This document shows, one piece after another, positions 1 through 64,000 of a DNA stretch of 64,000 nucleotides. The number at the start of each line of letters is the position of its first letter. Position 1 is the first letter of the stretch. A model generated the notes under the pieces. It did not search any database, was not told the DNA's origin, and worked only from the letters and a program-made list of their open reading frames with translations. The DNA is from Linum tenue (lineage: Eukaryota > Streptophyta > Magnoliopsida > Malpighiales > Linaceae): NCBI GenBank assembly GCA_946122785.1, contig CAMGYJ010000006.1:47760066-47824065 (forward strand), read 5' to 3'. Made by a program: the position numbers and the translations under genes.

Positions 1-505
1 TTGGAACAGGTTTGGCTGCAAGCAAACCTGAGTCTGCCAATTAATCTAACACATCTTTTGGTTGGCAAACTAATATTCCAAGTAGATTTCCTTGCAATTT
101 CGAGTCCGAGAAAATATTTGACATGACCAAGATCTTTTATTTTGAAACCAGAATCAAGATTAGACTTAAGAGACTCTATATCAGTTAAAAAATCTCCAGC
201 CATGATCACATCATCAACGTACACCAAAACAACAAGGAACCTACCATCTTTATGTTTAGTAAACAATGCATAATCTGCTTTAGATTGTTGGAAACCAGCA
301 GTAAGCAAGAACTCAGTAAGCTTCTAATTCCATTGTCTACTTGCCTCCTTAAGGCCATAAATGGATTTGTTTAGTTTGCATACAAGATTTTTGGAATTAG
401 GAGGAAGGGGCAAGCCTTGGTACTTTTATGTAGATAATTTCATCCAAATCATTATGTAGGAATGCGTTATTCACATCCAATTAGTAACAATCACTGGAAT
501 GCTAG
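1..505 (-). pseudogene. Ty1/copia reverse transcriptase fragment
   Basis: Read on the minus strand, this stretch gives a typical copia reverse transcriptase core: a DVNNAFLH block, then KSIYGLKEASRQW, then ALFTKHKDGRFLVVLVYVDDVIMAGD with the YVDD catalytic motif, then KIKDLGHVKYFLGLEIA. These blocks are in the normal order for copia polymerase. The frame is broken: a TAG follows RQWN near 328 and a TAA precedes LDVNN near 483, so it cannot encode an enzyme. The fragment runs off the left edge, so the RNase H end lies outside the window. No LTR is visible here. Copia identity is confident from the motifs; the exact left and right limits are not. Confidence 0.9.
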
Positions 506-838
506 GCCAAACATGAATAATTCTAGATTTATATAAATTGTGTGAGATAGTGAATTTGACTTTTTTGAATCACAATCTTGAAAATATCATTCGTTGTCAC
601 TTTATACATCTCTGTGGAGGACTTGATTTTATATTAGGTATCATTGGTTAATATGTTAAATGTTGGAATTTCAACATGAACATGCAACCAACTTAGTAAG
701 AACTTAAAAATATCATTTGATTGTTTGACAAATTAACCCAGAATAAAAAGTATTTTATTAAATATGAATTACAATATGAAAGACTTTTAAGTACTATGGT
801 AAGTTGGTCAATATAAATGATACATGAAACGCTTATCT
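506..838. other. AT-rich stretch without a recognised gene
   Basis: No open frame or repeat family is recognised. It lies between the copia relic and a Helitron-type 3' end, so part of it may be the body of a Helitron whose 5' end I cannot find. Confidence 0.4.
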
Positions 839-864
839 GGCCAACGGGCCGGGTATAAAACTAG
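839..864 (+). mobile_element. Helitron 3' terminus (hairpin plus CTAG)
   Basis: A GGCC stem, AACG loop and GGCC stem (839-850) is followed 11 bases later by CTAG at 861-864 and a T. This is the plant Helitron 3' layout: a short GC hairpin, then a CTAR(R) end inserted before T. It resembles the terminus at 6741-6768. The matching 5' end was not found. Confidence 0.6.
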
Positions 865-1635
865 TTTAAAAAGAGGTAGTGAGGATTGGGCCGTAACTCA
901 ACAAACACTGAAATTAATATCTAAAATCGATAATTTACAAGTACTATACTAGCTCTCGATCCAGGAGAGGGTTGGGTCGGGGCCCGGGGCGGCCCCTAAA
1001 TCCGCCACTGCTAAACCATATCTACACATAATATAATAGCAACAAAGGAAAAAACTCTTCCCCCATTTCAAATTCCCTGCTCCATGAGCGTTTGTAGAAA
1101 GGGTAGAATAGGCAGTGCCAATTTTGTTCTATTTCCTCAATAGAACGGGTCAACTTACCGTATACCACTGCCCTGAACCGCCGCATCGCAAAGCACTACG
1201 GGCCAAATTACCGTCGCTTTTTCATTTTCGTTCAATTGCCCTCTCTGATTGTTGTGCTTCAACCACCAACTAAGCTCCCCACCACAGTTCCCTGGCCGTC
1301 ACATGGATTTTACCCTCGCGTTGTGACCCAAAAATCCAGTCCTCTTCTCTTCCCAACTATCTTCGCTATTACCACCGTCGTGAGTCCTTTCTCCATTCGT
1401 CTTCTCATAGAGTCTCATACTGTCATTCGACCGGTCCTTCCATAACCTCTCTGAATTTCTCAGTGGCCGCCTCCTTCCATATCCTCTCCGAATCGATTCT
1501 CAATGGTCGTCCCAGGTAGAGGTTTAATTTGGTTGGTTCATCTTCCAAGTTCTTCCTTCCTTCCTATAGCGATTATAATCAATTCAAATTTAATTTCTTC
1601 TCTTATCCGCGAATTTCTGTTATAGGTCTATGTCG
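865..1635. other. Intergenic DNA, no supported gene
   Basis: Contains a short GC-rich patch (about 955-1010) and pyrimidine-rich sequence around 1230-1560. The one open frame, 69 codons at 1236-1445, has low-complexity composition and no recognisable domain. No repeat boundary was seen. Confidence 0.4.
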
Positions 1636-1840
1636 ATTTGCGGTAACAAATTCTTGGGACCCATGGTACTTTGAGGGTCCAAATTCATGGGGCCCACGGA
1701 CTTGAAAATCCCACCTCTTTATGTGAGAATTTATCATGGACTTCATATATCCATAATGCACCCAAAACACTCGTATATCCATAAATTTCAAAACCCAAAT
1801 TATATCAAAACCTTCATTTTTCAAAAGTTGCTTCTTGAAT
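1636..1840 (-). mobile_element. Partial MITE, same family as 4681-5107
   Basis: The reverse complement of this stretch matches the element at 4681-5107: shared blocks include GGATATA..GAG, GTTTTGG..CATTATGGAT, AAAGAGGTG, TTCAAGTCCGTGG and GGGACCC-type ends. It lacks a clear terminal inverted repeat on both sides, so it is a truncated, inverted copy. Confidence 0.6.
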
Positions 1841-1877
1841 TTGAAAAATAAATATTTTGTCCAAATCGTGAACAAGA

Positions 1878-1975
1878 GCTTGGTCAAGCGGTATCATTTT
1901 TGGTTTTCAACTTGGAGGTTTCGTGTTCGAAGAACATCACCTTTCCCTTTTAGATCCCCTTTCAATATCATGTAA
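1878..1975 (+). mobile_element. Possible tRNA-derived SINE head
   Basis: TGGTCAAGCGG (1881-1891) fits the RNA polymerase III A box and GTTCGAAGAAC (1925-1935) is close to a B box, with tRNA-like spacing. That pattern is typical of a plant SINE 5' region. I see no clear 3' tail or target duplication, so it may be a truncated or chance match. Confidence 0.4.
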
Positions 1976-2437
1976 AAAAGCGTTTGACCAAATCTTTGAA
2001 TTTGGAAAATGAAATAATAATGATTGATTTTGATCGTTGTTGATTTGAGAAGTTTTGTTGTTTGCGTGTTGGAGTTGATTATGGATTTTGTTCACTTGGA
2101 CTTATGGGTTAAAAAAGCATTTAACAAACTAGCCTTAGAAGTTTTTTATTGGATGATAAAATATTTCTGGGGTTATTTTTCCATCATTAATTTGGGATCT
2201 TGTGGCAAATCTCATGCAGATAGGTGAACATTTCAAATTAGTGGATCCACAAATTTCTCCTTTTCCTAAACTACAATTAAGTTGTCACAAATTTATTATG
2301 AATGTGATTTTGCTTGCAAATCCCTGACCCATATCCAAGGAGCCAAAGACTCATAAATTACTTTCTAATGATTAACGGGTTATATGATTAAAATTGCTAA
2401 TGCATTTTAAAGATGTAATTACTTCAATTATAGAATA
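1976..2437. other. AT-rich intergenic DNA
   Basis: No gene supported. A 67-codon open frame at 2024-2227 shows no domain and lies in AT-rich sequence. Confidence 0.4.
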
Positions 2438-2460
2438 CTAGAAAAGTACCCGCGCTATCG
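2438..2460 (-). mobile_element. Helitron-type 3' terminus on the minus strand
   Basis: The reverse complement reads GATAGCGCGGGTACTTTTCTAG followed by T, the plant Helitron 3' layout. The element should extend to the right of 2438, but no matching minus-strand 5' end was found before the plus-strand Helitron begins. Confidence 0.5.
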
Positions 2461-3102
2461 TAGTATGATTTTATTATTAATTGTGCATTTAAATTACGTA
2501 TATCAAATTTCTTCTTGACGGTGTATCATTTGGTGAATTCGATTGATATTCATGGTTAAACGAAAAGAAATGTGATGATTAGAGATAGTAGCAGTGAGCT
2601 TCTCACACTCTCTCATTAGTTTATGCTCTCCTCCCCACCTCCACCTTCGCTGCCATCACCACCGGTCCAACCTTCTCAGAGTTGCAATAATCATATCTAT
2701 CTTCGACCTATTTATCTCTCACTCTCTCAACGGCGATGGCTAGAAGCTCCACAATTTCTCTGACTCCTATGTTTTTTTGTCTATTTCTTTGAAGTGGTTG
2801 CATGCAGGTATATAATTTCCCGTCACAAGATCAAGCTACATAGATTGGTCATAATTATAAAGTATTTTGTTTCTGCTTGAAATATTATTAGATCACTTCC
2901 TCTATTATGATTATCTTCATGCTATCAGTCTAAGTGATTGCTTCCGTGGTCATTTAATCCCTGTCATGATATCCAATTCTTCCCTTTGTATAGATATTTT
3001 GGTAGCTAGAGAATTAATCCATATAGAACCAACCAAATCATAAACAATGGTGTATTATATAGAAGCAGGGGAATCAAAAAAGAGGTTGTTAATCTATCTA
3101 TA
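2461..3102. other. Intergenic DNA, no supported gene
   Basis: Contains a pyrimidine-rich patch (about 2595-2750) of the sort found in plant 5' leaders, but no open frame of note. It may be the body of the minus-strand Helitron whose 3' end is at 2438. Confidence 0.35.
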
Positions 3103-3331
3103 TCTATACTATATATTATGGCAATTCAAAAGTAACTTATCGTCACATAAGCACTTGGAGAATTCACAAGTTGCCAAGGTGGACAACTTTTTTTGCAAAC
3201 AAAAAATTCATTATTGATCTATTTATTGAGCTATCTCTCTCTTCTTTTAATATTTCTACTCATTTTTACTAAAAATTAATAATAAATTACATTTTTATGA
3301 GAATGTAAACAAACACCAAAAAGAATAATAT
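3103..3331 (+). repeat. Duplicate copy of a Helitron 5' end
   Basis: Starts with TCTATACTATATATTATGG, as does the copy at 3389. About 229 bases are nearly identical to 3389-3618; I count only a handful of differences. The two copies are direct repeats separated by a TATC microsatellite. Confidence 0.8.
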
Positions 3332-3388
3332 CTATCTATCTATATCTATATCTATATCTATCTATCTATCTATCTATCTATATCTATA
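3332..3388. repeat. (TATC)n / (TATATC)n microsatellite
   Basis: Runs of TATC and TATATC fill the gap between the two Helitron 5' ends. The base before the second copy is A, as expected for A|TC Helitron insertion. Confidence 0.9.
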
Positions 3389-4680
3389 TCTATACTATAT
3401 ATTATGGCAATTCAAAAGTAACTTATTGCCACATAAGCACTTGGAGAATTCACAAGTTGGCAAGGTGGACAACTTTTTTTGCAAACAAAAAATTCATTAT
3501 TGATCTATTTATTGAGCTATCTCTCTCTTCTTTTAATATTTTTACTCAGTTTTACTAAAAATTAATAATAAATTACATTTTTATGATAATGTAAACAAAC
3601 ACAAAAAAGTATAATATTTTTTTCAATTAAAAAAGTATAAAGATGGAAATAGATAGTGACTATATCGAATTTGTTTAAATAAAAAGTATATGATTAAATC
3701 TTATCAAGTATATTTTCTACTCATTTTCACCAAAACTTAATAATAAGTTACTTTTTGACAAAAATTTAAAAAAGTACACATATATAATAATATTTGTATC
3801 AATTAAACAAAATATTACAATAGAAACATTGAAAACAAATGATTTAAAAAGTACACATATATAATAATATTTGTATCAATTGAACAAAATTTACAATAGA
3901 AACGTTGAAAACAAATGATTAAAAATGTACACATATATAATAATATTTTTATCAATCGACTTTGAAAATGAAATATATGAAAATACTTTTTGTATTAACA
4001 ATTCTCTTATTTCTAATGTATTTTTTTCGTCGAATTATTTCTAATATATATTTCTATCAAATAAAACAAGTCTTATATAGCAAAAGGTCTGAATATAAAT
4101 TTGACTAAGCAATAATAGTTCTTTCTTTAAAAAACTTTTTATTCATCATGATTAAGTGAAAACATATATTCATGTTCTACCTTCAGTTTCTCAAATTAAG
4201 AGGAATCAGGTGTGCAATCCTTTATAATTTGTCCTAGGGTTCATATTAAAATATTCACTCTAGATCATATTAATTGAACAATCTCTATCGAACATTATTA
4301 CATCAAAGTTTTCAAAATGACTTAAGTATGATTTTTGACGAGTTTTGACTTAATACATAGGATGAGACACAACATCACTTAAAAAACAAAACGTGTGAAG
4401 GTTAAGAAAATTTTTGTTGAGGATATACGATAAACATCGCGCTTCATAAACCACTAACCTTAGCATTGATCAAATAAGGGTTGAAAAAATTTATTTAATA
4501 GTTGGTGTCTTGGTAGACAAATCTAAATTCGAGGATTGAGACAATAAATAAACATAAGTGTGTTAGTTGAGATATCTAAACAAAAAACTTTTGTAGCTAC
4601 AAGAATCTAAATTGAGGCATTGTGTTAAAATAAAGAATCTTTAATAAGGATGAGTTTAGTAAGGCAATTGTAAGAAAATA

Positions 4681-5107
4681 TTGAGGTCGTTTGCTTCGTG
4701 TATTTGAAAACTGAAGGTTTTAAAAAAATTTGGATTTTGTAAAATCATGGATATATGAGGGGTTTTGGTTCATTATGGATTTGAAAATACCATATTTCGC
4801 TTCATAGATTTCATGATGCATTTGGTTAATTGAATTTGTATGTTGGAAGTGAAAAAGACATATATTACCCTCATTGGTATGAGAAGGAAAATGAAATATG
4901 AGGGGTAGGTTGGTCATATATAATAGACTTCAAAGTCCATGATCAATTTCCATCTAAAGAGGTGAAATTTTCAAGTCCGTGGAGCCCACGAATTTGGAAC
5001 CTTAAAATACATGAGACTCATCTATTTGTTGCATCTAAATACATGAAGCAAGCAATGGTTGGACAAAGTTCACGATAGCTCCAAATCCATCAAGCAAATA
5101 ACCCCAA
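4681..5107. mobile_element. MITE, about 430 bp
   Basis: The left end TTGAGGTCGTTTGCTTCGTG is matched imperfectly (about 15 of 20) by the reverse complement of the right end (5088-5107), giving terminal inverted repeats. A related inverted partial copy lies at 1636-1840. The target duplication is unclear, so the superfamily (PIF/Harbinger or hAT) is not decided. Confidence 0.55.
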
Positions 5108-6740
5108 CTATATGGTTGTGAGTATGTGACTCATACCAAATTTTGGCAATAACAAAAACTTTTTAAATATCGAAGTCTCAAAATGGAAATCTTTTGGTTT
5201 ATAACAATAAGCCATTTGTATTTAGATCAATTTATCCTAGCCACAAATTTCGTTTTCATATTTCAGTCGATGAGCCGAGTTCAAAGGTACTAATTAGGGT
5301 TAAAATTAAAATAAAATCGTTATACATATTCTGAGATATTAATAGATATGTCTACAATACATTCAAAAATTCAAATGTATGTAAAATGTCACAATGTTTC
5401 TACGAGTTATTAGAATTTGTCTTCTCTACTTTTTTGTATACAGATATAGAAAAGGAAATGGTAAGGCATATTGAGTTTTTTTTCCCTCTTTGTAGGAGAA
5501 TAGGCGGCGGGAGTTACATGATGCAATGATTTGTTGGGAAAGAATTGAACAACTCTAACATATTTTTGCCTATTGACGAAGAAAAGTCCAGCCTATCATT
5601 TCGCCCTCTTCCCTTTTGATCCGCAGCGGACAATTGATCTTTCTTCCTCGGAGATATCTGACTGCTAGTGGTTGACTGGCCGAGTTATAGTCTTCTTCCC
5701 AGTATTTTCTTAATTTCTTCCAAATTATGGCGACTGGATAGTAAATTTCCCTTTCCGATTCAATAGTTGTATTTCTTCTTCGTTATTCTGGTAGTTGTTT
5801 AATGGTTCTCTGTTATCCTGTATACTTTGATGTAAACATGTAATATATAATTTAAAGGGTTTGTTGCTTGGACTTGAAGCATCTCTCCTTTGGTTGAATA
5901 ATTGATCGTTTTCCTTGAAGGCCTATTGCAACTCGATTCCTTGGATGTTAAAATGGAAAGCAGAGTTGTGAGGGTTGTTCATTATATATGTTTATTATGT
6001 TCATGAGTGACATGCTACTAGCTAGCTATATGACGATGATCTGATCAAGTAAATAGGAGGGAGCATATTTGGGGTCTTATAAAGGGCGCGAAGAAGAAAT
6101 AAAATGGTAGTAAATGTTGATGTTTTCCCCAATTTCTAGATGTTTCAAATGACATTGGTTTGTTTCCTTAGCGTGAATTTTGCCTAATTAAATCCCTAAC
6201 TAAAGCTTGATTTATTTGTGGTTGGTTTTGCTATAATATTCATAATCTATCTCTAACAGATGCCAATGTGGTTTCTCATTCTTCCAAATTTACACGAGTA
6301 ACTGATACTGCCCGATATTTGTGGGATCTAGATCGCGATTTTCTTTATTACCATATACCAACGTACTAGAAGAGTGAGAAAATGAAAGCTCATCACTTTT
6401 TTTTATTAATTAAAATATATTTGCAAATTTTAACTTCTTCTTTTGTGTCCTTCAAAATTTTAACTTCTTTGTCATTTGTGTGCTAAAAAATTAGTAATCT
6501 CTTAGTTTATATCTTAAATGGTGGATTCGATACATAATTATAAATCAATAAAGAAAGTACTATAGAGAGCTCATTTAATAAAATTAAATTTTCATAAATA
6601 AATGAAAGATATAAAAATGTGAAAAAATATATGAAATTTGGTAAGTGAGATTAACAATTCAATGTATAATAGTTTAACATAATGAATCAAAAATAAAATT
6701 ATAATACTAGGACGAAAAATATAATAATCAATCAAAATTT
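5108..6740. other. Helitron interior without a supported gene
   Basis: Around 5490-5860 the composition becomes less AT-rich, with a GC-richer patch (CTCGGAGATATCTGAC region) that resembles a plant promoter or 5' leader, but no coding frame follows. Helitrons often capture gene fragments, so this may be captured host DNA. The remainder is AT-rich. Confidence 0.35.
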
Positions 6741-6931
6741 GCCGCCCAACGAGCAGGTATAAAGCTAGTTACTGTAACAGGACAGGACGATGCGAAAAAA
6801 CTATTCAGGTTTCGTTATGGTGTCTGAAAAGTTGGCGAATAGTGAAAATTGATAGGAAAGTATGGGTTAGTGGTGATCTTATTGGCCATTTGAATATTGC
6901 TGAAATTGGATAATTAATCAAGAAAACTGAT

Positions 6932-7015
6932 CAAACTATTGGTGGAGATAATGGCTTAAGCCCACTAAAAAAAAAAACGAAAACTATTGGGAGACAATGG
7001 GCTTAAGCCCAATTA
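6932..7015. repeat. Short tandem duplication with a palindrome
   Basis: Two copies of an ACTATTGG..GAGA.AATGG.CTTAAGCCCA unit lie about 45 bases apart. The second contains the perfect palindrome GGGCTTAAGCCC and the first a one-base-short version. An A-run separates them. Confidence 0.6.
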
Positions 7016-7730
7016 AATAAATTTTTTTGTGAACAGTTATCATGAATTCTCTTTGTATATATTAATAGTTCTATTACTAAAATTATTAGTGTGTGGTGGA
7101 GACGACATTTGAAACTGCTAATCTATTGCCATTTGCCAATGATGGAGATGATCTTATACCTCCCTTTCAAAAATTGGAGTCTATTAATAAACTATGAGTG
7201 AATAGGCATATTACTTCACTAGTATGCCATGAGAATGGAAAGAAGTTCAGTAGATTCATGTTTTGTCATATATAGTCAACCGTAGACAAAGCTAAACCAT
7301 GATTGGATAGGATGCACAAATATAGGATCAGAATTCATGGAGAAAATATAGGATTAACAGAATTCCCATGAGTCAACAACCACCAACTATTGAGAAACAT
7401 GTACATTACAAGGCAAATGGTACGCATGAAGACCCAAAAATAGCCATTTCGTATTCACCATTTTAATGATATTCATTATACATAATGATAAAAATAAGAC
7501 CTATATATTGATTGGCAATGAAACGAATCCCAACTGTAAAAAAACCCACCTAAGAAGAATCAATGGACAACCAACAAATTTTTAGGTACAATCAATCAGA
7601 ATATAGGATGTCGCAATCCCTTTTTAATATCCTTCCTCTCCCTTTTCTCCTCATTCCCCAAATCGCTCATAAACAAATATACCCCAGCCCCTGAAGATGA
7701 TCAACAATACCCACCTTGTGTATCCTTGAG
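7016..7730. promoter_or_regulatory. 5' flank and probable leader of the RING-H2 gene
   Basis: No other gene lies between the Helitron and the RING gene. A pyrimidine-rich stretch (about 7617-7672), common in plant core promoters and leaders, precedes a likely leader ending at a GAG|GTAATC splice donor (7730/7731). I cannot place the transcription start or a TATA box with confidence. Confidence 0.4.
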
Positions 7731-7919
7731 GTAATCACAAATTCTAATAATTTATCATTTCATCTCATGTTTTTGTTGCTAATTCTTGTTGGTTGCTATA
7801 TATATATATATATGTTTTTTTTTATAAAAAAGGATGGTAGAGAGATTGGATTTTTGTTCACTTGTTTGGGTTTTGATCAATTTTTTTGGTTTTGGTGTTA
7901 TGATAAAAATTTGAATCAG
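7731..7919 (+). other. Putative 5' UTR intron of the RING-H2 gene
   Basis: GTAATC donor at 7731 and a T-rich stretch ending in TTGAATCAG at 7919 fit plant splice sites. The 189-base segment is much richer in T than the flanking leader and includes a (TA)n run near 7797-7813. The ATG lies 25 bases after the proposed acceptor. Inferred from sequence only. Confidence 0.45.
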
Positions 7920-7944
7920 ATTGTTAGAGATCAAAAGGAGAAAG

Positions 7945-9240
7945 ATGGCGGATGCAAGGGTGGACCAGTACTGGTGTCACATGTGTTGTCGCATGGTGAA
8001 CCCGGTAATGGAACCCGAGATCAAATGCCCCATCTGCGAGAGTGGGTTTGTCGAAGAAGTGGCTGGAGGAAACACCAACAATAATAGCAGCAATATAATA
8101 GATCTCACCCCCACCAACTACAATAACAGCAACAACGATAACAATTCTAATAACAACAACAACGATAGTGGATTATTCGATGTGGAATCAGAACGTGCAT
8201 TCTCTCTTTGGGCTCCAATCTTGCTTGGCTTAATGGATGGCTTGAGCGCTTACCGTCCCCCTCTCGCAGCTCTTCCCGCCCCTCGAACCGATGCATCAAC
8301 CATTGGCAACGAAGAGGAGCGCGAACAAAACGACCAAGAACAGCAACATCATCAACTCGACAGGGAGTTGGAGACTTTACTCCGAAGGAGAAGAACGAGA
8401 AGCTCAGTCTCGTTCCTCCGATTGCTCCACGATATACGTGCCAGGGCCGAAACCACCCTCGCCCAACATCACCTCCATCGTAATCAAGAGAACGACGAAT
8501 CTGGCACAAATGTGGGTGGTAGTAGGAATAGTCGTTTGATCTTGGTTGATCCATTCAATGAAGGTGCTTTGATTCTCCATGGTCCACCACCCGATTCAAC
8601 CCAACTTGAGAATGCTCCTACTACAACAACTACTGCTACTCGTTCTTTTGCGGACTACCTGGTAGGGCCAGGATTAGACTTGTTGCTCCAACATTTGGCC
8701 GAGAATGATCCCAACAGATACGGGACTCCTCCTGCTCACAAGGAGGCCGTCAACACAATGCCAACTGTAACCATCAACGACAACAATCTACAATGTGCAG
8801 TTTGCCTCGAGGATTTTGAGCTTGGAGCTGAAGCTAAAGAGATGCCTTGCAAGCATAAGTTCCACGAGGGGTGCATTCATCCTTGGTTGGATTTACACAG
8901 TTCATGTCCCGTTTGCAGGTTCCAAATGCCCACTACTGATGATTCCAAGATGGAATCGAATGATGGCGTTATTGTTGGCGGTAATGACAATGGTGGTGGT
9001 GGCGTTGGATTTAATTTCCGGGGAGGAGAACATGTAGGGAGTCCAATTGAGAGGAGGCATCGATTCCCATTCCCATTCCCATTCGACACATCTCTTCCGT
9101 TCTTGAGATCGACAAGTGGTGTTGGGAATTATGTTCCAGACGCTTCATCGTCATCTTCGACTAGTACTAGTGTTGTTGTGCCTCTGCTGGGTGATTCTTC
9201 TACTTCTCATGATGAGTCCCGAGGACACGAGCAGCCTTGA
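7945..9240 (+). CDS. RING-H2 E3 ubiquitin ligase with N-terminal BCA2 zinc ribbon
   Basis: Predicted E3 ubiquitin ligase of 431 residues, intronless within the coding region. The N-terminus (residues 9-38) is a BCA2-type zinc ribbon, YWCHMC..IKCPICESGFVEE, with Cys11, Cys14, Cys28 and Cys31. An Asn/Ser-rich linker follows (about 43-75), then SLWAPILLGLMDG, an Arg-rich RRRRTRS segment, and FADYLVGPGLDLLLQHLAENDPNRYGTPPA, typical of this plant family. The RING-H2 finger spans about 284-324 with C284, C287, C302, H304, H307, C310, C321 and C324, all eight zinc ligands present; Trp after CIHP fits E2 binding. The tail is low complexity, Gly- and Ser-rich. No transmembrane segment is seen, so a soluble ligase is likely. 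ATG 7945 was chosen because the protein family starts just before YWCHMC and no earlier in-frame ATG exists. It resembles the plant RHC1A/SIRP1-type RING proteins; substrate unknown. Confidence 0.93.
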   Translation: MADARVDQYWCHMCCRMVNPVMEPEIKCPICESGFVEEVAGGNTNNNSSNIIDLTPTNYNNSNNDNNSNNNNNDSGLFDVESERAFSLWAPILLGLMDGLSAYRPPLAALPAPRTDASTIGNEEEREQNDQEQQHHQLDRELETLLRRRRTRSSVSFLRLLHDIRARAETTLAQHHLHRNQENDESGTNVGGSRNSRLILVDPFNEGALILHGPPPDSTQLENAPTTTTTATRSFADYLVGPGLDLLLQHLAENDPNRYGTPPAHKEAVNTMPTVTINDNNLQCAVCLEDFELGAEAKEMPCKHKFHEGCIHPWLDLHSSCPVCRFQMPTTDDSKMESNDGVIVGGNDNGGGGVGFNFRGGEHVGSPIERRHRFPFPFPFDTSLPFLRSTSGVGNYVPDASSSSSTSTSVVVPLLGDSSTSHDESRGHEQP

Positions 9241-9997
9241 ACATAAGAAGAAAAAAAACAATATGAGAACGAATGTTTTTGCAGCAAACTGAGATTTGTT
9301 TGTAAATCATTTTCTTGCCACTTTTTTTAACGTATAGCTTTCTCTCACGCATTTGTTTCCATAAGAATTTCAGTTTGCTCTAGCCTCATGTACCTGTAAA
9401 TTTGCTCAAGGAGCCTGTTCTATTCTCCAGGAAATTCTTTAATATGTTGGAAAAGTTAAAACCCTTCATGCATATACTACAATCCTCCTAATTTTAACAA
9501 GTTAAATTCAAGATACTTGCTGCCTAAGTTCTGGTCTTGAACCAGTCAAATTCATAGAGTTGAACAAGTTTTCAATGTTTTTAAGTTACCCCCAGCTTCA
9601 AGTACTATTGTTCATACTTTATTGATAAAATGGTTTCTTTCATGCAATGCATTGAACTATATGAATATAGAGATAGGAAGGATGTTACATGTAATAATCC
9701 GCCACAATATCCATAGTAAGAAACCAATCGTCAAAGAGTGAGTTTGTTCTTGTGGGCTTCCCTATTCAATTGACTTTATGTAGAATTTATGAACATTAAG
9801 GTCACCTCCATTCACTCTATCGTCGATGTAATAGAAGATAACAAGGCATGACCATCGCACCATGTTTTTTTCTAAATTAAGAGGCTTCCTTATTGTTTGT
9901 GTTACAGTGGAGAAATCAAATTGAGAAAAGAAGCATACTTCCATTAAGAAGCCAAAAGAGTATATCAAATAAAAGAGAGATAAAAATTATGTATGGC
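9241..9997. other. 3' flank of the RING-H2 gene
   Basis: The first 250-300 bases, rich in T with TTTGTAAATC-type words, are a plausible 3' UTR and polyadenylation region. The rest is AT-rich DNA ending at the solo LTR. A 68-codon minus-strand frame at 9762-9968 has no recognisable domain and is not called. Confidence 0.4.
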
Positions 9998-10001
9998 TAC
10001 T

Positions 10002-11413
10002 TGACTCGCTAAAACACAACTCTTAACAATGGCCAAGTGTAACCAATGAAAGAGACTGCAGTATAGCGGTGCATGTAATAAATATCGAATCCTCGGGTCA
10101 CTAGATGTACTATTACTCAACTTCAGTTCATTATCTAGCAAATCAGATTAATGTTTGATTAACTAAACTACTCTACAAGCTAAACTAAGTAAAACTACTA
10201 ATTACAGGTTGGGAACTCACTTAGGTATGATTCCCCCTAGTATGTAGTTAGGCCAAGTTGTAATTCACCCAACCCAATTCATTTGACAGATATACTGCGG
10301 AAAGTTCTTAACTGGTCTGGTCTCTCGACTAAAGTTATCTAGACCCTCTCTGTTTGAATACCCGGCGGGCGACTAACCTCCACCGGTGTAAGCTAACCTA
10401 AGGTAAAACACACAAAACTTCCTCTACTGGCTATGATTCCAGTACAGAGTAGTGAATCAATTTCTCGACTAAGCAATCGATCCACTACTTCAAATTAAGG
10501 TTGCTCTATTAACCTATGCAGAGACTATCGTTCTAGGTTAAAGCAGGAATCACAAAAGTTTGATCAGGACGCAAGTAATTCTGAATCAATGCCTCAACTG
10601 AATATATAACATCAATCAATCATGAATTTGAGTTCACACAACTCTTCCTAGCATACAAATCTAGGGTTTCTCAAAACCTAAGTGAAGGGAAGTTACTCCA
10701 TATAGAAGAGAGAGAATTCAGAAATCTGATTTAGATCTTCAATCTCCATCTCCAAGCTTGATTCCCGAGCTCCAATGGTGAATAAATCCTAAAAATGGAT
10801 CCAAGAATGTTCCCAAGGTGCTCTCTCTCTATAGGGTTCGTCCATTGGGTGTTTGGTATTCCAAACCCAGCTCTCCCCCTTCAGAATCCGCAAAAATGCA
10901 TTTATACAGCTCACTGAAGTCAAGTTACTGCCGTAACCTTTGGAGTTCAGGTCATAAATTCTGGAATGTATTCTGCCTCTCGTGGCCCCGAGATACGGCC
11001 AAAATGGCAAAGTTACGGTCTAAACCGTAACTTTGAAGGCAAGCCCGTAACTGTGGAGAGGCTGCGGTCTTTCGGTCATTTCTCCCTCATTCGAACGCTG
11101 AATCAGTCGCCGTTTGATCCCATACGCTCGTAGTCTCGTCCTCTTTCTTTCAATTCCTAGATTACAGGATTCTTTGTCCATAAAACGAGGTAGAAATCTA
11201 TTCTTCCTTGGATCATGCCCGAGTTTCTTCTTCCGAGTCGCCAATTGATCTGCGATTGACATGAAACTTACACCTCTGCTTCATTTTACGTGCTAGGACA
11301 TGAAATGTGACAAAAGAACAAAACCTAGCATAAAATAGACCAAAGCATGATAAACACCAAGCTAAACAATCAAGAAATTAGGGTGAAAACATGTGCAAAT
11401 TCAGTGTTATCGA
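10002..11413 (-). mobile_element. Solo LTR of an Athila-like element
   Basis: Starts TGACTCGCTAAAAC and ends GTGTTATCGA, the displayed (minus) form of the LTR family seen in A, C, D and F. It is flanked by TACT (9998-10001 and 11414-11417, possibly TACTT). Internal landmarks shared with the family include the TCGACTAAAG..TCTAGACCCTCT and CCCGGCGGGCGACTAACCTCCACCGG blocks (no more than a few substitutions). No internal region follows, so it is a solo LTR left by LTR-LTR recombination. Its palindrome word is AAGTTACGG/CCGTAACTT, spread over about 10918-11060. Confidence 0.85.
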
Positions 11414-11434
11414 TACTTATATTAAGGATCATGA

Positions 11435-13796
11435 ATGGGGTCAATTTCTTCTGAAAAAGATGATGCCATCAACAAAGTAATACACATAGTAGTAACAAAG
11501 AACATGATTCTGAGAGGGGAAGCGATTGGGTCAGGAAGGGGACTTTCTTTGGTTCTTATTTCTCTTCTGTTTCTTATGCTTGCAGGTCACAAGTATCGGG
11601 GAATGGCGTCGGCGGTCACGCATCGGAAGATTTTTGGCGGGTTACAGAGATGGGATCAAAGCTAGTCATGCTTAAAATTTTCGGGGGAAGTGTGGGCTAC
11701 AGAGTGCAGGTTGAAGAAGGCAATAAGCGCTGGTCTGTGATGTTGGACGAGTCTCTCTTTGCGTGACTCAAAGGAGTTCTGCAGACGGCGGCGATGCATC
11801 ATTGGCGCTTTTCTGATGAGTGTATGAAAAGGAGTGGAGCGCGTATTATTCATGTTGGAAAGAAGGTGACTAGATGGGGGGAACAACTCAAAATATCTGA
11901 ACAAAACAGGAATGGGCGTATGTAAAAGATTCTTATTCCTTTAGTTGGCGTCCAACAACGTTGGGCAGGTTTAATCTTTCTCCTGAAGGACTTCTACCTT
12001 GCGGAATACCGGATGCGGATAAGCGAGATGTTGAGTGCAAGTCGGAAGAAGGGTAGTTCTTTTTTCCGAATTTTTCGGAGAAAGGGCCAGACTGCAGATC
12101 CTAAGTTGAGGTCATTAGAGATGGATGGTTCTATGGAGTGGGAAAATGTCGTATTACCAAAGATCTTAGCGGAGACTATATTCAATTCGAGAAGGAAGGA
12201 GTAGAAGATAGACTTCTAATTCTTAATAGGAGCTTGGTGATCAACTTCATATCTCAATCAGAGGATGTTTTTAGAAGAGAACATGTCAGCGAATTCAAGA
12301 GGTGGGCGGAGCATTTCTATGCGATTGACAAGAAATTTGGGTTGGATGAACTTGAGGATGGCAAATGGCTTCTACTGTGTCCAAGCTAGTGGGAGTTCCT
12401 AAGGGTTAAAGAGCTCAATCAAGTCTGGTTCATGTCCTTCCAAATCAAGTTATCTCCTTGAGATGATTTTGACTCAGGTGCAAAGAGTGTTGCTGATGTG
12501 GTTTGGATTATGGTGTTTGGTATTTCGTTTCACTTTAAGAGTGTGAATTTGATCAAATCTGTTGGAGAATTTTGCGGAAAGCTGGTTGACATAGTTTGGA
12601 ACTCATGGAGCTCCTCTTACATTCGAATAAGGGTGAGAAAGGATGGAGATCATTCAGGAGAAATTAGACTGCCAAATGGGAATCAGTGGTTCAGTGTGAA
12701 GATTTGGGAGTCGTCGGTGCGGTCTCTGTTGGGGATTCGGCTGGCGGAGCAGGGGAAGCGTAACGAAAAGCAGATGAGTCGTGAGAATCTGATTGAAATT
12801 CAAAATAAAAAATGTATCGTTGCAACCCAAGGGGAAGATGGATCGTCATTCTCTGGGAAGTAACGTCCCTATTATGGCGGTGAATAGCTGTGTGCATGTC
12901 ACTATTTTGAATGCTAATACCGTAGCTGCTAGGGTTATTTTAGACCCCATCAGGCGAACAAAACATGTTTGGTCATAAAATTTGGGCCTTGGAATCGGCC
13001 CGAATCTCGTGCCCTGGATTCTCCTAATTTGGAGTAGAGTAGAAAGGCTCTTTCGACCATGGGTGAGCAGTCTGGGCCTGATCTTTTTTTCCTTTTGCAT
13101 GGGCCTTGGTCTCTCTTCCTCTCTATAGGGCTATTGGGCCCATTTCGAAATCTGAAGGTGGTTTGCTTCAACCTAGTTAGGTGTATCCTTCCACAGGCAG
13201 CCAAAGATTTTCCTTCGTCTGGTCCAACACTTCCTCTTTATCGACTAGAACACTGATCTCGTGGAATTGCAGCTTGTATGAGGTGCTTGTCTTTGGTGGT
13301 AGAAGCTCTATCTCTTCCTGCAGAAGCGAGGTGTTATCCCCTGCTCTTCTGGTTGAGAGCTACCCATCACCTCCCTCCTCACCAATGTGTCATGGGTCCT
13401 CGCCCCCTTCTCTCCGCTTAGCTCCTTTGATGATCATTTGCTCCCAGTGGCATGAACCCCTGTCTCTGAATCGGTTGTTGAAATTCCATCTCCTTCTTGC
13501 ATCTCTGATACCCAATCTCAGGTGTGGCAACTTGATTCCTTTCCTTTTGATTTGGGCACTCTTGAATCTGCAAGTATGGTAGTGGGCGCGACGCTCCTCT
13601 TGGAAGACGATGGAGGGAGGGAGGAATGGGGAGAGTGATTGGAATTAAAGACAAACGATTCCATCAGAGGAAAGTCCATATGGCAAGATCTAAGCTAGAA
13701 ATGGAAGAATTGCGGCTAGGGCCGATTGCGCCGCCTCTGACTGAGACCCGTCGGAGTAAGAAAAAGGGGGGTCGAATCTCTGATTAATGTTGCTTT
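11435..13796 (+). pseudogene. L1-type LINE ORF1 region (decayed)
   Basis: Translation in shifting frames gives pieces of the plant LINE ORF1 protein, the nucleic-acid-binding partner of the LINE ribonucleoprotein. Examples are a block around 12138-12389 (VLPKDLSGDYIQ-like to KWLLLCPS) and 12498-12863 with VVWIMVFGISFHF..NLIKSVGEFCGKLVDIVWNS..YIRIRV, which resembles the DUF4283 domain of plant L1 ORF1. It sits just before the endonuclease region at 13797, the normal LINE order. Stops and frameshifts are frequent and no CCHC knuckle could be confirmed. The left limit is uncertain because a solo LTR ends at 11413 and may itself lie in the LINE. Confidence 0.6.
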
Positions 13797-14738
13797 ATGA
13801 AATCTTCAGTATTTGTTTGGAACGTCAGAGGAAATGGGATGACTGTGATGAAGCGGCTTATTGGTATGCGCAAGCCGAAAATTGTAGGGTTGGTCAAAAG
13901 TAAATGGGATGCCTATGATGAAGGGACGATTCGTAGTATCAGAGGATCTATGGAGTATGGATGGGTTGTGAAAAATGCTACGGGTAGTTCTGGAGGGATC
14001 GCAGTGTTTTGGGACAAGATGTTCTTCTCTTGCATTCCTTCACGGTAAGACAGGTTTCTGGTGGTCGTCAAGCTCCAAGAGGTGGCATCATTGAAGGTTT
14101 GGAATCTGGTGGTGGTTTGTGGACCACAAGAAAGAGAGGATAAGCTTCCATTTCTCGGTGAAATTCTGCCAGGCACCCTTGTGCGTTATTGGGGATTTTA
14201 ATTTGGTGCGCCGTCATGAAGACTATAAGGGTGTGAGGCGTAGTAAAAATCTGATGATAGAGTTAACAATGTTATTAATGAGTGTGGTCTGATGGAACTC
14301 CCGCTCGGTGGGAGAAGGTTCACTTAGTGCAAAGGAAGGGATTACAACTGCCTTTCGAGAATTGAACGCGCTTTCATCTCAACGAGCTTCGATGTCTTGT
14401 TCCCAGATTGGTTTCTTACTGAGTTGGAGCGTCTTGAGTTTGATCATTGTCCTCTTCTTCTTAAGGGGGGGGGGGGGTGAGAATTATAGGCGTCATCGTC
14501 GTTGGAAATTTGAAAACATGTGGATGGAGGATGATAGGTTCTTTGCTGAGATTCCTGGGTGGGTTAGTACTCCAATTGTTGGCTAGGGATGGGCTTTTAA
14601 ATGGGCACGTAGGCTTCAGGAGATGAAAATCAAGATTAAAGGCTGGAATAAAGAGATTTTTGGGGACCTAAACAAGAAGTTCGACGATTTGAGTAAATAG
14701 ATTCAGAATCTCAATCTTAAAGAAGAGGATAATCCTCT
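13797..14738 (+). pseudogene. L1 LINE ORF2, endonuclease part
   Basis: Start of ORF2, the LINE protein whose apurinic-type endonuclease nicks target DNA. From ATG 13797 the frame reads VFVWNVRGNGMT..LIGMRKPKIVGLVKSKWD, then GGIAVFWD, before a stop at 14046. Further frames give VIGDFNLVRRHEDYKG (GDFN at 14191-14202, an endonuclease core motif) and SRIERAFIST..LEFDHCPLLL, matching the conserved SDH region (Ser replaced by Phe). A G-run of about 13 lies near 14466. The coding sequence stops at 14738 because element A inserted there; it resumes at 24103 after the CTCTT duplication. Confidence 0.8.
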
Positions 14739-14743
14739 CTCTT

Positions 14744-16053
14744 TGACTCGCCTTTACCGTCACACTAGAAAATAGCCAAGTGAAACCACTTACTAGAGCG
14801 TAGTATAGCGGGTATGGGTTTTAATGTCAACCCGGGTCTTAAGTGTGCTGACTACTCCGTGAATTCTTATTATTTAGCAATGTGAATGTAGTGAAGGTCT
14901 GAGTAAACAAACAAGCAAAGCAGTAAACGGTTGTTTTCAAGTTGAGAGAGGTCACCCGGATATGGTTCCCCCTAGACTGCAGTTAAGCCAGATTATAAAT
15001 CACCAAGTTCAAATTCAAAGATAGTTATACTGCGGGAGGTCCTTAAACAGTCTGCAGTCTCGACTAAAGGTCTCCAGACCCTCTCAATCTGAATCCCCAG
15101 CGAGAGACTAACCTCCACCGAAGTAAACAGATTGAGGCCCTAACGAACAAAACCTCCTCTACGGGAATAAATCCAGTACAAAATAGTGAATTGACTCCTC
15201 GACTAAAGTAGCCAATTCACTACCTTCAATCAAGGGTACTCTATCAACCTAGGCGGATATTATCTTTCTAGGTCAAAGCAGGAACAACAGAAATGTGATC
15301 AGGATTCATGCCATTCATCAATTCAAACATCAATTGAATATAATCAAACAAATGGATTCATACTTGGGTTCATACAATCAGACATAACACACAAATCTAG
15401 GGTTCTCCATACCCAGATGAACGAGGAAGTTACTCCATGGAGAGAGAAGCAAAAGCTAGCTCAGATGCAGGAATCTTGCTGTGAAGGATGGGATTCTGCT
15501 TCTGGTCGTTAATCGGCACTTCTCCAAGTGTTAGCCGAGCTCCAGTGGTGATGAGGATCAATCTAAGGCACTTGGGAACTCTGGTTCGTCTCTTTCTTTC
15601 TCTAGGTATCACTTTCTTTCTCTAAAACTCGGAACCCTTCAAATTTGCCCTTCTTTTCCCTTAAGAAACTGCCATTCGCGATCCCCGGTTAGAATCCCCG
15701 GTAGGGTATTTTTGAAACGCAACGCGTTGGTAGAGGATTAATCTCCAATCGAGATCAAGAATACCCAATCGGGGATTTAAACATTCCGTCCGGGACCCCT
15801 CCTGGGATTTCAGCTTTTCCCCGGCCTCTCCTTGCCTTTTACCCGGCTGGGTATTTTGCTCCTCCAGCTCCCTTTTACTCCAACGGTCTCCTTTTGACCC
15901 GAAACTCGATTCCTCGCCTCCACGTCAATGCCAAATCCTAAAATGTTACATAAACACACAAAACCTAGAGTGAAATCGGCTTAAAACTCGAGAATCAACA
16001 TCTCAAACGGCTCAAGAATGGAGGTAAAAATATGTGCAATTAACGATCTATCA
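14744..16053 (-). repeat. Element A 3' LTR
   Basis: 1310 bases, displayed as TGACTCGC...GATCTATCA. It is adjacent on the right to a polypurine tract (sense AAGTGTGGGGGAATT). The palindrome words here (about 15667-15860) are variants of ATCCCCGG and CCGGGTATTT. Confidence 0.9.
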
Positions 16054-16094
16054 AATTCCCCCACACTTAACCGTTTGCTTGTCCCCAAGCAAAC
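16054..16094 (-). promoter_or_regulatory. Polypurine tract and GGGA-loop hairpin of element A
   Basis: In the sense direction: GTTTGCTTG-GGGA-CAAGCAAAC (9-bp stem, 16073-16094), then GGTTAAGTGTGGGGGAATT abutting the 3' LTR. The purine tract is the expected plus-strand primer. The hairpin is identical in C and D and similar in H. Confidence 0.8.
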
Positions 16095-17297
16095 CTAACT
16101 TAAACCAATGCAACTCTCCAGACCTCTATAGCAACAAACAACCCTGATCGTCGGTAGAGGACGTTCTAGATCATTAAGCAACTTACGAGGTCAACCGACG
16201 CACAAGTCATTTCCTAACTTCTTCGGCGAGAACGCTAGTCTCGAATCGACATCATGGCAAATAGTGATAAGAGGACAAGTAAGTCGTGGACAAAGGGACT
16301 CTCAAAAACAAAAGGTCATGGACTCACATTTTTCAAGGTGCTCTTATTTCTTTTTGAAGATGGTTGGAACCCCCTATTTTTTCATTTTTCCTATTTTTTT
16401 TCTTTTTCCTATTTTCTTGTTTTTTTCAAGGGTTCCAACCCGATTTTCAAAAAACGGGGCTCCCACCTTGCAAAGGTTTTGCGGGAACCCGACTCTTACC
16501 GGCCATGCCAGGAGTGGATGTCTCGAGCCTCGTGCGGGGGAAAGGAATGTAAGGGGGCTGGAGGTAGTAGGTGGAAATTGGGAACGGATTCCCGTCTCCC
16601 CTTACACACTTTTGCCCTATTCGCACGGGAGATGTTATTTTAAATCACAGTTTCGAGCACCTTTTTCTTCAAAACATGATACAGGAGTCCATGACAGGTA
16701 GAGAGTCCACAATACCACACAATTCAAGGTCCTAGGATCACTAATTCACACAATCAACCAACACAAAACGAAGAAGAGAGGAGACTTCTTAAATGCATCA
16801 ACATCCTCCATAGTGCTAAACTACCTCCCTTGGTTGCATGCTACTATAGAGACTGTCAATTCAAAGCATACTGAGTAGGCAATTGCAAGGAACACGTACT
16901 TGGAGACCTCAAATTTAAAAATTTGGACAGTGGACTAGGCTCTAAGCACACAAACAGATCTAAGCAGTCAAAATAGAACCCCCCCCCCCCCCACACTTAA
17001 GTTCGACATTGCCCTCAATGGAGAAGTGGAAGGATAAGGGGAACAATGTTACGGTATGAACAGACTGTAGTGGGACTGGAAGGGGACCGGTCTGAGTGAA
17101 GAGGACTGGAGAGGGGACCAGTCAGGAGCAAAGGCACAGCTAAAGGGAAAACAAAAGCTCAACCACAATACGTTAGGTCCAGTTGTCAGCACAATAGTAC
17201 ATCATCCAAAAGAAAAGTAAATAAAATAAACCAAAACACAAGACAGTTTGCACTCCGAAAGAAACAAAAGCAACACAAGACGGGCAACGAGTACAGC
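16095..17297. other. Non-coding 3' internal region of element A
   Basis: Includes a T-rich stretch (16370-16440), a C-run of about 13 at 16979-16992 followed by CACACTTAAG, and a CCCTCAATGG motif at 17011-17020. Equivalent motifs follow ORF-1 in C (about 55125-55160). Three overlapping open frames at 16254-16701 are low complexity and are not supported as genes. Confidence 0.5.
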
Positions 17298-17470
17298 CTA
17301 CTCGAGCCCGGTGAAGTCGATCTGATCCATGAGGTCTTCAACCCCATCTGGCGGTGGTGGAGGGTGTGGTGAGTGGTCCCACCGGGTGGTCCAGTGGTGC
17401 TCCTGAGGCGGGTGGCATGACTGGAGCAGGTGCTCCTGGTACTCCATCATCCGACGGCTACGGTCCCTTT
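17298..17470 (-). pseudogene. Remnant of the ORF-1 C-terminus in element A
   Basis: On the minus strand the sequence reads PPPPDGVEDLMDQIDF..LE-stop, then GGCTGTACTCGTTGCCC. Element C ends its ORF-1 with DDAFMDDIDMDNLIDE-stop followed by the same GGCTGTACTCGTTGCCC. Only this end survives; the bulk of ORF-1 is deleted between here and the hairpin at 17588. Confidence 0.6.
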
Positions 17471-17587
17471 TTTCTCTCTTTTTTTTTTGAACGAGGCGTA
17501 CCAGACGACCAAACTTCAGCGAAGGCGTGCAACTGACTCAAAGATAACACAAAAACACAGAAAAAGGGAAAAGAAATGCAAACCGTG

Positions 17588-17605
17588 GTGGGGTTGCCTC
17601 CCCAC
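17588..17605 (-). ncRNA. Conserved post-pol hairpin, element A copy
   Basis: Sense GTGGGG-AGGCAA-CCCCAC, a perfect 6-bp stem with a six-base loop, about 45 bases after the pol stop. The same structure lies at 47994 (D), 52226 (C) and, with changed stem pairs, 59191 (F). Treated as a cis RNA element, not a gene. Confidence 0.6.
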
Positions 17606-17650
17606 AAGCGCTTCTTTACCATATTTTAGCTGGACGCCCATGGTGGATGC

Positions 17651-18775
17651 TCAGAGGGGTGCAGGAACAGGTGCCTCCAAGAGCGGATCCACATCGCTCT
17701 TGAGGTACAACTTCAGATGGCGACCATGCACCCGACGGGTGTGACCACCAGTATTTGTCAGCTCGACCTAGCCATCCGGCAGGATGCAAGTGAGAAGCAA
17801 CGAAGGATTGGGAGGGGGATCCTGTAAAACGAGAGGAACAGAAGGATACACGACAGGCTCGTGCACCTGATGAGAAATAGCATGCACAGGCGAGGCAGCA
17901 GGCATATTATTATCAGCGACAGAGAAAGTTATTTGCTCCTTGCCATCTCTCAAGACCAAAGTCCCATCCCGGACATCTATGAGGGCCCTGGCGGTGGCTA
18001 GGAAGGTCCTTCCTAGAATAAGGGGCACTTCTGTGTCTTCATCGATGTCTAAGACAACAAAGTCCATAGGTTAACAAAATTTACCAACCTTAACTAGGAG
18101 GTCTTCCACTATACCCTTAGGATGGACCACAGATTGATCAGCCAATTGCATACTCATCATAGTTGGGCTGAGTTCACCTAGGCCTAGTTTTTTGAACAAT
18201 TTGTATGGGACAACATTGATACTAGCACCTAGATCCGCCAGGGACCTCTCTACATGTAGTTTGCCAATGGAGCAAGAGATAGTGAAATTACCTGGGTCCT
18301 TCTGCTTTTCTGGAAGCTTGCTCTGCAGAATGGCTGAGCACTCCTCGCTCAGCATCACTGTCGAGAGATCCCCAAGTCTCTTTTTGTTGGCAAGGAGATC
18401 CTTCATGAATTTTGCATACTTGGGAATCTTCGACAGTGCCTCCATGAACGGCAGGCTGATGTTGACCTGCTTCAGCATTGCCATGAATTTGGCAAACTCA
18501 GTCTCCAGCTTGTCCTTATGTAGTCGAGTGGGGAAGGGAAGCTGAGGAACATGCTCCTTAACCACTGGCTGTGGCTTGGGAGCAGGTGTTTCCTTCTCCA
18601 TCCCCACTTCTGCATCGTTGGCTGGAAGTGTTGAAGCTTGTAGTGGCTCCTCCTGCCTGGCCGGGGCAGGTACAACCGATGTTGGCTTGCCACTACTAGT
18701 AGTGATGGCATTCAGCTGCTGGTGAGGCTCCCGTGGATTGGGGGCGGTGGTGGCAGGAAGAGTTCCCGGTTCCAT
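17651..18775 (-). pseudogene. Element A protease with integrase-tail remnant
   Basis: Retroviral-type aspartic protease that would cleave Gag. The sense frame from 18775 gives LPFPTRLHKDKLETEFAKFMAMLK, FMEALSKIPKYAKFMKDLL, ECSAILQSKLPEKQKDPGNFTISCSIG, then LADLGASINVVPYKLFKKLGLG with the catalytic Asp codon at 18233-18235. The D-L-G-A active site is the form usual in Athila-type elements. A TAA at about 18070 interrupts [29 protein letters not shown], the second half of the fold. The frame then goes straight to LLTCILPDG and, after a change of frame, to a tail matching GGHIRRVHGHHLKLYL of element D, which resembles the C-terminal end of a gypsy integrase. No polymerase domains lie between. 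Confidence 0.8.
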
Positions 18776-20368
18776 GGTGTTATTCTGACGAGCTATTCCT
18801 CCAATCTAATTTTGGAGGTACTGTAATATGGCACCTTGGTTCCTCTGTCCTGCCTCCAGTGAGGCAATGTTCTGGTCCATCTTCGCAAAATTCACCTGGT
18901 TGGTAGTCATGAATGCCGCTAGGATGTTTTTCAGCTCGCTCACCTGATTATCTGGAGCTGAAGCTGCTTGTGGCTCGGCATACTGGCGCTGCGGCTGCTG
19001 AAATGGTTACCCCTGTCTAGGCTGGTACGACTGCTGCTGTGGGGCCGGGCCCTGCCTGGCTTGGAAGGGCTGCCGCTGTTGGAAACCACCTGCTGGTGCT
19101 GGGAAACCAGGTGGTTTAGTGATGTTGTTGTTATTCCATGAGAAGTTGGGGTGCTGGCGGCAACCTTCATTATATGTACCACTGTAAGGATCAAGGCGCC
19201 GAGCATTGGCGATGAAGTCCAACTGCTCCTGGGGTGTAGAAGACTCCCGCATTGCCTGGCAGTCTTCCACCAGATGATTCGAGCTCTCACAGCACTGGCA
19301 CTGAGCAACTTGAGGTCCATCCAGACCTCTGTCCGGAATAAGACTGTTGGGCTGCTTCAATGTCTGTACCAACTCAGCCACCTCCCGCTCTAGCCCGGAC
19401 CTAGCCTCCATGGCATGCACACCACGATCCCGGGAACTCCTGCTTCCGGTGCTCTGCCCCCAAGAATGATCCCTGGCAGCCAGAGTACTGATCATCTGAT
19501 TCAGTTCGGGAGGAGTCTTGGTGAGAATATCCCCTCCTGGACATAGGGACTCGATCACCCTCTGGCTCTCTAGGGTCAGGGCGTTGTAAAAATTCCCCAC
19601 TGTAAATGCATCACCGAAACCATGATGGGGACACTGCCAGAAGAATCCCGAGTACCACTCCCATGCATCACGTAGTGACTCATCTGGCTCCTGGCGGAAG
19701 TGAGGGATCTCCCGCTGGATCTCTGTAGTCTTCGATGCCGGATAATACCTGTGCACGAATTTGTTAGCTAGATCGTCCCATGAGGTGATGGACAATGGGG
19801 GCTGGGTCTCTAGCCACCTCTTCGCATGCCCTGCCAGAGAATGGGGGAAGAGGTGCAGGCGAATCACATCATCGGGTACACCATTCCTCTCGAACCCATT
19901 TGTCAGCTGCAGGAACCGGGAAGGATGCACCCTCGCCTCCTCATCCTTCAAGCCATGGAACTGAATAGAGGATGTAATCAGTTGGATCCAACATGGCTTG
20001 ATCTCAAAATTGTTTGCGGGAATGGGCGGATATAGGATGACAGGGCGGATATCAGCGACTCGTGGAGTGTAGTAGTACTCCATGGTAGGACCCGGCGGGG
20101 GTGGTGGATGATGAGCCCCATTTGCTTGGGGGACTCCGTTGTTGGCCAGGACTTGATTTACCGGGGGAACCTGGAGAGGCATCCCCTGGGGTGGGTTGTG
20201 TTCACCGTCCATCTCGTACTCGTCCTCAGAATCGCTGCTCAAGTGGCCGTCTATGCGCTCCTCCGTAGCCAGTCTTGCTCGCTGTTCTCTCCAACACTAA
20301 CGACAAGTGCGTTCAAGCTCTGGGTCCAACGGTAGTAAGCTCTCGGTCCAACGGTAGTCTGACCAAGT
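18776..20368 (-). pseudogene. Element A gag, 3' copy
   Basis: Gag is the structural protein that would form the particle and bind RNA. The sense frame holds MSSDSEDEYEMDGEHNPPQG (ATG at 20242), then NNFEIKPCWIQLI, the retrotransposon gag core ARVHPSRFLQLTNGF..DDVIRLHLFPHSLAGHAKRWLETQP and DDLANKFVHRYYP, a second core RDAWEWYSGFFWQCPHHGFGDAFTVGNFYNAL, and a CCHC knuckle CQCCESSNHLVEDC, then a Gln/Pro-rich tail. The frame ends near 19007 and continues in pieces to the protease. This copy lacks its normal upstream start because the 5' part is duplicated at 20369-21470. Confidence 0.85.
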
Positions 20369-21470
20369 GCGTTCCACCAGATGGTTCGAGCTCTCACACC
20401 ACTGGCACTGAGGAACTGGAGGTCCAGCCAGACCCATGCCCGGAATAAGACTGTTGGGCTGCTTCAATGTCTGTACCAACTCAGCCACCTCCCGCTCTAG
20501 CCCGGACCTAGCCTTCATGGCATGCATACCACGATCCCGGGACCTCTTGCTTCTAGTGCTCTGCCCCCAAGAATGATCCCTGGCAGCAAGAGTACTGATC
20601 ATCTGATTCAGTTCGGGAGGAGTCTTGGTGATAATATCCCCTCCTAGACATAGGGACTCGATCACCCTCAAGCTCTCTAGGGTCAGGGCGTTGTAGAAAA
20701 TCCCCACTGTAAATGCATCACTGAAACCATGATGGGGACACTGCTAGAAGAATCCCGAGTACCGCTCCCATGCATCACGTAGTGACTCATCTGGCTCCTG
20801 GCGGAAGTTAGTGATCTCCCGCTGGATCTCTGTAGTCTTCGATGCTGGATAATACATGTGCACAAATTTGTTGGCCAGATCGTCCCATGAGGTGATGGAC
20901 AACTGGGGCTGGGTCTCTAGCCACCTCTTCGCATGCCCCGCCAGAGAATGGGGGAAGAGGTGCAGGCGGATCGCATCATCGGGTACACCATTCATCTTGA
21001 ACCCATTTGTCAGCTGCAGGAACCGGGAAAGATGCACCCTCGCCTCCTAATCCTTCAAGCCATGGAACTGAATAGAGGATGTAATCAGTTGGATCCAACA
21101 TGGCTTGATCTCAAAATTGTTCGTGGGAATGGCCGGATATAGGATGACAGGGCGGATATCACCGACCTGTGGAGTGTAGTAGTACTCCATGGTAGGACCC
21201 GGCGGGGGGTGGTGGATGATGAGCCCCATCTGCTTGGGGGACTCCGTTGTTGGCCATGACTTGATTTACCGGGGGAACCTGGAGAGGCATCCCCTGGGGC
21301 GGGTTGTGTTCACCGTCCATCTCGTACTCGTCCTCAGAATCGCTGCTCAAGTGGCCGTCTATGCGCTCCTCCGTAGCCAGTCTTGCTCGCTATTCTCTCC
21401 TACGCTGGCAACAAGTGCGTTCAAGCTCTGGGTCCAACGGTAGTAAGCCTCTTGACTGGCTACGGGTCAT
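20369..21470 (-). pseudogene. Element A gag, duplicated 5' copy
   Basis: A tandem copy of about 1.1 kb of gag beginning at the true start (sense ATGACCCGTAGCCAGTC, ATG at 21470). It repeats MSSDSEDEYEMDGEHNPPQ, HLSRFLQLTNGF, LRDAWERYSGFF and TLESLRVIESLC. It runs into the zinc knuckle (CQWCESSNHLVE) and then jumps to sequence like the gag start (RTWSDYRWTESLLPLDPELERTC), which marks the duplication junction at about 20369. Several stops interrupt it. Confidence 0.8.
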
Positions 21471-21584
21471 GCACTATCTGCACACACCCAAACAAGCAAC
21501 CTGTGAAGTGGGACAAAGCAAACAAACAATGCGAAAAAGAAAAGCTAAATTAACAGAAACCACGTTTCTTCAACAACCTAGACG

Positions 21585-21602
21585 TCCCCAGAAACGGCGC
21601 CA
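21585..21602 (-). promoter_or_regulatory. Primer binding site, tRNA-Asp type (element A)
   Basis: Sense TGGCGCCGTTTCTGGGGA, two changes from TGGCGCCGTTGCCGGGGA, which is complementary to the 3' end of plant tRNA-Asp. It lies six bases after the 5' LTR end. Confidence 0.85.
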
Positions 21603-21608
21603 AAAACT

Positions 21609-23679
21609 TGACTCGCCTTTACCATCACACTAGAAAATGGCCAAGTGAAACAACTTACTAGAGCGTAGTATAGCGGGTATGGGTTTTAATGTCAACCCGG
21701 GTCCTAAGTGTTCTGAATACTCCGTGAATTCTTATTATTTAGCAATGTGAATGTGATATGATCCCAATTAGATCAATCTACAAGTCACAGTTACTTGACA
21801 AAGAAGCTATCGAAGTTGGGAAGAAGAAAGGAAGAATTTGGCTAAGTCAAAATCCGTGTTCAGGTTACATAATTTAGAGGCATGGTTCTCTCAATTGGCT
21901 TGGTGGAAATTCAAGTTTAAGGGTTTGTTTGAAAGATAAAGTTACCATGTTTTCCAAGGCCTCAAAGTTGCTACCTCAAAACTGGAAAACTGCCAGAAAA
22001 TGGCTAAGGCATAAAACTGTTTTGTGAAGCCTACTTTGGAGCTCAATTCAAGGAGCATGGATGGAATTCAAGTGAAAAGGCTTATACAACATGAACTTAG
22101 GAATGTTTATCTACCAAGGGAAGGAATTGGATGAAATATTGGAGTTCTGGAAGGTCTCGAACGAAAGGCACGAAGTTAGTACGAAAGCTGCCTTTTGACT
22201 GTTTTGATGGCAGCTTACTTGTGCTTCAAGAAAGGGAGTTTAAACCCGCGTTTTGTACTGTTTTTAGAGTTTGTTTTTACCATAATTGTTTCCTAGTTAC
22301 ATTAGGTTTGTATTAGGTTTTCTTGGCTATAAATAGCCTTCTAATTATGTTTTCTTGGCTATAAATAACCCAAATATCAATCCAAGTTCGTATTAAGAGC
22401 GCTTCGTTCTTGATTCGAGCTCAATCGATTCTTCGATTGAGTCGTTTGCTGCGTTACTTGATAAAAATACACCCTCCAGGGTCGTATTAGAATGTACTGA
22501 AGGTCTTAGTAAACAAACAAGCAAAGCAGTAAACAGTTGTTTTCAAGTTGAGAGAGGTCACCCGGATATGGTTCCCCCTACACTGCAGTTAAGCCAGATT
22601 ATAATTCACCAAGTTCAAATTCAAAGATAGTTATACTGCGGGAGGTCCTTAAACAGTCTGCAGTCTCGACTAAAGGTCTCCAGACCCTCTCAATTTGAAT
22701 CCCCAGCAGGCGACTAACCTCCACCGGAGTAAACAGATTGAGGCCCTAACGAACAAAACCTCCTTTACTGGAATAAATTCAGTACAGAATAGTGAATTGA
22801 CTCCTCGACTAAAGTCGCGAATTCATTACCTTCAATCAAGGGTACTCTATCAACCTAGGCAGATATTATCTTTCTAGGTCAAAACAGGAACAACTGGAAT
22901 GTGATCAGGATTCATGCCATTCATCAATTCAAACCTCAATTGAATATAATCAAACCAATGGATTGATATTTGGGTTCATACAATCAGACCTAACACACAA
23001 ATCTAGGGTTCTCCATACCCTGATGAATGAGGAAGTTACTCCATGGAGAGAGAAGCAAAAGCTAGCTCAGATGCAGAAATCATGTTGTGAAGGATGGGAT
23101 TCTGCTTATGGTCGTTAATCGGCACTTCTCCAAGTGTTAGTCGAGCTCCAGTGGTGATGAGGATCGATCTAAGGCACTTGAGAACTCTAGTTCGTCAGTT
23201 TCTCTCTCTAGGTATCACTTTCTTTCTCTAAAACTCGGAACCCTTCAAATTTGCCCTTATTTTCCCTTAAGAAACTGGCATTCGCGATCCCCGGTTAGAA
23301 TCCCCGGTAGGGTATTTTTGAAACGCAACGCGTTGGCAGAGGATTAATCCCCAATCGAGATCAAGAATACCCGATGGGGGATTTAAGCATTCCGTCCGGG
23401 ACCCCTCCTGGGATTTCAGCTTTTCCCCGGCCTCTCCTTGCCTTTTACCCAGCCGGGTATTTCCACTCCTGGCCGGGTATTTTGCTCCTCCAGCTCCCTT
23501 TTACTCCAACGGTCTCCTTTTGACCCAAAACTCGATTCCTCGCCTCCACGTCAATGCCAAATCCTGAAATTTGACATAAACACACAAAACCTAGCGTGAA
23601 ATCGGCTTAAAACTTGAGAATCAACATCTCAAACGGCTCAAGAATGGAGGCAAAAATATGTGCAATTAACGGTCTATCA
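21609..23679 (-). repeat. Element A 5' LTR, interrupted by a solo LTR
   Basis: Displayed TGACTCGC...GGTCTATCA. After removing the 741-base insertion (736 plus TSD) it is about 1330 bases, close to the 1310 of the 3' LTR. Shared palindrome words lie at about 23280-23470. Confidence 0.85.
21754..22489 (+). mobile_element. Solo LTR of a different retrotransposon
   Basis: 736 bases from TGATATGATCC to GGGTCGTATTA, flanked by GAATG (21749-21753 and 22490-22494). The uninterrupted site is seen in the other LTR of element A. Two TATAAATA boxes (22328-22335 and 22360-22367) sit in a small tandem duplication, consistent with a plus-strand U3 promoter. No coding sequence is present. The LTR end is TA rather than CA, so one end base may have mutated. 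Confidence 0.85.
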
Positions 23680-24097
23680 AATTTGCCCTTCTTTTCCCTT
23701 AAGAACCTGCCATTCGCGATCCCCGGTCGGGTATTTTAGGTGCCCGGCCGGGGATTTTTGAAATGCAACGCGTTGGTAGAGGATTAATCCCCGATTGAGG
23801 TCAAGAATAACTGATCGGGGATTTAAGCATTCCGGCCGGGACTCCTCGTGGGATTTCATCTTTTCCCCGGCCGGGTATTTCCACTCTTGGCCGGGTATTT
23901 CGCTCCTCCAGCTCCCTTTTACTCCAACGGTCTCCTTTTGACCCGACACTCGATTCCTCGCCTCCACGTCAATGCCAAATCCTGAATTTTGACATAAACA
24001 AACACAACCTAGCGTGAAATCGGATTAAAACACGAGAATCAACATCTCAAACGGCTCAAGAATGGAGGTAAAAATATGTGCAATTAACGGTCTATCA
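23680..24097 (-). repeat. Extra partial LTR at the 5' end of element A
   Basis: 418 bases repeating the LTR terminal part (about 23249-23679), again ending GGTCTATCA. It lies inside the CTCTT target duplication, so it was part of element A when inserted, or arose later by tandem duplication. Palindrome words CCCCGGCCGGGTATTT recur at about 23718-23905. Confidence 0.8.
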
Positions 24098-24102
24098 CTC
24101 TT

Positions 24103-24326
24103 CCAATGATGTTGCCCTAAGAGAAAGTCTTATGGCTAAAGCTGGCAATGTGCTGGATAATTTCATAAAGGCAGAAGTCACTCGAGTTGTGGCTCAAAAA
24201 AAGAAATAAAATCTCGGCCTACTTTGATAGAATGGCTAATTTCAAGAGCAAGATCAACGGAGTCTTGACGGAAGGTAGGGACAATGTTGCTAGAGGTATA
24301 GTTGGATATTATGAAGATCTATTGCG
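24103..24326 (+). pseudogene. L1 LINE ORF2, segment between two insertions
   Basis: Continuation of ORF2 between the endonuclease and reverse transcriptase domains: frames give ESLMAKAGNVLDNFIKAEVTRVVAQKK and GVLTEGRDNVARGIVGYYEDLL, as in plant L1 linker sequence. Bounded by element A on the left and a hAT element on the right. Confidence 0.7.
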
Positions 24327-26160
24327 TAGGGGTGGGCATCCGGTTCGATAAACCTGAACCTAACTAGAACAAACCGAACCGAAACTGAACTACTATTATT
24401 CGGTTTGGAATTCGGAAAAGGAAATAGCCAAACTTCGGAAACCAGCGTAGTCGTGACCGAACTGAATTTTCGGATTCTGAACCGATCAACCGAATTCTGT
24501 CTCCCCAACCCAGTCTCATACAGCCAAACCCAAGTCCAACTCTCCTAAAGCCCAATATTCAAGCCATAACCCTAGACCTAACTCAAGCCCAACTCTCTTG
24601 GATCCCAATCTTCAAGCCATAACCCTAGACCTAACTGCCAAGTCCAACGTAATAACAAAACAAAAAAGACACCCTCGGCTGTCTAACCTCTAGGCAGCCA
24701 TCAACGCACACCCCCACCCTTAGCAAACCAATTCTTCCAATTCCACCTCTGCTTGTGAAGGTCGGCTACGCGACGTGCTTGAGCAGATAGACACATTACC
24801 TAATCGCCCGTCTGCTTCTCAATTGCACCTCACCATCTCCAGTACCCTTGCCAACTCTCATCTCTCATCGTCGCTGAATATGCTTCATCAGCTACTGCAA
24901 CAAGTTCTCCTTTACTTGCAGGTGGCGGGGATTGGAATGGTTACAGTGGGATAGCGCAACCTCGGTGGCGGAGGAAGTTGAGCTTAACCCGGCAGCGGAG
25001 GGGAGAAGAAGGGCTGCTGGGCGCTGATGCTTCCTCTGGGGACGATGGTCGCTGACTGATGGATCTCTGATGCATTTTTGGAAGGAGCTGGATCTGCCGC
25101 GAAGGAGGGCAACATCAATTGGGTTGTCGATGATAATTGAGAAGAAGATGATAAAGAAGAAGAAAATGGTGGAGAGCAAGGGATTTGTAGATTGCAATGC
25201 AGTCAAAATCGCATTTTAAAACTTAAAAACTTACGGTTTTACGCTTCTATGTCCCCAAAACGCTTTTGTTTCCATATAAAATCTTTAGTGAATAAAATCG
25301 GGAGTAAAATGCGCTTTAAAGCTTAAAAGTTTACGCTTTTACGCTTCTGGTTCACCAAAACGCTTTACGCTTTTACGCTTCTAGTTCACTAAATGAGTAT
25401 TCTACTCATGAAAATAATGATAGAAAGTATATTCTAAAGGTAAATCACAAAAAAGAAAATCATATATTTGAGATTAAAAGATACATATTAGGTACCTGAG
25501 TGTATTCTTAACTTCAATAGAGTAATCTAATTCACCAGTTAGGCCCTTCCCAAATTCACTAGCATAGAGGGGAAGGTTGATTATTGTTAGATATATGTTT
25601 ATGAACTTATTGTTAAGATGTTATGAGTTTCTCACCTTTAGACATGAATTGCATGTATTTATTAACTTATATAAATTATGTGCACTCATATTTTACATAG
25701 TATATATGTCGTACTTAACACATTTTTTGTTATTTTACAGTATGCTTCAAAAACTTACGTTTTTACGCTTTGATTCTACGCTTTATGATTTTACCCCTTT
25801 TCCGCTTTTAGGTAGAATCGCGATTTTGACTGCATTGGTAGATTGGAATAAAGGAGAGAGATTGAGAGGAAAATAAAAAATGGATCGGAAGAGAGAGAGA
25901 GAGGGAGAGTTAGAGGGGGATGTGGGGAACAATAATGGTTTCAGGTTGCAGCAGTAGCACATCCATCATTTACAAAGGGAAAGGAAAATTTTTCGTTGTT
26001 GGGGGTGAAACTGTAACGAACCAAAATATATTCCGGTTCGGAATGGCCGAACCGAAATATATTTCTATTCGAATTCGGTTTGAGGTATGGTGGTAATCGA
26101 GGACCCGAAATATATAATTTTGGTTCGGTCAAAATCGAACCGACCGAATGCCCACCCCTA
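24327..26160. mobile_element. Non-autonomous hAT element
   Basis: 1834 bases with terminal inverted repeats TAGGGGTGGGCATCCGGTT at the left and the complement of CGAATGCCCACCCCTA at the right. It is flanked by the 8-base duplication CTATTGCG (24319-24326 and 26161-26168). The first and last 150 bases are dense in AACCGAA/TTCGGTT words. No transposase frame is recognised. It holds the nested element 25195-25837. Confidence 0.9.
25195..25837. mobile_element. Nested non-autonomous hAT element
   Basis: 643 bases. Ends CAATGCAGTCAAAATCG and CGATTTTGACTGCATTG form perfect inverted repeats; 8-base duplication GTAGATTG (25187-25194 and 25838-25845). Subterminal word TTACGCTTTTACGCTT is repeated at both ends. 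Same end sequence as 33589-34420. Confidence 0.9.
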
Positions 26161-26168
26161 CTATTGCG

Positions 26169-27530
26169 CGATCAGATTGTTACTCGACCCTTCCCTCACA
26201 TTTACTTGTCTCAGGGCCTTTCTCCTTTGGAACAGAAGATTATTTGAAGGCCTTTTTCGGATATGGAAGTTTGGGAGAGCATTGTCGATAGCGATGGCGG
26301 GAAAACTCTGGGTCCGAATGGCTTCACTTGGGAATTCTATAAGAAGTGTTCGCCATGGATCAAATCTGAAATTATGCTTGATTTTAATGATTTCTTCAGT
26401 TATGGATTCCTACCCGACTGCATCACCCACTCATTCATCTGTTTGAATCCAAAGAAGGATGTTGTTGAGGACATGTGTGATCTTCGTCCGATAAGCTTGA
26501 TGGGGAGTTTCAACAAATTGGTTAGCTAAGTCCTGGCTCACAGATTGAGGGGAGTCCTTCCCTAGCTTGTTTCCCATCAACAATTGGCTTTAGGTAAGGG
26601 GCGCCAGATTGGGGATGTTGGCCTTATTGCTTTCGAACTAGTGGATAATCGCAAGAAGAGCAGGAAACCGGGTTTAATGCTTAAGCTGGACATAGAGAAT
26701 GCCTTCGATAATGTGAATTGGAACTGTCCATTTCATATTTTGAATCGATTGGGCTTTCATCAACAGTGGAAGAAGTGGATTGCAGGAACTATGTGCGCCC
26801 CAAAGCTTTCTGTTCTTCTCAATGGGGAATCTAAAGGCTTCTTTGGTGCTCAAAAAGGATTGAGGCAAGGCGATCCGTTGTCGCCAGCTTTGTTCGTTAT
26901 TGTTATGGATATGTTATCTTTCATGTTATCCAAACTCACCAATAACGGTAAGATCAGAGGGTTCTGTATGAATGAAGACACTAGTGGAGGGGAAGTTACT
27001 CACCTTCTCTTCGCGGATGACACTCTCATTTTCTGTGGAGCGGAGTATGATCAGGTGAGTAATATTTTGGCGACTCTTTTATATTTTCAAGCCGTTACTG
27101 GGCTTAGGATTAATATGGATAAATCTATTATGCACACGGTTGAGGACGTCCCAAATCCATAGTTCTTTGCCTCTATTCTTGGATGCAATTGGAGTAGTGA
27201 GATCTCTAAATATTTAGGCTTTCCACTTGGCGCTAAGCCTATTGTTGTTTCCGTGTGGGACCCTAGTATTTAAAGTTACAGAAGAGGCTTCAGGAATGGA
27301 AAGGGAAATACTTGTCTCTTGGTGGAAGGCTGGTCCTCAACAAAGCGGTCCTCTCCAGCCAGCCGGTTTATGTTTTTTCCTGTTTAGAGCTCCTGGGTTG
27401 ATGATTAAACGTACGGAAAGTATCCAAAAAAAATTTGTTTGGGGAGACTCAAATGATTCTCGCAAAGTGCCCCTTGTCAGCTGGGACATTTGCAAAGCGG
27501 CGCGTTCTTAGGGTGGGCTAGGGGTTCTGG
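26169..27530 (+). pseudogene. L1 LINE ORF2, reverse transcriptase
   Basis: The reverse transcriptase that would copy LINE RNA at the nicked target. Blocks appear in order: GPNGFTWEFYKKCS, FICLNPKKDVVEDMCDLRPISLMGSFNKLVS, then after stops at 26527 and about 26561, LALGKGRQIGDVGLIAFELVD, MLKLDIENAFDNVNW, GLRQGDPLSPALFVIVMDML, and FADDT at 27010-27024, the catalytic Asp pair intact. It then reads VTGLRINMDKS. A stop at 27160 and frame changes beyond it end the open frame. The 192-codon stretch 26584-27162 is the longest surviving piece. The LINE is dead because of these stops and the insertions on its left. Confidence 0.92.
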
Positions 27531-28605
27531 ATCTTGCCTCTTTTAATCAGGCTATGATGGGTAAGTGGCTGTGGCGTTTTGCAACTAAGAAGGGGAGCTG
27601 GTGGAGGAACCTCATTGACATCAAGTATCCTAATACCTCCTCTGTTTGGCGTAAGTCGAGGAGTATGAGTGGATTTGCTGGATCGGTATGGGATAATTTT
27701 CTAAGGAGTATGACTCGTTCTAGAAGATGGCCAATATTGACCCAGGCAGCAGGGCGTGGGTCTCCTTTTGGCTTGATTTCTGGATCCCAAAGATGGTTCT
27801 CGTGGATAGTTTTCCCCATGTGGCTGCTGCATCGTCATTCCCTAATGCCTGGATCTCTGAAGTAATGTCCCCTTCTAGTGAAAGTTTTTATTGGGAATTT
27901 TTCTTTATATACTAACCTAAGGGGAGGGGCTAAGAGGGAGTGAAATAATTTGTTGAATTGTCTTAGTTCGGTTGGATCTAGTCGGGTAACCAGCGGGCCT
28001 CCTCGTCCTATTTGGTTACCCAACCCAGATGCTTCTTTCTCTGTTCATTCCATTTAGAAGTGCTTGGTCGAGGATTCGTACGAGGGTGTCCCTAATTTTC
28101 CTTCAAATTCTGTTTGGAGATCGATCGTGCCTGCTAAGATATGCACTTTCCTGTTGTTAGTTGCTCATAAGCGCATCCTTACCATTGATAACCTTAGGAG
28201 AAGAGGATGTCATGTGTTGAACAGGTGCAAGCTCTGCTGCCATGAAGAAGAGAAAATTGATAACATCTTCATCTACTGAGATTATGTGAAGGAAGTCTGG
28301 AACTGTTCTAAAGATGTCTGCAGCTCCATCGAGATTCTAACCAGAGATATTCTTTCCTCTATCTCCTGGTGGCCCTCTGAAGCTGCTGCTAATGTGGAAG
28401 GGTGGATTTTTTTATGCATTCTGCATTCCATTTGCTGGTTTTATGGATGGAGAGAAACCAACGAATATTTAGAGATGCTCAGATGATTGCTCGTGGTACT
28501 ACTAGGAAGGGTATTCGAAATTTTGTGGAGTGGGCTGTTGCTAGTGGCAAAGTTGGCAAAGAAGAAGGACTACTGTTGCTTGAGGGTCAGATGTCTAGGA
28601 TCTAA
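27531..28605 (+). pseudogene. L1 LINE ORF2, C-terminal zinc-binding region
   Basis: Frames continue with NQAMMGKWLWRFATKKGSWWRNLIDIKYP, then WRSIVPAKICTFLLLVAHKRILTIDNLRRRGCHVLNRCKLCCHEEEKIDNIFIY, which is the zf-RVT region found at the end of plant L1 ORF2, here followed by a stop at 28277 and YVKEVWN in the same frame. The final piece to about 28605 has no recognised domain. Two or more frameshifts separate the blocks. Confidence 0.8.
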
Positions 28606-29003
28606 CGGCTCTTGCTGGTTGTTGGCGCGCTGGTCCATGTGCGAGAGGTTCCTTGAGGTGGTTCTGTGGACTATCTTCCTAGACTTGCTGCGACCTCCTG
28701 ATCTTGTGGTTTCCCCTGTTCTATGATGGTCTATTCATTTGTCCTTGTCGTTTTGTGGGTGGGGGCTTCCATTTGCTTGGTTGAGGCTATCAGGGCAAGG
28801 TTGTTTTTTTTTTCCTTTTGTTGTTGTTGTAGGTTCTTGTTTTCTTCTGCTTCGGTTCTTCTTGTTCCTTGCAACAGGAGTGGTTCGGCCCACTTAGTTG
28901 CATATTTTTCCTTTCGACTATTGAGTTTGGGTTTTGGTTCAACCCTTTTGAACCATTGTTCTCCTGCACCATTGATCACCCTTATAAAAAAAGAGGCTTC
29001 CTT
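28606..29003 (+). other. Probable LINE 3' UTR
   Basis: T- and G-rich sequence with TTGTTGTTGTT runs, ending near a short A-tract (28984-28992). This is the usual appearance of a plant L1 3' UTR. No clear target duplication was found, so the end is approximate. Confidence 0.5.
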
Positions 29004-29253
29004 GTTCCTACACTGTTACTTAATCATCTTTTTTTATTAACCAAATTTCGAAAATTAAGTATATGTATTTAAATTTGAGAGTTATAACATTGTTTCTTAT
29101 ATTTCCAAATTCCAACATTATATGACTTTACCTCAGTACTCTTAGTAAATTTGAGAATGATATTGTATTGATAGAACGAGAATATTCTTATGATTATGCA
29201 CACGAATTAGCACTAGACAAACCTAAATATGAAGGAAAAATAACACCAATTTG

Positions 29254-29303
29254 GATGTTATCAAACTCTCTCACACTTAGGCATTTGCTTCTCCCCAAGC
29301 AAA
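29254..29303 (-). promoter_or_regulatory. Polypurine tract and hairpin of element H
   Basis: Sense TTTGCTT-GGGGAG-AAGCAAA followed by a TAAGTGTGAGAGAG tract next to the LTR end. This is the diverged equivalent of the GGGA-loop hairpin and tract in A, C and D; stem bases changed but pairing of seven pairs is kept. Confidence 0.6.
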
Positions 29304-30130
29304 CCTACTCAAACCAATGCAACTTGATAGAGAAATAAACGGGGGATGCACTCTAGTTCTTCATTGCATAAAGAAGAGTAGATGGAAATGATTAAATGTT
29401 AATTTCATCTTCCTGTGCATGCACAAACTCGTTGGTGATGACCATACTTACTACCTTAGGACGAACGTTGACGCGCATTGCACCAAACTTTTGCAAACTC
29501 ATTTGCAAGTAAGAATCTCTCCCTCATGACCAAGAGAGGATGGATCATTGCCTTCCCGAGCACTACTTCCCAGCCTACTCTCCACATTGGGCTGCCACAC
29601 ATGTTGGGTGCAAACGAGAGCTTGACGTGTCTTGAATCTCTAAAAGATACTTTGTACCTTGCCATACGATTCTTTGAGGAAGAAAGATGTTTGGGGGATG
29701 ATAATTATTAAGAGATGGCGGGACACGATAAAGCTATCTGATCCCCAAACATATCCTCAAATGGCACTCCGAGCCGAGAGGATCGATTGCCTCTCACGTG
29801 AGAACCTCTTTTTAAATATATTTTTTCAACAATAAGCACACATTTGTAAAAGTTACGAGTTCAAAATTGACGGAGAATCCCGCACACATGTGCTTCCTAA
29901 AATAGCAAATATTTTCACTAACCAAAGAGTAGGAAGAGAGTAAAATCCCTCATACATTGGTACTCTAATCATGCAACTACTCCCTATCGAGCACAACACA
30001 TCAATCATATATCAATTCAAAGCATGTTGAGTAGGTAATTGCAAGGAACAAGGTGCTTTGGAACCCTCAAATTTGATGTTTTGTGGTAATGCATTCTAGG
30101 TTCCAAAACACAATCAATAAGTCATTTAAC
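29304..30130. other. Non-coding 3' internal region of element H
   Basis: No gene supported. Two overlapping frames on opposite strands at about 29456-29711 have no recognised domain. Confidence 0.4.
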
Positions 30131-30579
30131 CAATGTTGTCAGAACCGAACCGGAGCATGACCCGGTAATGCGAACGGCTCGCACTTTAGTGGTCCAACCG
30201 GCATTAGACCGTTTAAAAACCCTTAGAGAACTGGTACCTAATAGTAATAAACACATTATCAGTATAAATAGAGGACATTTCTTAATCATAGCTCGTCTCT
30301 TTCCTTCGAAATTTTGAAATGGAAATAAGGATTCACTTTGAGAGCCCGACGTTTTTGGTTTATTTCAATTTTCAATTTTCTGAAATTTTTTTAATTAAAT
30401 TTAACAGCTGAATGGCAAAAACCGGACAAGCGGCTCGACCGGCTCGAGCGGTTAACCGCCTCGGCCGCTCGTCAACCGCTACATAAAACCGGAGCGGCTT
30501 TTAAACTGTTCCGAGCCGCTTTTGTGACCGGGTGGCGGTTTTACCGGTTGGGCCGAGCGGCTCGGCTTTAATAACACTG
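30131..30579. mobile_element. hAT-type MITE
   Basis: 449 bases flanked by CATTTAAC (30123-30130 and 30580-30587). Ends CAATGTTGTCAGAACCG and the complement of GGCTTTAATAACACTG form imperfect inverted repeats. The interior is dense in GGCTCG, ACCGG and GAGCGG words. Confidence 0.85.
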
Positions 30580-30587
30580 CATTTAAC

Positions 30588-31130
30588 ACCACAATACGCA
30601 TAATCTCTAGCATACACTCCCATAAGCAATCGTCAACGTTTTACATTCAAAATGAAGGGATTATACCAGTGATTCATGGCTCAATCAATCATGATAATCA
30701 TTTAAACATTCACACCCCCCCACCCACACACACAGACACTTGAGCAACACATTGTCCTCAATGTGGTAGATTCAAAAGAGAAGATCATGAAGGTTACTAT
30801 AGGTCGGGTTGTGGGTTGATGATGGTACACAAGTGTAGGTCTTTATCTTCCTTGTGGTTTTCACAATGATAAAGCACATAAGAAAGGGAGGAAGACAATT
30901 AAAAGACATAGGTACGATAAGTAGATAATCTAAGTACGGTTACTACTAGTACGATAATATTTAGAGTACGAGAATTGAAACGAACAAAAGCAATAATTAA
31001 AAATTGTTTAGAAGGAAAGAAAAGAAAGCAAAGAAAATTAAAAGATAGAACTTAGGCACTCGATGCAAAAGGGGGGTTGAGCGAAAAAGTTGGTGCGATA
31101 CATCTTCAATTGGGATATCCATCTTCTTCA
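30588..31130. other. Element H region beyond ORF-1
   Basis: Contains a CACACCCCCCCACCC run and the TTGTCCTCAATG motif (about 30747-30760), matching the motif that follows ORF-1 in A and C. No gene. Confidence 0.45.
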
Positions 31131-32859
31131 TTATAGCATGGATCCATGCCATGATATGTAGTCCTTCTCCCTCTGATTTTGAAGGATCTCTGCTATCATC
31201 GCTTCGACTCGAAAATAACTTTCATGGTTGAATGTTAGGGGAGCCAGATGAGAAGTGGGTGGATGCGCCTCTCCTCCCTCATATATGCTTCCGACTTGTT
31301 CTTCCTCGTTGACTAGACCTCTTCGTCCTCTTATTACCGTAGCTTCTGGAAGACAAAAGACGGAACACGGTACCCCCTCCATGTCCAACGTGTTACTGGT
31401 TGGAAATAGGGATAACAATGGGGCAGGTTTGGGGTGGGTTTTCCTAAACCATCCCCATCCCCATTTTCAAATACTCAAACCCATATCCACCCCATACCCA
31501 TGGGGGGAATGTTTTACAAAACCATCCTCATACCCGTGGATTTCGGGTACCCATGGGTAATACCCGTCCCCATACATCCAACATTATTATTCCTAATACA
31601 TCCAACATGAAGTCAACAAAATACAACCATTTTCTTAATATGGTTCAAAAATATCTCCTAAAACATTCATTAATACATAATATAGAGTAAAATATTTTCC
31701 AAATTATTATACTCTAACTCTAATACATCTACTAAGTAATAATTAACTAACATAATCGTGTTGGCAAGGGGGAAAATGAAAGAGTGAAGGGAGAATTGAG
31801 GTAAATGTATTAGGTTTTGATTAGAGTGGCCACTCAATTGCATTTCTACTATTTATTTTCTCAAGTTATCCTCATCAACACTAATAGATTACAATTTGAT
31901 CCACATACTTTTTTATATGTGAAGAAATTATCTTGGTGGGGCGGGTATAGGTATGGGTATGGGGCGGGGGAGGCTAAAACCATACCTGCCCCATACCCAT
32001 CAAACTTTTTGCGGGTTTTACCCATACCCGGTCAAAGCGGGCATTCCCCGCGTTGACTGGGTCGGGGAGTGGTCGGGTACCCATGACCATGGGTTTGATT
32101 GCCATCCCTAGTTGGAAATGGAAATCCACGTACTCCCCAAATCCCATTGTCATTCAAAGGTAGTACTTTAATTCTGGATTTCAAGATGTCAAAGGATATA
32201 GGAGTGATCCTAGTATCTAATCGAAATTATACGACTAAGAAATCGACTCCGAAATACTTTGTTAGACGAGTGAGAAAAACTCCTCCATGAAGGGCAGTGA
32301 GTCGATGGCCCATTTCATAACACTTGGAAGAAAATGATGTCTCGGGCAATCAAAATGCCCTTGATTTGGTTCTTTCTACCCACGGACCTAGAAATCACAT
32401 GGTGGATTAACCACCATTCCGATTTCACCATACTAGCCCTTGATAGCTTGACATCCCTTGGTCTACTATTGGACTTCTTGGATTCGGATGCATAAAATGG
32501 CTTGAAACATGGGAAGTCGGATTACCTTGTCAAGGTAGCAAAAGTGTTCGGTGATCAACGAAATCCGCCGGGTAAATATCCATGGCTCTTGTAAATTCCC
32601 GGATTGAAAGTTGGCGATGTTCTCCTCCTAGTTGGAATTGGATTTTATCTTGAAGGTCGACGACACCTCGCATATCTTCAATGGTGAGAGTGCTAATGAA
32701 TTCCAGAACAAGTACCCGATAGATGTTTTCTTGAATGGATAACAATTTAAGCCACTCCAACTTCTGAATCTTGGAACGGAGTGCATCATCAATCCCAAGA
32801 TGTGCGAAGAGTATCCATTTGAGACATGTACTCTCGCCTAGAGGAAGCCTTGAAGCCAC
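31131..32859 (-). pseudogene. ATHILA ORF-1-like gene of element H, split by a MITE
   Basis: The extra gene of Athila-type elements, function unknown. From 32859 the sense frame reads WILFAHLGIDDALRSKIQKLEWLKLLSIQENIYRVLVLEFISTLTI, then DKIQFQLGGEHRQLSIREFTRAMDIY, aligning with LLQIREKVYHELVLEFYTTF and VQFRLGGAPRSMSYQELATTLGL of element C. After a stop at 32530, other frames give LTRLTKYFGVDF..RLDTRITPISFDILKSRIKVLPL, matching C's LITRLASYFEISL..GDTSAFGEVTISKMHLL. A hAT element (31407-32110) interrupts it, and the last part (31131-31406) gives YFRVEAMIAEILQNQ, like C's YQYRMAAYDECLDMM. Stops and the insertion make it non-functional. Confidence 0.75.
31407..32110. mobile_element. hAT-type MITE
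   Basis: 704 bases flanked by GTTGGAAA (31399-31406 and 32111-32118). Ends TAGGGATAACAATGGG and the complement of ATTGCCATCCCTA form inverted repeats. Both subterminal regions are packed with CCCATACCC/GGGTATGGG words. Inserted in the ORF-1 of element H. Confidence 0.9.
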
Positions 32860-33588
32860 AATAGTTTGGTCTTAAATTGATCGGGGACATTGTACATATA
32901 AAAATGAGTGAGGTGCTCCATGCCACTTCTAACATTGGCTTGATTCTCTTGAGAAATTTAGCTTGTTGGATGGAGAGAGAGAGTGATAGTGGATTTGGTT
33001 CTTCAATAACTACTTTCTTTCATTTGGATTTTCATTTCTTCTTACGATGGTCTTGGCCAGGATGAGAGTTTTGAGAACGCTTAATGTTAGACGAACTCTC
33101 TCCACACACCATTTCCTTGTTCATGTAAGTTATCCTTCAAAACAAGTAGTACAAAATGCACAAACCATTAATCCAAACATCACATACCATAAAAAATACT
33201 TCTAAAGAGCATTGATCAATTCTGTAGGCTTCCTCAACACTTGAGTGAAACTAAAACTTTGGAAAAAGGAAGGACCTAGAGGGAGCTAAAGTTTAATGGA
33301 AAGGAATAATCATAGAATCTCGTTAACCAATAAAAATCAAGTAAAGAAGAATCAACAAGTGTTTTGAAGTCAATGTTCAATGAATAGGATTGAAGGAAAA
33401 AACAACTATGTGGTTGGGGAATTTCTTTGAACACTTGGTGGGCGGTCTATGAAAGCTTAAAACAAGAATGAAAATAGCCCACCAACGTCAAAACGAGTGT
33501 TTGAAGTTCTCAAAGTACTTAACACATTTTGAGGCAAATAAGATAATTTTAATATAAGAAAATACTTCTCAAAAGATGTTGGAAAGTG
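32860..33588. other. Element H, leader side of ORF-1, no gene
   Basis: AT-rich decayed sequence with no recognised frame, ending at the GGAAAGTG duplication (33581-33588) of the next hAT element. Confidence 0.4.
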
Positions 33589-34420
33589 CAATGCAGTCAA
33601 AATCGGGATTTTGATCGTAAAATCGTAGGATTTTAGGATTTTACTTAGGGATTGCGATCCTGATTTTACTATAAAATCGGTGGACCTTAAAATCATTTAA
33701 AATCGGGATTAAAATCGTTAAAATCGTAAAATCGTTAAAATCGAGATTTTGATCCTATGTGAACAAATAGGAAGCTTGAGCCAATTTAAAAGAAGTAGAA
33801 CTGATTCGGTGGAAAGGGCAATGACATTGATCTTCTCATATATTTTTCCTATTAAAAGAACATTTGAAAAAAAAAAATTCAACGAAAAAAAGAAGAAAAA
33901 ATAATAATTAGGGTTCGGTCAACCCCTTTCCCTGCTTCTTGTAACTCATCGGTAAAACAATTGTCAGAATATTGTAAGAGCGTAAAAATTAACATCATTA
34001 ATAACAAATTATTTGATTAATGAATATATTTGTACCAAACCAATGACATTACTTATTTTATTGGATTTCAGTTATTCTTAGTTTTAAATCATGCTTAGTA
34101 GACGATGTCGGAATACTACTTTTAGTTAAACTACCTAGACACAACATGAAAAACAAGAGCCAAACCCCATGAGCTCTATCCCTTCCTCATAAATTATTTT
34201 GAGTTACGCATTAAATAACAATTAAAATGATGATTTTGAAATATTAATCTTGAAAATGATCACTTTAAATGTTATAATCTTTGTGTTATTAATTATTTAC
34301 CTTATTATATTTTAATTTTTATATGGTACTTAAAATCCTACGATTCTAGGATTGGATTTTACGATTCCGATTTTACCACAGTTTTCGATTTTAGGTAAAA
34401 TCCCGATTTTAACTGCTTTG
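33589..34420. mobile_element. Non-autonomous hAT element
   Basis: 832 bases flanked by GGAAAGTG (33581-33588 and 34421-34428). Ends CAATGCAGTCAAAATCGGG and the complement of CCCGATTTTAACTGCTTTG match the nested element at 25195-25837. AAATCG words are repeated near both ends. No transposase frame seen. Confidence 0.9.
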
Positions 34421-34534
34421 GGAAAGTGTAGTAGAAGATGAGATGAAACATGGCATTGAGATCCAAAAGATGAGATGAAGAGAGTACACATGGTAGAGAA
34501 GCATTAAAATAAACTAGACAAACACATTCATTCA

Positions 34535-34696
34535 AAACCCTAAAATATTCATCCATTACATAATAGCCCGAAAACTAGGGTTTGGGGTTTAGAACCCTTA
34601 GTACCTTAAGAGACTACTCCATAAAGGAGGGAAGAAGATACATAGAAGAATTTGGGGAAGACTTGATGTTGAGGAAGATAACTTCTCCTTCTTTCA

Positions 34697-34757
<61 letters not shown>

Positions 34758-35351
34758 TCTCTCTAAACCTAAAATTTCTATCTAAAAATTAGCTCTCTTA
34801 AAATGGGGGAAGAAGTCCTCTATTTATAGACTTCAGGGGACGGAAAAGTTAGCGGCTGAATACGGGGGAGATCATGGTCGTGATCTTCTCCTCCGAGACC
34901 GCGATCTTCAGGCGTCGCCGTTTTGGTCTTCGGATGTTGGGCGTTCACTATCTTTGAGTCGCGACCACGAATATTCTCCCAGTCAGAGAAAACGATAACC
35001 GTGATCAGACTAGCAAAAATCTATGTTTCTTCTCGGTTAGCTTCATCACGAAGTTCGTGCCCAAGCCCTCCAGATTCGCAGTCGCGATCTTAGGCTCTCG
35101 GGCCGCGATCTTCACTCCAGCTTCGTGGCTTATTTTCTTGGTCGAGATCTTCCCCTTCAGGTCGTGTTCTTCAGCTTCCTGCCCACTTTGCTACACTTGT
35201 GCCCCTTTTCGTACCTAATTCACATATATTGTCTAAAGCACCTTAAAATCACATCATAATCTAATAGGAAAGAAAGAGGGATGCAATCGATAATATTCTT
35301 GTGATTATATGCACGAATTAGCACGAGAAAAAACAAATTTGAGTGTTATAA
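34535..35351 (-). repeat. Partial 5' LTR of element H
   Basis: Shares the family layout: an ACTAGGGTT..GACTACTCCAT block, then a pyrimidine-rich stretch, then the palindrome array (about 34860-35170), ending near GAGTGTTATA. Its words are variants of GATCGCGG/CCGCGATC, for example GACCGCGATCTTC and GGGCCGCGATCTTC. The TGACTCGC end is missing. Confidence 0.65.
34698..34764. repeat. (TC)n microsatellite
   Basis: About 65 bases of nearly pure CT repeat within the element H LTR, at the place where other family LTRs have a short CTCTCTCT run. Confidence 0.95.
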
Positions 35352-36473
35352 GACGTCATGTTTATAACTATCTAGCCATGACCTCTTCCAATGATTCCTA
35401 ATGGCATTGTTAATGTTTTGCGATCAATTGATATTGCTTTACATTATCATTCTCAATGATCATAGTTCATAAAGCACAATATTGATTTTCAACATCTTAG
35501 ACACTTGCGACATAGTGCACCTTTGATCAGTCAAGCAAATATTGGTAAAGAAAAATATTAATTCAAGAAAACCAACATTCACACCTCAACACCAAACTTG
35601 GATAAAAATACAATAAATTGTTGATAACGAAAAGTATTTCGTTAAAAATAAACACAAAATATCAATATAATAATGTTCCAATTCAACTTTAAAAATGACA
35701 TCAAGCTTTTAATAATGATATTAAAAACTATTAATAACAAATAAGCAAGTCACTGATAAGGATATATACTTTCATTGGAAAAAAATATTAATAATATTCA
35801 GATGCAATGTTTAATGTCAAACATCACTAAAACACATTTTTAAAATAATCATATGTAAGTTATAAAAATATGCCAAAACGTTAATAACTAACATGTGTTT
35901 CATGGATAATGCAAAAAAAAAAAAAAAAAATTATAATGATAGCAACTAATGATTATTAAGTACTTACTAGATATTATTAATACCGTGTTTTGTCAAATAT
36001 TGATAATGCTTATACACACACATTAATAACGACACCAACTACGTTACTATTTTAAACTAAAAGTTTAATAACGATATTTATATCATTAAATAAAAATTCA
36101 GTTTTCTTAATGTCATAATAACAAAATGAATCATTTAAAGAATAATAATGTCATATAAAATTATTAGAAAACAGAACACCATTAATAATAAAATAGACGA
36201 ATACCTAACAAGCATGCTTATTGATAATGACATTTCAAAAAGTTACAAAAATAAAAGAAAAATCTTAACAATACAAATCATTGATAGATTATTGCTAATG
36301 ATTTATAGTGGTCGCCTGGTCGGATTTTTTTTTTAATTATTCTTCAAATGCTTATAAAGAATTGTTCCTTCAGGAACATCCGATAAAATGATTATAAAGC
36401 ATTGCGAACTAAATTGATAATAAAATATAATAGTGAATGAACTTATGAAACATTTGCTAATATTACAAACAAA
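35352..36473. other. AT-rich DNA with scattered TTAATAAC words
   Basis: No gene. Words such as TTAATAACGACA, TTAATAACGATA and TTGATAATGACA recur irregularly, suggesting a decayed repeat. An A-run lies near 35912-35930. Confidence 0.45.
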
Positions 36474-36848
36474 ATGAAACATAAAAAGGTTATAGTACCT
36501 CGTAAAATTATTAAAAAACATGTCGATGACCAGCTTACAGTTGAACTTTTAGTGCTTTGCAATGCCATCCAGTGGTGTCTGGATTGTGGTCTCTCACAGG
36601 TTCGGTTCGAAGGAGACACAAATGTGATCATTGATAAGATAAATTTGACAGGTGCTCAAGATAATCATTTTGGAGTCATTTTTGCAGAAGTTCGTGTTTT
36701 ACTGGGAAATTTTCATGGTATTACTGTACGATTTGTAGGTCAGAATTGCAATCGGGTGGCCCACTTGGTGGCTAGAAAGGCCCATTTTTTGTATCCGGCT
36801 ACATGTCGCTCTTTTGATTTCCTTTCTTGGTTGTATACTAGATTGTAA
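36474..36848 (+). pseudogene. RNase H domain fragment (LINE-type, RVT_3)
   Basis: An open frame of 124 codons with the RVT_3-type RNase H fold signature: VELLVLCNAIQWCLDCGLSQVRFEGDTNVIIDKI, then FAEVRVLLGNFHGITVRFVGQNCNRVAHLVARKA. This domain occurs at the 3' end of plant LINEs and in related host sequences. The Glu of the E-L-L block and the Asp of EGD are present, but the N-terminal Asp strand of the fold is missing. No upstream reverse transcriptase exists, and an A-rich TTTATTAAAAAAC end follows (about 36881-36896), as for a 5'-truncated LINE copy. The ATG at 36474 is probably chance; homology begins near 36535. Confidence 0.75.
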
Positions 36849-36922
36849 TCTGTTCGATCTCTTTCTAATCAATACAAGATAATCTTTATTAAAAAACATT
36901 AATAATAACACAAATGAATACC

Positions 36923-38439
36923 TGACTCGCTACGATACAACACCAAACTGCGACCAAGTATAATCGCAGAATGGAGATGCAGTATAGTGGGATCAAGTAA
37001 TAAAAGTCAACCCAGGGTCTAGATTACTGCCTACTCCATGATTATCTATTATCTAGCGGGGAAAGTTGAGTGAGAATGAGTTTTAACTAAAGAGGAAGAA
37101 AGCAGTAAATGGTTCGGTTTCTGAAGCAAGAGAAGAGTCACTCGAGAATGAGTCCCCCTAGCTCCTTAGTTAGGTTCAAGTTGTAATTTCCCTTGGTTGA
37201 TTCACTGATGATTAAACTGCGGAAGATCCGGAAGTAGTTTGGAATCTCTTAAGTTGACCAAGCCCTCCTAGATAGACTACCCGGCGAAAGACTAGCCTTC
37301 ACCGGGATAGAATGCTAAGGCAATTCACATAGAAATGCACTACTGGAAACGGATTCCAGTACAAAGCAATGAATTAACTGACTCTCGTACAATCAATTCA
37401 ATCTTATCGATTGAAGAAGCTCTAACAACCTAATTGGATTCTATCTATCACAGGTTGAAGCAAAAATGAAGAAAAGTTTATCAGAATTCAATTGACTCAA
37501 TAAACACACTTCAATCGATTAAAACCAAGCAGTATATCATCCCAAAAGTCATTACAAGCAAGATCCTAACACATGGAACTAGGGTTCTTCATACCCAAGT
37601 GAGAGAAAGGTCTACTCCATATAGAGAGAGAGGAAAACAGAAATCAAAGAGTCATACTCATAAAGATGGGAATAATCTGCTCTATGATATAAATCTTCAC
37701 TCCTGGAGACGCAATTTAGGCTTCAATGGTAAGAAACCCACTCCAAATAGCTCTTAGGGTTTGTTCTTTGTCACTTTCTCTCTTTAGAACTCTGTTTTAG
37801 CTTAAAAAGTCGACTCCCCTCATTTTGGGTCAAATCTGCCTATTTACCTCGATACTGGAAAAAATACAGGCAAGAGCACGGTCGTGCTTCTCCTTTGACT
37901 GTGCTTTGTCTAAAATGCGCGTTTTACTTAAGTTGGGATGGGAAATTCCACAGTCACGTCTGGGTAAAACAACGACATTATTTTTTAAAGCACCGCAGGT
38001 ATTTTTTAAAGCACGGTCGTGCTTAATTCTTTGTCTGACCGTAATTTTCTTTTCTTCAGCACTCTTCAAGGGCCAGCCTCGTCTTTAAAAACATGAGCAA
38101 GACGTTTGTGAAGCACTATAGTGCTTTTAGGAAAGCTTGCCCGTAATTTGCACCTGGACCATCACCACGCTCGACATAAAAAGCACTGGCAGAGTGCTGA
38201 GTGAAGCACAGTCGTGCTTTTAGGGAAGTTTGCTTGTGTTTCTTCCTCAACTCCACTTTTGAAAAGCTTTTGAGTGATCAAACGACCTCCGATTGACCCG
38301 AAACTTGTGCTTATGCCTCCCTCTACTCGCTAGGACATGAAATATGACAAAATAACACAACCTAGCATAAAATATACCAAGACACCACAAATTCGAGACA
38401 AAATAGTTAAGAAACAAGAGTGCAAATATGGTGCTATCA
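36923..38439 (-). mobile_element. Solo LTR of an Athila-like element
   Basis: 1517 bases, displayed TGACTCGCTACG...GGTGCTATCA, flanked by ATACC (36918-36922 and 38440-38444). It shares the family landmarks and carries the palindrome word AAGCACGGTCGTGCTT and variants (about 37868-38222). No internal region. Confidence 0.9.
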
Positions 38440-38444
38440 ATACC

Positions 38445-40279
38445 TAACAACATAAATCCTAAACACATGCAACAAAAATACTAATAATTATTCATTTTAT
38501 AAAATGTTAATAATGACATTGTTAAACGTTAATATTACATTGCAAGTTTGCTCCGAAGTGAGAGTAGGTATTTTTAATTTTCAATTCCCATTTAAAAAAG
38601 GAAAAATATTAAGTTCATATTTGATTAAATATTAAATCATAATATTAGAGGGTTCTACCAAAAAAAAAAAGAAAAAGAAAAAGAGAGGGTTATGGAGAAG
38701 ACGATGGAAAGAGAGAGAAAGACAATCATTAATTAGTAATATTAATTATATTAATCATATGGGTATAATACCCCATATCGTCAACTACCTATTAACTACT
38801 AAACTTTCATTAACTACCTAATCCACTATCAGCCAATAGTAAGGCTTTTAGATTCTCTTTAACGAATGAGGCTTATGGACTAGAACTCAAGTCTACCTTT
38901 CCCTTGCCGGAATATGAAAGCTTAGGAGAAAAGGGAAAGTGGAGAAGAATAATAATTAATAACAAGGTTCAAGAATGCGCTAAGTATAAGGTACGTGTTT
39001 AAGTCTTGTCTAGCGCCCAGTTTTCTTAGACTTCGTTTAAGTGTGTCTACTCGTTGGAAGCAAAAATATTAATTTATACCAAATAATGAATAAAATAATA
39101 TTATGAGAACACTTTCACGTTGTAGTTCAAATGATTAATGACTTAGTTAACACTTAACAATAAGAAATATAACTAATAGTTCATACAATCATAGACAAGT
39201 GCTCATAAAGTTCTTGAGCTACTAAAAATATTTAAAAAAGTTTGAGTTTTTCATAAGTTTCCCTTTTGATATTGACTACCTAACTCTACCTAAATATGCA
39301 TAGTTGATACATAGGTATTACCTTACTCTACCCTGATGTTATGGATTACTAACTCATTGTGGAACTCCTAAACAAAGCATTTTTGTATTGTCCAACATTT
39401 AGGCGTTTGGTTAAACACACCTTTTTGAACCATGACGAGGCATTATCGTAAACTATGGGGTGGTTTGAAAGTTGCAATTGTTGAATAGATGTATTGTTAT
39501 GAATGCATGTATAATACTATACATGTATTGTCGAAATTGATGCATTGTAATATAGAACGTTTGATATATATGATTGTGTATGTCAAATCAACTAAAAGCT
39601 GAGACAAAACAATCGCAACACAACAATATCAATCCAATCCCAGCTAAAAGTTTAGATATAACAATCACTCATTTTGAGTGATAGTTTCTGTCACATCACA
39701 GAAACAATCCATGTATTGTTTTTACAATAAAAAATGCATTCTAAACAATCCATGTATAATAACAATCTCACCAGGGAAGTGAAGCAGTTGGTTTTAATTT
39801 GGAGAGGCGGCGGAAAGAATAGTAAAATTTGGGTGTCGCGCCTTATGTCCAGAAGATGCCCATGTAAAGGGCAGAACAGATGTTTGAATCCCAACTTGCG
39901 TATATTATTTTTCTAGATGCATCGGGCTTCACAGGATGAGAGTTACTAATTAATGCCCTAAAATTTAAAAACCTACGCTATAAAACAAACTGAAATTACA
40001 CATTTAACCCAATCCTAAAACTATGAAATTTCCATCGCCGCAAATTCTTGACCCCTCGCTATGCTCCGCCTGTCGCCGCCACCACCTCTGCTGCTGCGTC
40101 ACTCGAGAACAAAGAAGAAAAGAAAGGATCTCGCCGGCCACCAGACAAGAGACGCGTTCTGTTCAACATCATCTCCGGGAAATCGATGCCGAAGTGTTGA
40201 GGTGCTGTCGGGGAAGAGTTTAGAATGTTGTGAAGGTTCTGATCTCCGGCCCGGTGATCAGAATTACCCTTCCTTTCCG
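38445..40279. other. AT-rich DNA, no supported gene
   Basis: TTAATAAT-type words continue to about 38560. A purine run lies near 38658-38730. The stretch 39455-39780 repeats CATGTATTGT and AACAATC words and may be an unrecognised MITE. From about 40020 to 40279 the sequence is richer in GC, with an open frame (40061-40297) containing a Pro/Leu-rich start; it may be the first part of a host gene cut by element F, but no domain is recognised. Confidence 0.4.
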
Positions 40280-40284
40280 GTGAA

Positions 40285-40903
40285 TGACTCGCTCTGATTA
40301 TCACAATAAAATCCCACATAAGGTCCAAGTATAAACCTTAGATGGGTGCAATATAGGGCAAGTATGTTTAAATATCGAGTCGGGCCGGTCCATGTACCGC
40401 TACTTTGACTGTTTGAAACATTATCTAGCGGATTGGTTTTGGTGAAAACAAAGGTCCAAAACTAAATTTCTTTGTAAAGGTAAAATGGATTTGACTCTAG
40501 TTGATAAAGCTTCACCCGGGTGTTGCTCCCCCTAGCTAACAATTATAACTTGAAGATTCAAACGACCGTGTGTGGTTAGTGGGTCATAAATCGCAGGGAA
40601 GTCTAACAAGAAGCCGAAGCTACCCTTTTAGACTCTAGGTTTAGTAATGGGATACAATCCAAGTCACTAATGTGACCCTCTCAACCTATAAACTAAGGAA
40701 TGGTTTGACTTCACCCTCGAATTGGAGTTCGGACGGCCACCCACAACTAAACCCTAAGTGCTAATGCGAATTAGGAGGTTTGCCCTTTAACTAACCTAGA
40801 AAAGGAGGCATAGAATGCCCCAGGAAACCCATCTCTAATAGAGCCTCTTAAGTTAAAAAGGGTTTCTCTCTAAACTAGCTTAAGAGGCATTGAATGTCCA
40901 AGG
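40285..40903 (-). repeat. Truncated 3' LTR of element F
   Basis: Matches the first part of 62110-63731 (TGACTCGC..TATCACAATAAAATCCCAC..AGGTCCAAGTATAAACC) and then joins ORF-1 sequence directly near 40903. About 1 kb of LTR, the polypurine tract and the end of ORF-1 are deleted at the junction. Confidence 0.85.
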
Positions 40904-41419
40904 GGTCCTCAGCTTCACCGCATTAGTGTGGCTCGCCTCGTACTCCTCGTGCTGATGCTCTAGATGAATGAGGGCCCAGAATGCGGCCTGGTAATGGAAG
41001 TCGGTTGTGTACTGCCACTCCGTCATTGTCATGTACGTCGGGTCGAGCCCCATGGGCTGGGCAAAGGCATCATAGGTCAGCACTCGCAGCTGACCTCCCA
41101 GCATAAACTCCACATATGGCCTACTCTTCTTGCCGGTCGCGACGACGTGGGTGAACGTGGAGTAGAACTCCACGCAGAGCTCGTGGTAGATGAGATCGTC
41201 TATAGAGAGAAGCAGGCGCCACTGGGGATCACAGACGACCCCTGACATTGCGTCTCGGCACCTAAACATGTTGAACATGTCCAGGTCCAGCCGCCAATGC
41301 TGCCCACTCCGGCTGTCCCTCTCGTAGGCGAAATTATCTCCGAACCTTGCGTGGTTCACCAGGTAACTGATGTACTCGTGCTCCACGTTCAACATCCTGC
41401 AAAATCGACAAACATGCAC
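40904..41419 (-). pseudogene. ATHILA ORF-1-like gene of element F, truncated
   Basis: Extra gene of Athila-type elements, function unknown. The sense frame from ATG 41419 gives WRLDLDMFNMFRCRDAMSGVVCDPQWRLLLSIDDLIYHELCVEFYSTF, then RPYVEFMLGGQLRVLTYDAFAQPMGLDPTYMTMTEW, aligning with RRLLQIREKVYHELVLEFYTTF and VQFRLGGAPRSMSYQELATTLGL in element C. The last few codons before 40880 come from the LTR to which it is fused, so the C-terminal two thirds are lost. Its leader continues on the far side of element C (58037-58795). The frame itself is open for about 170 codons. Confidence 0.75.
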
Positions 41420-41448
41420 CAGACGTGGAAATAAACGGCAATCACAGC

Positions 41449-42563
41449 TGATAGACCGTTAATTACACATGTTTTCACCCCTATTCTTGAGCCGTTTGAG
41501 GTGTTGATTCTCGTGTTTTAGGCCGATTTCACGCTAGGTTGTGCTTGTTTGAGATATTTCAGGTCCTAGTACACGAATGGAGGCCTGGGAGCGAGTTTGG
41601 GGTCGATTGGACGAAGATCGGGCGCGAGGCAAGCCGATGAGGAAGCCACACGGGCACACACAAACCTCACACGGCCGTGCAAGTGACCAATGTGGCCGTG
41701 TGATTTGTGCCGAGAGCAAACACGGGCAGAGCAGCATTCCCACACGGCCGTGTGACCCTGGCCGTGTGGGAAGCCTGAAATCCAATTAATCGATACGCCG
41801 CGTTTTGAGTCACACGGGCAACTAGGTGAGCCACACGGCCGTGTGGCCTGCCCGTGTGAGTCGAAAAATCTTGGGTTTTCACCCAATTCCGAGCCACAAG
41901 TGAGAGAATCGGATTTTCAGAGCAAAAACAGAGTTTTAGAGAGAGAAAGAGCGAAGAACAAACCCTAGGAGCTATTTGGAGTGGATTCCTCACCATTGAA
42001 GCCCAGATTGCGTCCCCAGGAGTGAAGATTGACATCCCAGAGCAGATTTTCCTCATCTTTATGAGTATGACTACTCTGATTTCTGTTTTCCTCTCTCTCT
42101 CTATGGAGTAGAACCCTTCTCTCACTTGGGTATGAAGAACCCTAGTTCCTTGTGTTGGGGATTTGATTGTAATGACTTGGGATGATTATACTGCTTGGTT
42201 TTAATCGAATGATGCATGTTTTATTGAATTGATTGAAGTCTGATCAGCTTTTCTTGATTTCTGCTGCAACCTGAGATAGATAGAATCTGATTAGGTTGTT
42301 AGAGCTTCTTCATTCAATAGTAGAAGATTGGTTATACGAGAGTTAGACAGTTTACTGCTTTGTACTGGAATTCAATTCCAGTAGTGGAGTTCTGTGTTCA
42401 CAGCCTCAGCTTTCTATCCCGGTGAAGACTAGTCGTCTGCCGGGTAGTTAGACTGAGAGGGCTTGGTCAGCTTAAGAGATTCCAAGCTACTGTCAGATCT
42501 TCCGCAGTCTAATCAACAGTGAATCAACCCAGGGTAATTACAATTGAACCTAACTAAGGAGCT
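41449..42563 (+). repeat. Element C 5' LTR, 3' end lost
   Basis: TGATAGACCGTTAATTAC start, matching 56683 onward. It stops at AAGGAGCT (42563), where the 3' LTR continues with AGGGGGACTC, so about 230 bases are missing. The palindrome array is at about 41641-41862. Confidence 0.9.
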
Positions 42564-42721
42564 TGAAAGGACCTGCAAGGTTATTGGGGGGGGGGGGGGA
42601 CCTCTAGGTTATTGGGGAAACGTGAGAATTTGTTACTCTAGCTTTTTCTTTACTGCATTTTTTTCCTCTTCCACCTGTGTGCCTTCACGGGTTGCTTTTG
42701 CTGGTTGTGTGCAGGTAGTGC
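42564..42721 (+). other. Scrambled leader of element C
   Basis: TTGAAAGGACCTGCAAGG here repeats gag sequence found at 42765-42781. A run of about 14 G (42586-42599) stands where the primer site should be, then CCTCTAGGTTATTGGGG as in the leader of D. The tRNA-Asp primer site is therefore absent. Confidence 0.8.
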
Positions 42722-43252
42722 ATGACCCGTAGCCAGTCAGGGGAACTACTACCATTAGACCAGGAGCTTGAAAGGACCTGCAGGAACTTCAAGCGTCTCT
42801 AAAGGCCCGACTGGCTGCGGAGGAGAGCTAGCACAGCTGCAGATCACTGACGAAGAGGAGATGGCTGATCCAGAGAAACAGGATGTGATTAATCCAGAGG
42901 AGCAGACCTTGGGATCCTACTGGACCGCCAGAACCGCGGACATGAGGTCACCCATTCAATACCCTCATGTCCCAGCCAACAATTTTGAGGTGAGCACATC
43001 AGTAATCACCATGCTGCGCGGTTCAGTGGTGTTCCGAGGCAAAGAGGGGGAGTGCCCCCGATCACATCTTAGGCGATTCCACGAGCTCATCGATGGAATC
43101 AAGATCAATGGGGTCCCAGCAGATGCCATCCAGCTGAGGTACTTCCCATTCACCCTGGAGGGGCAGGCCAAGGAGTGGCTAGACACTCGACCTCCGGGCT
43201 CTATCACCACATTGGCCAACCTGGCGGACAAGTTCCTCACCCGCTACCATCC
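42722..43252 (+). pseudogene. Element C gag, 5' part
   Basis: Particle protein fragment. ATG 42722 starts MTRSQSGELLPLDQELERTCRNFKR, then a deletion near 42799 creates a TAA (element D has GGGCTCTAAAGG in a different frame here). In the shifted frame it reads MADPEKQDVINPEEQTLGSYWTARTADMRSPIQYPHVPANNFEV, then GECPRSHLRRFHELIDGIKINGVPADAIQLRYFPFTLEGQAKEWLDTRPPGSITT, the retrotransposon gag core, to FLTRYH at 43249. Element D is inserted here and the frame resumes at 49952 with PSKTADLQKQ. Confidence 0.85.
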
Positions 43253-44599
43253 TGATAGACCGTCATTTACACATGTTTTTACCCCCATTCTTACACCGTT
43301 TGAGGTGTTGATTCTCGTGTTTTAGGCCGATTTCACGCTAGGTTGTGCTTGTTTGTGATATTTCAGGTCCTAGTACGTGAATGAAGGCTTAGGAGCGAGT
43401 CTGGGGTCGTTTGGACGAAGAACGGACGAATGGCGAGGTTTTTGGGGAGCTGCACGGGAAGACCAGGGAGACGCACGGCCGTGCACGTGAGCAATATGGC
43501 CGTGCGCTTTACGCCGAGGCCACGCACGGGCAACCCCTGAAGATCGCACGGCCGTGCATCCTGGCCGTGCGAGAAGCCTGAGGTCGAACTAATTGATACG
43601 CCGCATTTTGGAGTGCACGGCCAAGTGGGTGATCTGCACGGCCGTGCACCCTGGCCGTGCGAGTCGGGAATTCCTGGTTTTAGAGCCTATTCCGAGCGAA
43701 AAGTGGGAGAATCGTGTTTTCAGAGCAAAAACAGAGCCCTAGAGAGAGAAAGTACGAAGAACACACCCTAGAAGCTGTCTTAGAGATGGATTTCATCAAT
43801 CGGGCTTGGAGATCGTCATAGGAGTGAAAATCATCGTCCCGGAGCAGATTATCCTCATCGTTATGAGTATGACTAATCCGATTCTTGTTTTCTCTTCTCT
43901 CTCTATGGAGTAGAACCTTTCTCTCACTTGGGTATGAAGAACCCTAGTTCCTTGTGTTAGGGATTTGATTGTAATGACTTGGGATGATATTACTGTTTGA
44001 TTTTAATCGAATGACGCATGTTTATTGAATTGATTTGAGTCTGATCAGCTTTTCTCAATTTCTGCTGCAACCTGAGATAGATAGAATCTGATTAGGTTGT
44101 TAGAGCCTCTTCATTCGATAGTAGGAGATTGGCTATACGAGAGTTAGCCAGTTTACTGCTTTGTACTGGTGTTCTTGGCGCCAGTAGTGGAGTTCTGTGT
44201 TCATAGCCTCAGCTTTCTATCCCGGTGAAGACTAGTCGTCTGCCGGGTAGTTAGACTGAGAGGGCTTGGTCAGCTTAAGAGATTCCAAGCTACTGTCGGA
44301 TCTTCCGCAGTCTAATCAACAGTAAATCAACCCAGGGAATTGCAATTGAACCTAACTAAGGGGCTAGGGGGACTCAATCCCGAGTGACTCTTGCCTGCTT
44401 TAGAAAACCGAACAATTTACTGCTTTCTTGTTGCTTTTACTTTTCACAACAATCACTCGAACTAGTTTGCTAGATAATAGAGAATCACGGAGTAAGCAGT
44501 AGATCTAGACCCCGGGTTGATAATTAAACTTGCCTGTTACTGCATTCCCGGACTGCGATTACACTTGGTCGCAGTTTGGTGTTGTGTTTTGGCGTGTCA
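43253..44599 (+). repeat. Element D 5' LTR
   Basis: TGATAGACCGTCATTTAC...GGCGTGTCA, 1347 bases, directly followed by the primer site. Word CGCACGGCCGTGCG at about 43451-43668. Confidence 0.93.
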
Positions 44600-44605
44600 A
44601 GTTTT

Positions 44606-44623
44606 TGGCGCCGTTGCCGGGGA
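44606..44623 (+). promoter_or_regulatory. Primer binding site, tRNA-Asp (element D)
   Basis: TGGCGCCGTTGCCGGGGA is exactly complementary to the 3' end of plant tRNA-Asp (TCCCCGGCAACGGCGCCA). It lies six bases after the LTR end and is intact. Confidence 0.93.
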
Positions 44624-44743
44624 CCCCTCTAGGTTATTGGGGAAACGTGATAATTTGTTACTCTAGCTTTTTCTTTATTGCATTTTTCTTTTCCACCTGT
44701 GTGCCTTCACGGGTTGTTTCTGCTGACTGTGTGCAGGTAGTGC

Positions 44744-46719
44744 ATGACCCGTAGCCAGTCGGGAGATCTACTACCGTTAGACCAGGAGCTTGAACGAACT
44801 TGCAGGAACTTCAAGCGGGCTCTAAAGGCACGACTGGCTGCGGAGGAGGAGCTACCACAGCTGCCGTTAGAAGAAGAAGAAGGAGAGATGGCTGATCCAG
44901 AGAACCGTGATGTGATCCCAGAGGAGCAGACCATGGGATCCTACTGGACCGCTAGGGCTGCAGACATGAGGTCACCCATTCAACACCCTCATGTCCCAGC
45001 CAACAACTTTGAGGTGAGCACCTCGGTGATCACCATGCTGCGCGGTTCAATGGTGTTCCGTGGTAAGGAGGGAGAGTGCCCTCGATCACATCTCAGGCGA
45101 TTCCACGAGCTCATCGATGGAATCAAGATCAATGGGGTACCAGCAGATGCCATCCAGCTGCGGTACTTCCCATTCACTCTGGAGGGGCAGGCCAAGGAGT
45201 GGCTAGACACTCGACCTCCGGGCTCCATCACCACGTTCGCCAACCTGGCGGACAAGTTCCTCACCCGCTACCATCCTCCATCCAAGACAGCTGATCTCCA
45301 GAAGCAGATTACACATTTTTCTCAGGATGAGGATGAGACCATTAGGGATGCTTGGGAGAGATACACCAGCCTCTTTCTCAGGTGTCCCAATCATGGTTTC
45401 AATGATGCATTCAAGGTGGGCACCTTCTATCACGCCCTCTTCCCGGAGGACAAGCAGCTGATCGATTCGGTTTGTGGCGGGAACATGCTGACCAAAACCC
45501 CGCCACAGCTGAATCAACTCTTTGAGGAGATGGCGGAGAACGGTTATGACTGGGGCACTGTCAGGTAGGGCTGGCTATTTGGACCGGGACCGGATGAAAA
45601 ACCGGAAACCGGACCGTATAACCCGGACCGAGACCGGACCGGGACCGAATAGTAAACAATCCAATCCAATCTTTGGGCTTAGATTTGAGGTAAAAAACCG
45701 GATAAAGACCGGATAAGAGAGCTCAACACCCAAAACTTAAGGGTAATTTGCATAAACGGTCACAAACCTTTGCACTTAGTACAAAACTTAACCAACTCCT
45801 CACCCTTTTAGGCCTTAGGCCACTCAAATTCCCACAATCTCAATATAAAATCAAGACCGAATTGGGACCGGACCGGGTCAAGACCGGACTGTATCCAATC
45901 CAATCTTCGGTCCTTATATTTTCAAAAAAACCGGACTGGACCGGATCAATTTGGGCCAATTTAACCGGACCGGACCGTATAGCCACCCCTACTGTCAGGA
46001 GATCGCGACGAGCACCTGGATGGGGTGTGCATGCTGTGGGCACCCAGTCATCTGATTTGGTGCAGGTGGTATCGAAGCTGGTTTCAGCTATCGATCGTTC
46101 TGGTATGATTCCAGGGACCGGACAGCAGCAGGCGATGCTCTGCCAATGGTGCGAAAGCACCCATCATACGGTGGAGGACTGCCAGGCGATGAAGGAATCA
46201 ACCACACCCCAGGAGCAGGTGAACTTCATCAACAATGTCAGGTGCAATGACCCCTACAGCAACACGTACAATGAGGGGTGGCGCCAGCATCCTAACTTCT
46301 CCTGGGCTGGGCCAAATCCCAAACCACCAGCTCCACAGGGACCACCAGGCTTCCAGCGGCCACCATATCAGCCCAGACAGGGGCAATTCCAGCAGCAACA
46401 ACAGTCTCTCTATCAGCCCATGCAGGGGCATGCTGCTCAATCACAGCCGCGGCCTTTCCAGCAGCCAGGTGCAGCCCCTGCTGCCCCAGTGCAGAATGAT
46501 CAGATGGCTGAACTGCGGGACTTGGTAGGCTCTCTCGCCAGTGCTAGTGCTCAGAAATTCAGCACCTTTGAGCAGTTCATGGAGAAGGCCTCGGGTAAAC
46601 TCCTGGCTCTTGAAGCTGGCCAGAGGAACACACAGGCCGTTTTGCAGGATATCCAGACCCAGCTGGGGAGCGTGGCCCAGGCAGTGGCTCAAAGGGATCC
46701 TGGTACTCTACCCGGGTAG
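44744..46719 (+). pseudogene. Element D gag, interrupted by a hAT MITE
   Basis: Particle-forming Gag. ATG 44744 opens MTRSQSGDLLPLDQELERTCRNFKRALKARLAAEEELPQ; the Athila-type gag core follows (NNFEVSTSVITML..HLRRFHELIDGIKINGV..YFPFTLEGQAKEWLDTRPP), then RDAWERYTSLFLRCPNHGFNDAFKVGTFYHALFPEDK. The MITE 45566-45991 splits the frame after YDWGTVR; removing it and one copy of CTGTCAGG rejoins it to RSRRAPGWGVHAVGTQ. A CCHC knuckle (CQWCESTHHTVEDC), a Gln/Pro-rich stretch and a short coiled region follow. A TAG at 46717-46719 ends it where element C has CAG, so at least two lesions are present. Confidence 0.9.
45566..45991. mobile_element. hAT-type MITE
   Basis: 426 bases flanked by CTGTCAGG (45558-45565 and 45992-45999). 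Ends TAGGGCTGGCTATTTGG and the complement of GTATAGCCACCCCTA. GGACCGG/CCGGTCC words crowd both ends. The youngest layer of the four-deep nest. Confidence 0.93.
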
Positions 46720-46764
46720 ACCATCCCTCATCCGCAGACCCCGGATGAGCGCTGCAATGCCATC

Positions 46765-47949
46765 ATGACCAGGAGTGGCAAGCTGACTGTTGATCCCCCT
46801 GCTCGGGAACCGGAGAGAGAAAGCCCTGTTGCAGCATCTCCAGTGGTTGAACAAGAAGTAGAGAAGGAGGTTGAGGTGCCTGCACCTAAACCGCAACCAG
46901 TAGTGAAGGAGTATGTCCCTAAACTCCCTTTCCCTACTCGGTTGCACAAAGACAGGCTGGAGGCAGAGTTCGAGAACTTCATGGCCATGCTTAAGAAGCT
47001 GAATGTCCAAGTGCCCTTCCTGGAGGCACTATCGCAAATGCCGAAGTATGCGAAGTTTCTGAAAGAGCTTCTCTCAAAGAAGCAGAAGCTGAGTGAGCTG
47101 GCCACTGTGGAGCTCAGCGAGGAGTGCTCGGTTATTCTGCAGAACAAGCTTCCGCAGAAGAAAAAGGACCCAGGTAGTTTCACTATCCCGTGCTCTATTG
47201 ATAAATTGCATGTAGAGAAGTCCTTGGCGGATTTAGGTGCTAGTATCAATGTTATTCCATATAAATTGTTCATGAAACTAGGCATAGGTGAACCCCGTGC
47301 TACTAGGATGACCCTTCAATTAGCTGACAGATCTGTAGTGCATCCTAGGGGTATAGTGGAAGATCTTCTGGTTAAGGTTGGCAAATTCACATATCCTGTG
47401 GATTTTGTTATCCTGGACATCAGTGAGGACACAGAAGTGCCTCTTATACTGGGAAGGCCTTTCCTGGCCACCGCCAAGGCTCTCATAGATGTGCATGATG
47501 GGACCTTAGTTTTGAGGGACGGCGAGGAGCGAATAACGTTTTCAGTTGCTAACACTATACCTGCTTCGTTACCTCTGCATGCTGTATCTCACCAGGAGCA
47601 CGAGTCTGTCGTGTATCCTTCTGTGCTGCCTATTTTGCAGGACCCGCCTCCCACACCTTCGCCGCCACTCCGGACCACTCCGTCATCCAAAGAACAGATC
47701 AAGGAGGAGTGGCGGCCGAAACTGCAGGCAGCTAAGCCCGCTCGAACGAAAGCCGGAGACCACTATGAGCTGGTCCCGCCCCCACCTTGGCCATGCGAGT
47801 ATTCACTCGCTTGCATCCTACCGGATGGCCAAGTCGAGCTGGCAAATGCAGGTGGCCACATTCGTCGCGTGCATGGCCACCATTTGAAGCTGTACCTCAA
47901 GAGCGATGTGGATCCGCTCTTGAAGGCACCTGATCCTACACTTCCCTGA
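46765..47949 (+). CDS. Element D protease fused to integrase-tail remnant
   Basis: Longest intact retrotransposon frame in the window (394 codons from ATG 46765, open from 46720). LPFPTRLHKDRLEAEFENFMAMLKKL and PFLEALSQMPKYAKFLKELL lead into SCSVILQNKLPQKKKDPGSFTIPCSID-type sequence and the aspartic protease: LADLGASINVIPYKLF with the catalytic Asp codon at 47230-47232, then [41 protein letters not shown]. After a Pro-rich linker it ends CEYSLACILPDGQVELANAGGHIRRVHGHHLKLYLKSD, which resembles the C-terminal tail of gypsy integrases (the FKVNGxRLKxYL block). Reverse transcriptase, RNase H and integrase core are absent. Would process Gag in a particle; the Gag frame is separated by a TAG just upstream. 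Confidence 0.85.
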   Translation: MTRSGKLTVDPPAREPERESPVAASPVVEQEVEKEVEVPAPKPQPVVKEYVPKLPFPTRLHKDRLEAEFENFMAMLKKLNVQVPFLEALSQMPKYAKFLKELLSKKQKLSELATVELSEECSVILQNKLPQKKKDPGSFTIPCSIDKLHVEKSLADLGASINVIPYKLFMKLGIGEPRATRMTLQLADRSVVHPRGIVEDLLVKVGKFTYPVDFVILDISEDTEVPLILGRPFLATAKALIDVHDGTLVLRDGEERITFSVANTIPASLPLHAVSHQEHESVVYPSVLPILQDPPPTPSPPLRTTPSSKEQIKEEWRPKLQAAKPARTKAGDHYELVPPPPWPCEYSLACILPDGQVELANAGGHIRRVHGHHLKLYLKSDVDPLLKAPDPTLP

Positions 47950-47993
47950 GCATCCATACTGGCGTCCAGCTAAAAGACGGTAAAGAAGCGCTT

Positions 47994-48011
47994 GTGGGGA
48001 GGCAACCCCAC
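47994..48011 (+). ncRNA. Conserved post-pol hairpin, element D copy
   Basis: GTGGGG-AGGCAA-CCCCAC, 45 bases after the TGA at 47947. Preceded by GCGTCCAGCTAAAAGACGGT and GCGCTT, also conserved in C and A. Confidence 0.6.
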
Positions 48012-48129
48012 CGAGGTTTGCATTTTCTTACTCTTTTTCCTTTGATTTTGTGTGTTTTTGAGTCTTGAGACGTTGATCCAGAGTCCAGTGTCGTTTTTGA
48101 GTGAAAACAGGTTGATTTCGGGACTCCAG

Positions 48130-48345
48130 CAAGTCGCACGGCCAGGACCACACCTTGCACGGCCGTGCGGGTATCCCCCCTTGGCCGTGCGAGCTCTCGG
48201 CCAAAAGCGCATGGCCAAAAGCGCATATTGCACGGCCGTGCGCTCATCCTGGCCTGGCCGTGCGTATGGCACGGGCATCACATTACCTCGCACGGCCGTG
48301 CGGGTACCCCCCCCCCCCCCTTGGCCGTGCGAGCTCTCGGTAAGG
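48130..48345 (+). repeat. Internal palindrome array, element D
   Basis: GCACGGCCGTGC occurs three times with half-words GGCCGTGCGAG and CGCACGGCC between them. Spacers differ. A C-run of about 14 lies at 48307-48320. The same word fills the LTRs of D. Confidence 0.85.
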
Positions 48346-48562
48346 ATGGCACGGCTAGGTTGGCCAGTGAACAGAAGGGAGACTCTTCCTTTACTCGATT
48401 TGCTGCACTCGAATGTCCTTTGTGGTGGTTGTCCAGGTTGTTATTGAGGTTGTGCATGTATTGATGTTTGAAAACCAGTGCGATTCACGTGTTCTGTGCC
48501 TTTATGACTTGTCCCCAATGTTGGTTGATTGAAATATGTAAGCTTACCTGGTGTCTGACTTG

Positions 48563-48603
48563 GTTTGCTTGGGGACAAGCAAACGGTTAAGTGTGGGGGA
48601 GTT
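48563..48603 (+). promoter_or_regulatory. GGGA-loop hairpin and polypurine tract, element D
   Basis: GTTTGCTTG-GGGA-CAAGCAAAC (48563-48584), then GGTTAAGTGTGGGGGAGTT abutting the 3' LTR. Confidence 0.85.
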
Positions 48604-49951
48604 TGTTAGACCGTCATTTACACATGTTTTTACCCCCATTCTTACACCGTTTGAGGTGTTGATTCTCATGTTTTAGGCCGATTTCACGCTAGGTTGTGCT
48701 TGTTTGTGATATTTCAGGTCCTAGTACGTGAATGAAGGCTTAGGAGCGAGTCTGGGGTCGTTTGGACGAAGAACGGACGAATGACGAGGTTTTTGGGGAG
48801 CTGCACGGGCAGACCAGGGAGACGCACGGCCGTGCACGTGAGCAATATGGCCGTGCGCTTTACGCCGAGGCTACGCACGGGCAACCCCTGAAGATCGCAC
48901 GGCCGTGCACCCTGGCCGTGCGAGAAGCCTGAGGTCGAACTAATTGATACGCCGCGTTTTGGAGTGCACGGCCAAGTGGGTGATCTGCACGGCCGTGCAC
49001 CCTGGCCGTGCGAGTCGGGAATTCCTGGTTTTAGAGCCTATTCCGAGCGAAAAGTGGGAGAATCGTGTTTTCAGAGCAAAAACAGAGCCCTAGAGAGAGA
49101 AAGTACGAAGAACACACCCTAGAAGCTGTCTTAGAGCTGGATTTCATCAATCGAGCTTGAAGATCGTCATAGGAGTGAAAATCATCGTCCCGGAGCAGAT
49201 TATCCTCATCGTTATGAGTATGACTAATCCGATTCTTGTTTTCTCTTCTCTCTCTATGGAGTAGAACCCTTCTCTCACTTGGGTATGAAGAACCCTAGTT
49301 CCTTGTGTTAGGGATTTGATTGTAATGACTTGGGATGATATTACTGTTTGATTTTAATCGAATGACGCATGTTTATTGAATTGATTTGAGTCTGATAAGC
49401 TTTTCTCAATTTCTGCTGCAACCTGAGATAGATAGAATCTGATTAGGTTGTTAGAGCCTCTTCATTCGATAGTAGGAGATTGGCTATACGAGAGTTAGCC
49501 AGTTTACTGCTTTGTACTGGTGTTCTTGGCGCCAGTAGTGGAGTTCTGTGTTCATAGCCTCAGCTTTCTATCCCGGTGAAGACTAGTCGTCTGCCGGGTA
49601 GTTAGACTGAGAGGGCTTGGTCAGCTTAAGAGATTCCAAGCTACTGTCGGATCTTCCGCAGTCTAATCAACAGTGAATTAACCCAGGGTAATTACAATTG
49701 AACCTAACTAAGGAGCTAGGGGGACTCATTCCCGAGTGACTCTTTCCTGCTTGAGAAAACCGAACCATTTCCTGCTTTCTTACTGTTTTCAGTTTAAACA
49801 ACAATCACTCGACTTAGTTTGCTAGATAATAGATAATCACGGAGTAAGCCATAGATCTAGACCCCGGGTTGATAATAGAACTTGCCTGTTACTGCATTCC
49901 CGGACTGCGATTACACTTGGTCGCAGTTTGGTGTTGTGTTTTGGCGTGTCA
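48604..49951 (+). repeat. Element D 3' LTR
   Basis: TGTTAGACCGTCATTTAC...GGCGTGTCA, 1348 bases. Close to the 5' LTR up to about 49670. The last 280 bases match the 3' LTR of element C better than they match the 5' LTR of D. Confidence 0.9.
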
Positions 49952-52179
49952 CTCCATCCAAGACGGCTGACCTGCAGAAGCAAATTACCCATTTTGCTCA
50001 GGATGAGGATGAGACCATCAGGGATGCTTGGGAGAGATACACCAGTCTCTTCCTCAGGTGTCCCAATCATGGCTTCAATGATGCTTTCAAGGTGGGCACC
50101 TTCTATCATGCCCTCTTCCCGGAGGACAAGCAGCTGATTGACTCCGTTTGTGGCGGGAACATGCTGACCAAAACACCGCCACAGCTGAATCAACTCTTTG
50201 AGGAGATGGCAGAGAACGGGTATGATTGGGGAACTGCCAGGAGATCGAGACGAGCACCAGGAAGGGGTGTGCATGCTGTGGGCACCCAGTCATCTGATTT
50301 GGTGCAGGTAGTATCGAAGCTGGTTTCAGCTATCGATCATTCCGGGATGATTCCAGGGACAGGACAGCAGCAGGTGATGCTCTACCACTGGTGCGAGAGC
50401 ACCCGTCACACGGTGGAAGACTGCCAGGCGATGAAGAAATCGACCACACCCCAGGAGCAGGTGAACTTCATCAATAATGTCAGGCGCAATGACCCCTACA
50501 GTAACACTTACAACGAGGGGTGGCGCCAACATCCCAACTTCTCCTAGGGTGGGACAAATTCCAGACCACCAGTCCCCCAGGGACCACCGGGCTTCCAGAG
50601 GCCGCCATATCAGCCCAGACAGGGGCAATTCCAGCAGCAGCAACAGTCTCTCTACCAGCCCATGCAGGGGCATGCTGCTCAATCACAGCCGCGACCTTTC
50701 CTGCAGCCAGGTGTAGCCCCTGCTGCCCCAGTGCAGAATGATCAGATGGCCGAATTGCGGGACTTGGTGGGTTCTCTCGCCAGTTCTAGTGCTCAAAAAT
50801 TCAACACTATCGAGCAGTTCATGGAAAAGGCCTCGGGTAAATTCCTGGCTCTTGAAGCTGGCCAGAGGAACACGCAGGCTGTCTTGCAGGATATACAAAC
50901 CCAGCTGGGGAGCGTGGCAAAAAGGGCTCCTGGTACTCTACCCGGTCAGACCACCCCTCATCCGGAGACCCCGAATGAGCACTGCAATGCCATCACAACC
51001 AGGAGTGGCAAGATGACTGTTGATCCACCTGTTAGGGAACAAGAGAGAGAGACCCCTGTCTTAGCGTCTCCAGCGGTTGAAGAAGAAGCAGAGAAGGAGG
51101 TTGAGGTGCCTGCACCTAAACCGCAACCGGTAGTGAAGGATTATATCCCGAAACTCCCCTTCCCTACTAGGTTGCACAGAGACAGGCTGGAGGCAGAGTT
51201 CGAAAACTTCACGTCCATGGTTAGGAAGCTGAATGTCCAAGTGCCCTTCCTAGAGGCACTATCTCAAATGCCTAAGTGTGCGAAGTTTCTGAAAGAGCTT
51301 CTCTCAAAGAAGCAGAAGCTGAGTGAGCTGGCCACTGTGGAGCTCAGCGAGGAGTGCTCGGCTATTCTGCAGAACAAGCTTCCGCAGAAGCAGAAGGACC
51401 CAGGTAGTTTTACTATCCCGTGCTCTATAGATAAAATGCATGTAGAGAGGTCCTTGGCGGATTTAGGTGCTAGTATCAATGTTATGCCTTATAAATTGTT
51501 CAAGAAACTAGGCCTAGGTGAACCCCGTGCTACTAGTATGACCCTTAAATTAGCTGACCGATCTGTAGTGCATCCTAGGGGCATAGTGGAAGACCTTCTG
51601 GTTAAGGTTGACAAATTCAAATATCCTGTGGATTTTGTTGTCCTGGACATCAACGAGGACACATAAGTGCCCCATATACTGGGAAGGCCTTTCCTGGCCA
51701 CCGCCAAGGGTCTCATAGATGTGCATGATGGGACCTTAGTTTTGAGGGATGGCGAGAAGCGAATAACGTTTTCAATTGCTAATACTCTACCTGCTTCGTC
51801 ACCTCTGGGTTCTGTATCTCACCAGGAGCACGAGTCTGTCGTGTATCCTTCTGTGTTGCCTATTTTGTAGAATCCGTCTCCCATACCTTCGCCGCCACTC
51901 CTGACCACTCCGTCACCAAAAGAACAGATCAAGGAGGAGTGGCGGTCGAAACTGCAGGCAGCTAAGCCTGCTCGAAAGAAAACCGGAGTCCATTACGAGC
52001 TGGACCCGCCCCCACCTTGGCCATCCGAGTATTCACTCGCTTGCATCTTGCCGGATGGCCAAGTCGAGTTGGCGAATGCTGGTGGCCACATTCGTCGTGT
52101 GCATGGCCACCATTTGAAGCTGTACCTCAAGAGCGATGTGGATCCGCTCTTGAAGGCACCTGATCCTACACTTCTCTGA
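49952..52179 (+). pseudogene. Element C gag 3' part, protease and integrase tail
   Basis: Resumes the gag of C: PSKTADLQKQITHFAQDEDETIRDAWERYTSLFLRCPNHGF, then HWCESTRHTVEDC in the knuckle (first Cys changed to Tyr), stopping at TAG 50545-50547 where D has TGG. From 50548 the frame runs through QFMEKASGKFLALEAGQRNTQAVLQDI and, without the stop seen in D, GQTTPHPETPNEHCNAITTRSGKMTVD into the protease, LADLGASINVMPYKLF with catalytic Asp at 51460-51462. A TAA (51664-51666) and a TAG (51868-51870) interrupt it. It ends with GGHIRRVHGHHLKLYLKSD and TGA at 52177-52179, the same integrase-tail fusion as D. So gag and protease share one frame in this lineage. Confidence 0.88.
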
Positions 52180-52225
52180 GCATCCACCTACTGGCGTCCA
52201 GCTAAAAGACGGTAAAGAAGAGCTT

Positions 52226-52243
52226 GTGGGGAGGCAACCCCAC
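52226..52243 (+). ncRNA. Conserved post-pol hairpin, element C copy
   Basis: GTGGGG-AGGCAA-CCCCAC, 46 bases after the TGA, identical to D and A. Confidence 0.6.
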
Positions 52244-52367
52244 CGAGGTTTGCATTTTCTTACTTTTTTTTCCTTTTGTTTTTTGTGTTCTTTGAGTCTT
52301 GAGATGTTGTTCCAGAGTCGAATGTCATTTTTGAGTGAAAACAGGTTGAATTCGGGGCTCCAGCAGC

Positions 52368-52725
52368 TCACACGGCTAGGCCTGATGCTCACACGGCCGT
52401 GTGGATTTGATCCCTTAGCCGTGTGAGCTCTCGGCAAATTCCACACGGCCAAATGTGAAATTGGCACGGCCGTGTGGCTTGGCCTGGCCTGGCCGTGTGG
52501 CCGACACGGGCAACTCATATGCTCGGACGGCCGTGTGGATTTGATCCCTTGGCCGTGTGAGCTCTCAGCAAATTCCACACGGCCAAATGTGCAACTAGCA
52601 CGGCCTGTGGAATCCTCGGCCTGGCCGTGTCGGCCAACACGGGCAAAACTGCCCCTCACACGGCCGTGTGAGCCTGCCCGTGTGGCCGAGCCACGGCCTA
52701 TAAAAATGACCCACGCGGCTGTGTT
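52368..52725 (+). repeat. Internal palindrome array, element C
   Basis: CACACGGCCGTGTG and half-words (GGCCGTGTGAGC, CCACACGGCC, CACGGGC) repeated about a dozen times with unequal spacers. The same word fills the LTRs of C. Confidence 0.88.
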
Positions 52726-52739
52726 GGTCAGAAAATTCA

Positions 52740-53526
52740 AAATCCTCGCCGAAATCCTCTGAAACTCGCCGGAAAACCACGACAAACCAACCCATTTTGA
52801 TTTTTTCGGCCATTTTTTGTCATTTTTTCACCAAACCAACAACAAACCCATCCTTCCCACACCAAAAGCGGCCTATCCCTCTATTTTGAGGAGATTTGGC
52901 CGACGTTTTTGTCGCCGGAGGCGATTCCCGGCGAGACTCCGACGACCACTTTCGGGCAGATTTTCGCACTTTCGTTAAGTGCATTTCATTCATCTCATCA
53001 ATCCCTACAATCCTACTTGAGTCTCCAGGTTTGATTTCGCCATTTCCCTTATGAATTAAGGAGAATTGGATATTAGGGTGTATGTTTAGAGAATCCATTT
53101 GAAATGAGTGAATTGAATGAAATTGGATGTGGGGAATGCTTGGATAATGTCTGATTGATGTTAGGGCATATTTACAATGTTGATTTGAGGCCTTGTGTGC
53201 TATGAATGTGCTAATTTCATGCTTAACTTAATAGTGCACACAAGGTGTTCGATGAAATGCCTGTTTTCGTACCAGTTTGTGGGAGTCGGTTGGGACCCTT
53301 AATGATGTGCTTTGAGGGTGTATTTGTTATGAATGTGAACCATGAGTTGCCTACTTTTTCATGGATGTGCACCCCCACTCAGATTAGGCTTGATTTATCG
53401 ATTTTTTGACCCCCGAACCATGGATGAAATCATGGTTAGGCTGTTTTCTGTTCTTAAGTGTGGGGGTGTGATTAACATTTTTCTTGGCTCTCTTGGTTCC
53501 ACTTTGGGTTGTTCTTTTGAAGGACG
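52740..53526 (+). other. Leader of ORF-1 in element C, with possible intron
   Basis: The CTCGCCGGAAA..TTTTGGCCATTT..GGAGATTTGG..TCGCCG..CATCCTACTTGAGTCTCC blocks are shared with the ORF-1 leader of F (58430-58795). A CTCCAG|GTTTGA donor near 53027 and a TTCTTTTGAAG acceptor at 53521 could splice the leader to the ATG. A TTAAGTGTGGGGG motif is at 53454-53466. Confidence 0.5.
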
Positions 53527-54824
53527 ATGACGAAGCCCAACCTCAGGCACCCGTTTATTCAAGATTTGAAAAGGGGGCCCCACCAAGATCGTTTTAAGAG
53601 CGTCCTGGCCTGCAAATTTGGACAGCATCATTGCTGGTCCAAGCGAGAGTTGGAGAAGCTGAACTGCTACGAGCACTTCTCCGCCATAGTCATCAACCGC
53701 CCCTGGCGCCGCCTCCTCCAAATTCGAGAGAAGGTCTACCACGAGCTCGTACTCGAGTTCTACACGACCTTCAAGCATGCAGACACGGACGATTGGAAGG
53801 ACGGAGCAGCCGTCCAGTTCAGGCTCGGCGGTGCACCCCGATCCATGAGCTACCAGGAGCTGGCGACCACCCTCGGCCTCGTCCTGGTCGATGACAGGGA
53901 CTACATCACCGAGCTTCACGAGCCAGAGGGGGTGAACTTCTAGATGCTGTACACCCGCCTCGCTCGGCCAGGCCAGCGTCCCTTCTCGGCGGGGAAGACG
54001 AAGGCCAGCACATTGCAGCTCGACAACCGCATCCTCCACCACATGCTGGCCAAGTCTTACACTCCGGCCTCGGACAGTGCCAGCGCCATCACCAAGCGAG
54101 CCATGTACCTCATTCAGTCTATGCGCCAGAGGGATCATCCTCTCCATTTGGGCTCGGTGGTGGCGAGGACCTTCGACAAGAGTGCTTCCAAGCTAAAGAA
54201 ACTCCACTGCACCCCCCTCATCACCCGCCTGGCGTCCTACTTCGAGATCTCCCTGCAGGGGTGCACAGAGCAGGGCGACACCAGTGCCTTTGGCGAGGTT
54301 ACAATCAGTAAGATGCACCTGCTTCGGGAAGAGCGAGGTGTTAAGTGGATCGAGGGGTTTCCACAACCCCAGATCCCAGAGGAGGTCCAGCCGGAGGTTT
54401 CCGAGGGTGCGGCTGATGAGGAGGTGGAGCCCGAGGAGGTGGATGCTGCTGCTGCCCCCCTCCCCACCACCTTCGAGTACGGGGGTGGCAGCTCCGCTTT
54501 CCCCGGGCAGGACTACTTCGCCTACCAGTTCGAGCAGCTGCGTCTCCAGAACCAGCAGATCCTTGACCAGCAGCTCCAGTTCCAGCAGAAGTACGCGGCT
54601 CACCAGGCCGAGTACCAGTACAGGATGGCTGCTTATGATGAGTGCCTGGACATGATGGTGACCCAGCAGGGGGTAACTTTGGCTCATATCGAGCGAGAGA
54701 AAGCTTGATCTAGGCGCATGCAGGAGGTCCAGCAGCACCTGCTCCAGCTGATGGTGATGATGGAGCTGATGGTGATGACGCCTTCATGGACGACATCGAT
54801 ATGGATAACCTTATCGACGAGTAG
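53527..54824 (+). pseudogene. ATHILA ORF-1-like gene of element C
   Basis: The extra gene found downstream of pol in Athila-type elements; its role is not known and no membrane or signal segment is visible here. ATG 53527 gives MTKPNLRHPFIQDLKRGPHQDRFKSVLACKFGQHHCW, RRLLQIREKVYHELVLEFYTTFKH and VQFRLGGAPRSMSYQELATTLGLVLVDD. A TAG at 53941-53943 is followed in frame by MLYTRLARPGQRPFSAGKTKASTLQLDNRILHHMLAKS, MYLIQSMRQRD and CTPLITRLASYFEISLQG, then an acidic Glu/Val-rich linker and a Gln-rich, coiled-coil-like end (FEQLRLQNQQILDQQLQFQQK). A TGA at 54706-54708 and a frameshift precede the true end, DDAFMDDIDMDNLIDE, stop at 54822-54824. Most complete copy of this gene in the window. Confidence 0.8.
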
Positions 54825-56641
54825 GCTGTACTCGTTGCCCATCTCAGTGTGTTTTTTGTTTTAGACTTTTGTGTGTTTGCTCCATGTGTGAGGAGCTTGA
54901 ACTTAGTGTCGTTTGTTTTTTGTTTTTGTTTCTCTTTGGTGGATTGTTTATTTTGTAGCCATCTGGGCTAACACTTATCCCTAACGCACAGTGTGCTAGT
55001 GTGTTCTTGGTGTTCGATTCTTGCAGAACTGTCCATCTTCCGGTTTGTTTCTTGCTGACTGGTCCACTTCCAATCCCCCAGCAGTATTTCAATCCGGTAA
55101 CATCGTTCCCCTTATCTCTCCCTCTACTCCATTGAGGGCAATGTCGTGCTTAAGTGTGGGGGGGTGCTTTGTATCGGTTGGAATATATATTTGAGTGCTT
55201 GGAGCCTAGTCCGCTGTCTGAATCTTACGATTTGAGGGCTCCAGGTACTGCTGTTTGATCATATTGGCACTGTGTTGTGATTGATGAATTGAATGGTTTT
55301 CGGATTGATGCATGACAACTTGATTGTGACTAGGACAACCTATGATGAGGACTGAGACGTGCAGTAGAATTTTGTAGGGGTTCAGTTTTTCAACTGTTTG
55401 CTTACCAACTGTGACTTGGATTGATCACTTGTTCTTGACAGTCGTTTATGCATCTAGTTCAGGGTATCAGAATGTGAGATAGAGCATATAGGTAGCCATG
55501 TGAGATTTGAGCCTGCTCGTTTCTTTCTTGTGCGATAGAACTCTCTTCCATGATGTGTAGCATTCACGATGTCACTAGCTAAGATGATGGGCGCATAGGA
55601 TTAGCCCACTACCAAATTGACTGTCCTGATGTCTCATATCCCCTAGTCAGCCCCTTTGAGCCGTGTGTTATCCTTTCTTTTGGTCTATAATGAAAAATCA
55701 CCCTTTTGCATCTTTTAGAAGGTTCCACAGAGTGGTTTTTACATATTCTCTGCTGTTTCTGCTAAATTTAATGTGAGTGTTGGAGGTAGTGCTTAAAAGT
55801 TGGGCATGTGTTTGAAATATGTGCAGAAGTGGTGGCTCTCTTAAGAAATGAAAAGAAAAAGGAAAGAAAAACAAAGAAAAATTGAAAGCAAAAGAGAGCC
55901 ACTACCAAAAATCTGAATAATGCCCATTAAGTAGTGTTTCTTAGCAGTCTGGCTTGGAAATGCTAACATTTATACCTCCTTCGCTTTTGTGCTCTTGAGA
56001 TATTGAGTAATGCAGAATGGCAGAAAGGAAATACTGGTTTGTTTGATTGTGATTGTGTGGGTTTGGAAATGTGGAACCTTGTGCTATGAATACTTCCACC
56101 ACCTAAAAGGCCTTTTCCCCATGTCCAAGACCCTAGCCAGTCACTTGAACCTGTGTCTAAGACCTCCGGATTAGTTAGTGGTGACACTCCATATGTGAAC
56201 TCTAGCATTTAGAGGCTGCCATCATGGTGAAGATATGTTAGGGATTGAGAGAAATAGCATGCGCATTTTTCGCATCAAATTGTCCTGACCCCACTGGTCG
56301 AGAGTGAGTGATTCATTTTCATATTCTATATACTCTTGTACCCCAGTGAGGACCTAGATTGCTCGGTCTCTATTCTGATGTCTTGAGTTGGATGCATGAG
56401 GTGACTGTTTTGAGTAAGTGGTTGAGTCAAGTCTAGGTTGGTTGGTGAACAGAAGGGAGACTCTTCCTTTACTCGATTTTGCTGCACTCGAATGTCCTTT
56501 GTGGTGGTTGTCCAGGTTGCTATTGAAGTTGTTCAGGTGTTGATGTTTGAAAACCAGTACGATTCACGTGTTCTGTGCCTTTATGACTTGTCCCCAATGT
56601 TGGTTGAGTGAAAAATGTAAGCTTACCTTGTGTCTGACTTG
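54825..56641 (+). other. Long non-coding 3' region of element C
   Basis: Contains CTCCATTGAGGGCAATGTCG (about 55126-55145) and TTAAGTGTGGGGGGG (about 55150-55164), then 1.4 kb with no recognised frame. The last 220 bases (from about 56430) match the region of D after its palindrome array. An 81-codon minus-strand frame at 55963-56208 is unsupported. Confidence 0.5.
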
Positions 56642-56682
56642 GTTTGCTTGGGGACAAGCAAACGGTTAAGTGTGGGGGAGTT
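56642..56682 (+). promoter_or_regulatory. GGGA-loop hairpin and polypurine tract, element C
   Basis: GTTTGCTTG-GGGA-CAAGCAAAC (56642-56663), then GGTTAAGTGTGGGGGAGTT next to the 3' LTR. Confidence 0.85.
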
Positions 56683-58031
56683 TGATAGACCGTTAATTAC
56701 ACATGTTTTCACCCCTATTCTTGAGCCGTTTGAGGTGTTGATTCTCGTGTTTTAGGCCGATTTCACGCTAGGTTGTGCTTGTTTGTGATATTTCAGGTCC
56801 TAGTACGTGAATGGAGGCCTGGGAGCGAGTTTGGGGTCGATTGGACGAAGATCGGGCGCGAGGCAAGTCGATGAGGAAGCCACACGGGCACACACAAACC
56901 TCACACGACCGTGCAAGTGACCAATGTGGCCGTGTGATTTGTGCCGAGAGCAAACACGGGCAGAGCAGCATTCCCACACGGCCGTGTGACCCTGGCCGTG
57001 TGGGAAGCCTGAAATCCAATTAATAGATACGCCGCATTTTGAGTCACACGGGCAACTGGGTGAGCCACACGGCCGTGTGGCCTGCCCGTGTGAGTGGGGA
57101 AATCTTGGTTTTTCACCCAATTCCGAGCCACAAGTGAGAGAATCGGATTTTCAGAGCAAAAACAGAGTTTTAGAGAAAGAAAGAGCGAAGAACAAACTCT
57201 AGGAGCTATTTGGAGTGGATTTCTCACCATTGAAGCCCAGATTGCGTCCCCAGGAGTGAAGATTGACATCCCAGAGCAGATTTTCCTCATCTTTATGAGT
57301 ATGACTACTCTGATTTCTGTTTTCCTCTCTCTTTCTATGGAGTAGAACCATTCTCTCACTTGGGTATGAAGAACCCTAGTTCCTTGTGTTAGGGATTTGA
57401 TTGTAATGACTTGGGATGATTATACTGCTTGGTTTTAATCGAATGATGCATGTTTTATTGAATTGATTGAAGTCTGATAAGCTTTTCTTGATTTCTGCTG
57501 CAAACTGAGATAGATAGAATCTGATTAGGTTGTTAGAGCTTCTTCATTTGATAGTAGGAGATTGGTTATACGAGAGTTAGCCAGTTTACTGCTTTGTACT
57601 GGAATTCAATTCCAGTAGTGGAGTCCTGTGTTCACAGCCTCAGCTTTCTATCCCGGTGAAGACTAGTCGTCTGCCGGGTAGTTAGACTGAGAGGGCTTGG
57701 TCAGCTTAAGAGATTCCAAGCTACTGTCGGATCTTCCGCAGTCTAATCAACAGTGAATCAACCCAGGGTAATTACAATTGAACCTAACTAAGGAGCTAGG
57801 GGGACTCATTCCCGAGTGACTCTTTCCTGCTTGAGAAAACCGAACCATTTCCTGCTTTCTTACTGTTTTTAGTTTAAACAACAATCACTCGACTTAGTTG
57901 GCTAGATAATAGATAATCACGGAGTAAGCCATAGATCTAGACCCCGGGTTGATAATAGAACTTGCTTGTTACTGCATTCCCGGACTGCGATTACACTTGG
58001 TCGCAGTTTGGTGTTGTGTTTTGGCGTGTCA
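56683..58031 (+). repeat. Element C 3' LTR
   Basis: TGATAGACCGTTAATTAC...GGCGTGTCA, 1349 bases, intact. Palindrome array at about 56881-57096. Over 1.1 kb it is nearly the same as the 5' LTR. Confidence 0.92.
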
Positions 58032-58036
58032 ACAGC

Positions 58037-58795
58037 TCATTGGGAGGAAAAAGAATCCCCCCCCCAACAGACACTTAAATTTCCAGTACGGATCCATGCT
58101 AATATAAACAATTAAGCCTAAGCACACCGCGGCAGGGTTCTAGGTGGTCACGAATTATCTCACACAAAAATTCAAACCTGAACCATGCCACGGTGGCTAT
58201 CAACCACCACTAAATCAAAACATTTATCATCATTCAACAATTAGCACTTGGTGGGCAAGTTTCTCAAATACAAGCAATTCACATTAAAACACGCCCACCA
58301 AGGCTCAAATAAGCTCAAGCAACATCATTCAATCACCCTAATTCACCTAATTCCTCGCCCTAATGCTAAGTTCAACAATTAATTCACTAAAATTCTCCTC
58401 ATTTCACTACCTAATCCGATTCTCCCAATAGAAATAAGGTAGAGCCGAAAACCAACTCGGAGACTCAAGTAGGATGCAGAAGGAAGTGAGGTGAGGGCAA
58501 GGACGGTGAAAATTTTTCAAAAAATAGACCGAAGAAAGTTGCCTGAACTCTCGTCGGAGGCTCGCTGAACTCTCGTTGGAGGCTCGCCAGCGGCGACTTT
58601 GTCGGAAAGAATGTGCTCCAAATCTCCCCAAAATCTCGGTGAATGCCGCCTTTGAAGAGGGGAGAATGGGTCTGTGTTTGGTTTTGGGTTTTGCTCGCCG
58701 GAAATGGGTGAAATGGCCAAAAATTGTTGGAATTTCGCGATTTCCGGCGAGATTTGAAAATTTTCGGCGAGTTTTGGGTCGTGAAGTGAAGATTC
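58037..58795 (-). other. ORF-1 leader of element F
   Basis: Minus-strand sequence aligning with the ORF-1 leader of C (CGCCGGAAAT, TTTTTGGCCATTTC, GGGGAGATTTGG, CATCCTACTTGAGTCTCC). Its ORF-1 lies beyond the element C insertion, at 40904-41419. A C-run of about 9 is at 58058-58067. The open frames here are shadows. Confidence 0.65.
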
Positions 58796-59023
58796 GACGT
58801 TCACGACCCTTTTATAGGCAGACTCTTGAGTTCACGGATGCGTTTTCCTGTTGACGGTCTTAGAGAACGTGAACACGGCAATCCATCCGTGAACTCGGGC
58901 AACCCGGTGGGTTTGACACACGTGGAAGCACCCTGGTTCACGGACGCGTTTGCCTGTCCACGGTCTTGAAGCACCCACGGTCTTATAAGACCGTGAACTT
59001 AGCAATCCGTCCTTGAACTCAAG
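58796..59023 (-). repeat. Internal palindrome array, element F
   Basis: GTTCACGG, CCGTGAAC, CACGGTCTT and related half-words repeated about ten times. The LTR of F (63312-63538) uses the same word. Confidence 0.8.
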
Positions 59024-59189
59024 TGAAAAGAGGCCACTTATGGAAAAAAAATTTGACTTGACCTATTCCACCGTGCCTTCTATCGATTACCACACAACCA
59101 AAAAAATTGGCACGGGGATACCACTCGACCGCTTGAACTCTTCACTCGACACACAAAAACGAAAAATAAGGAAAAGAAAACAAACCTAC

Positions 59190-59207
59190 ATTGGGTTGCC
59201 TCCCAAC
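59190..59207 (-). ncRNA. Conserved post-pol hairpin, element F copy
   Basis: Sense GTTGGG-AGGCAA-CCCAAT: same loop and preceding AGCGCTT as in A, C and D, but stem pair three is U-A instead of G-C, and the closing pair is G-U. Confidence 0.6.
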
Positions 59208-59226
59208 AAGCGCTAAGTTAACGTAG

Positions 59227-59920
59227 CTAGCTTGACGTTGCGGATCTATCACACCTTTGAACGTGATGCCGCCGAGAGTGGATCCACCACGTTTTCGAGG
59301 CGAAATCACTCTCCATGGGGTGGCCTTCTTGACCAATTACTTTTGCTTTGCCCTTTTCCTTCCACTGGGCCTTAGCACGACTTATCCTTTCCCTCCAAGC
59401 TACTTTCCTTCCTTCTTTGGGAAACATGCTCTCCTTGCTTTCCTGCATCACATCATCACAAGAACCAACAATAATAGTGGGGTTCGCCTTGCAAGGCTTC
59501 CCTCCACTTGCATTCATATCACCCGCATCAACTTCCTTCACTTCCTCACTCCTAGGCTTATGATCAATTCCAAGAGTAATTCTCTCCTCACCATATCTCA
59601 GTATCAAAGTTCCATTATTTACATCAATTAATGCCTTGGCGGTGGCTAGTAAAGGGTGCCATAGTATGAGTGGCATCTCAGAATCCTCACTTATATCCAT
59701 GATAAAAAAAATATGTCGGATAACAGAACTTTCCCACTCGTACTAGCACGTCCTCCACTATGCCCGTAGGACTAATCACAGAGAGATCGTCCAATGTGAC
59801 ACTAAGCCTCGTAGTCTTTAGTTCACCTATGTCTAGCCTCTTAAAAAGTTTATATGGCATCACATTTATGCTCGTCCCTAGTCCGCCAAGGAATTTTCTA
59901 TGTGATAAGAACATATGCAA
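59227..59920 (-). pseudogene. Element F protease
   Basis: Aspartic protease relic. The gag frame ends ...HIENSLAD-stop at about 59878; in the next frame it continues LGTSINVMPYKLFKRLDIGE, so a one-base loss breaks the frame exactly at the catalytic D-L-G. Further on, VRVGKFCYPTYFFYHGYK and MDISEDSEMPLILWHPLLATAKALIDV are in separate frames, with GRP of the flap region changed to WHP. After the protease the frame reads SKESMFPKEGRKVAWRERISRAKAQWKEKGKAKVIG. Unlike A, C and D there is no recognisable integrase tail. Confidence 0.8.
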
Positions 59921-61958
59921 AGAGGTATAGTGAAACTACCTGGATCGGGTTGCTTCTTGGGCAACCTGTTGAGGATGAAGGCTGAGCACTCATCTCCTAG
60001 GGTGACATTGGTGAGGTCTTTGAACTTTGGCTTCTTAGAGAGACACCCCTTAAGGTATCTCAAATACCTTGGCATGTGGGCCATCCCTTCGAGGAAGGGA
60101 ATGTTGAGGTGGAGCATTTGGAGCATCTCCATGAAACCTCCACATTCCGCTTCCAATCTTTCCTTATGACCTCTCGTGGGAAAAGGTAGGGGTGGTGTGT
60201 ACTCGGTCATAGGTGGTGGCGTTGGCAATGCCTTCCTTGCCACTCCTCTCTTTTCCCCCGAGATTTCCTCTTCTTCACCCTCGGGTAGAGGGTCTTCCTT
60301 CTCATTCACTTCTTTGGAAACGACCTCCGGGGTCACCTTCCAGCTCCTCAATAAATTTGCATTGCACCCGGCTTGATCCTTGGGGTTGGCAATGGTTTGA
60401 GAGGGTAGGGTTCCCTTTGGTCTCTCAGTGAGGATCCTGGCAAGATTGCTAATTTGGACTTCCAAGTTTTGGAGACTCGCTTGGTGGCTACGGAGTCCCG
60501 CCTCAATCGAGGTAAACTTGGATGTTGCCACATCCATGAATTTATCAATCTTCTCGAACTTATGAGAGATTGTACTCATAAAGGCGTTCACAAGGTCTTC
60601 AAGTTCAGAGAACTTGTCGGCTTGTTGTTGTTGTTGAAAACCTTGACCGCCTTGTTCTTGGTATGGTTGTTGGAAGATCGAGTTTTGGAATTGAGGCCTT
60701 TGTTCGATGAATGTTGGCCGAGGTTGATAGTTTCCCGGTGGACCTTGGAAACCGGGAGGTCTTGGATTGGTAGGGGAAAACTAAGCGAAGTTTTGATGAT
60801 TGCGCCAACCGGGGTTGTAGGTGTTGCTATAAGGGTTGTTCCCTCTAGCATTGAAAATGAAACTCACTTGCTCCTCGCGGGTACTCGATTCCTTTATCGC
60901 CTGGCAATCTGCAATTTCGTGATTGGTGCTCGAACACCAATCACAAGACATCACCTCTCTCTCTCTTGCTTCTCGTCCTCAAGAATCACCTCGGTAAACT
61001 TATCAAGCTTCGCTTCAAGTGGAGCACTTGCTCCCACACTTCACACTCCTCGATCGGTGCTTCTCTTCCCACTTCTTGTCAAGCCCCAATCATATCCCTT
61101 AAGAGCCATATCTTCGAGCAACTCGGTCACTTGAGGAGGGGTCATGTTCATCCACCTCCCTTGGCAAAGAGAGTCCATGAGGATCTTGTCATCTTTAATG
61201 AGTCCTCCATAGAAAGTTTCTATCCGAAATTGCTCCTCGAATCCATGGTGAGGGCAGTGGAGGAAGTAGTCGGAGAATCTTTCCCATGCATCCCTAAATG
61301 TCTCATCCTCCTCTTGCTCAAAGTGAGTGATCTTGTTCCTCCACTCGGTCGTCTTGGAAGGAGGACAATATCGGGTTATGAACTTGTTGACGAGATTGTC
61401 CCAAGAGGTGATATATAGAGCGAGACGGTTGTTGAGCCATCGGAGTGCCTTCCCCGCCAAAGAATAGGTGAAGAGCTTCAATCGCAATGCCTCCTCGGGG
61501 ATGCCATTTATCTTCAAGCTTCTCGCTAGCTCAAGATACCTTTGGACGTGCTCTCGTGGTGATTCATGGGCAAGCCCGTGGAAGTAGGCATTTTGTTGAA
61601 TCATCGTCACGAGAGACGACTTGATCTCAAAGTTGTTGGCGGCCATGCGTGAATGTAAGATGGGAGATTGGATATCCGCCGTCCGTGGAGCCATGTAATA
61701 GCCCATAGTCCTTGGCCCTTTCTCGGCTTCCGCTTCTCCATTCGGGTTTGGAGGTGGATTAGCCCCTCTGTGTTGATTTGACGCCATCTCAACTACAACT
61801 CCTTCTTCAATTACTTCAATACCAGGATCAAATTGTTGTCCCCTTTCTTCACTTATCCTTCTTGCCTCCACTTGCTCCCTCTCTTGAGCTAGAAGTCGTA
61901 GATTCCGGTTAATGTCGTCGTCCAATGGTGTTAAAGGCGTCGGATTGCTCCAGGTCAT
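59878..61958 (-). pseudogene. Element F gag
   Basis: Gag of the F lineage, diverged from C and D. ATG 61958 gives MTWSNPTPLTPLDDDINRNLRLLAQE, then MGYYMAPRTADIQSPILHSRMAANNFEIKSSLVTMI, the gag core HVQRYLELARSLKINGIPEEALRLKLFTYSLAGKALRWLNN and RDAWERFSDYFLHCPHHGFEEQFRIETFYGGL, to YDWGLTRSGKRSTDRGV at 61041. A frame change follows; then NPYSNTYNPGWRNHQNFA, a stop at about 60783, a Gln/Pro-rich stretch, FEKIDKFMDVATSKFTSIEAGLRSHQASLQNLEVQISNLA (coiled-coil-like), and ECSAFILNRLPKKQPDPGSFTIPLCIC at the protease boundary. Frameshifts and stops make it inactive. Confidence 0.88.
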
Positions 61959-62085
61959 GCACCTCCCTACACACACTTAAAGAACACAACACGTCTAGCA
62001 CAAACAAACACTTCACAACTGAACAAAAACGGATATTAAAAGCTAGATTAACACCAAACAAACTTTTCACGATAACGGACCGAAG

Positions 62086-62103
62086 TCCCTGGCAACGGCG
62101 CCA
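62086..62103 (-). promoter_or_regulatory. Primer binding site, tRNA-Asp (element F)
   Basis: Sense TGGCGCCGTTGCCAGGGA, one mismatch to the tRNA-Asp 3' end, six bases after the 5' LTR. Confidence 0.9.
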
Positions 62104-62109
62104 AAAACT

Positions 62110-63731
62110 TGACTCGCGATGACTATCACAATAAAATCCCACCTAAGGTCCAAGTATAAACCTTAGATGGGTGCAATATAGGGGCAAGTATGTTTAAATA
62201 TTGACACGGGCCGGTCCATGTACCGCTACTTTGAGTGTTTGAAACATTATCTAGCGGATTGGTTTTGGTGAAAACAAAGGTGTAAGACTAAATTGTTTTG
62301 TAAAGGTAAAATGGATTTGACTCTAGTTGAGAAAGCTTCACCCGGGTGTTGCTCCCCCTAGCTAACAATTATTACTAGAAGAATCAAACGACCGTGTGTG
62401 GTTAGGGGGTCATAAACTGCAGGGAAGTTTAACAAGCCGCCGAAGCTACCCTCTTAGCCTCTAGGTTGAGGAATGGGATACGATCCAAGCCACTAATATG
62501 ACCCTCTCAACCTATCAACTAAGGAATGGTTAGACTTCACCCTCGAATTGGAGTCCAGACGACCACCCACAACCAAATCCTAAGTGCTAATGCGAATTAG
62601 GAGGTTTTCCATTTAACTAACCTAGAATAGGAGGCATAAAATGCCCAAGGAAACCCATCTCTGATAGAGCCTCTTAAGTTAAGGAGGGGTTCTCTCTAAA
62701 CTAGCTTAGGAGACATTGAATGCCCAAGGAAACCCATCTCGAATGAGCCTCTTAGGTTAAGGAGGGTTCTCCCTAAACTAGTTTAGGAGGCATTGAATGC
62801 CCAAGGAAACCGAGCCTCTTGGGTAAAGGAGTTTTCCTCTCTAAACTAGCCTAGGAGGCATGAAATGCCCAAGAACACCCAATGAGCCTCCCTAAGAAGG
62901 TCTCCTCTCTAAACTAGGCTAGAATGGTAATTAGATTGATAGGGTTTCACACAACACAATCATTTCTTAATAATACCTCCACATTCACATTAAAACACAA
63001 CCACACACATATAATTCAATTCATACAAGCATTCACATATTTGTAGCTGGGGTTTACAAACATGCAAGTGAAAGAAGGGACTACTCCATGCTAAGAGAAT
63101 GGAAAACACCGGAGAGGGAAAGGGAAATCAACAAGAAGATGCAATCCTTGCTCCTTGTGCTGAAGAAATCGTCCTCTTGGGGAAGAAATTCCCAAAACCT
63201 TGCTTGGAGAAGAAACCCTAGCTTTTCCTCTTCTTTGGTTCGTCACTTTCTCACTCTAAAATCTGAAAAAGGAGAAGTTTCTCACTCTAGGTCTCTCCCT
63301 TCTTCCTTGGTTCGTGAACATTGTAACGCGTCAGTGAACTCAGTGTTGCGACCAAAACGCACTGCTTCATTTGCTCGGGTTCACGGTCAATGGCCTCTGT
63401 TCACGGTCTTAGTGACCGTGAACTGCCTGGGCGTCAGTAACTTGAAAACCCCCTTAGTTTTCTTCTCGATTCATGGGTTCTGGATCCAGTTCACGGCCTT
63501 TTGAGAACGTGAACTCCAACGTAAGGTCGTGAACATCGGCTATCTCCACCTTTTTGCCCGGTCTTTGGTCCTTTTCTTCCAACTTTCGACTCCGGGTTTG
63601 GTTTTACCTGTTAGGATCTAAAACACACTAAAACACAAGCAACCTCGCGTAAAACCAATCTTTTTGGAGTTCAATTGCAACAAATGTCAAAAAGAATCGG
63701 GGATAAAAAGTGTAAAATAAGTCCCGAATCA
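62110..63731 (-). repeat. Element F 5' LTR
   Basis: 1622 bases, displayed TGACTCGCGATG...CCCGAATCA. It contains the minisatellite at 62628-62933 and a palindrome array at 63312-63538 (GTTCACGGTC, GACCGTGAAC). A 138-codon plus-strand frame at 63088-63504 overlaps it but has no domain and is not called. Confidence 0.9.
62628..62933. repeat. Minisatellite in the F LTR, about 75-85 base unit
   Basis: About four units of AGGAGGCAT.GAATGCCCAAGGAAACC followed by GAGCCTCTTA and CTCTCTAAACTAGC. The truncated 3' LTR (about 40800-40903) has only about one and a half to two units. Confidence 0.85.
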
Positions 63732-63751
63732 GTGAATTTCAAGAGGGCTAT

Positions 63752-64000
63752 TGACTCGCACGAAACTACACCACAATTAAACCCCAATTAGAGCCCAAGT
63801 TTTTAAACTCTAATCGGGTCTTGTGTAGGGCAAGTATCTATATATAGACCCAGGCTGGTTCGTCTACCCTTACTTTGGTTGATGAAATCATTATCTAGCG
63901 ATAAAACTTTGGTTTAAAGGTTTGCCAATTGAAATGAAAGAAAGCAAAAGTTATTTGGTTTGAAAACTCTTTGGCGGGAAAGTCACTTGGGTTTCGCTTC
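63752..64000 (-). mobile_element. Start of another related LTR, cut by the window edge
   Basis: TGACTCGCACGAAACTACACC, then TTATCTAGCGATAAAACTTTGG and GTCACTTGGGTTTCGC, matching the landmark order of the family LTRs. It begins 15 bases after the target duplication of F. Its identity (solo LTR or full element) is outside the window. Confidence 0.75.

What the first reader, a model, noticed from the sequence alone, without database searches (positions are those of the whole stretch)
41449..63731. Each Athila-like element carries its own palindromic word around a CGGCCG-like core
Seven related LTR lineages hold a dispersed array of short palindromes at the equivalent LTR position, with a different arm in each: CACACGG/CCGTGTG (C), CGCACGG/CCGTGCG (D), GTTCACGG/CCGTGAAC (F), AAGCACGG/TCGTGCTT (36.9 kb solo LTR), AAGTTACGG/CCGTAAC (10 kb solo LTR), CCCCGG/CCGGGTATTT (A), GATCGCGG/CCGCGATC (H). 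C and D align well in the spacers, yet the A to G arm change is applied at nearly every copy of the word in an element. Independent mutation would not do that. I know of no named feature that explains it. One inferred role is a self-complementary RNA dimerisation or packaging tag, as GC-rich palindromes serve in retroviral leaders, letting each lineage recognise its own RNA; concerted copying by strand switching is the alternative.
Basis: partly seen in the sequence, partly recalled or inferred. Interest (0 to 1): 0.88.

Follow-up and report, generated by a model that had tools for sequence, protein, structure and literature searches.

The report
Retrotransposon promoters with lineage-specific DNA words
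Related jumping genes in this plant genome carry regularly spaced clusters of a short DNA word in two likely promoter regions; the word differs between lineages but matches within an element, which suggests that a matching DNA-binding protein reads it.

Summary
Elements C and D, aligned in the 5' LTR, differ in 45 of 185 spacer bases and 0 of 60 word-core bases, yet the arm base differs at 10 of 11 words. On a contiguous 264 kb, the internal word equals the LTR word in 7 of 7 elements with both arrays. A TATA box lies at the edge of 8 of 12 internal arrays. The unit is a directional half-site of about 9 bp (YRCACGGNC), often spaced 20-23 bp apart, two helical turns. Word change looks graded, one half-site at a time.

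Best reading: phased binding-site arrays for a sequence-specific DNA-binding factor. RNA dimerisation is not supported, though RNA hairpins are not excluded. It has a precedent: Sireviruses (Ty1/copia) carry family-specific CGG-CCG palindromes in the LTR and upstream of env (PMC2829016). Here the carrier is a Ty3/gypsy lineage in a Linum-like plant. An element-encoded, VANC-like reader is plausible but unproven.

The parts
41449..42563 (+). Element C, 5' LTR (97.7% identical to its 3' LTR)
   Evidence: self-alignment
41640..41866 (+). C 5' LTR word array: 12 CACGG half-sites, arm A in 11
43253..44600 (+). Element D, 5' LTR; D is nested inside C
43445..43668 (+). D 5' LTR word array: 12 half-sites, arm G in all 12
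44744..45568 (+). D gag ORF (PF03732)
46765..47949 (+). D aspartic protease ORF (PF13650); no pol seen in D
48130..48362 (+). D internal word array: 12 GCACGG half-sites
48604..49951 (+). D 3' LTR with word array 48796-49020
52229..52240 (+). Conserved GGGAGGCAACCC motif about 140 bp before the C internal array
   Evidence: the longer motif has 5319 copies in the genome
52360..52700 (+). C internal word array: 16 ACACGG half-sites
52698..52706 (+). TATA box 16 bp after the last listed half-site of the C internal array
53527..54798 (+). C ORF2-like stretch, frame broken by stops; weak PF20167
56683..58032 (+). C 3' LTR with word array 56874-57100
58795..59030 (-). F internal word array (GTTCACGG)
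58810..58817 (-). TATA box at the downstream edge of the F internal array
62110..63731 (-). F 5' LTR with GTTCACGG array 63310-63560
40880..41419 (-). ORF left of the C insertion, ORF2-like (35% to P0023), probably F's (inferred)
36917..38430 (-). Solo LTR, decayed AAGCACGG words (AAGCAC 10 copies)
10905..11260 (-). 10 kb solo LTR array, GTTACGG words, TATA at its downstream edge
22490..24097 (-). Element A LTR copies with AATACCCGG/ATCCCCGG words
34840..35200 (-). H array (GATCGCGG, weak) before a TATA box

Best explanation
The words are binding sites for a sequence-specific DNA-binding factor, arranged in phased cis-regulatory arrays at two places in the element: the LTR and an internal, usually TATA-bearing site ahead of ORF2.

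Shown by sequence: a directional half-site of about 9 bp (YRCACGGNC in the C/D group); a recurring module of > 21 bp >< 21 or 13 bp <; a core conserved below the spacer rate in C against D; an arm that is nearly uniform in C- and D-type elements and differs between them; matching words in LTR and internal arrays; a graded series of arm replacement.

Inferred: that a protein reads the word; that an arm switch follows a change in that protein's specificity; that the effect is promoter activation or protection from silencing; that the internal array is a promoter.

For: C versus D: core 0 of 60, arm 10 of 11, spacer 45 of 185 in the 5' LTR; arm 8 of 9 in the internal array.

Among 27 of the 38 LTR starts found (those with ACACGG or GCACGG as top word): different-word pairs at 0.3-0.4 spacer divergence have arm 296 of 352 different, core 50 of 2010, spacer 1872 of 5461. 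Same-word pairs at 0.4-0.5 have arm 24 of 229, core 170 of 1771, spacer 1910 of 4329. Classes were set by the majority arm.

In 11 C/D-group arrays the commonest-base share is 0.94 at the arm base and 0.97 at the +6 C, against 0.36-0.52 outside the unit, with 0.71 and 0.59 at two downstream offsets.

Internal word equals LTR word in 7 of 7 elements with both arrays on the C6 stretch (label permutation 0.0024, relatedness ignored; arrays). Five more on C2 agree, but those places were picked by CACACGG.

Same-orientation spacing of 20-23 bp: 116 of the 270 pairs up to 60 bp apart in 28 arrays.

TATA within 20 bp of the downstream edge in 8 of 12 internal arrays, against 0 of 35 LTR arrays beyond that edge (one, e5, has it inside).

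CpG observed/expected 0.81-1.23 in 14 array stretches, 0.67 in the window.
Against: LTR arrays of C, D and F show no nearby TATA. Arrays of different lineages are probably homologous, so the spacing is partly descent and the counts are not independent. The arrays fold strongly as RNA. In distant bins the core is not so well kept (up to 197 of 1219), the within-class arm difference reaches 164 of 437, and all seven AACACGG-type LTRs mix A and G arms. ORF2 similarity does not follow the arm base cleanly: e7 (G) against L027 (A) is 81%, C (A) against L027 (A) 73%. D and L030 keep an internal array without a detected ORF2. Five of 5 GCGCTTGTT-type sites that I chose have no array, nor do 5 of 12 motif sites on C6.
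Confidence: 0.6

Rival explanations
1. RNA-level role: the inverted words form hairpins in the transcript, acting as RNA dimerisation or packaging tags or as hairpin sources of small RNAs.
For: C and D arrays fold better than all 200 dinucleotide shuffles (z -6.0 and -5.2). Self cofold excess is larger than cross: C-C -13.0, D-D -9.5, C-D -3.1; F-F -8.2, C-F -3.9, D-F -2.1 kcal/mol. Maize Sirevirus palindromes are small-RNA hot spots (PMC10760457 passages citing Bousios 2016).
Against: In H and the 10 kb LTR the array precedes a TATA box. About half of the half-sites in C and D LTRs are unpaired, and unpaired ones keep C at +6 in 152 of 159. Halves of one palindrome differ in 7 of 13 C-type LTRs. 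Stem pairing needs only local partners, not one word over LTR and internal arrays.
Confidence: 0.17
2. Concerted copying: quasi-palindrome correction, gene conversion or strand switching spreads one word through an array without any reader.
For: Words are nearly uniform within C- and D-type arrays. Short inverted copies are good substrates for template switching (general knowledge).
Against: Agreement mostly ends at the half-site. A contiguous palindrome stays mismatched in 7 of 13 C-type LTRs. LTR and internal arrays kilobases apart switch alike. The core is conserved below the spacer rate in C against D.
Confidence: 0.12
3. Binding sites of host transcription factors only, with each lineage tracking a different host factor; no element-encoded reader.
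For: Cis-regulatory regions of many TEs are arrays of repeats, sometimes palindromic (PMC10760457 passage). The Sirevirus authors mainly recovered stress-factor sites (PMC2829016 section 9).
Against: A one-base arm switch in nearly all sites of both arrays is unusual for drift among host factors (judgement). The internal array usually precedes an element gene that is less conserved than gag.
Confidence: 0.3
4. CpG deamination turned CGCACGG into CACACGG everywhere at once.
For: CG to CA is the deamination product, and the decayed solo LTR shows CGA in place of CGG.
Against: The core with its CpG is unchanged in 60 of 60 compared bases of the C and D 5' LTRs. At several sites D has TG and C has CA, which needs two changes.
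Confidence: 0.03

Closest known systems
Sirevirus repeated motif (RM) boxes, Ty1/copia (Bousios 2010, PMC2829016; abstract, sections 9, 10, 11, 19 and passages seen)
   Same: Family-specific palindromes, 12 of 13 with a CGG-CCG core, many copies in the LTR plus a second cluster upstream of the downstream (env) gene, TATA after the cluster, CpG-rich.
   Different: Different superfamily (here Ty3/gypsy order). TATA follows the internal array here and seldom the LTR array. The paper calls RM Sirevirus-specific within its Ty1/copia set. The parts I saw do not describe a half-site unit, 21-bp phasing or a graded word switch.
VANC anti-silencing proteins and their motifs in VANDAL DNA transposons (Hosaka 2017, PMC5735166; passages seen)
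   Same: Short (8-9 base) family-specific motifs repeated in non-coding DNA that diverge between related elements; a variable element gene is a parallel.
   Different: VANDALs are DNA transposons; VANC carries DUF1985 and DUF287. hmmscan of 20 ORF2 relatives gave no DUF1985 match. Binding and methylation loss are shown there, not here.
[quoted passage not shown]
   Same: Palindrome clusters in the LTR cis-region with strong predicted RNA structure.
   Different: PMC10760457 reports that maize Ty3 elements generally lack an obvious structure peak. No small-RNA data were available here.
Sunflower Athila clade with a methylation drop in the LTRs (PMC12844716; passages seen)
   Same: A Ty3/gypsy clade with its own LTR methylation pattern; the authors ask whether an element-encoded protein shapes it.
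   Different: No words or arrays are described in the passages seen; no methylation data here.

Membership tests
Ty3/gypsy LTR retrotransposon | Direct LTRs, PBS after the 5' LTR | tested here: met
   LTR pairs; GGCGCCGTTGCC just after LTRs
Ty3/gypsy LTR retrotransposon | gag, protease, RT, RNase H, then integrase | tested here: met
   Relative e4 (gag, weak protease, RVT_1, RNaseH, H2C2, rve) and e5 (gag, protease, RVT_1, RNaseH; no integrase searched); no pol ORF seen in C and D themselves
Athila lineage | RT phylogeny placing it with Athila | not tested
   No Athila reference RT was compared; PBS type and PF20167 are leads recalled from memory
Sirevirus RM system | Ty1/copia Sirevirus element | tested here: not met
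   RT precedes integrase in relative e4
Sirevirus RM system | High-copy family-specific CGG-CCG palindromes in the LTR | tested here: met
Sirevirus RM system | Second cluster upstream of the downstream gene | tested here: met
   12 internal arrays, 9 with an ORF2 match downstream, F probable, D and L030 without; absent at 5 of 12 motif sites on C6 and 5 of 5 chosen T-type sites
VANC anti-silencing system | DUF1985/VANC protein | tested here: not met
   hmmscan of 20 ORF2 relatives: PF20167 in 20 of 20 (best E 4e-8, below its cut-off), no DUF1985; remote homology not excluded
VANC anti-silencing system | Protein binds the family motif and removes DNA methylation | not testable with these tools
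   needs EMSA/ChIP and bisulfite data
Retroviral dimerisation signal | Palindrome in the 5' RNA leader | tested here: inconclusive
   Array lies upstream of TATA in H and the 10 kb LTR; transcript starts of C/D unknown

The most novel reading that the evidence does not exclude
Each lineage encodes its own reader. The ORF2 protein (PF20167-like region, long helix-like C half, acidic tail) is a fast-evolving DNA-binding activator or anti-silencing factor that recognises the lineage's half-site at both promoters. Word and reader co-evolve as a self-recognition code. This would be a VANC-like system evolved independently in Ty3/gypsy elements, parallel to Sirevirus RM boxes.
Probability: 0.25. Interest if true: 0.85.

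Novelty: new variant of a known kind. Interest (0 to 1): 0.62.

Why it matters
Two distant superfamilies of plant LTR retrotransposons would share one regulatory architecture: lineage-specific CGG-CCG words in the LTR and ahead of the downstream gene. That makes the unsolved function of the downstream env-like or ORF2 genes directly testable. The C/D pair is a natural experiment, with one arm base changed in nearly all sites of both arrays while the core is kept. The graded series suggests how such a word is replaced.

Tried and rejected
Structure prediction of ORF2 (P0023, 20-row alignment) gave mean pLDDT 40, so no fold search was run. The ORF2 profile against solved structures gave 6 weak matches (best E 0.0037, in the helical C half). 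The Pfam scan of 20 ORF2 relatives at E up to 10 listed no DUF1985 or plant mobile domain. A viral-contig scan for the conserved motif found 0. The paper search for the 14-base word found 0 papers, another with CGG-CCG and gypsy terms 0. RNA shuffle z-scores are invalid (faulty shuffle); replace them for C and D; F and e5 were not redone. In the C/D group ORF2 identity does not sort cleanly by arm base, which weakens the co-evolution reading. CpG decay was rejected. A count of mixed against matched arms in the genome (pattern HRCACGGCCGTGYD) did not complete.
Full report
WHERE IT IS. The window lies in a 692 Mb genome. All 22 protein matches to the C ORF2 piece are from Linum trigynum, so it is probably a Linum relative (inference). 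D is nested in C, and C is inserted in F. C LTRs are 41449-42563 and 56683-58032, D LTRs 43253-44600 and 48604-49951, and the F 5' LTR is 62110-63731 on the minus strand. C and D have gag and protease, and no pol ORF was seen. Relatives e4 and e5 on the adjacent stretch have gag, protease, RT and RNase H, and e4 also integrase after RT, the Ty3/gypsy order. Placement in Athila proper was not tested.

THE WORDS. The blind scan of window plus 210 kb finds arrays of CACACGG, GCACGG (outer base T or C), AACACGG, TTCACGG, AATACCCGG and ATTACGG types, besides AT-rich and other repeats (9 of 18 window hits). It finds 0 in a Markov control of the same length. Half-site summaries show the arm base at 84-100% in C- and D-type arrays (the CGG is 100% by construction of that count). 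Forward and reverse copies are balanced, 6/6 in six of seven D-type LTR arrays and 5/6 in the seventh.

C AGAINST D. 5' LTR: arm 10 of 11 changed, core 0 of 60, spacer 45 of 185. 3' LTR: 9 of 10, 1 of 60, 32 of 179. Internal array: 8 of 9, 6 of 70, 39 of 157; the internal core figure includes poorly aligned ends. In one search, 27 of the 38 LTR starts were compared (those with ACACGG or GCACGG as top word; pairs with fewer than 6 half-sites or 80 spacer columns were dropped). The arm differs in 296 of 352 compared sites between word classes at 0.3-0.4 spacer divergence, and in 24 of 229 within a class at 0.4-0.5. At larger distances, where the A class lumps CACACGG with AACACGG arrays and alignment is poor, the within-class arm difference rises to 164 of 437 and the core difference to 197 of 1219. 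The classes were set by majority arm, so the contrast is partly built in; the uniformity inside arrays is not. All seven AACACGG-type LTRs mix A and G arms.

TWO ARRAYS, ONE WORD. It follows a conserved GGGAGGCAACCC motif by about 140 bp. On the C6 stretch 7 of 12 such motif sites carry an array. Elements C, D, F, e4, e5, e7 and e8 have both arrays, and in 7 of 7 the word agrees. Five more on C2 agree too (L005, L027 to L030), but those places were picked by CACACGG, and in L005 the pairing of arrays is inferred. A TATA box lies within 20 bp of the downstream edge in 8 of 12 internal arrays: C, F, e5, e7, e8, L005, L029, L030; not D, e4, L027, L028. None of the 35 LTR arrays has one beyond that edge within 150 bp. 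One, e5, has it inside; 64881 was counted as an LTR tentatively, and three unassigned arrays were left out. The 10 kb LTR and H, too weak for that list, do have one. About 0.7-0.9 kb further on lies ORF2, matched in 9 of the 12, probable in F, absent in D and L030.

GRAMMAR. Half-sites form the module > 21 > 5 < 21 (or 13) <, repeated about three times in a C- or D-type LTR. It is seen in C-, D- and AACACGG-type arrays and, with slightly different numbers, in the AATACCCG type; F arrays are less regular. Of 270 same-orientation pairs up to 60 bp apart in 28 arrays, 116 are 20-23 bp apart. Spacer sequence diverges while this spacing persists. Of 159 half-sites not in a tight palindrome, 152 have C at the second base after CACGG, so the unit is about YRCACGGNC. 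Outside it, base agreement mostly falls to 0.36-0.52 (0.71 and 0.59 at two downstream offsets, perhaps from the palindrome partner). Related arrays are not independent samples.

HOW A WORD CHANGES. In an unrooted tree of 20 LTRs without the word columns (the seven AACACGG-type LTRs left out) the GCACGG class is one clade (support 1.0). Among the 13 A-class LTRs, L026, L027 and L030, close to that clade, keep three G half-sites. L029 keeps two. C's two LTRs, e8's two and L031_5810 keep one, at site 226. L028 keeps one at another site. The three most distant keep none. The direction is not known, but the series is graded, and single halves of a palindrome change alone (219/226 mismatched in 7 of 13). 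That speaks against whole-array replacement, hairpin correction and compensatory RNA pairing.

ORF2. 20 relatives from Linum trigynum share a weak PF20167 region (20 of 20, best E 4e-8, below the Pfam cut-off; the protein database itself lists PF20167.4 for 11 of the 22). Those that reach the C-terminus have a Gln-rich helix-like C half and an acidic tail. In the 7 C/D-group pairs where both were compared, gag is 94-99% and ORF2 65-86% identical (C's gag piece is 96 aa, and one ORF2 piece is 60 aa). Protease over the same group is 70-93%. ORF2 thus changes faster than gag but does not sort cleanly by arm base. The fold could not be predicted. Whether ORF2 reads the word is open.

RNA. The C and D arrays fold far better than shuffles (z -6.0 and -5.2), and self pairing is predicted to exceed cross pairing for C, D and F. 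This is expected of inverted arrays and leaves an RNA or small-RNA role possible.

KNOWN PRECEDENT. Bousios 2010 (PMC2829016) lists 13 Sirevirus elements with family-specific palindromes, 12 with a CGG-CCG core, clustered in the LTR before a TATA box and, in the nine with env, also upstream of env. The present system is laid out like it in another superfamily. The listings of searches showed no paper describing it in Ty3/gypsy elements. They cover an open-licence library only, and I opened just four papers (PMC2829016, PMC12844716, PMC5735166, PMC10760457; all but the first as passages). VANC proteins (PMC5735166) give a mechanism model, and a sunflower Athila clade with an LTR methylation drop (PMC12844716) makes it worth testing.

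VERDICT.

Noticed in passing
L032-L036 (C2 places after the GCGCTTGTT-type motif): Another lineage shares the GGGAGGCAACC motif but shows no word array in 5 of 5 stretches (chosen by me for the T variant); a PPT-like GTGTGGG run follows.
   Followed up: partly
genome-wide: GCGCTTGTKGGGAGGCAACC occurs 5319 times with 0 reversed controls; what this conserved 20-mer does is unknown.
   Followed up: no
window 42586-42599 and 48307-48320: A run of G in the rearranged C LTR end and a run of C in the D internal array; possible assembly or slippage effects.
   Followed up: no
L018 6739-7071 and L019 4086-4542: Arrays of another word (ATCACCGC/GCGGTGAT), with no LTR start of the C/D kind found nearby.
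   Followed up: no
window 7921-9240 +: RING-finger ORF with a zinc ribbon, apparently a host gene beside the nested elements.
   Followed up: no
ORF2 C-terminus, P0001/P0006/P0007/P0018/P0023/P0024: Short acidic-hydrophobic tail (like DDxAFMNDIDLDDLG) in six proteins that reach that end (P0025 diverges after DAFMDDI), across clades about 40% identical; looks like an activation tail (recalled resemblance, untested).
   Followed up: partly
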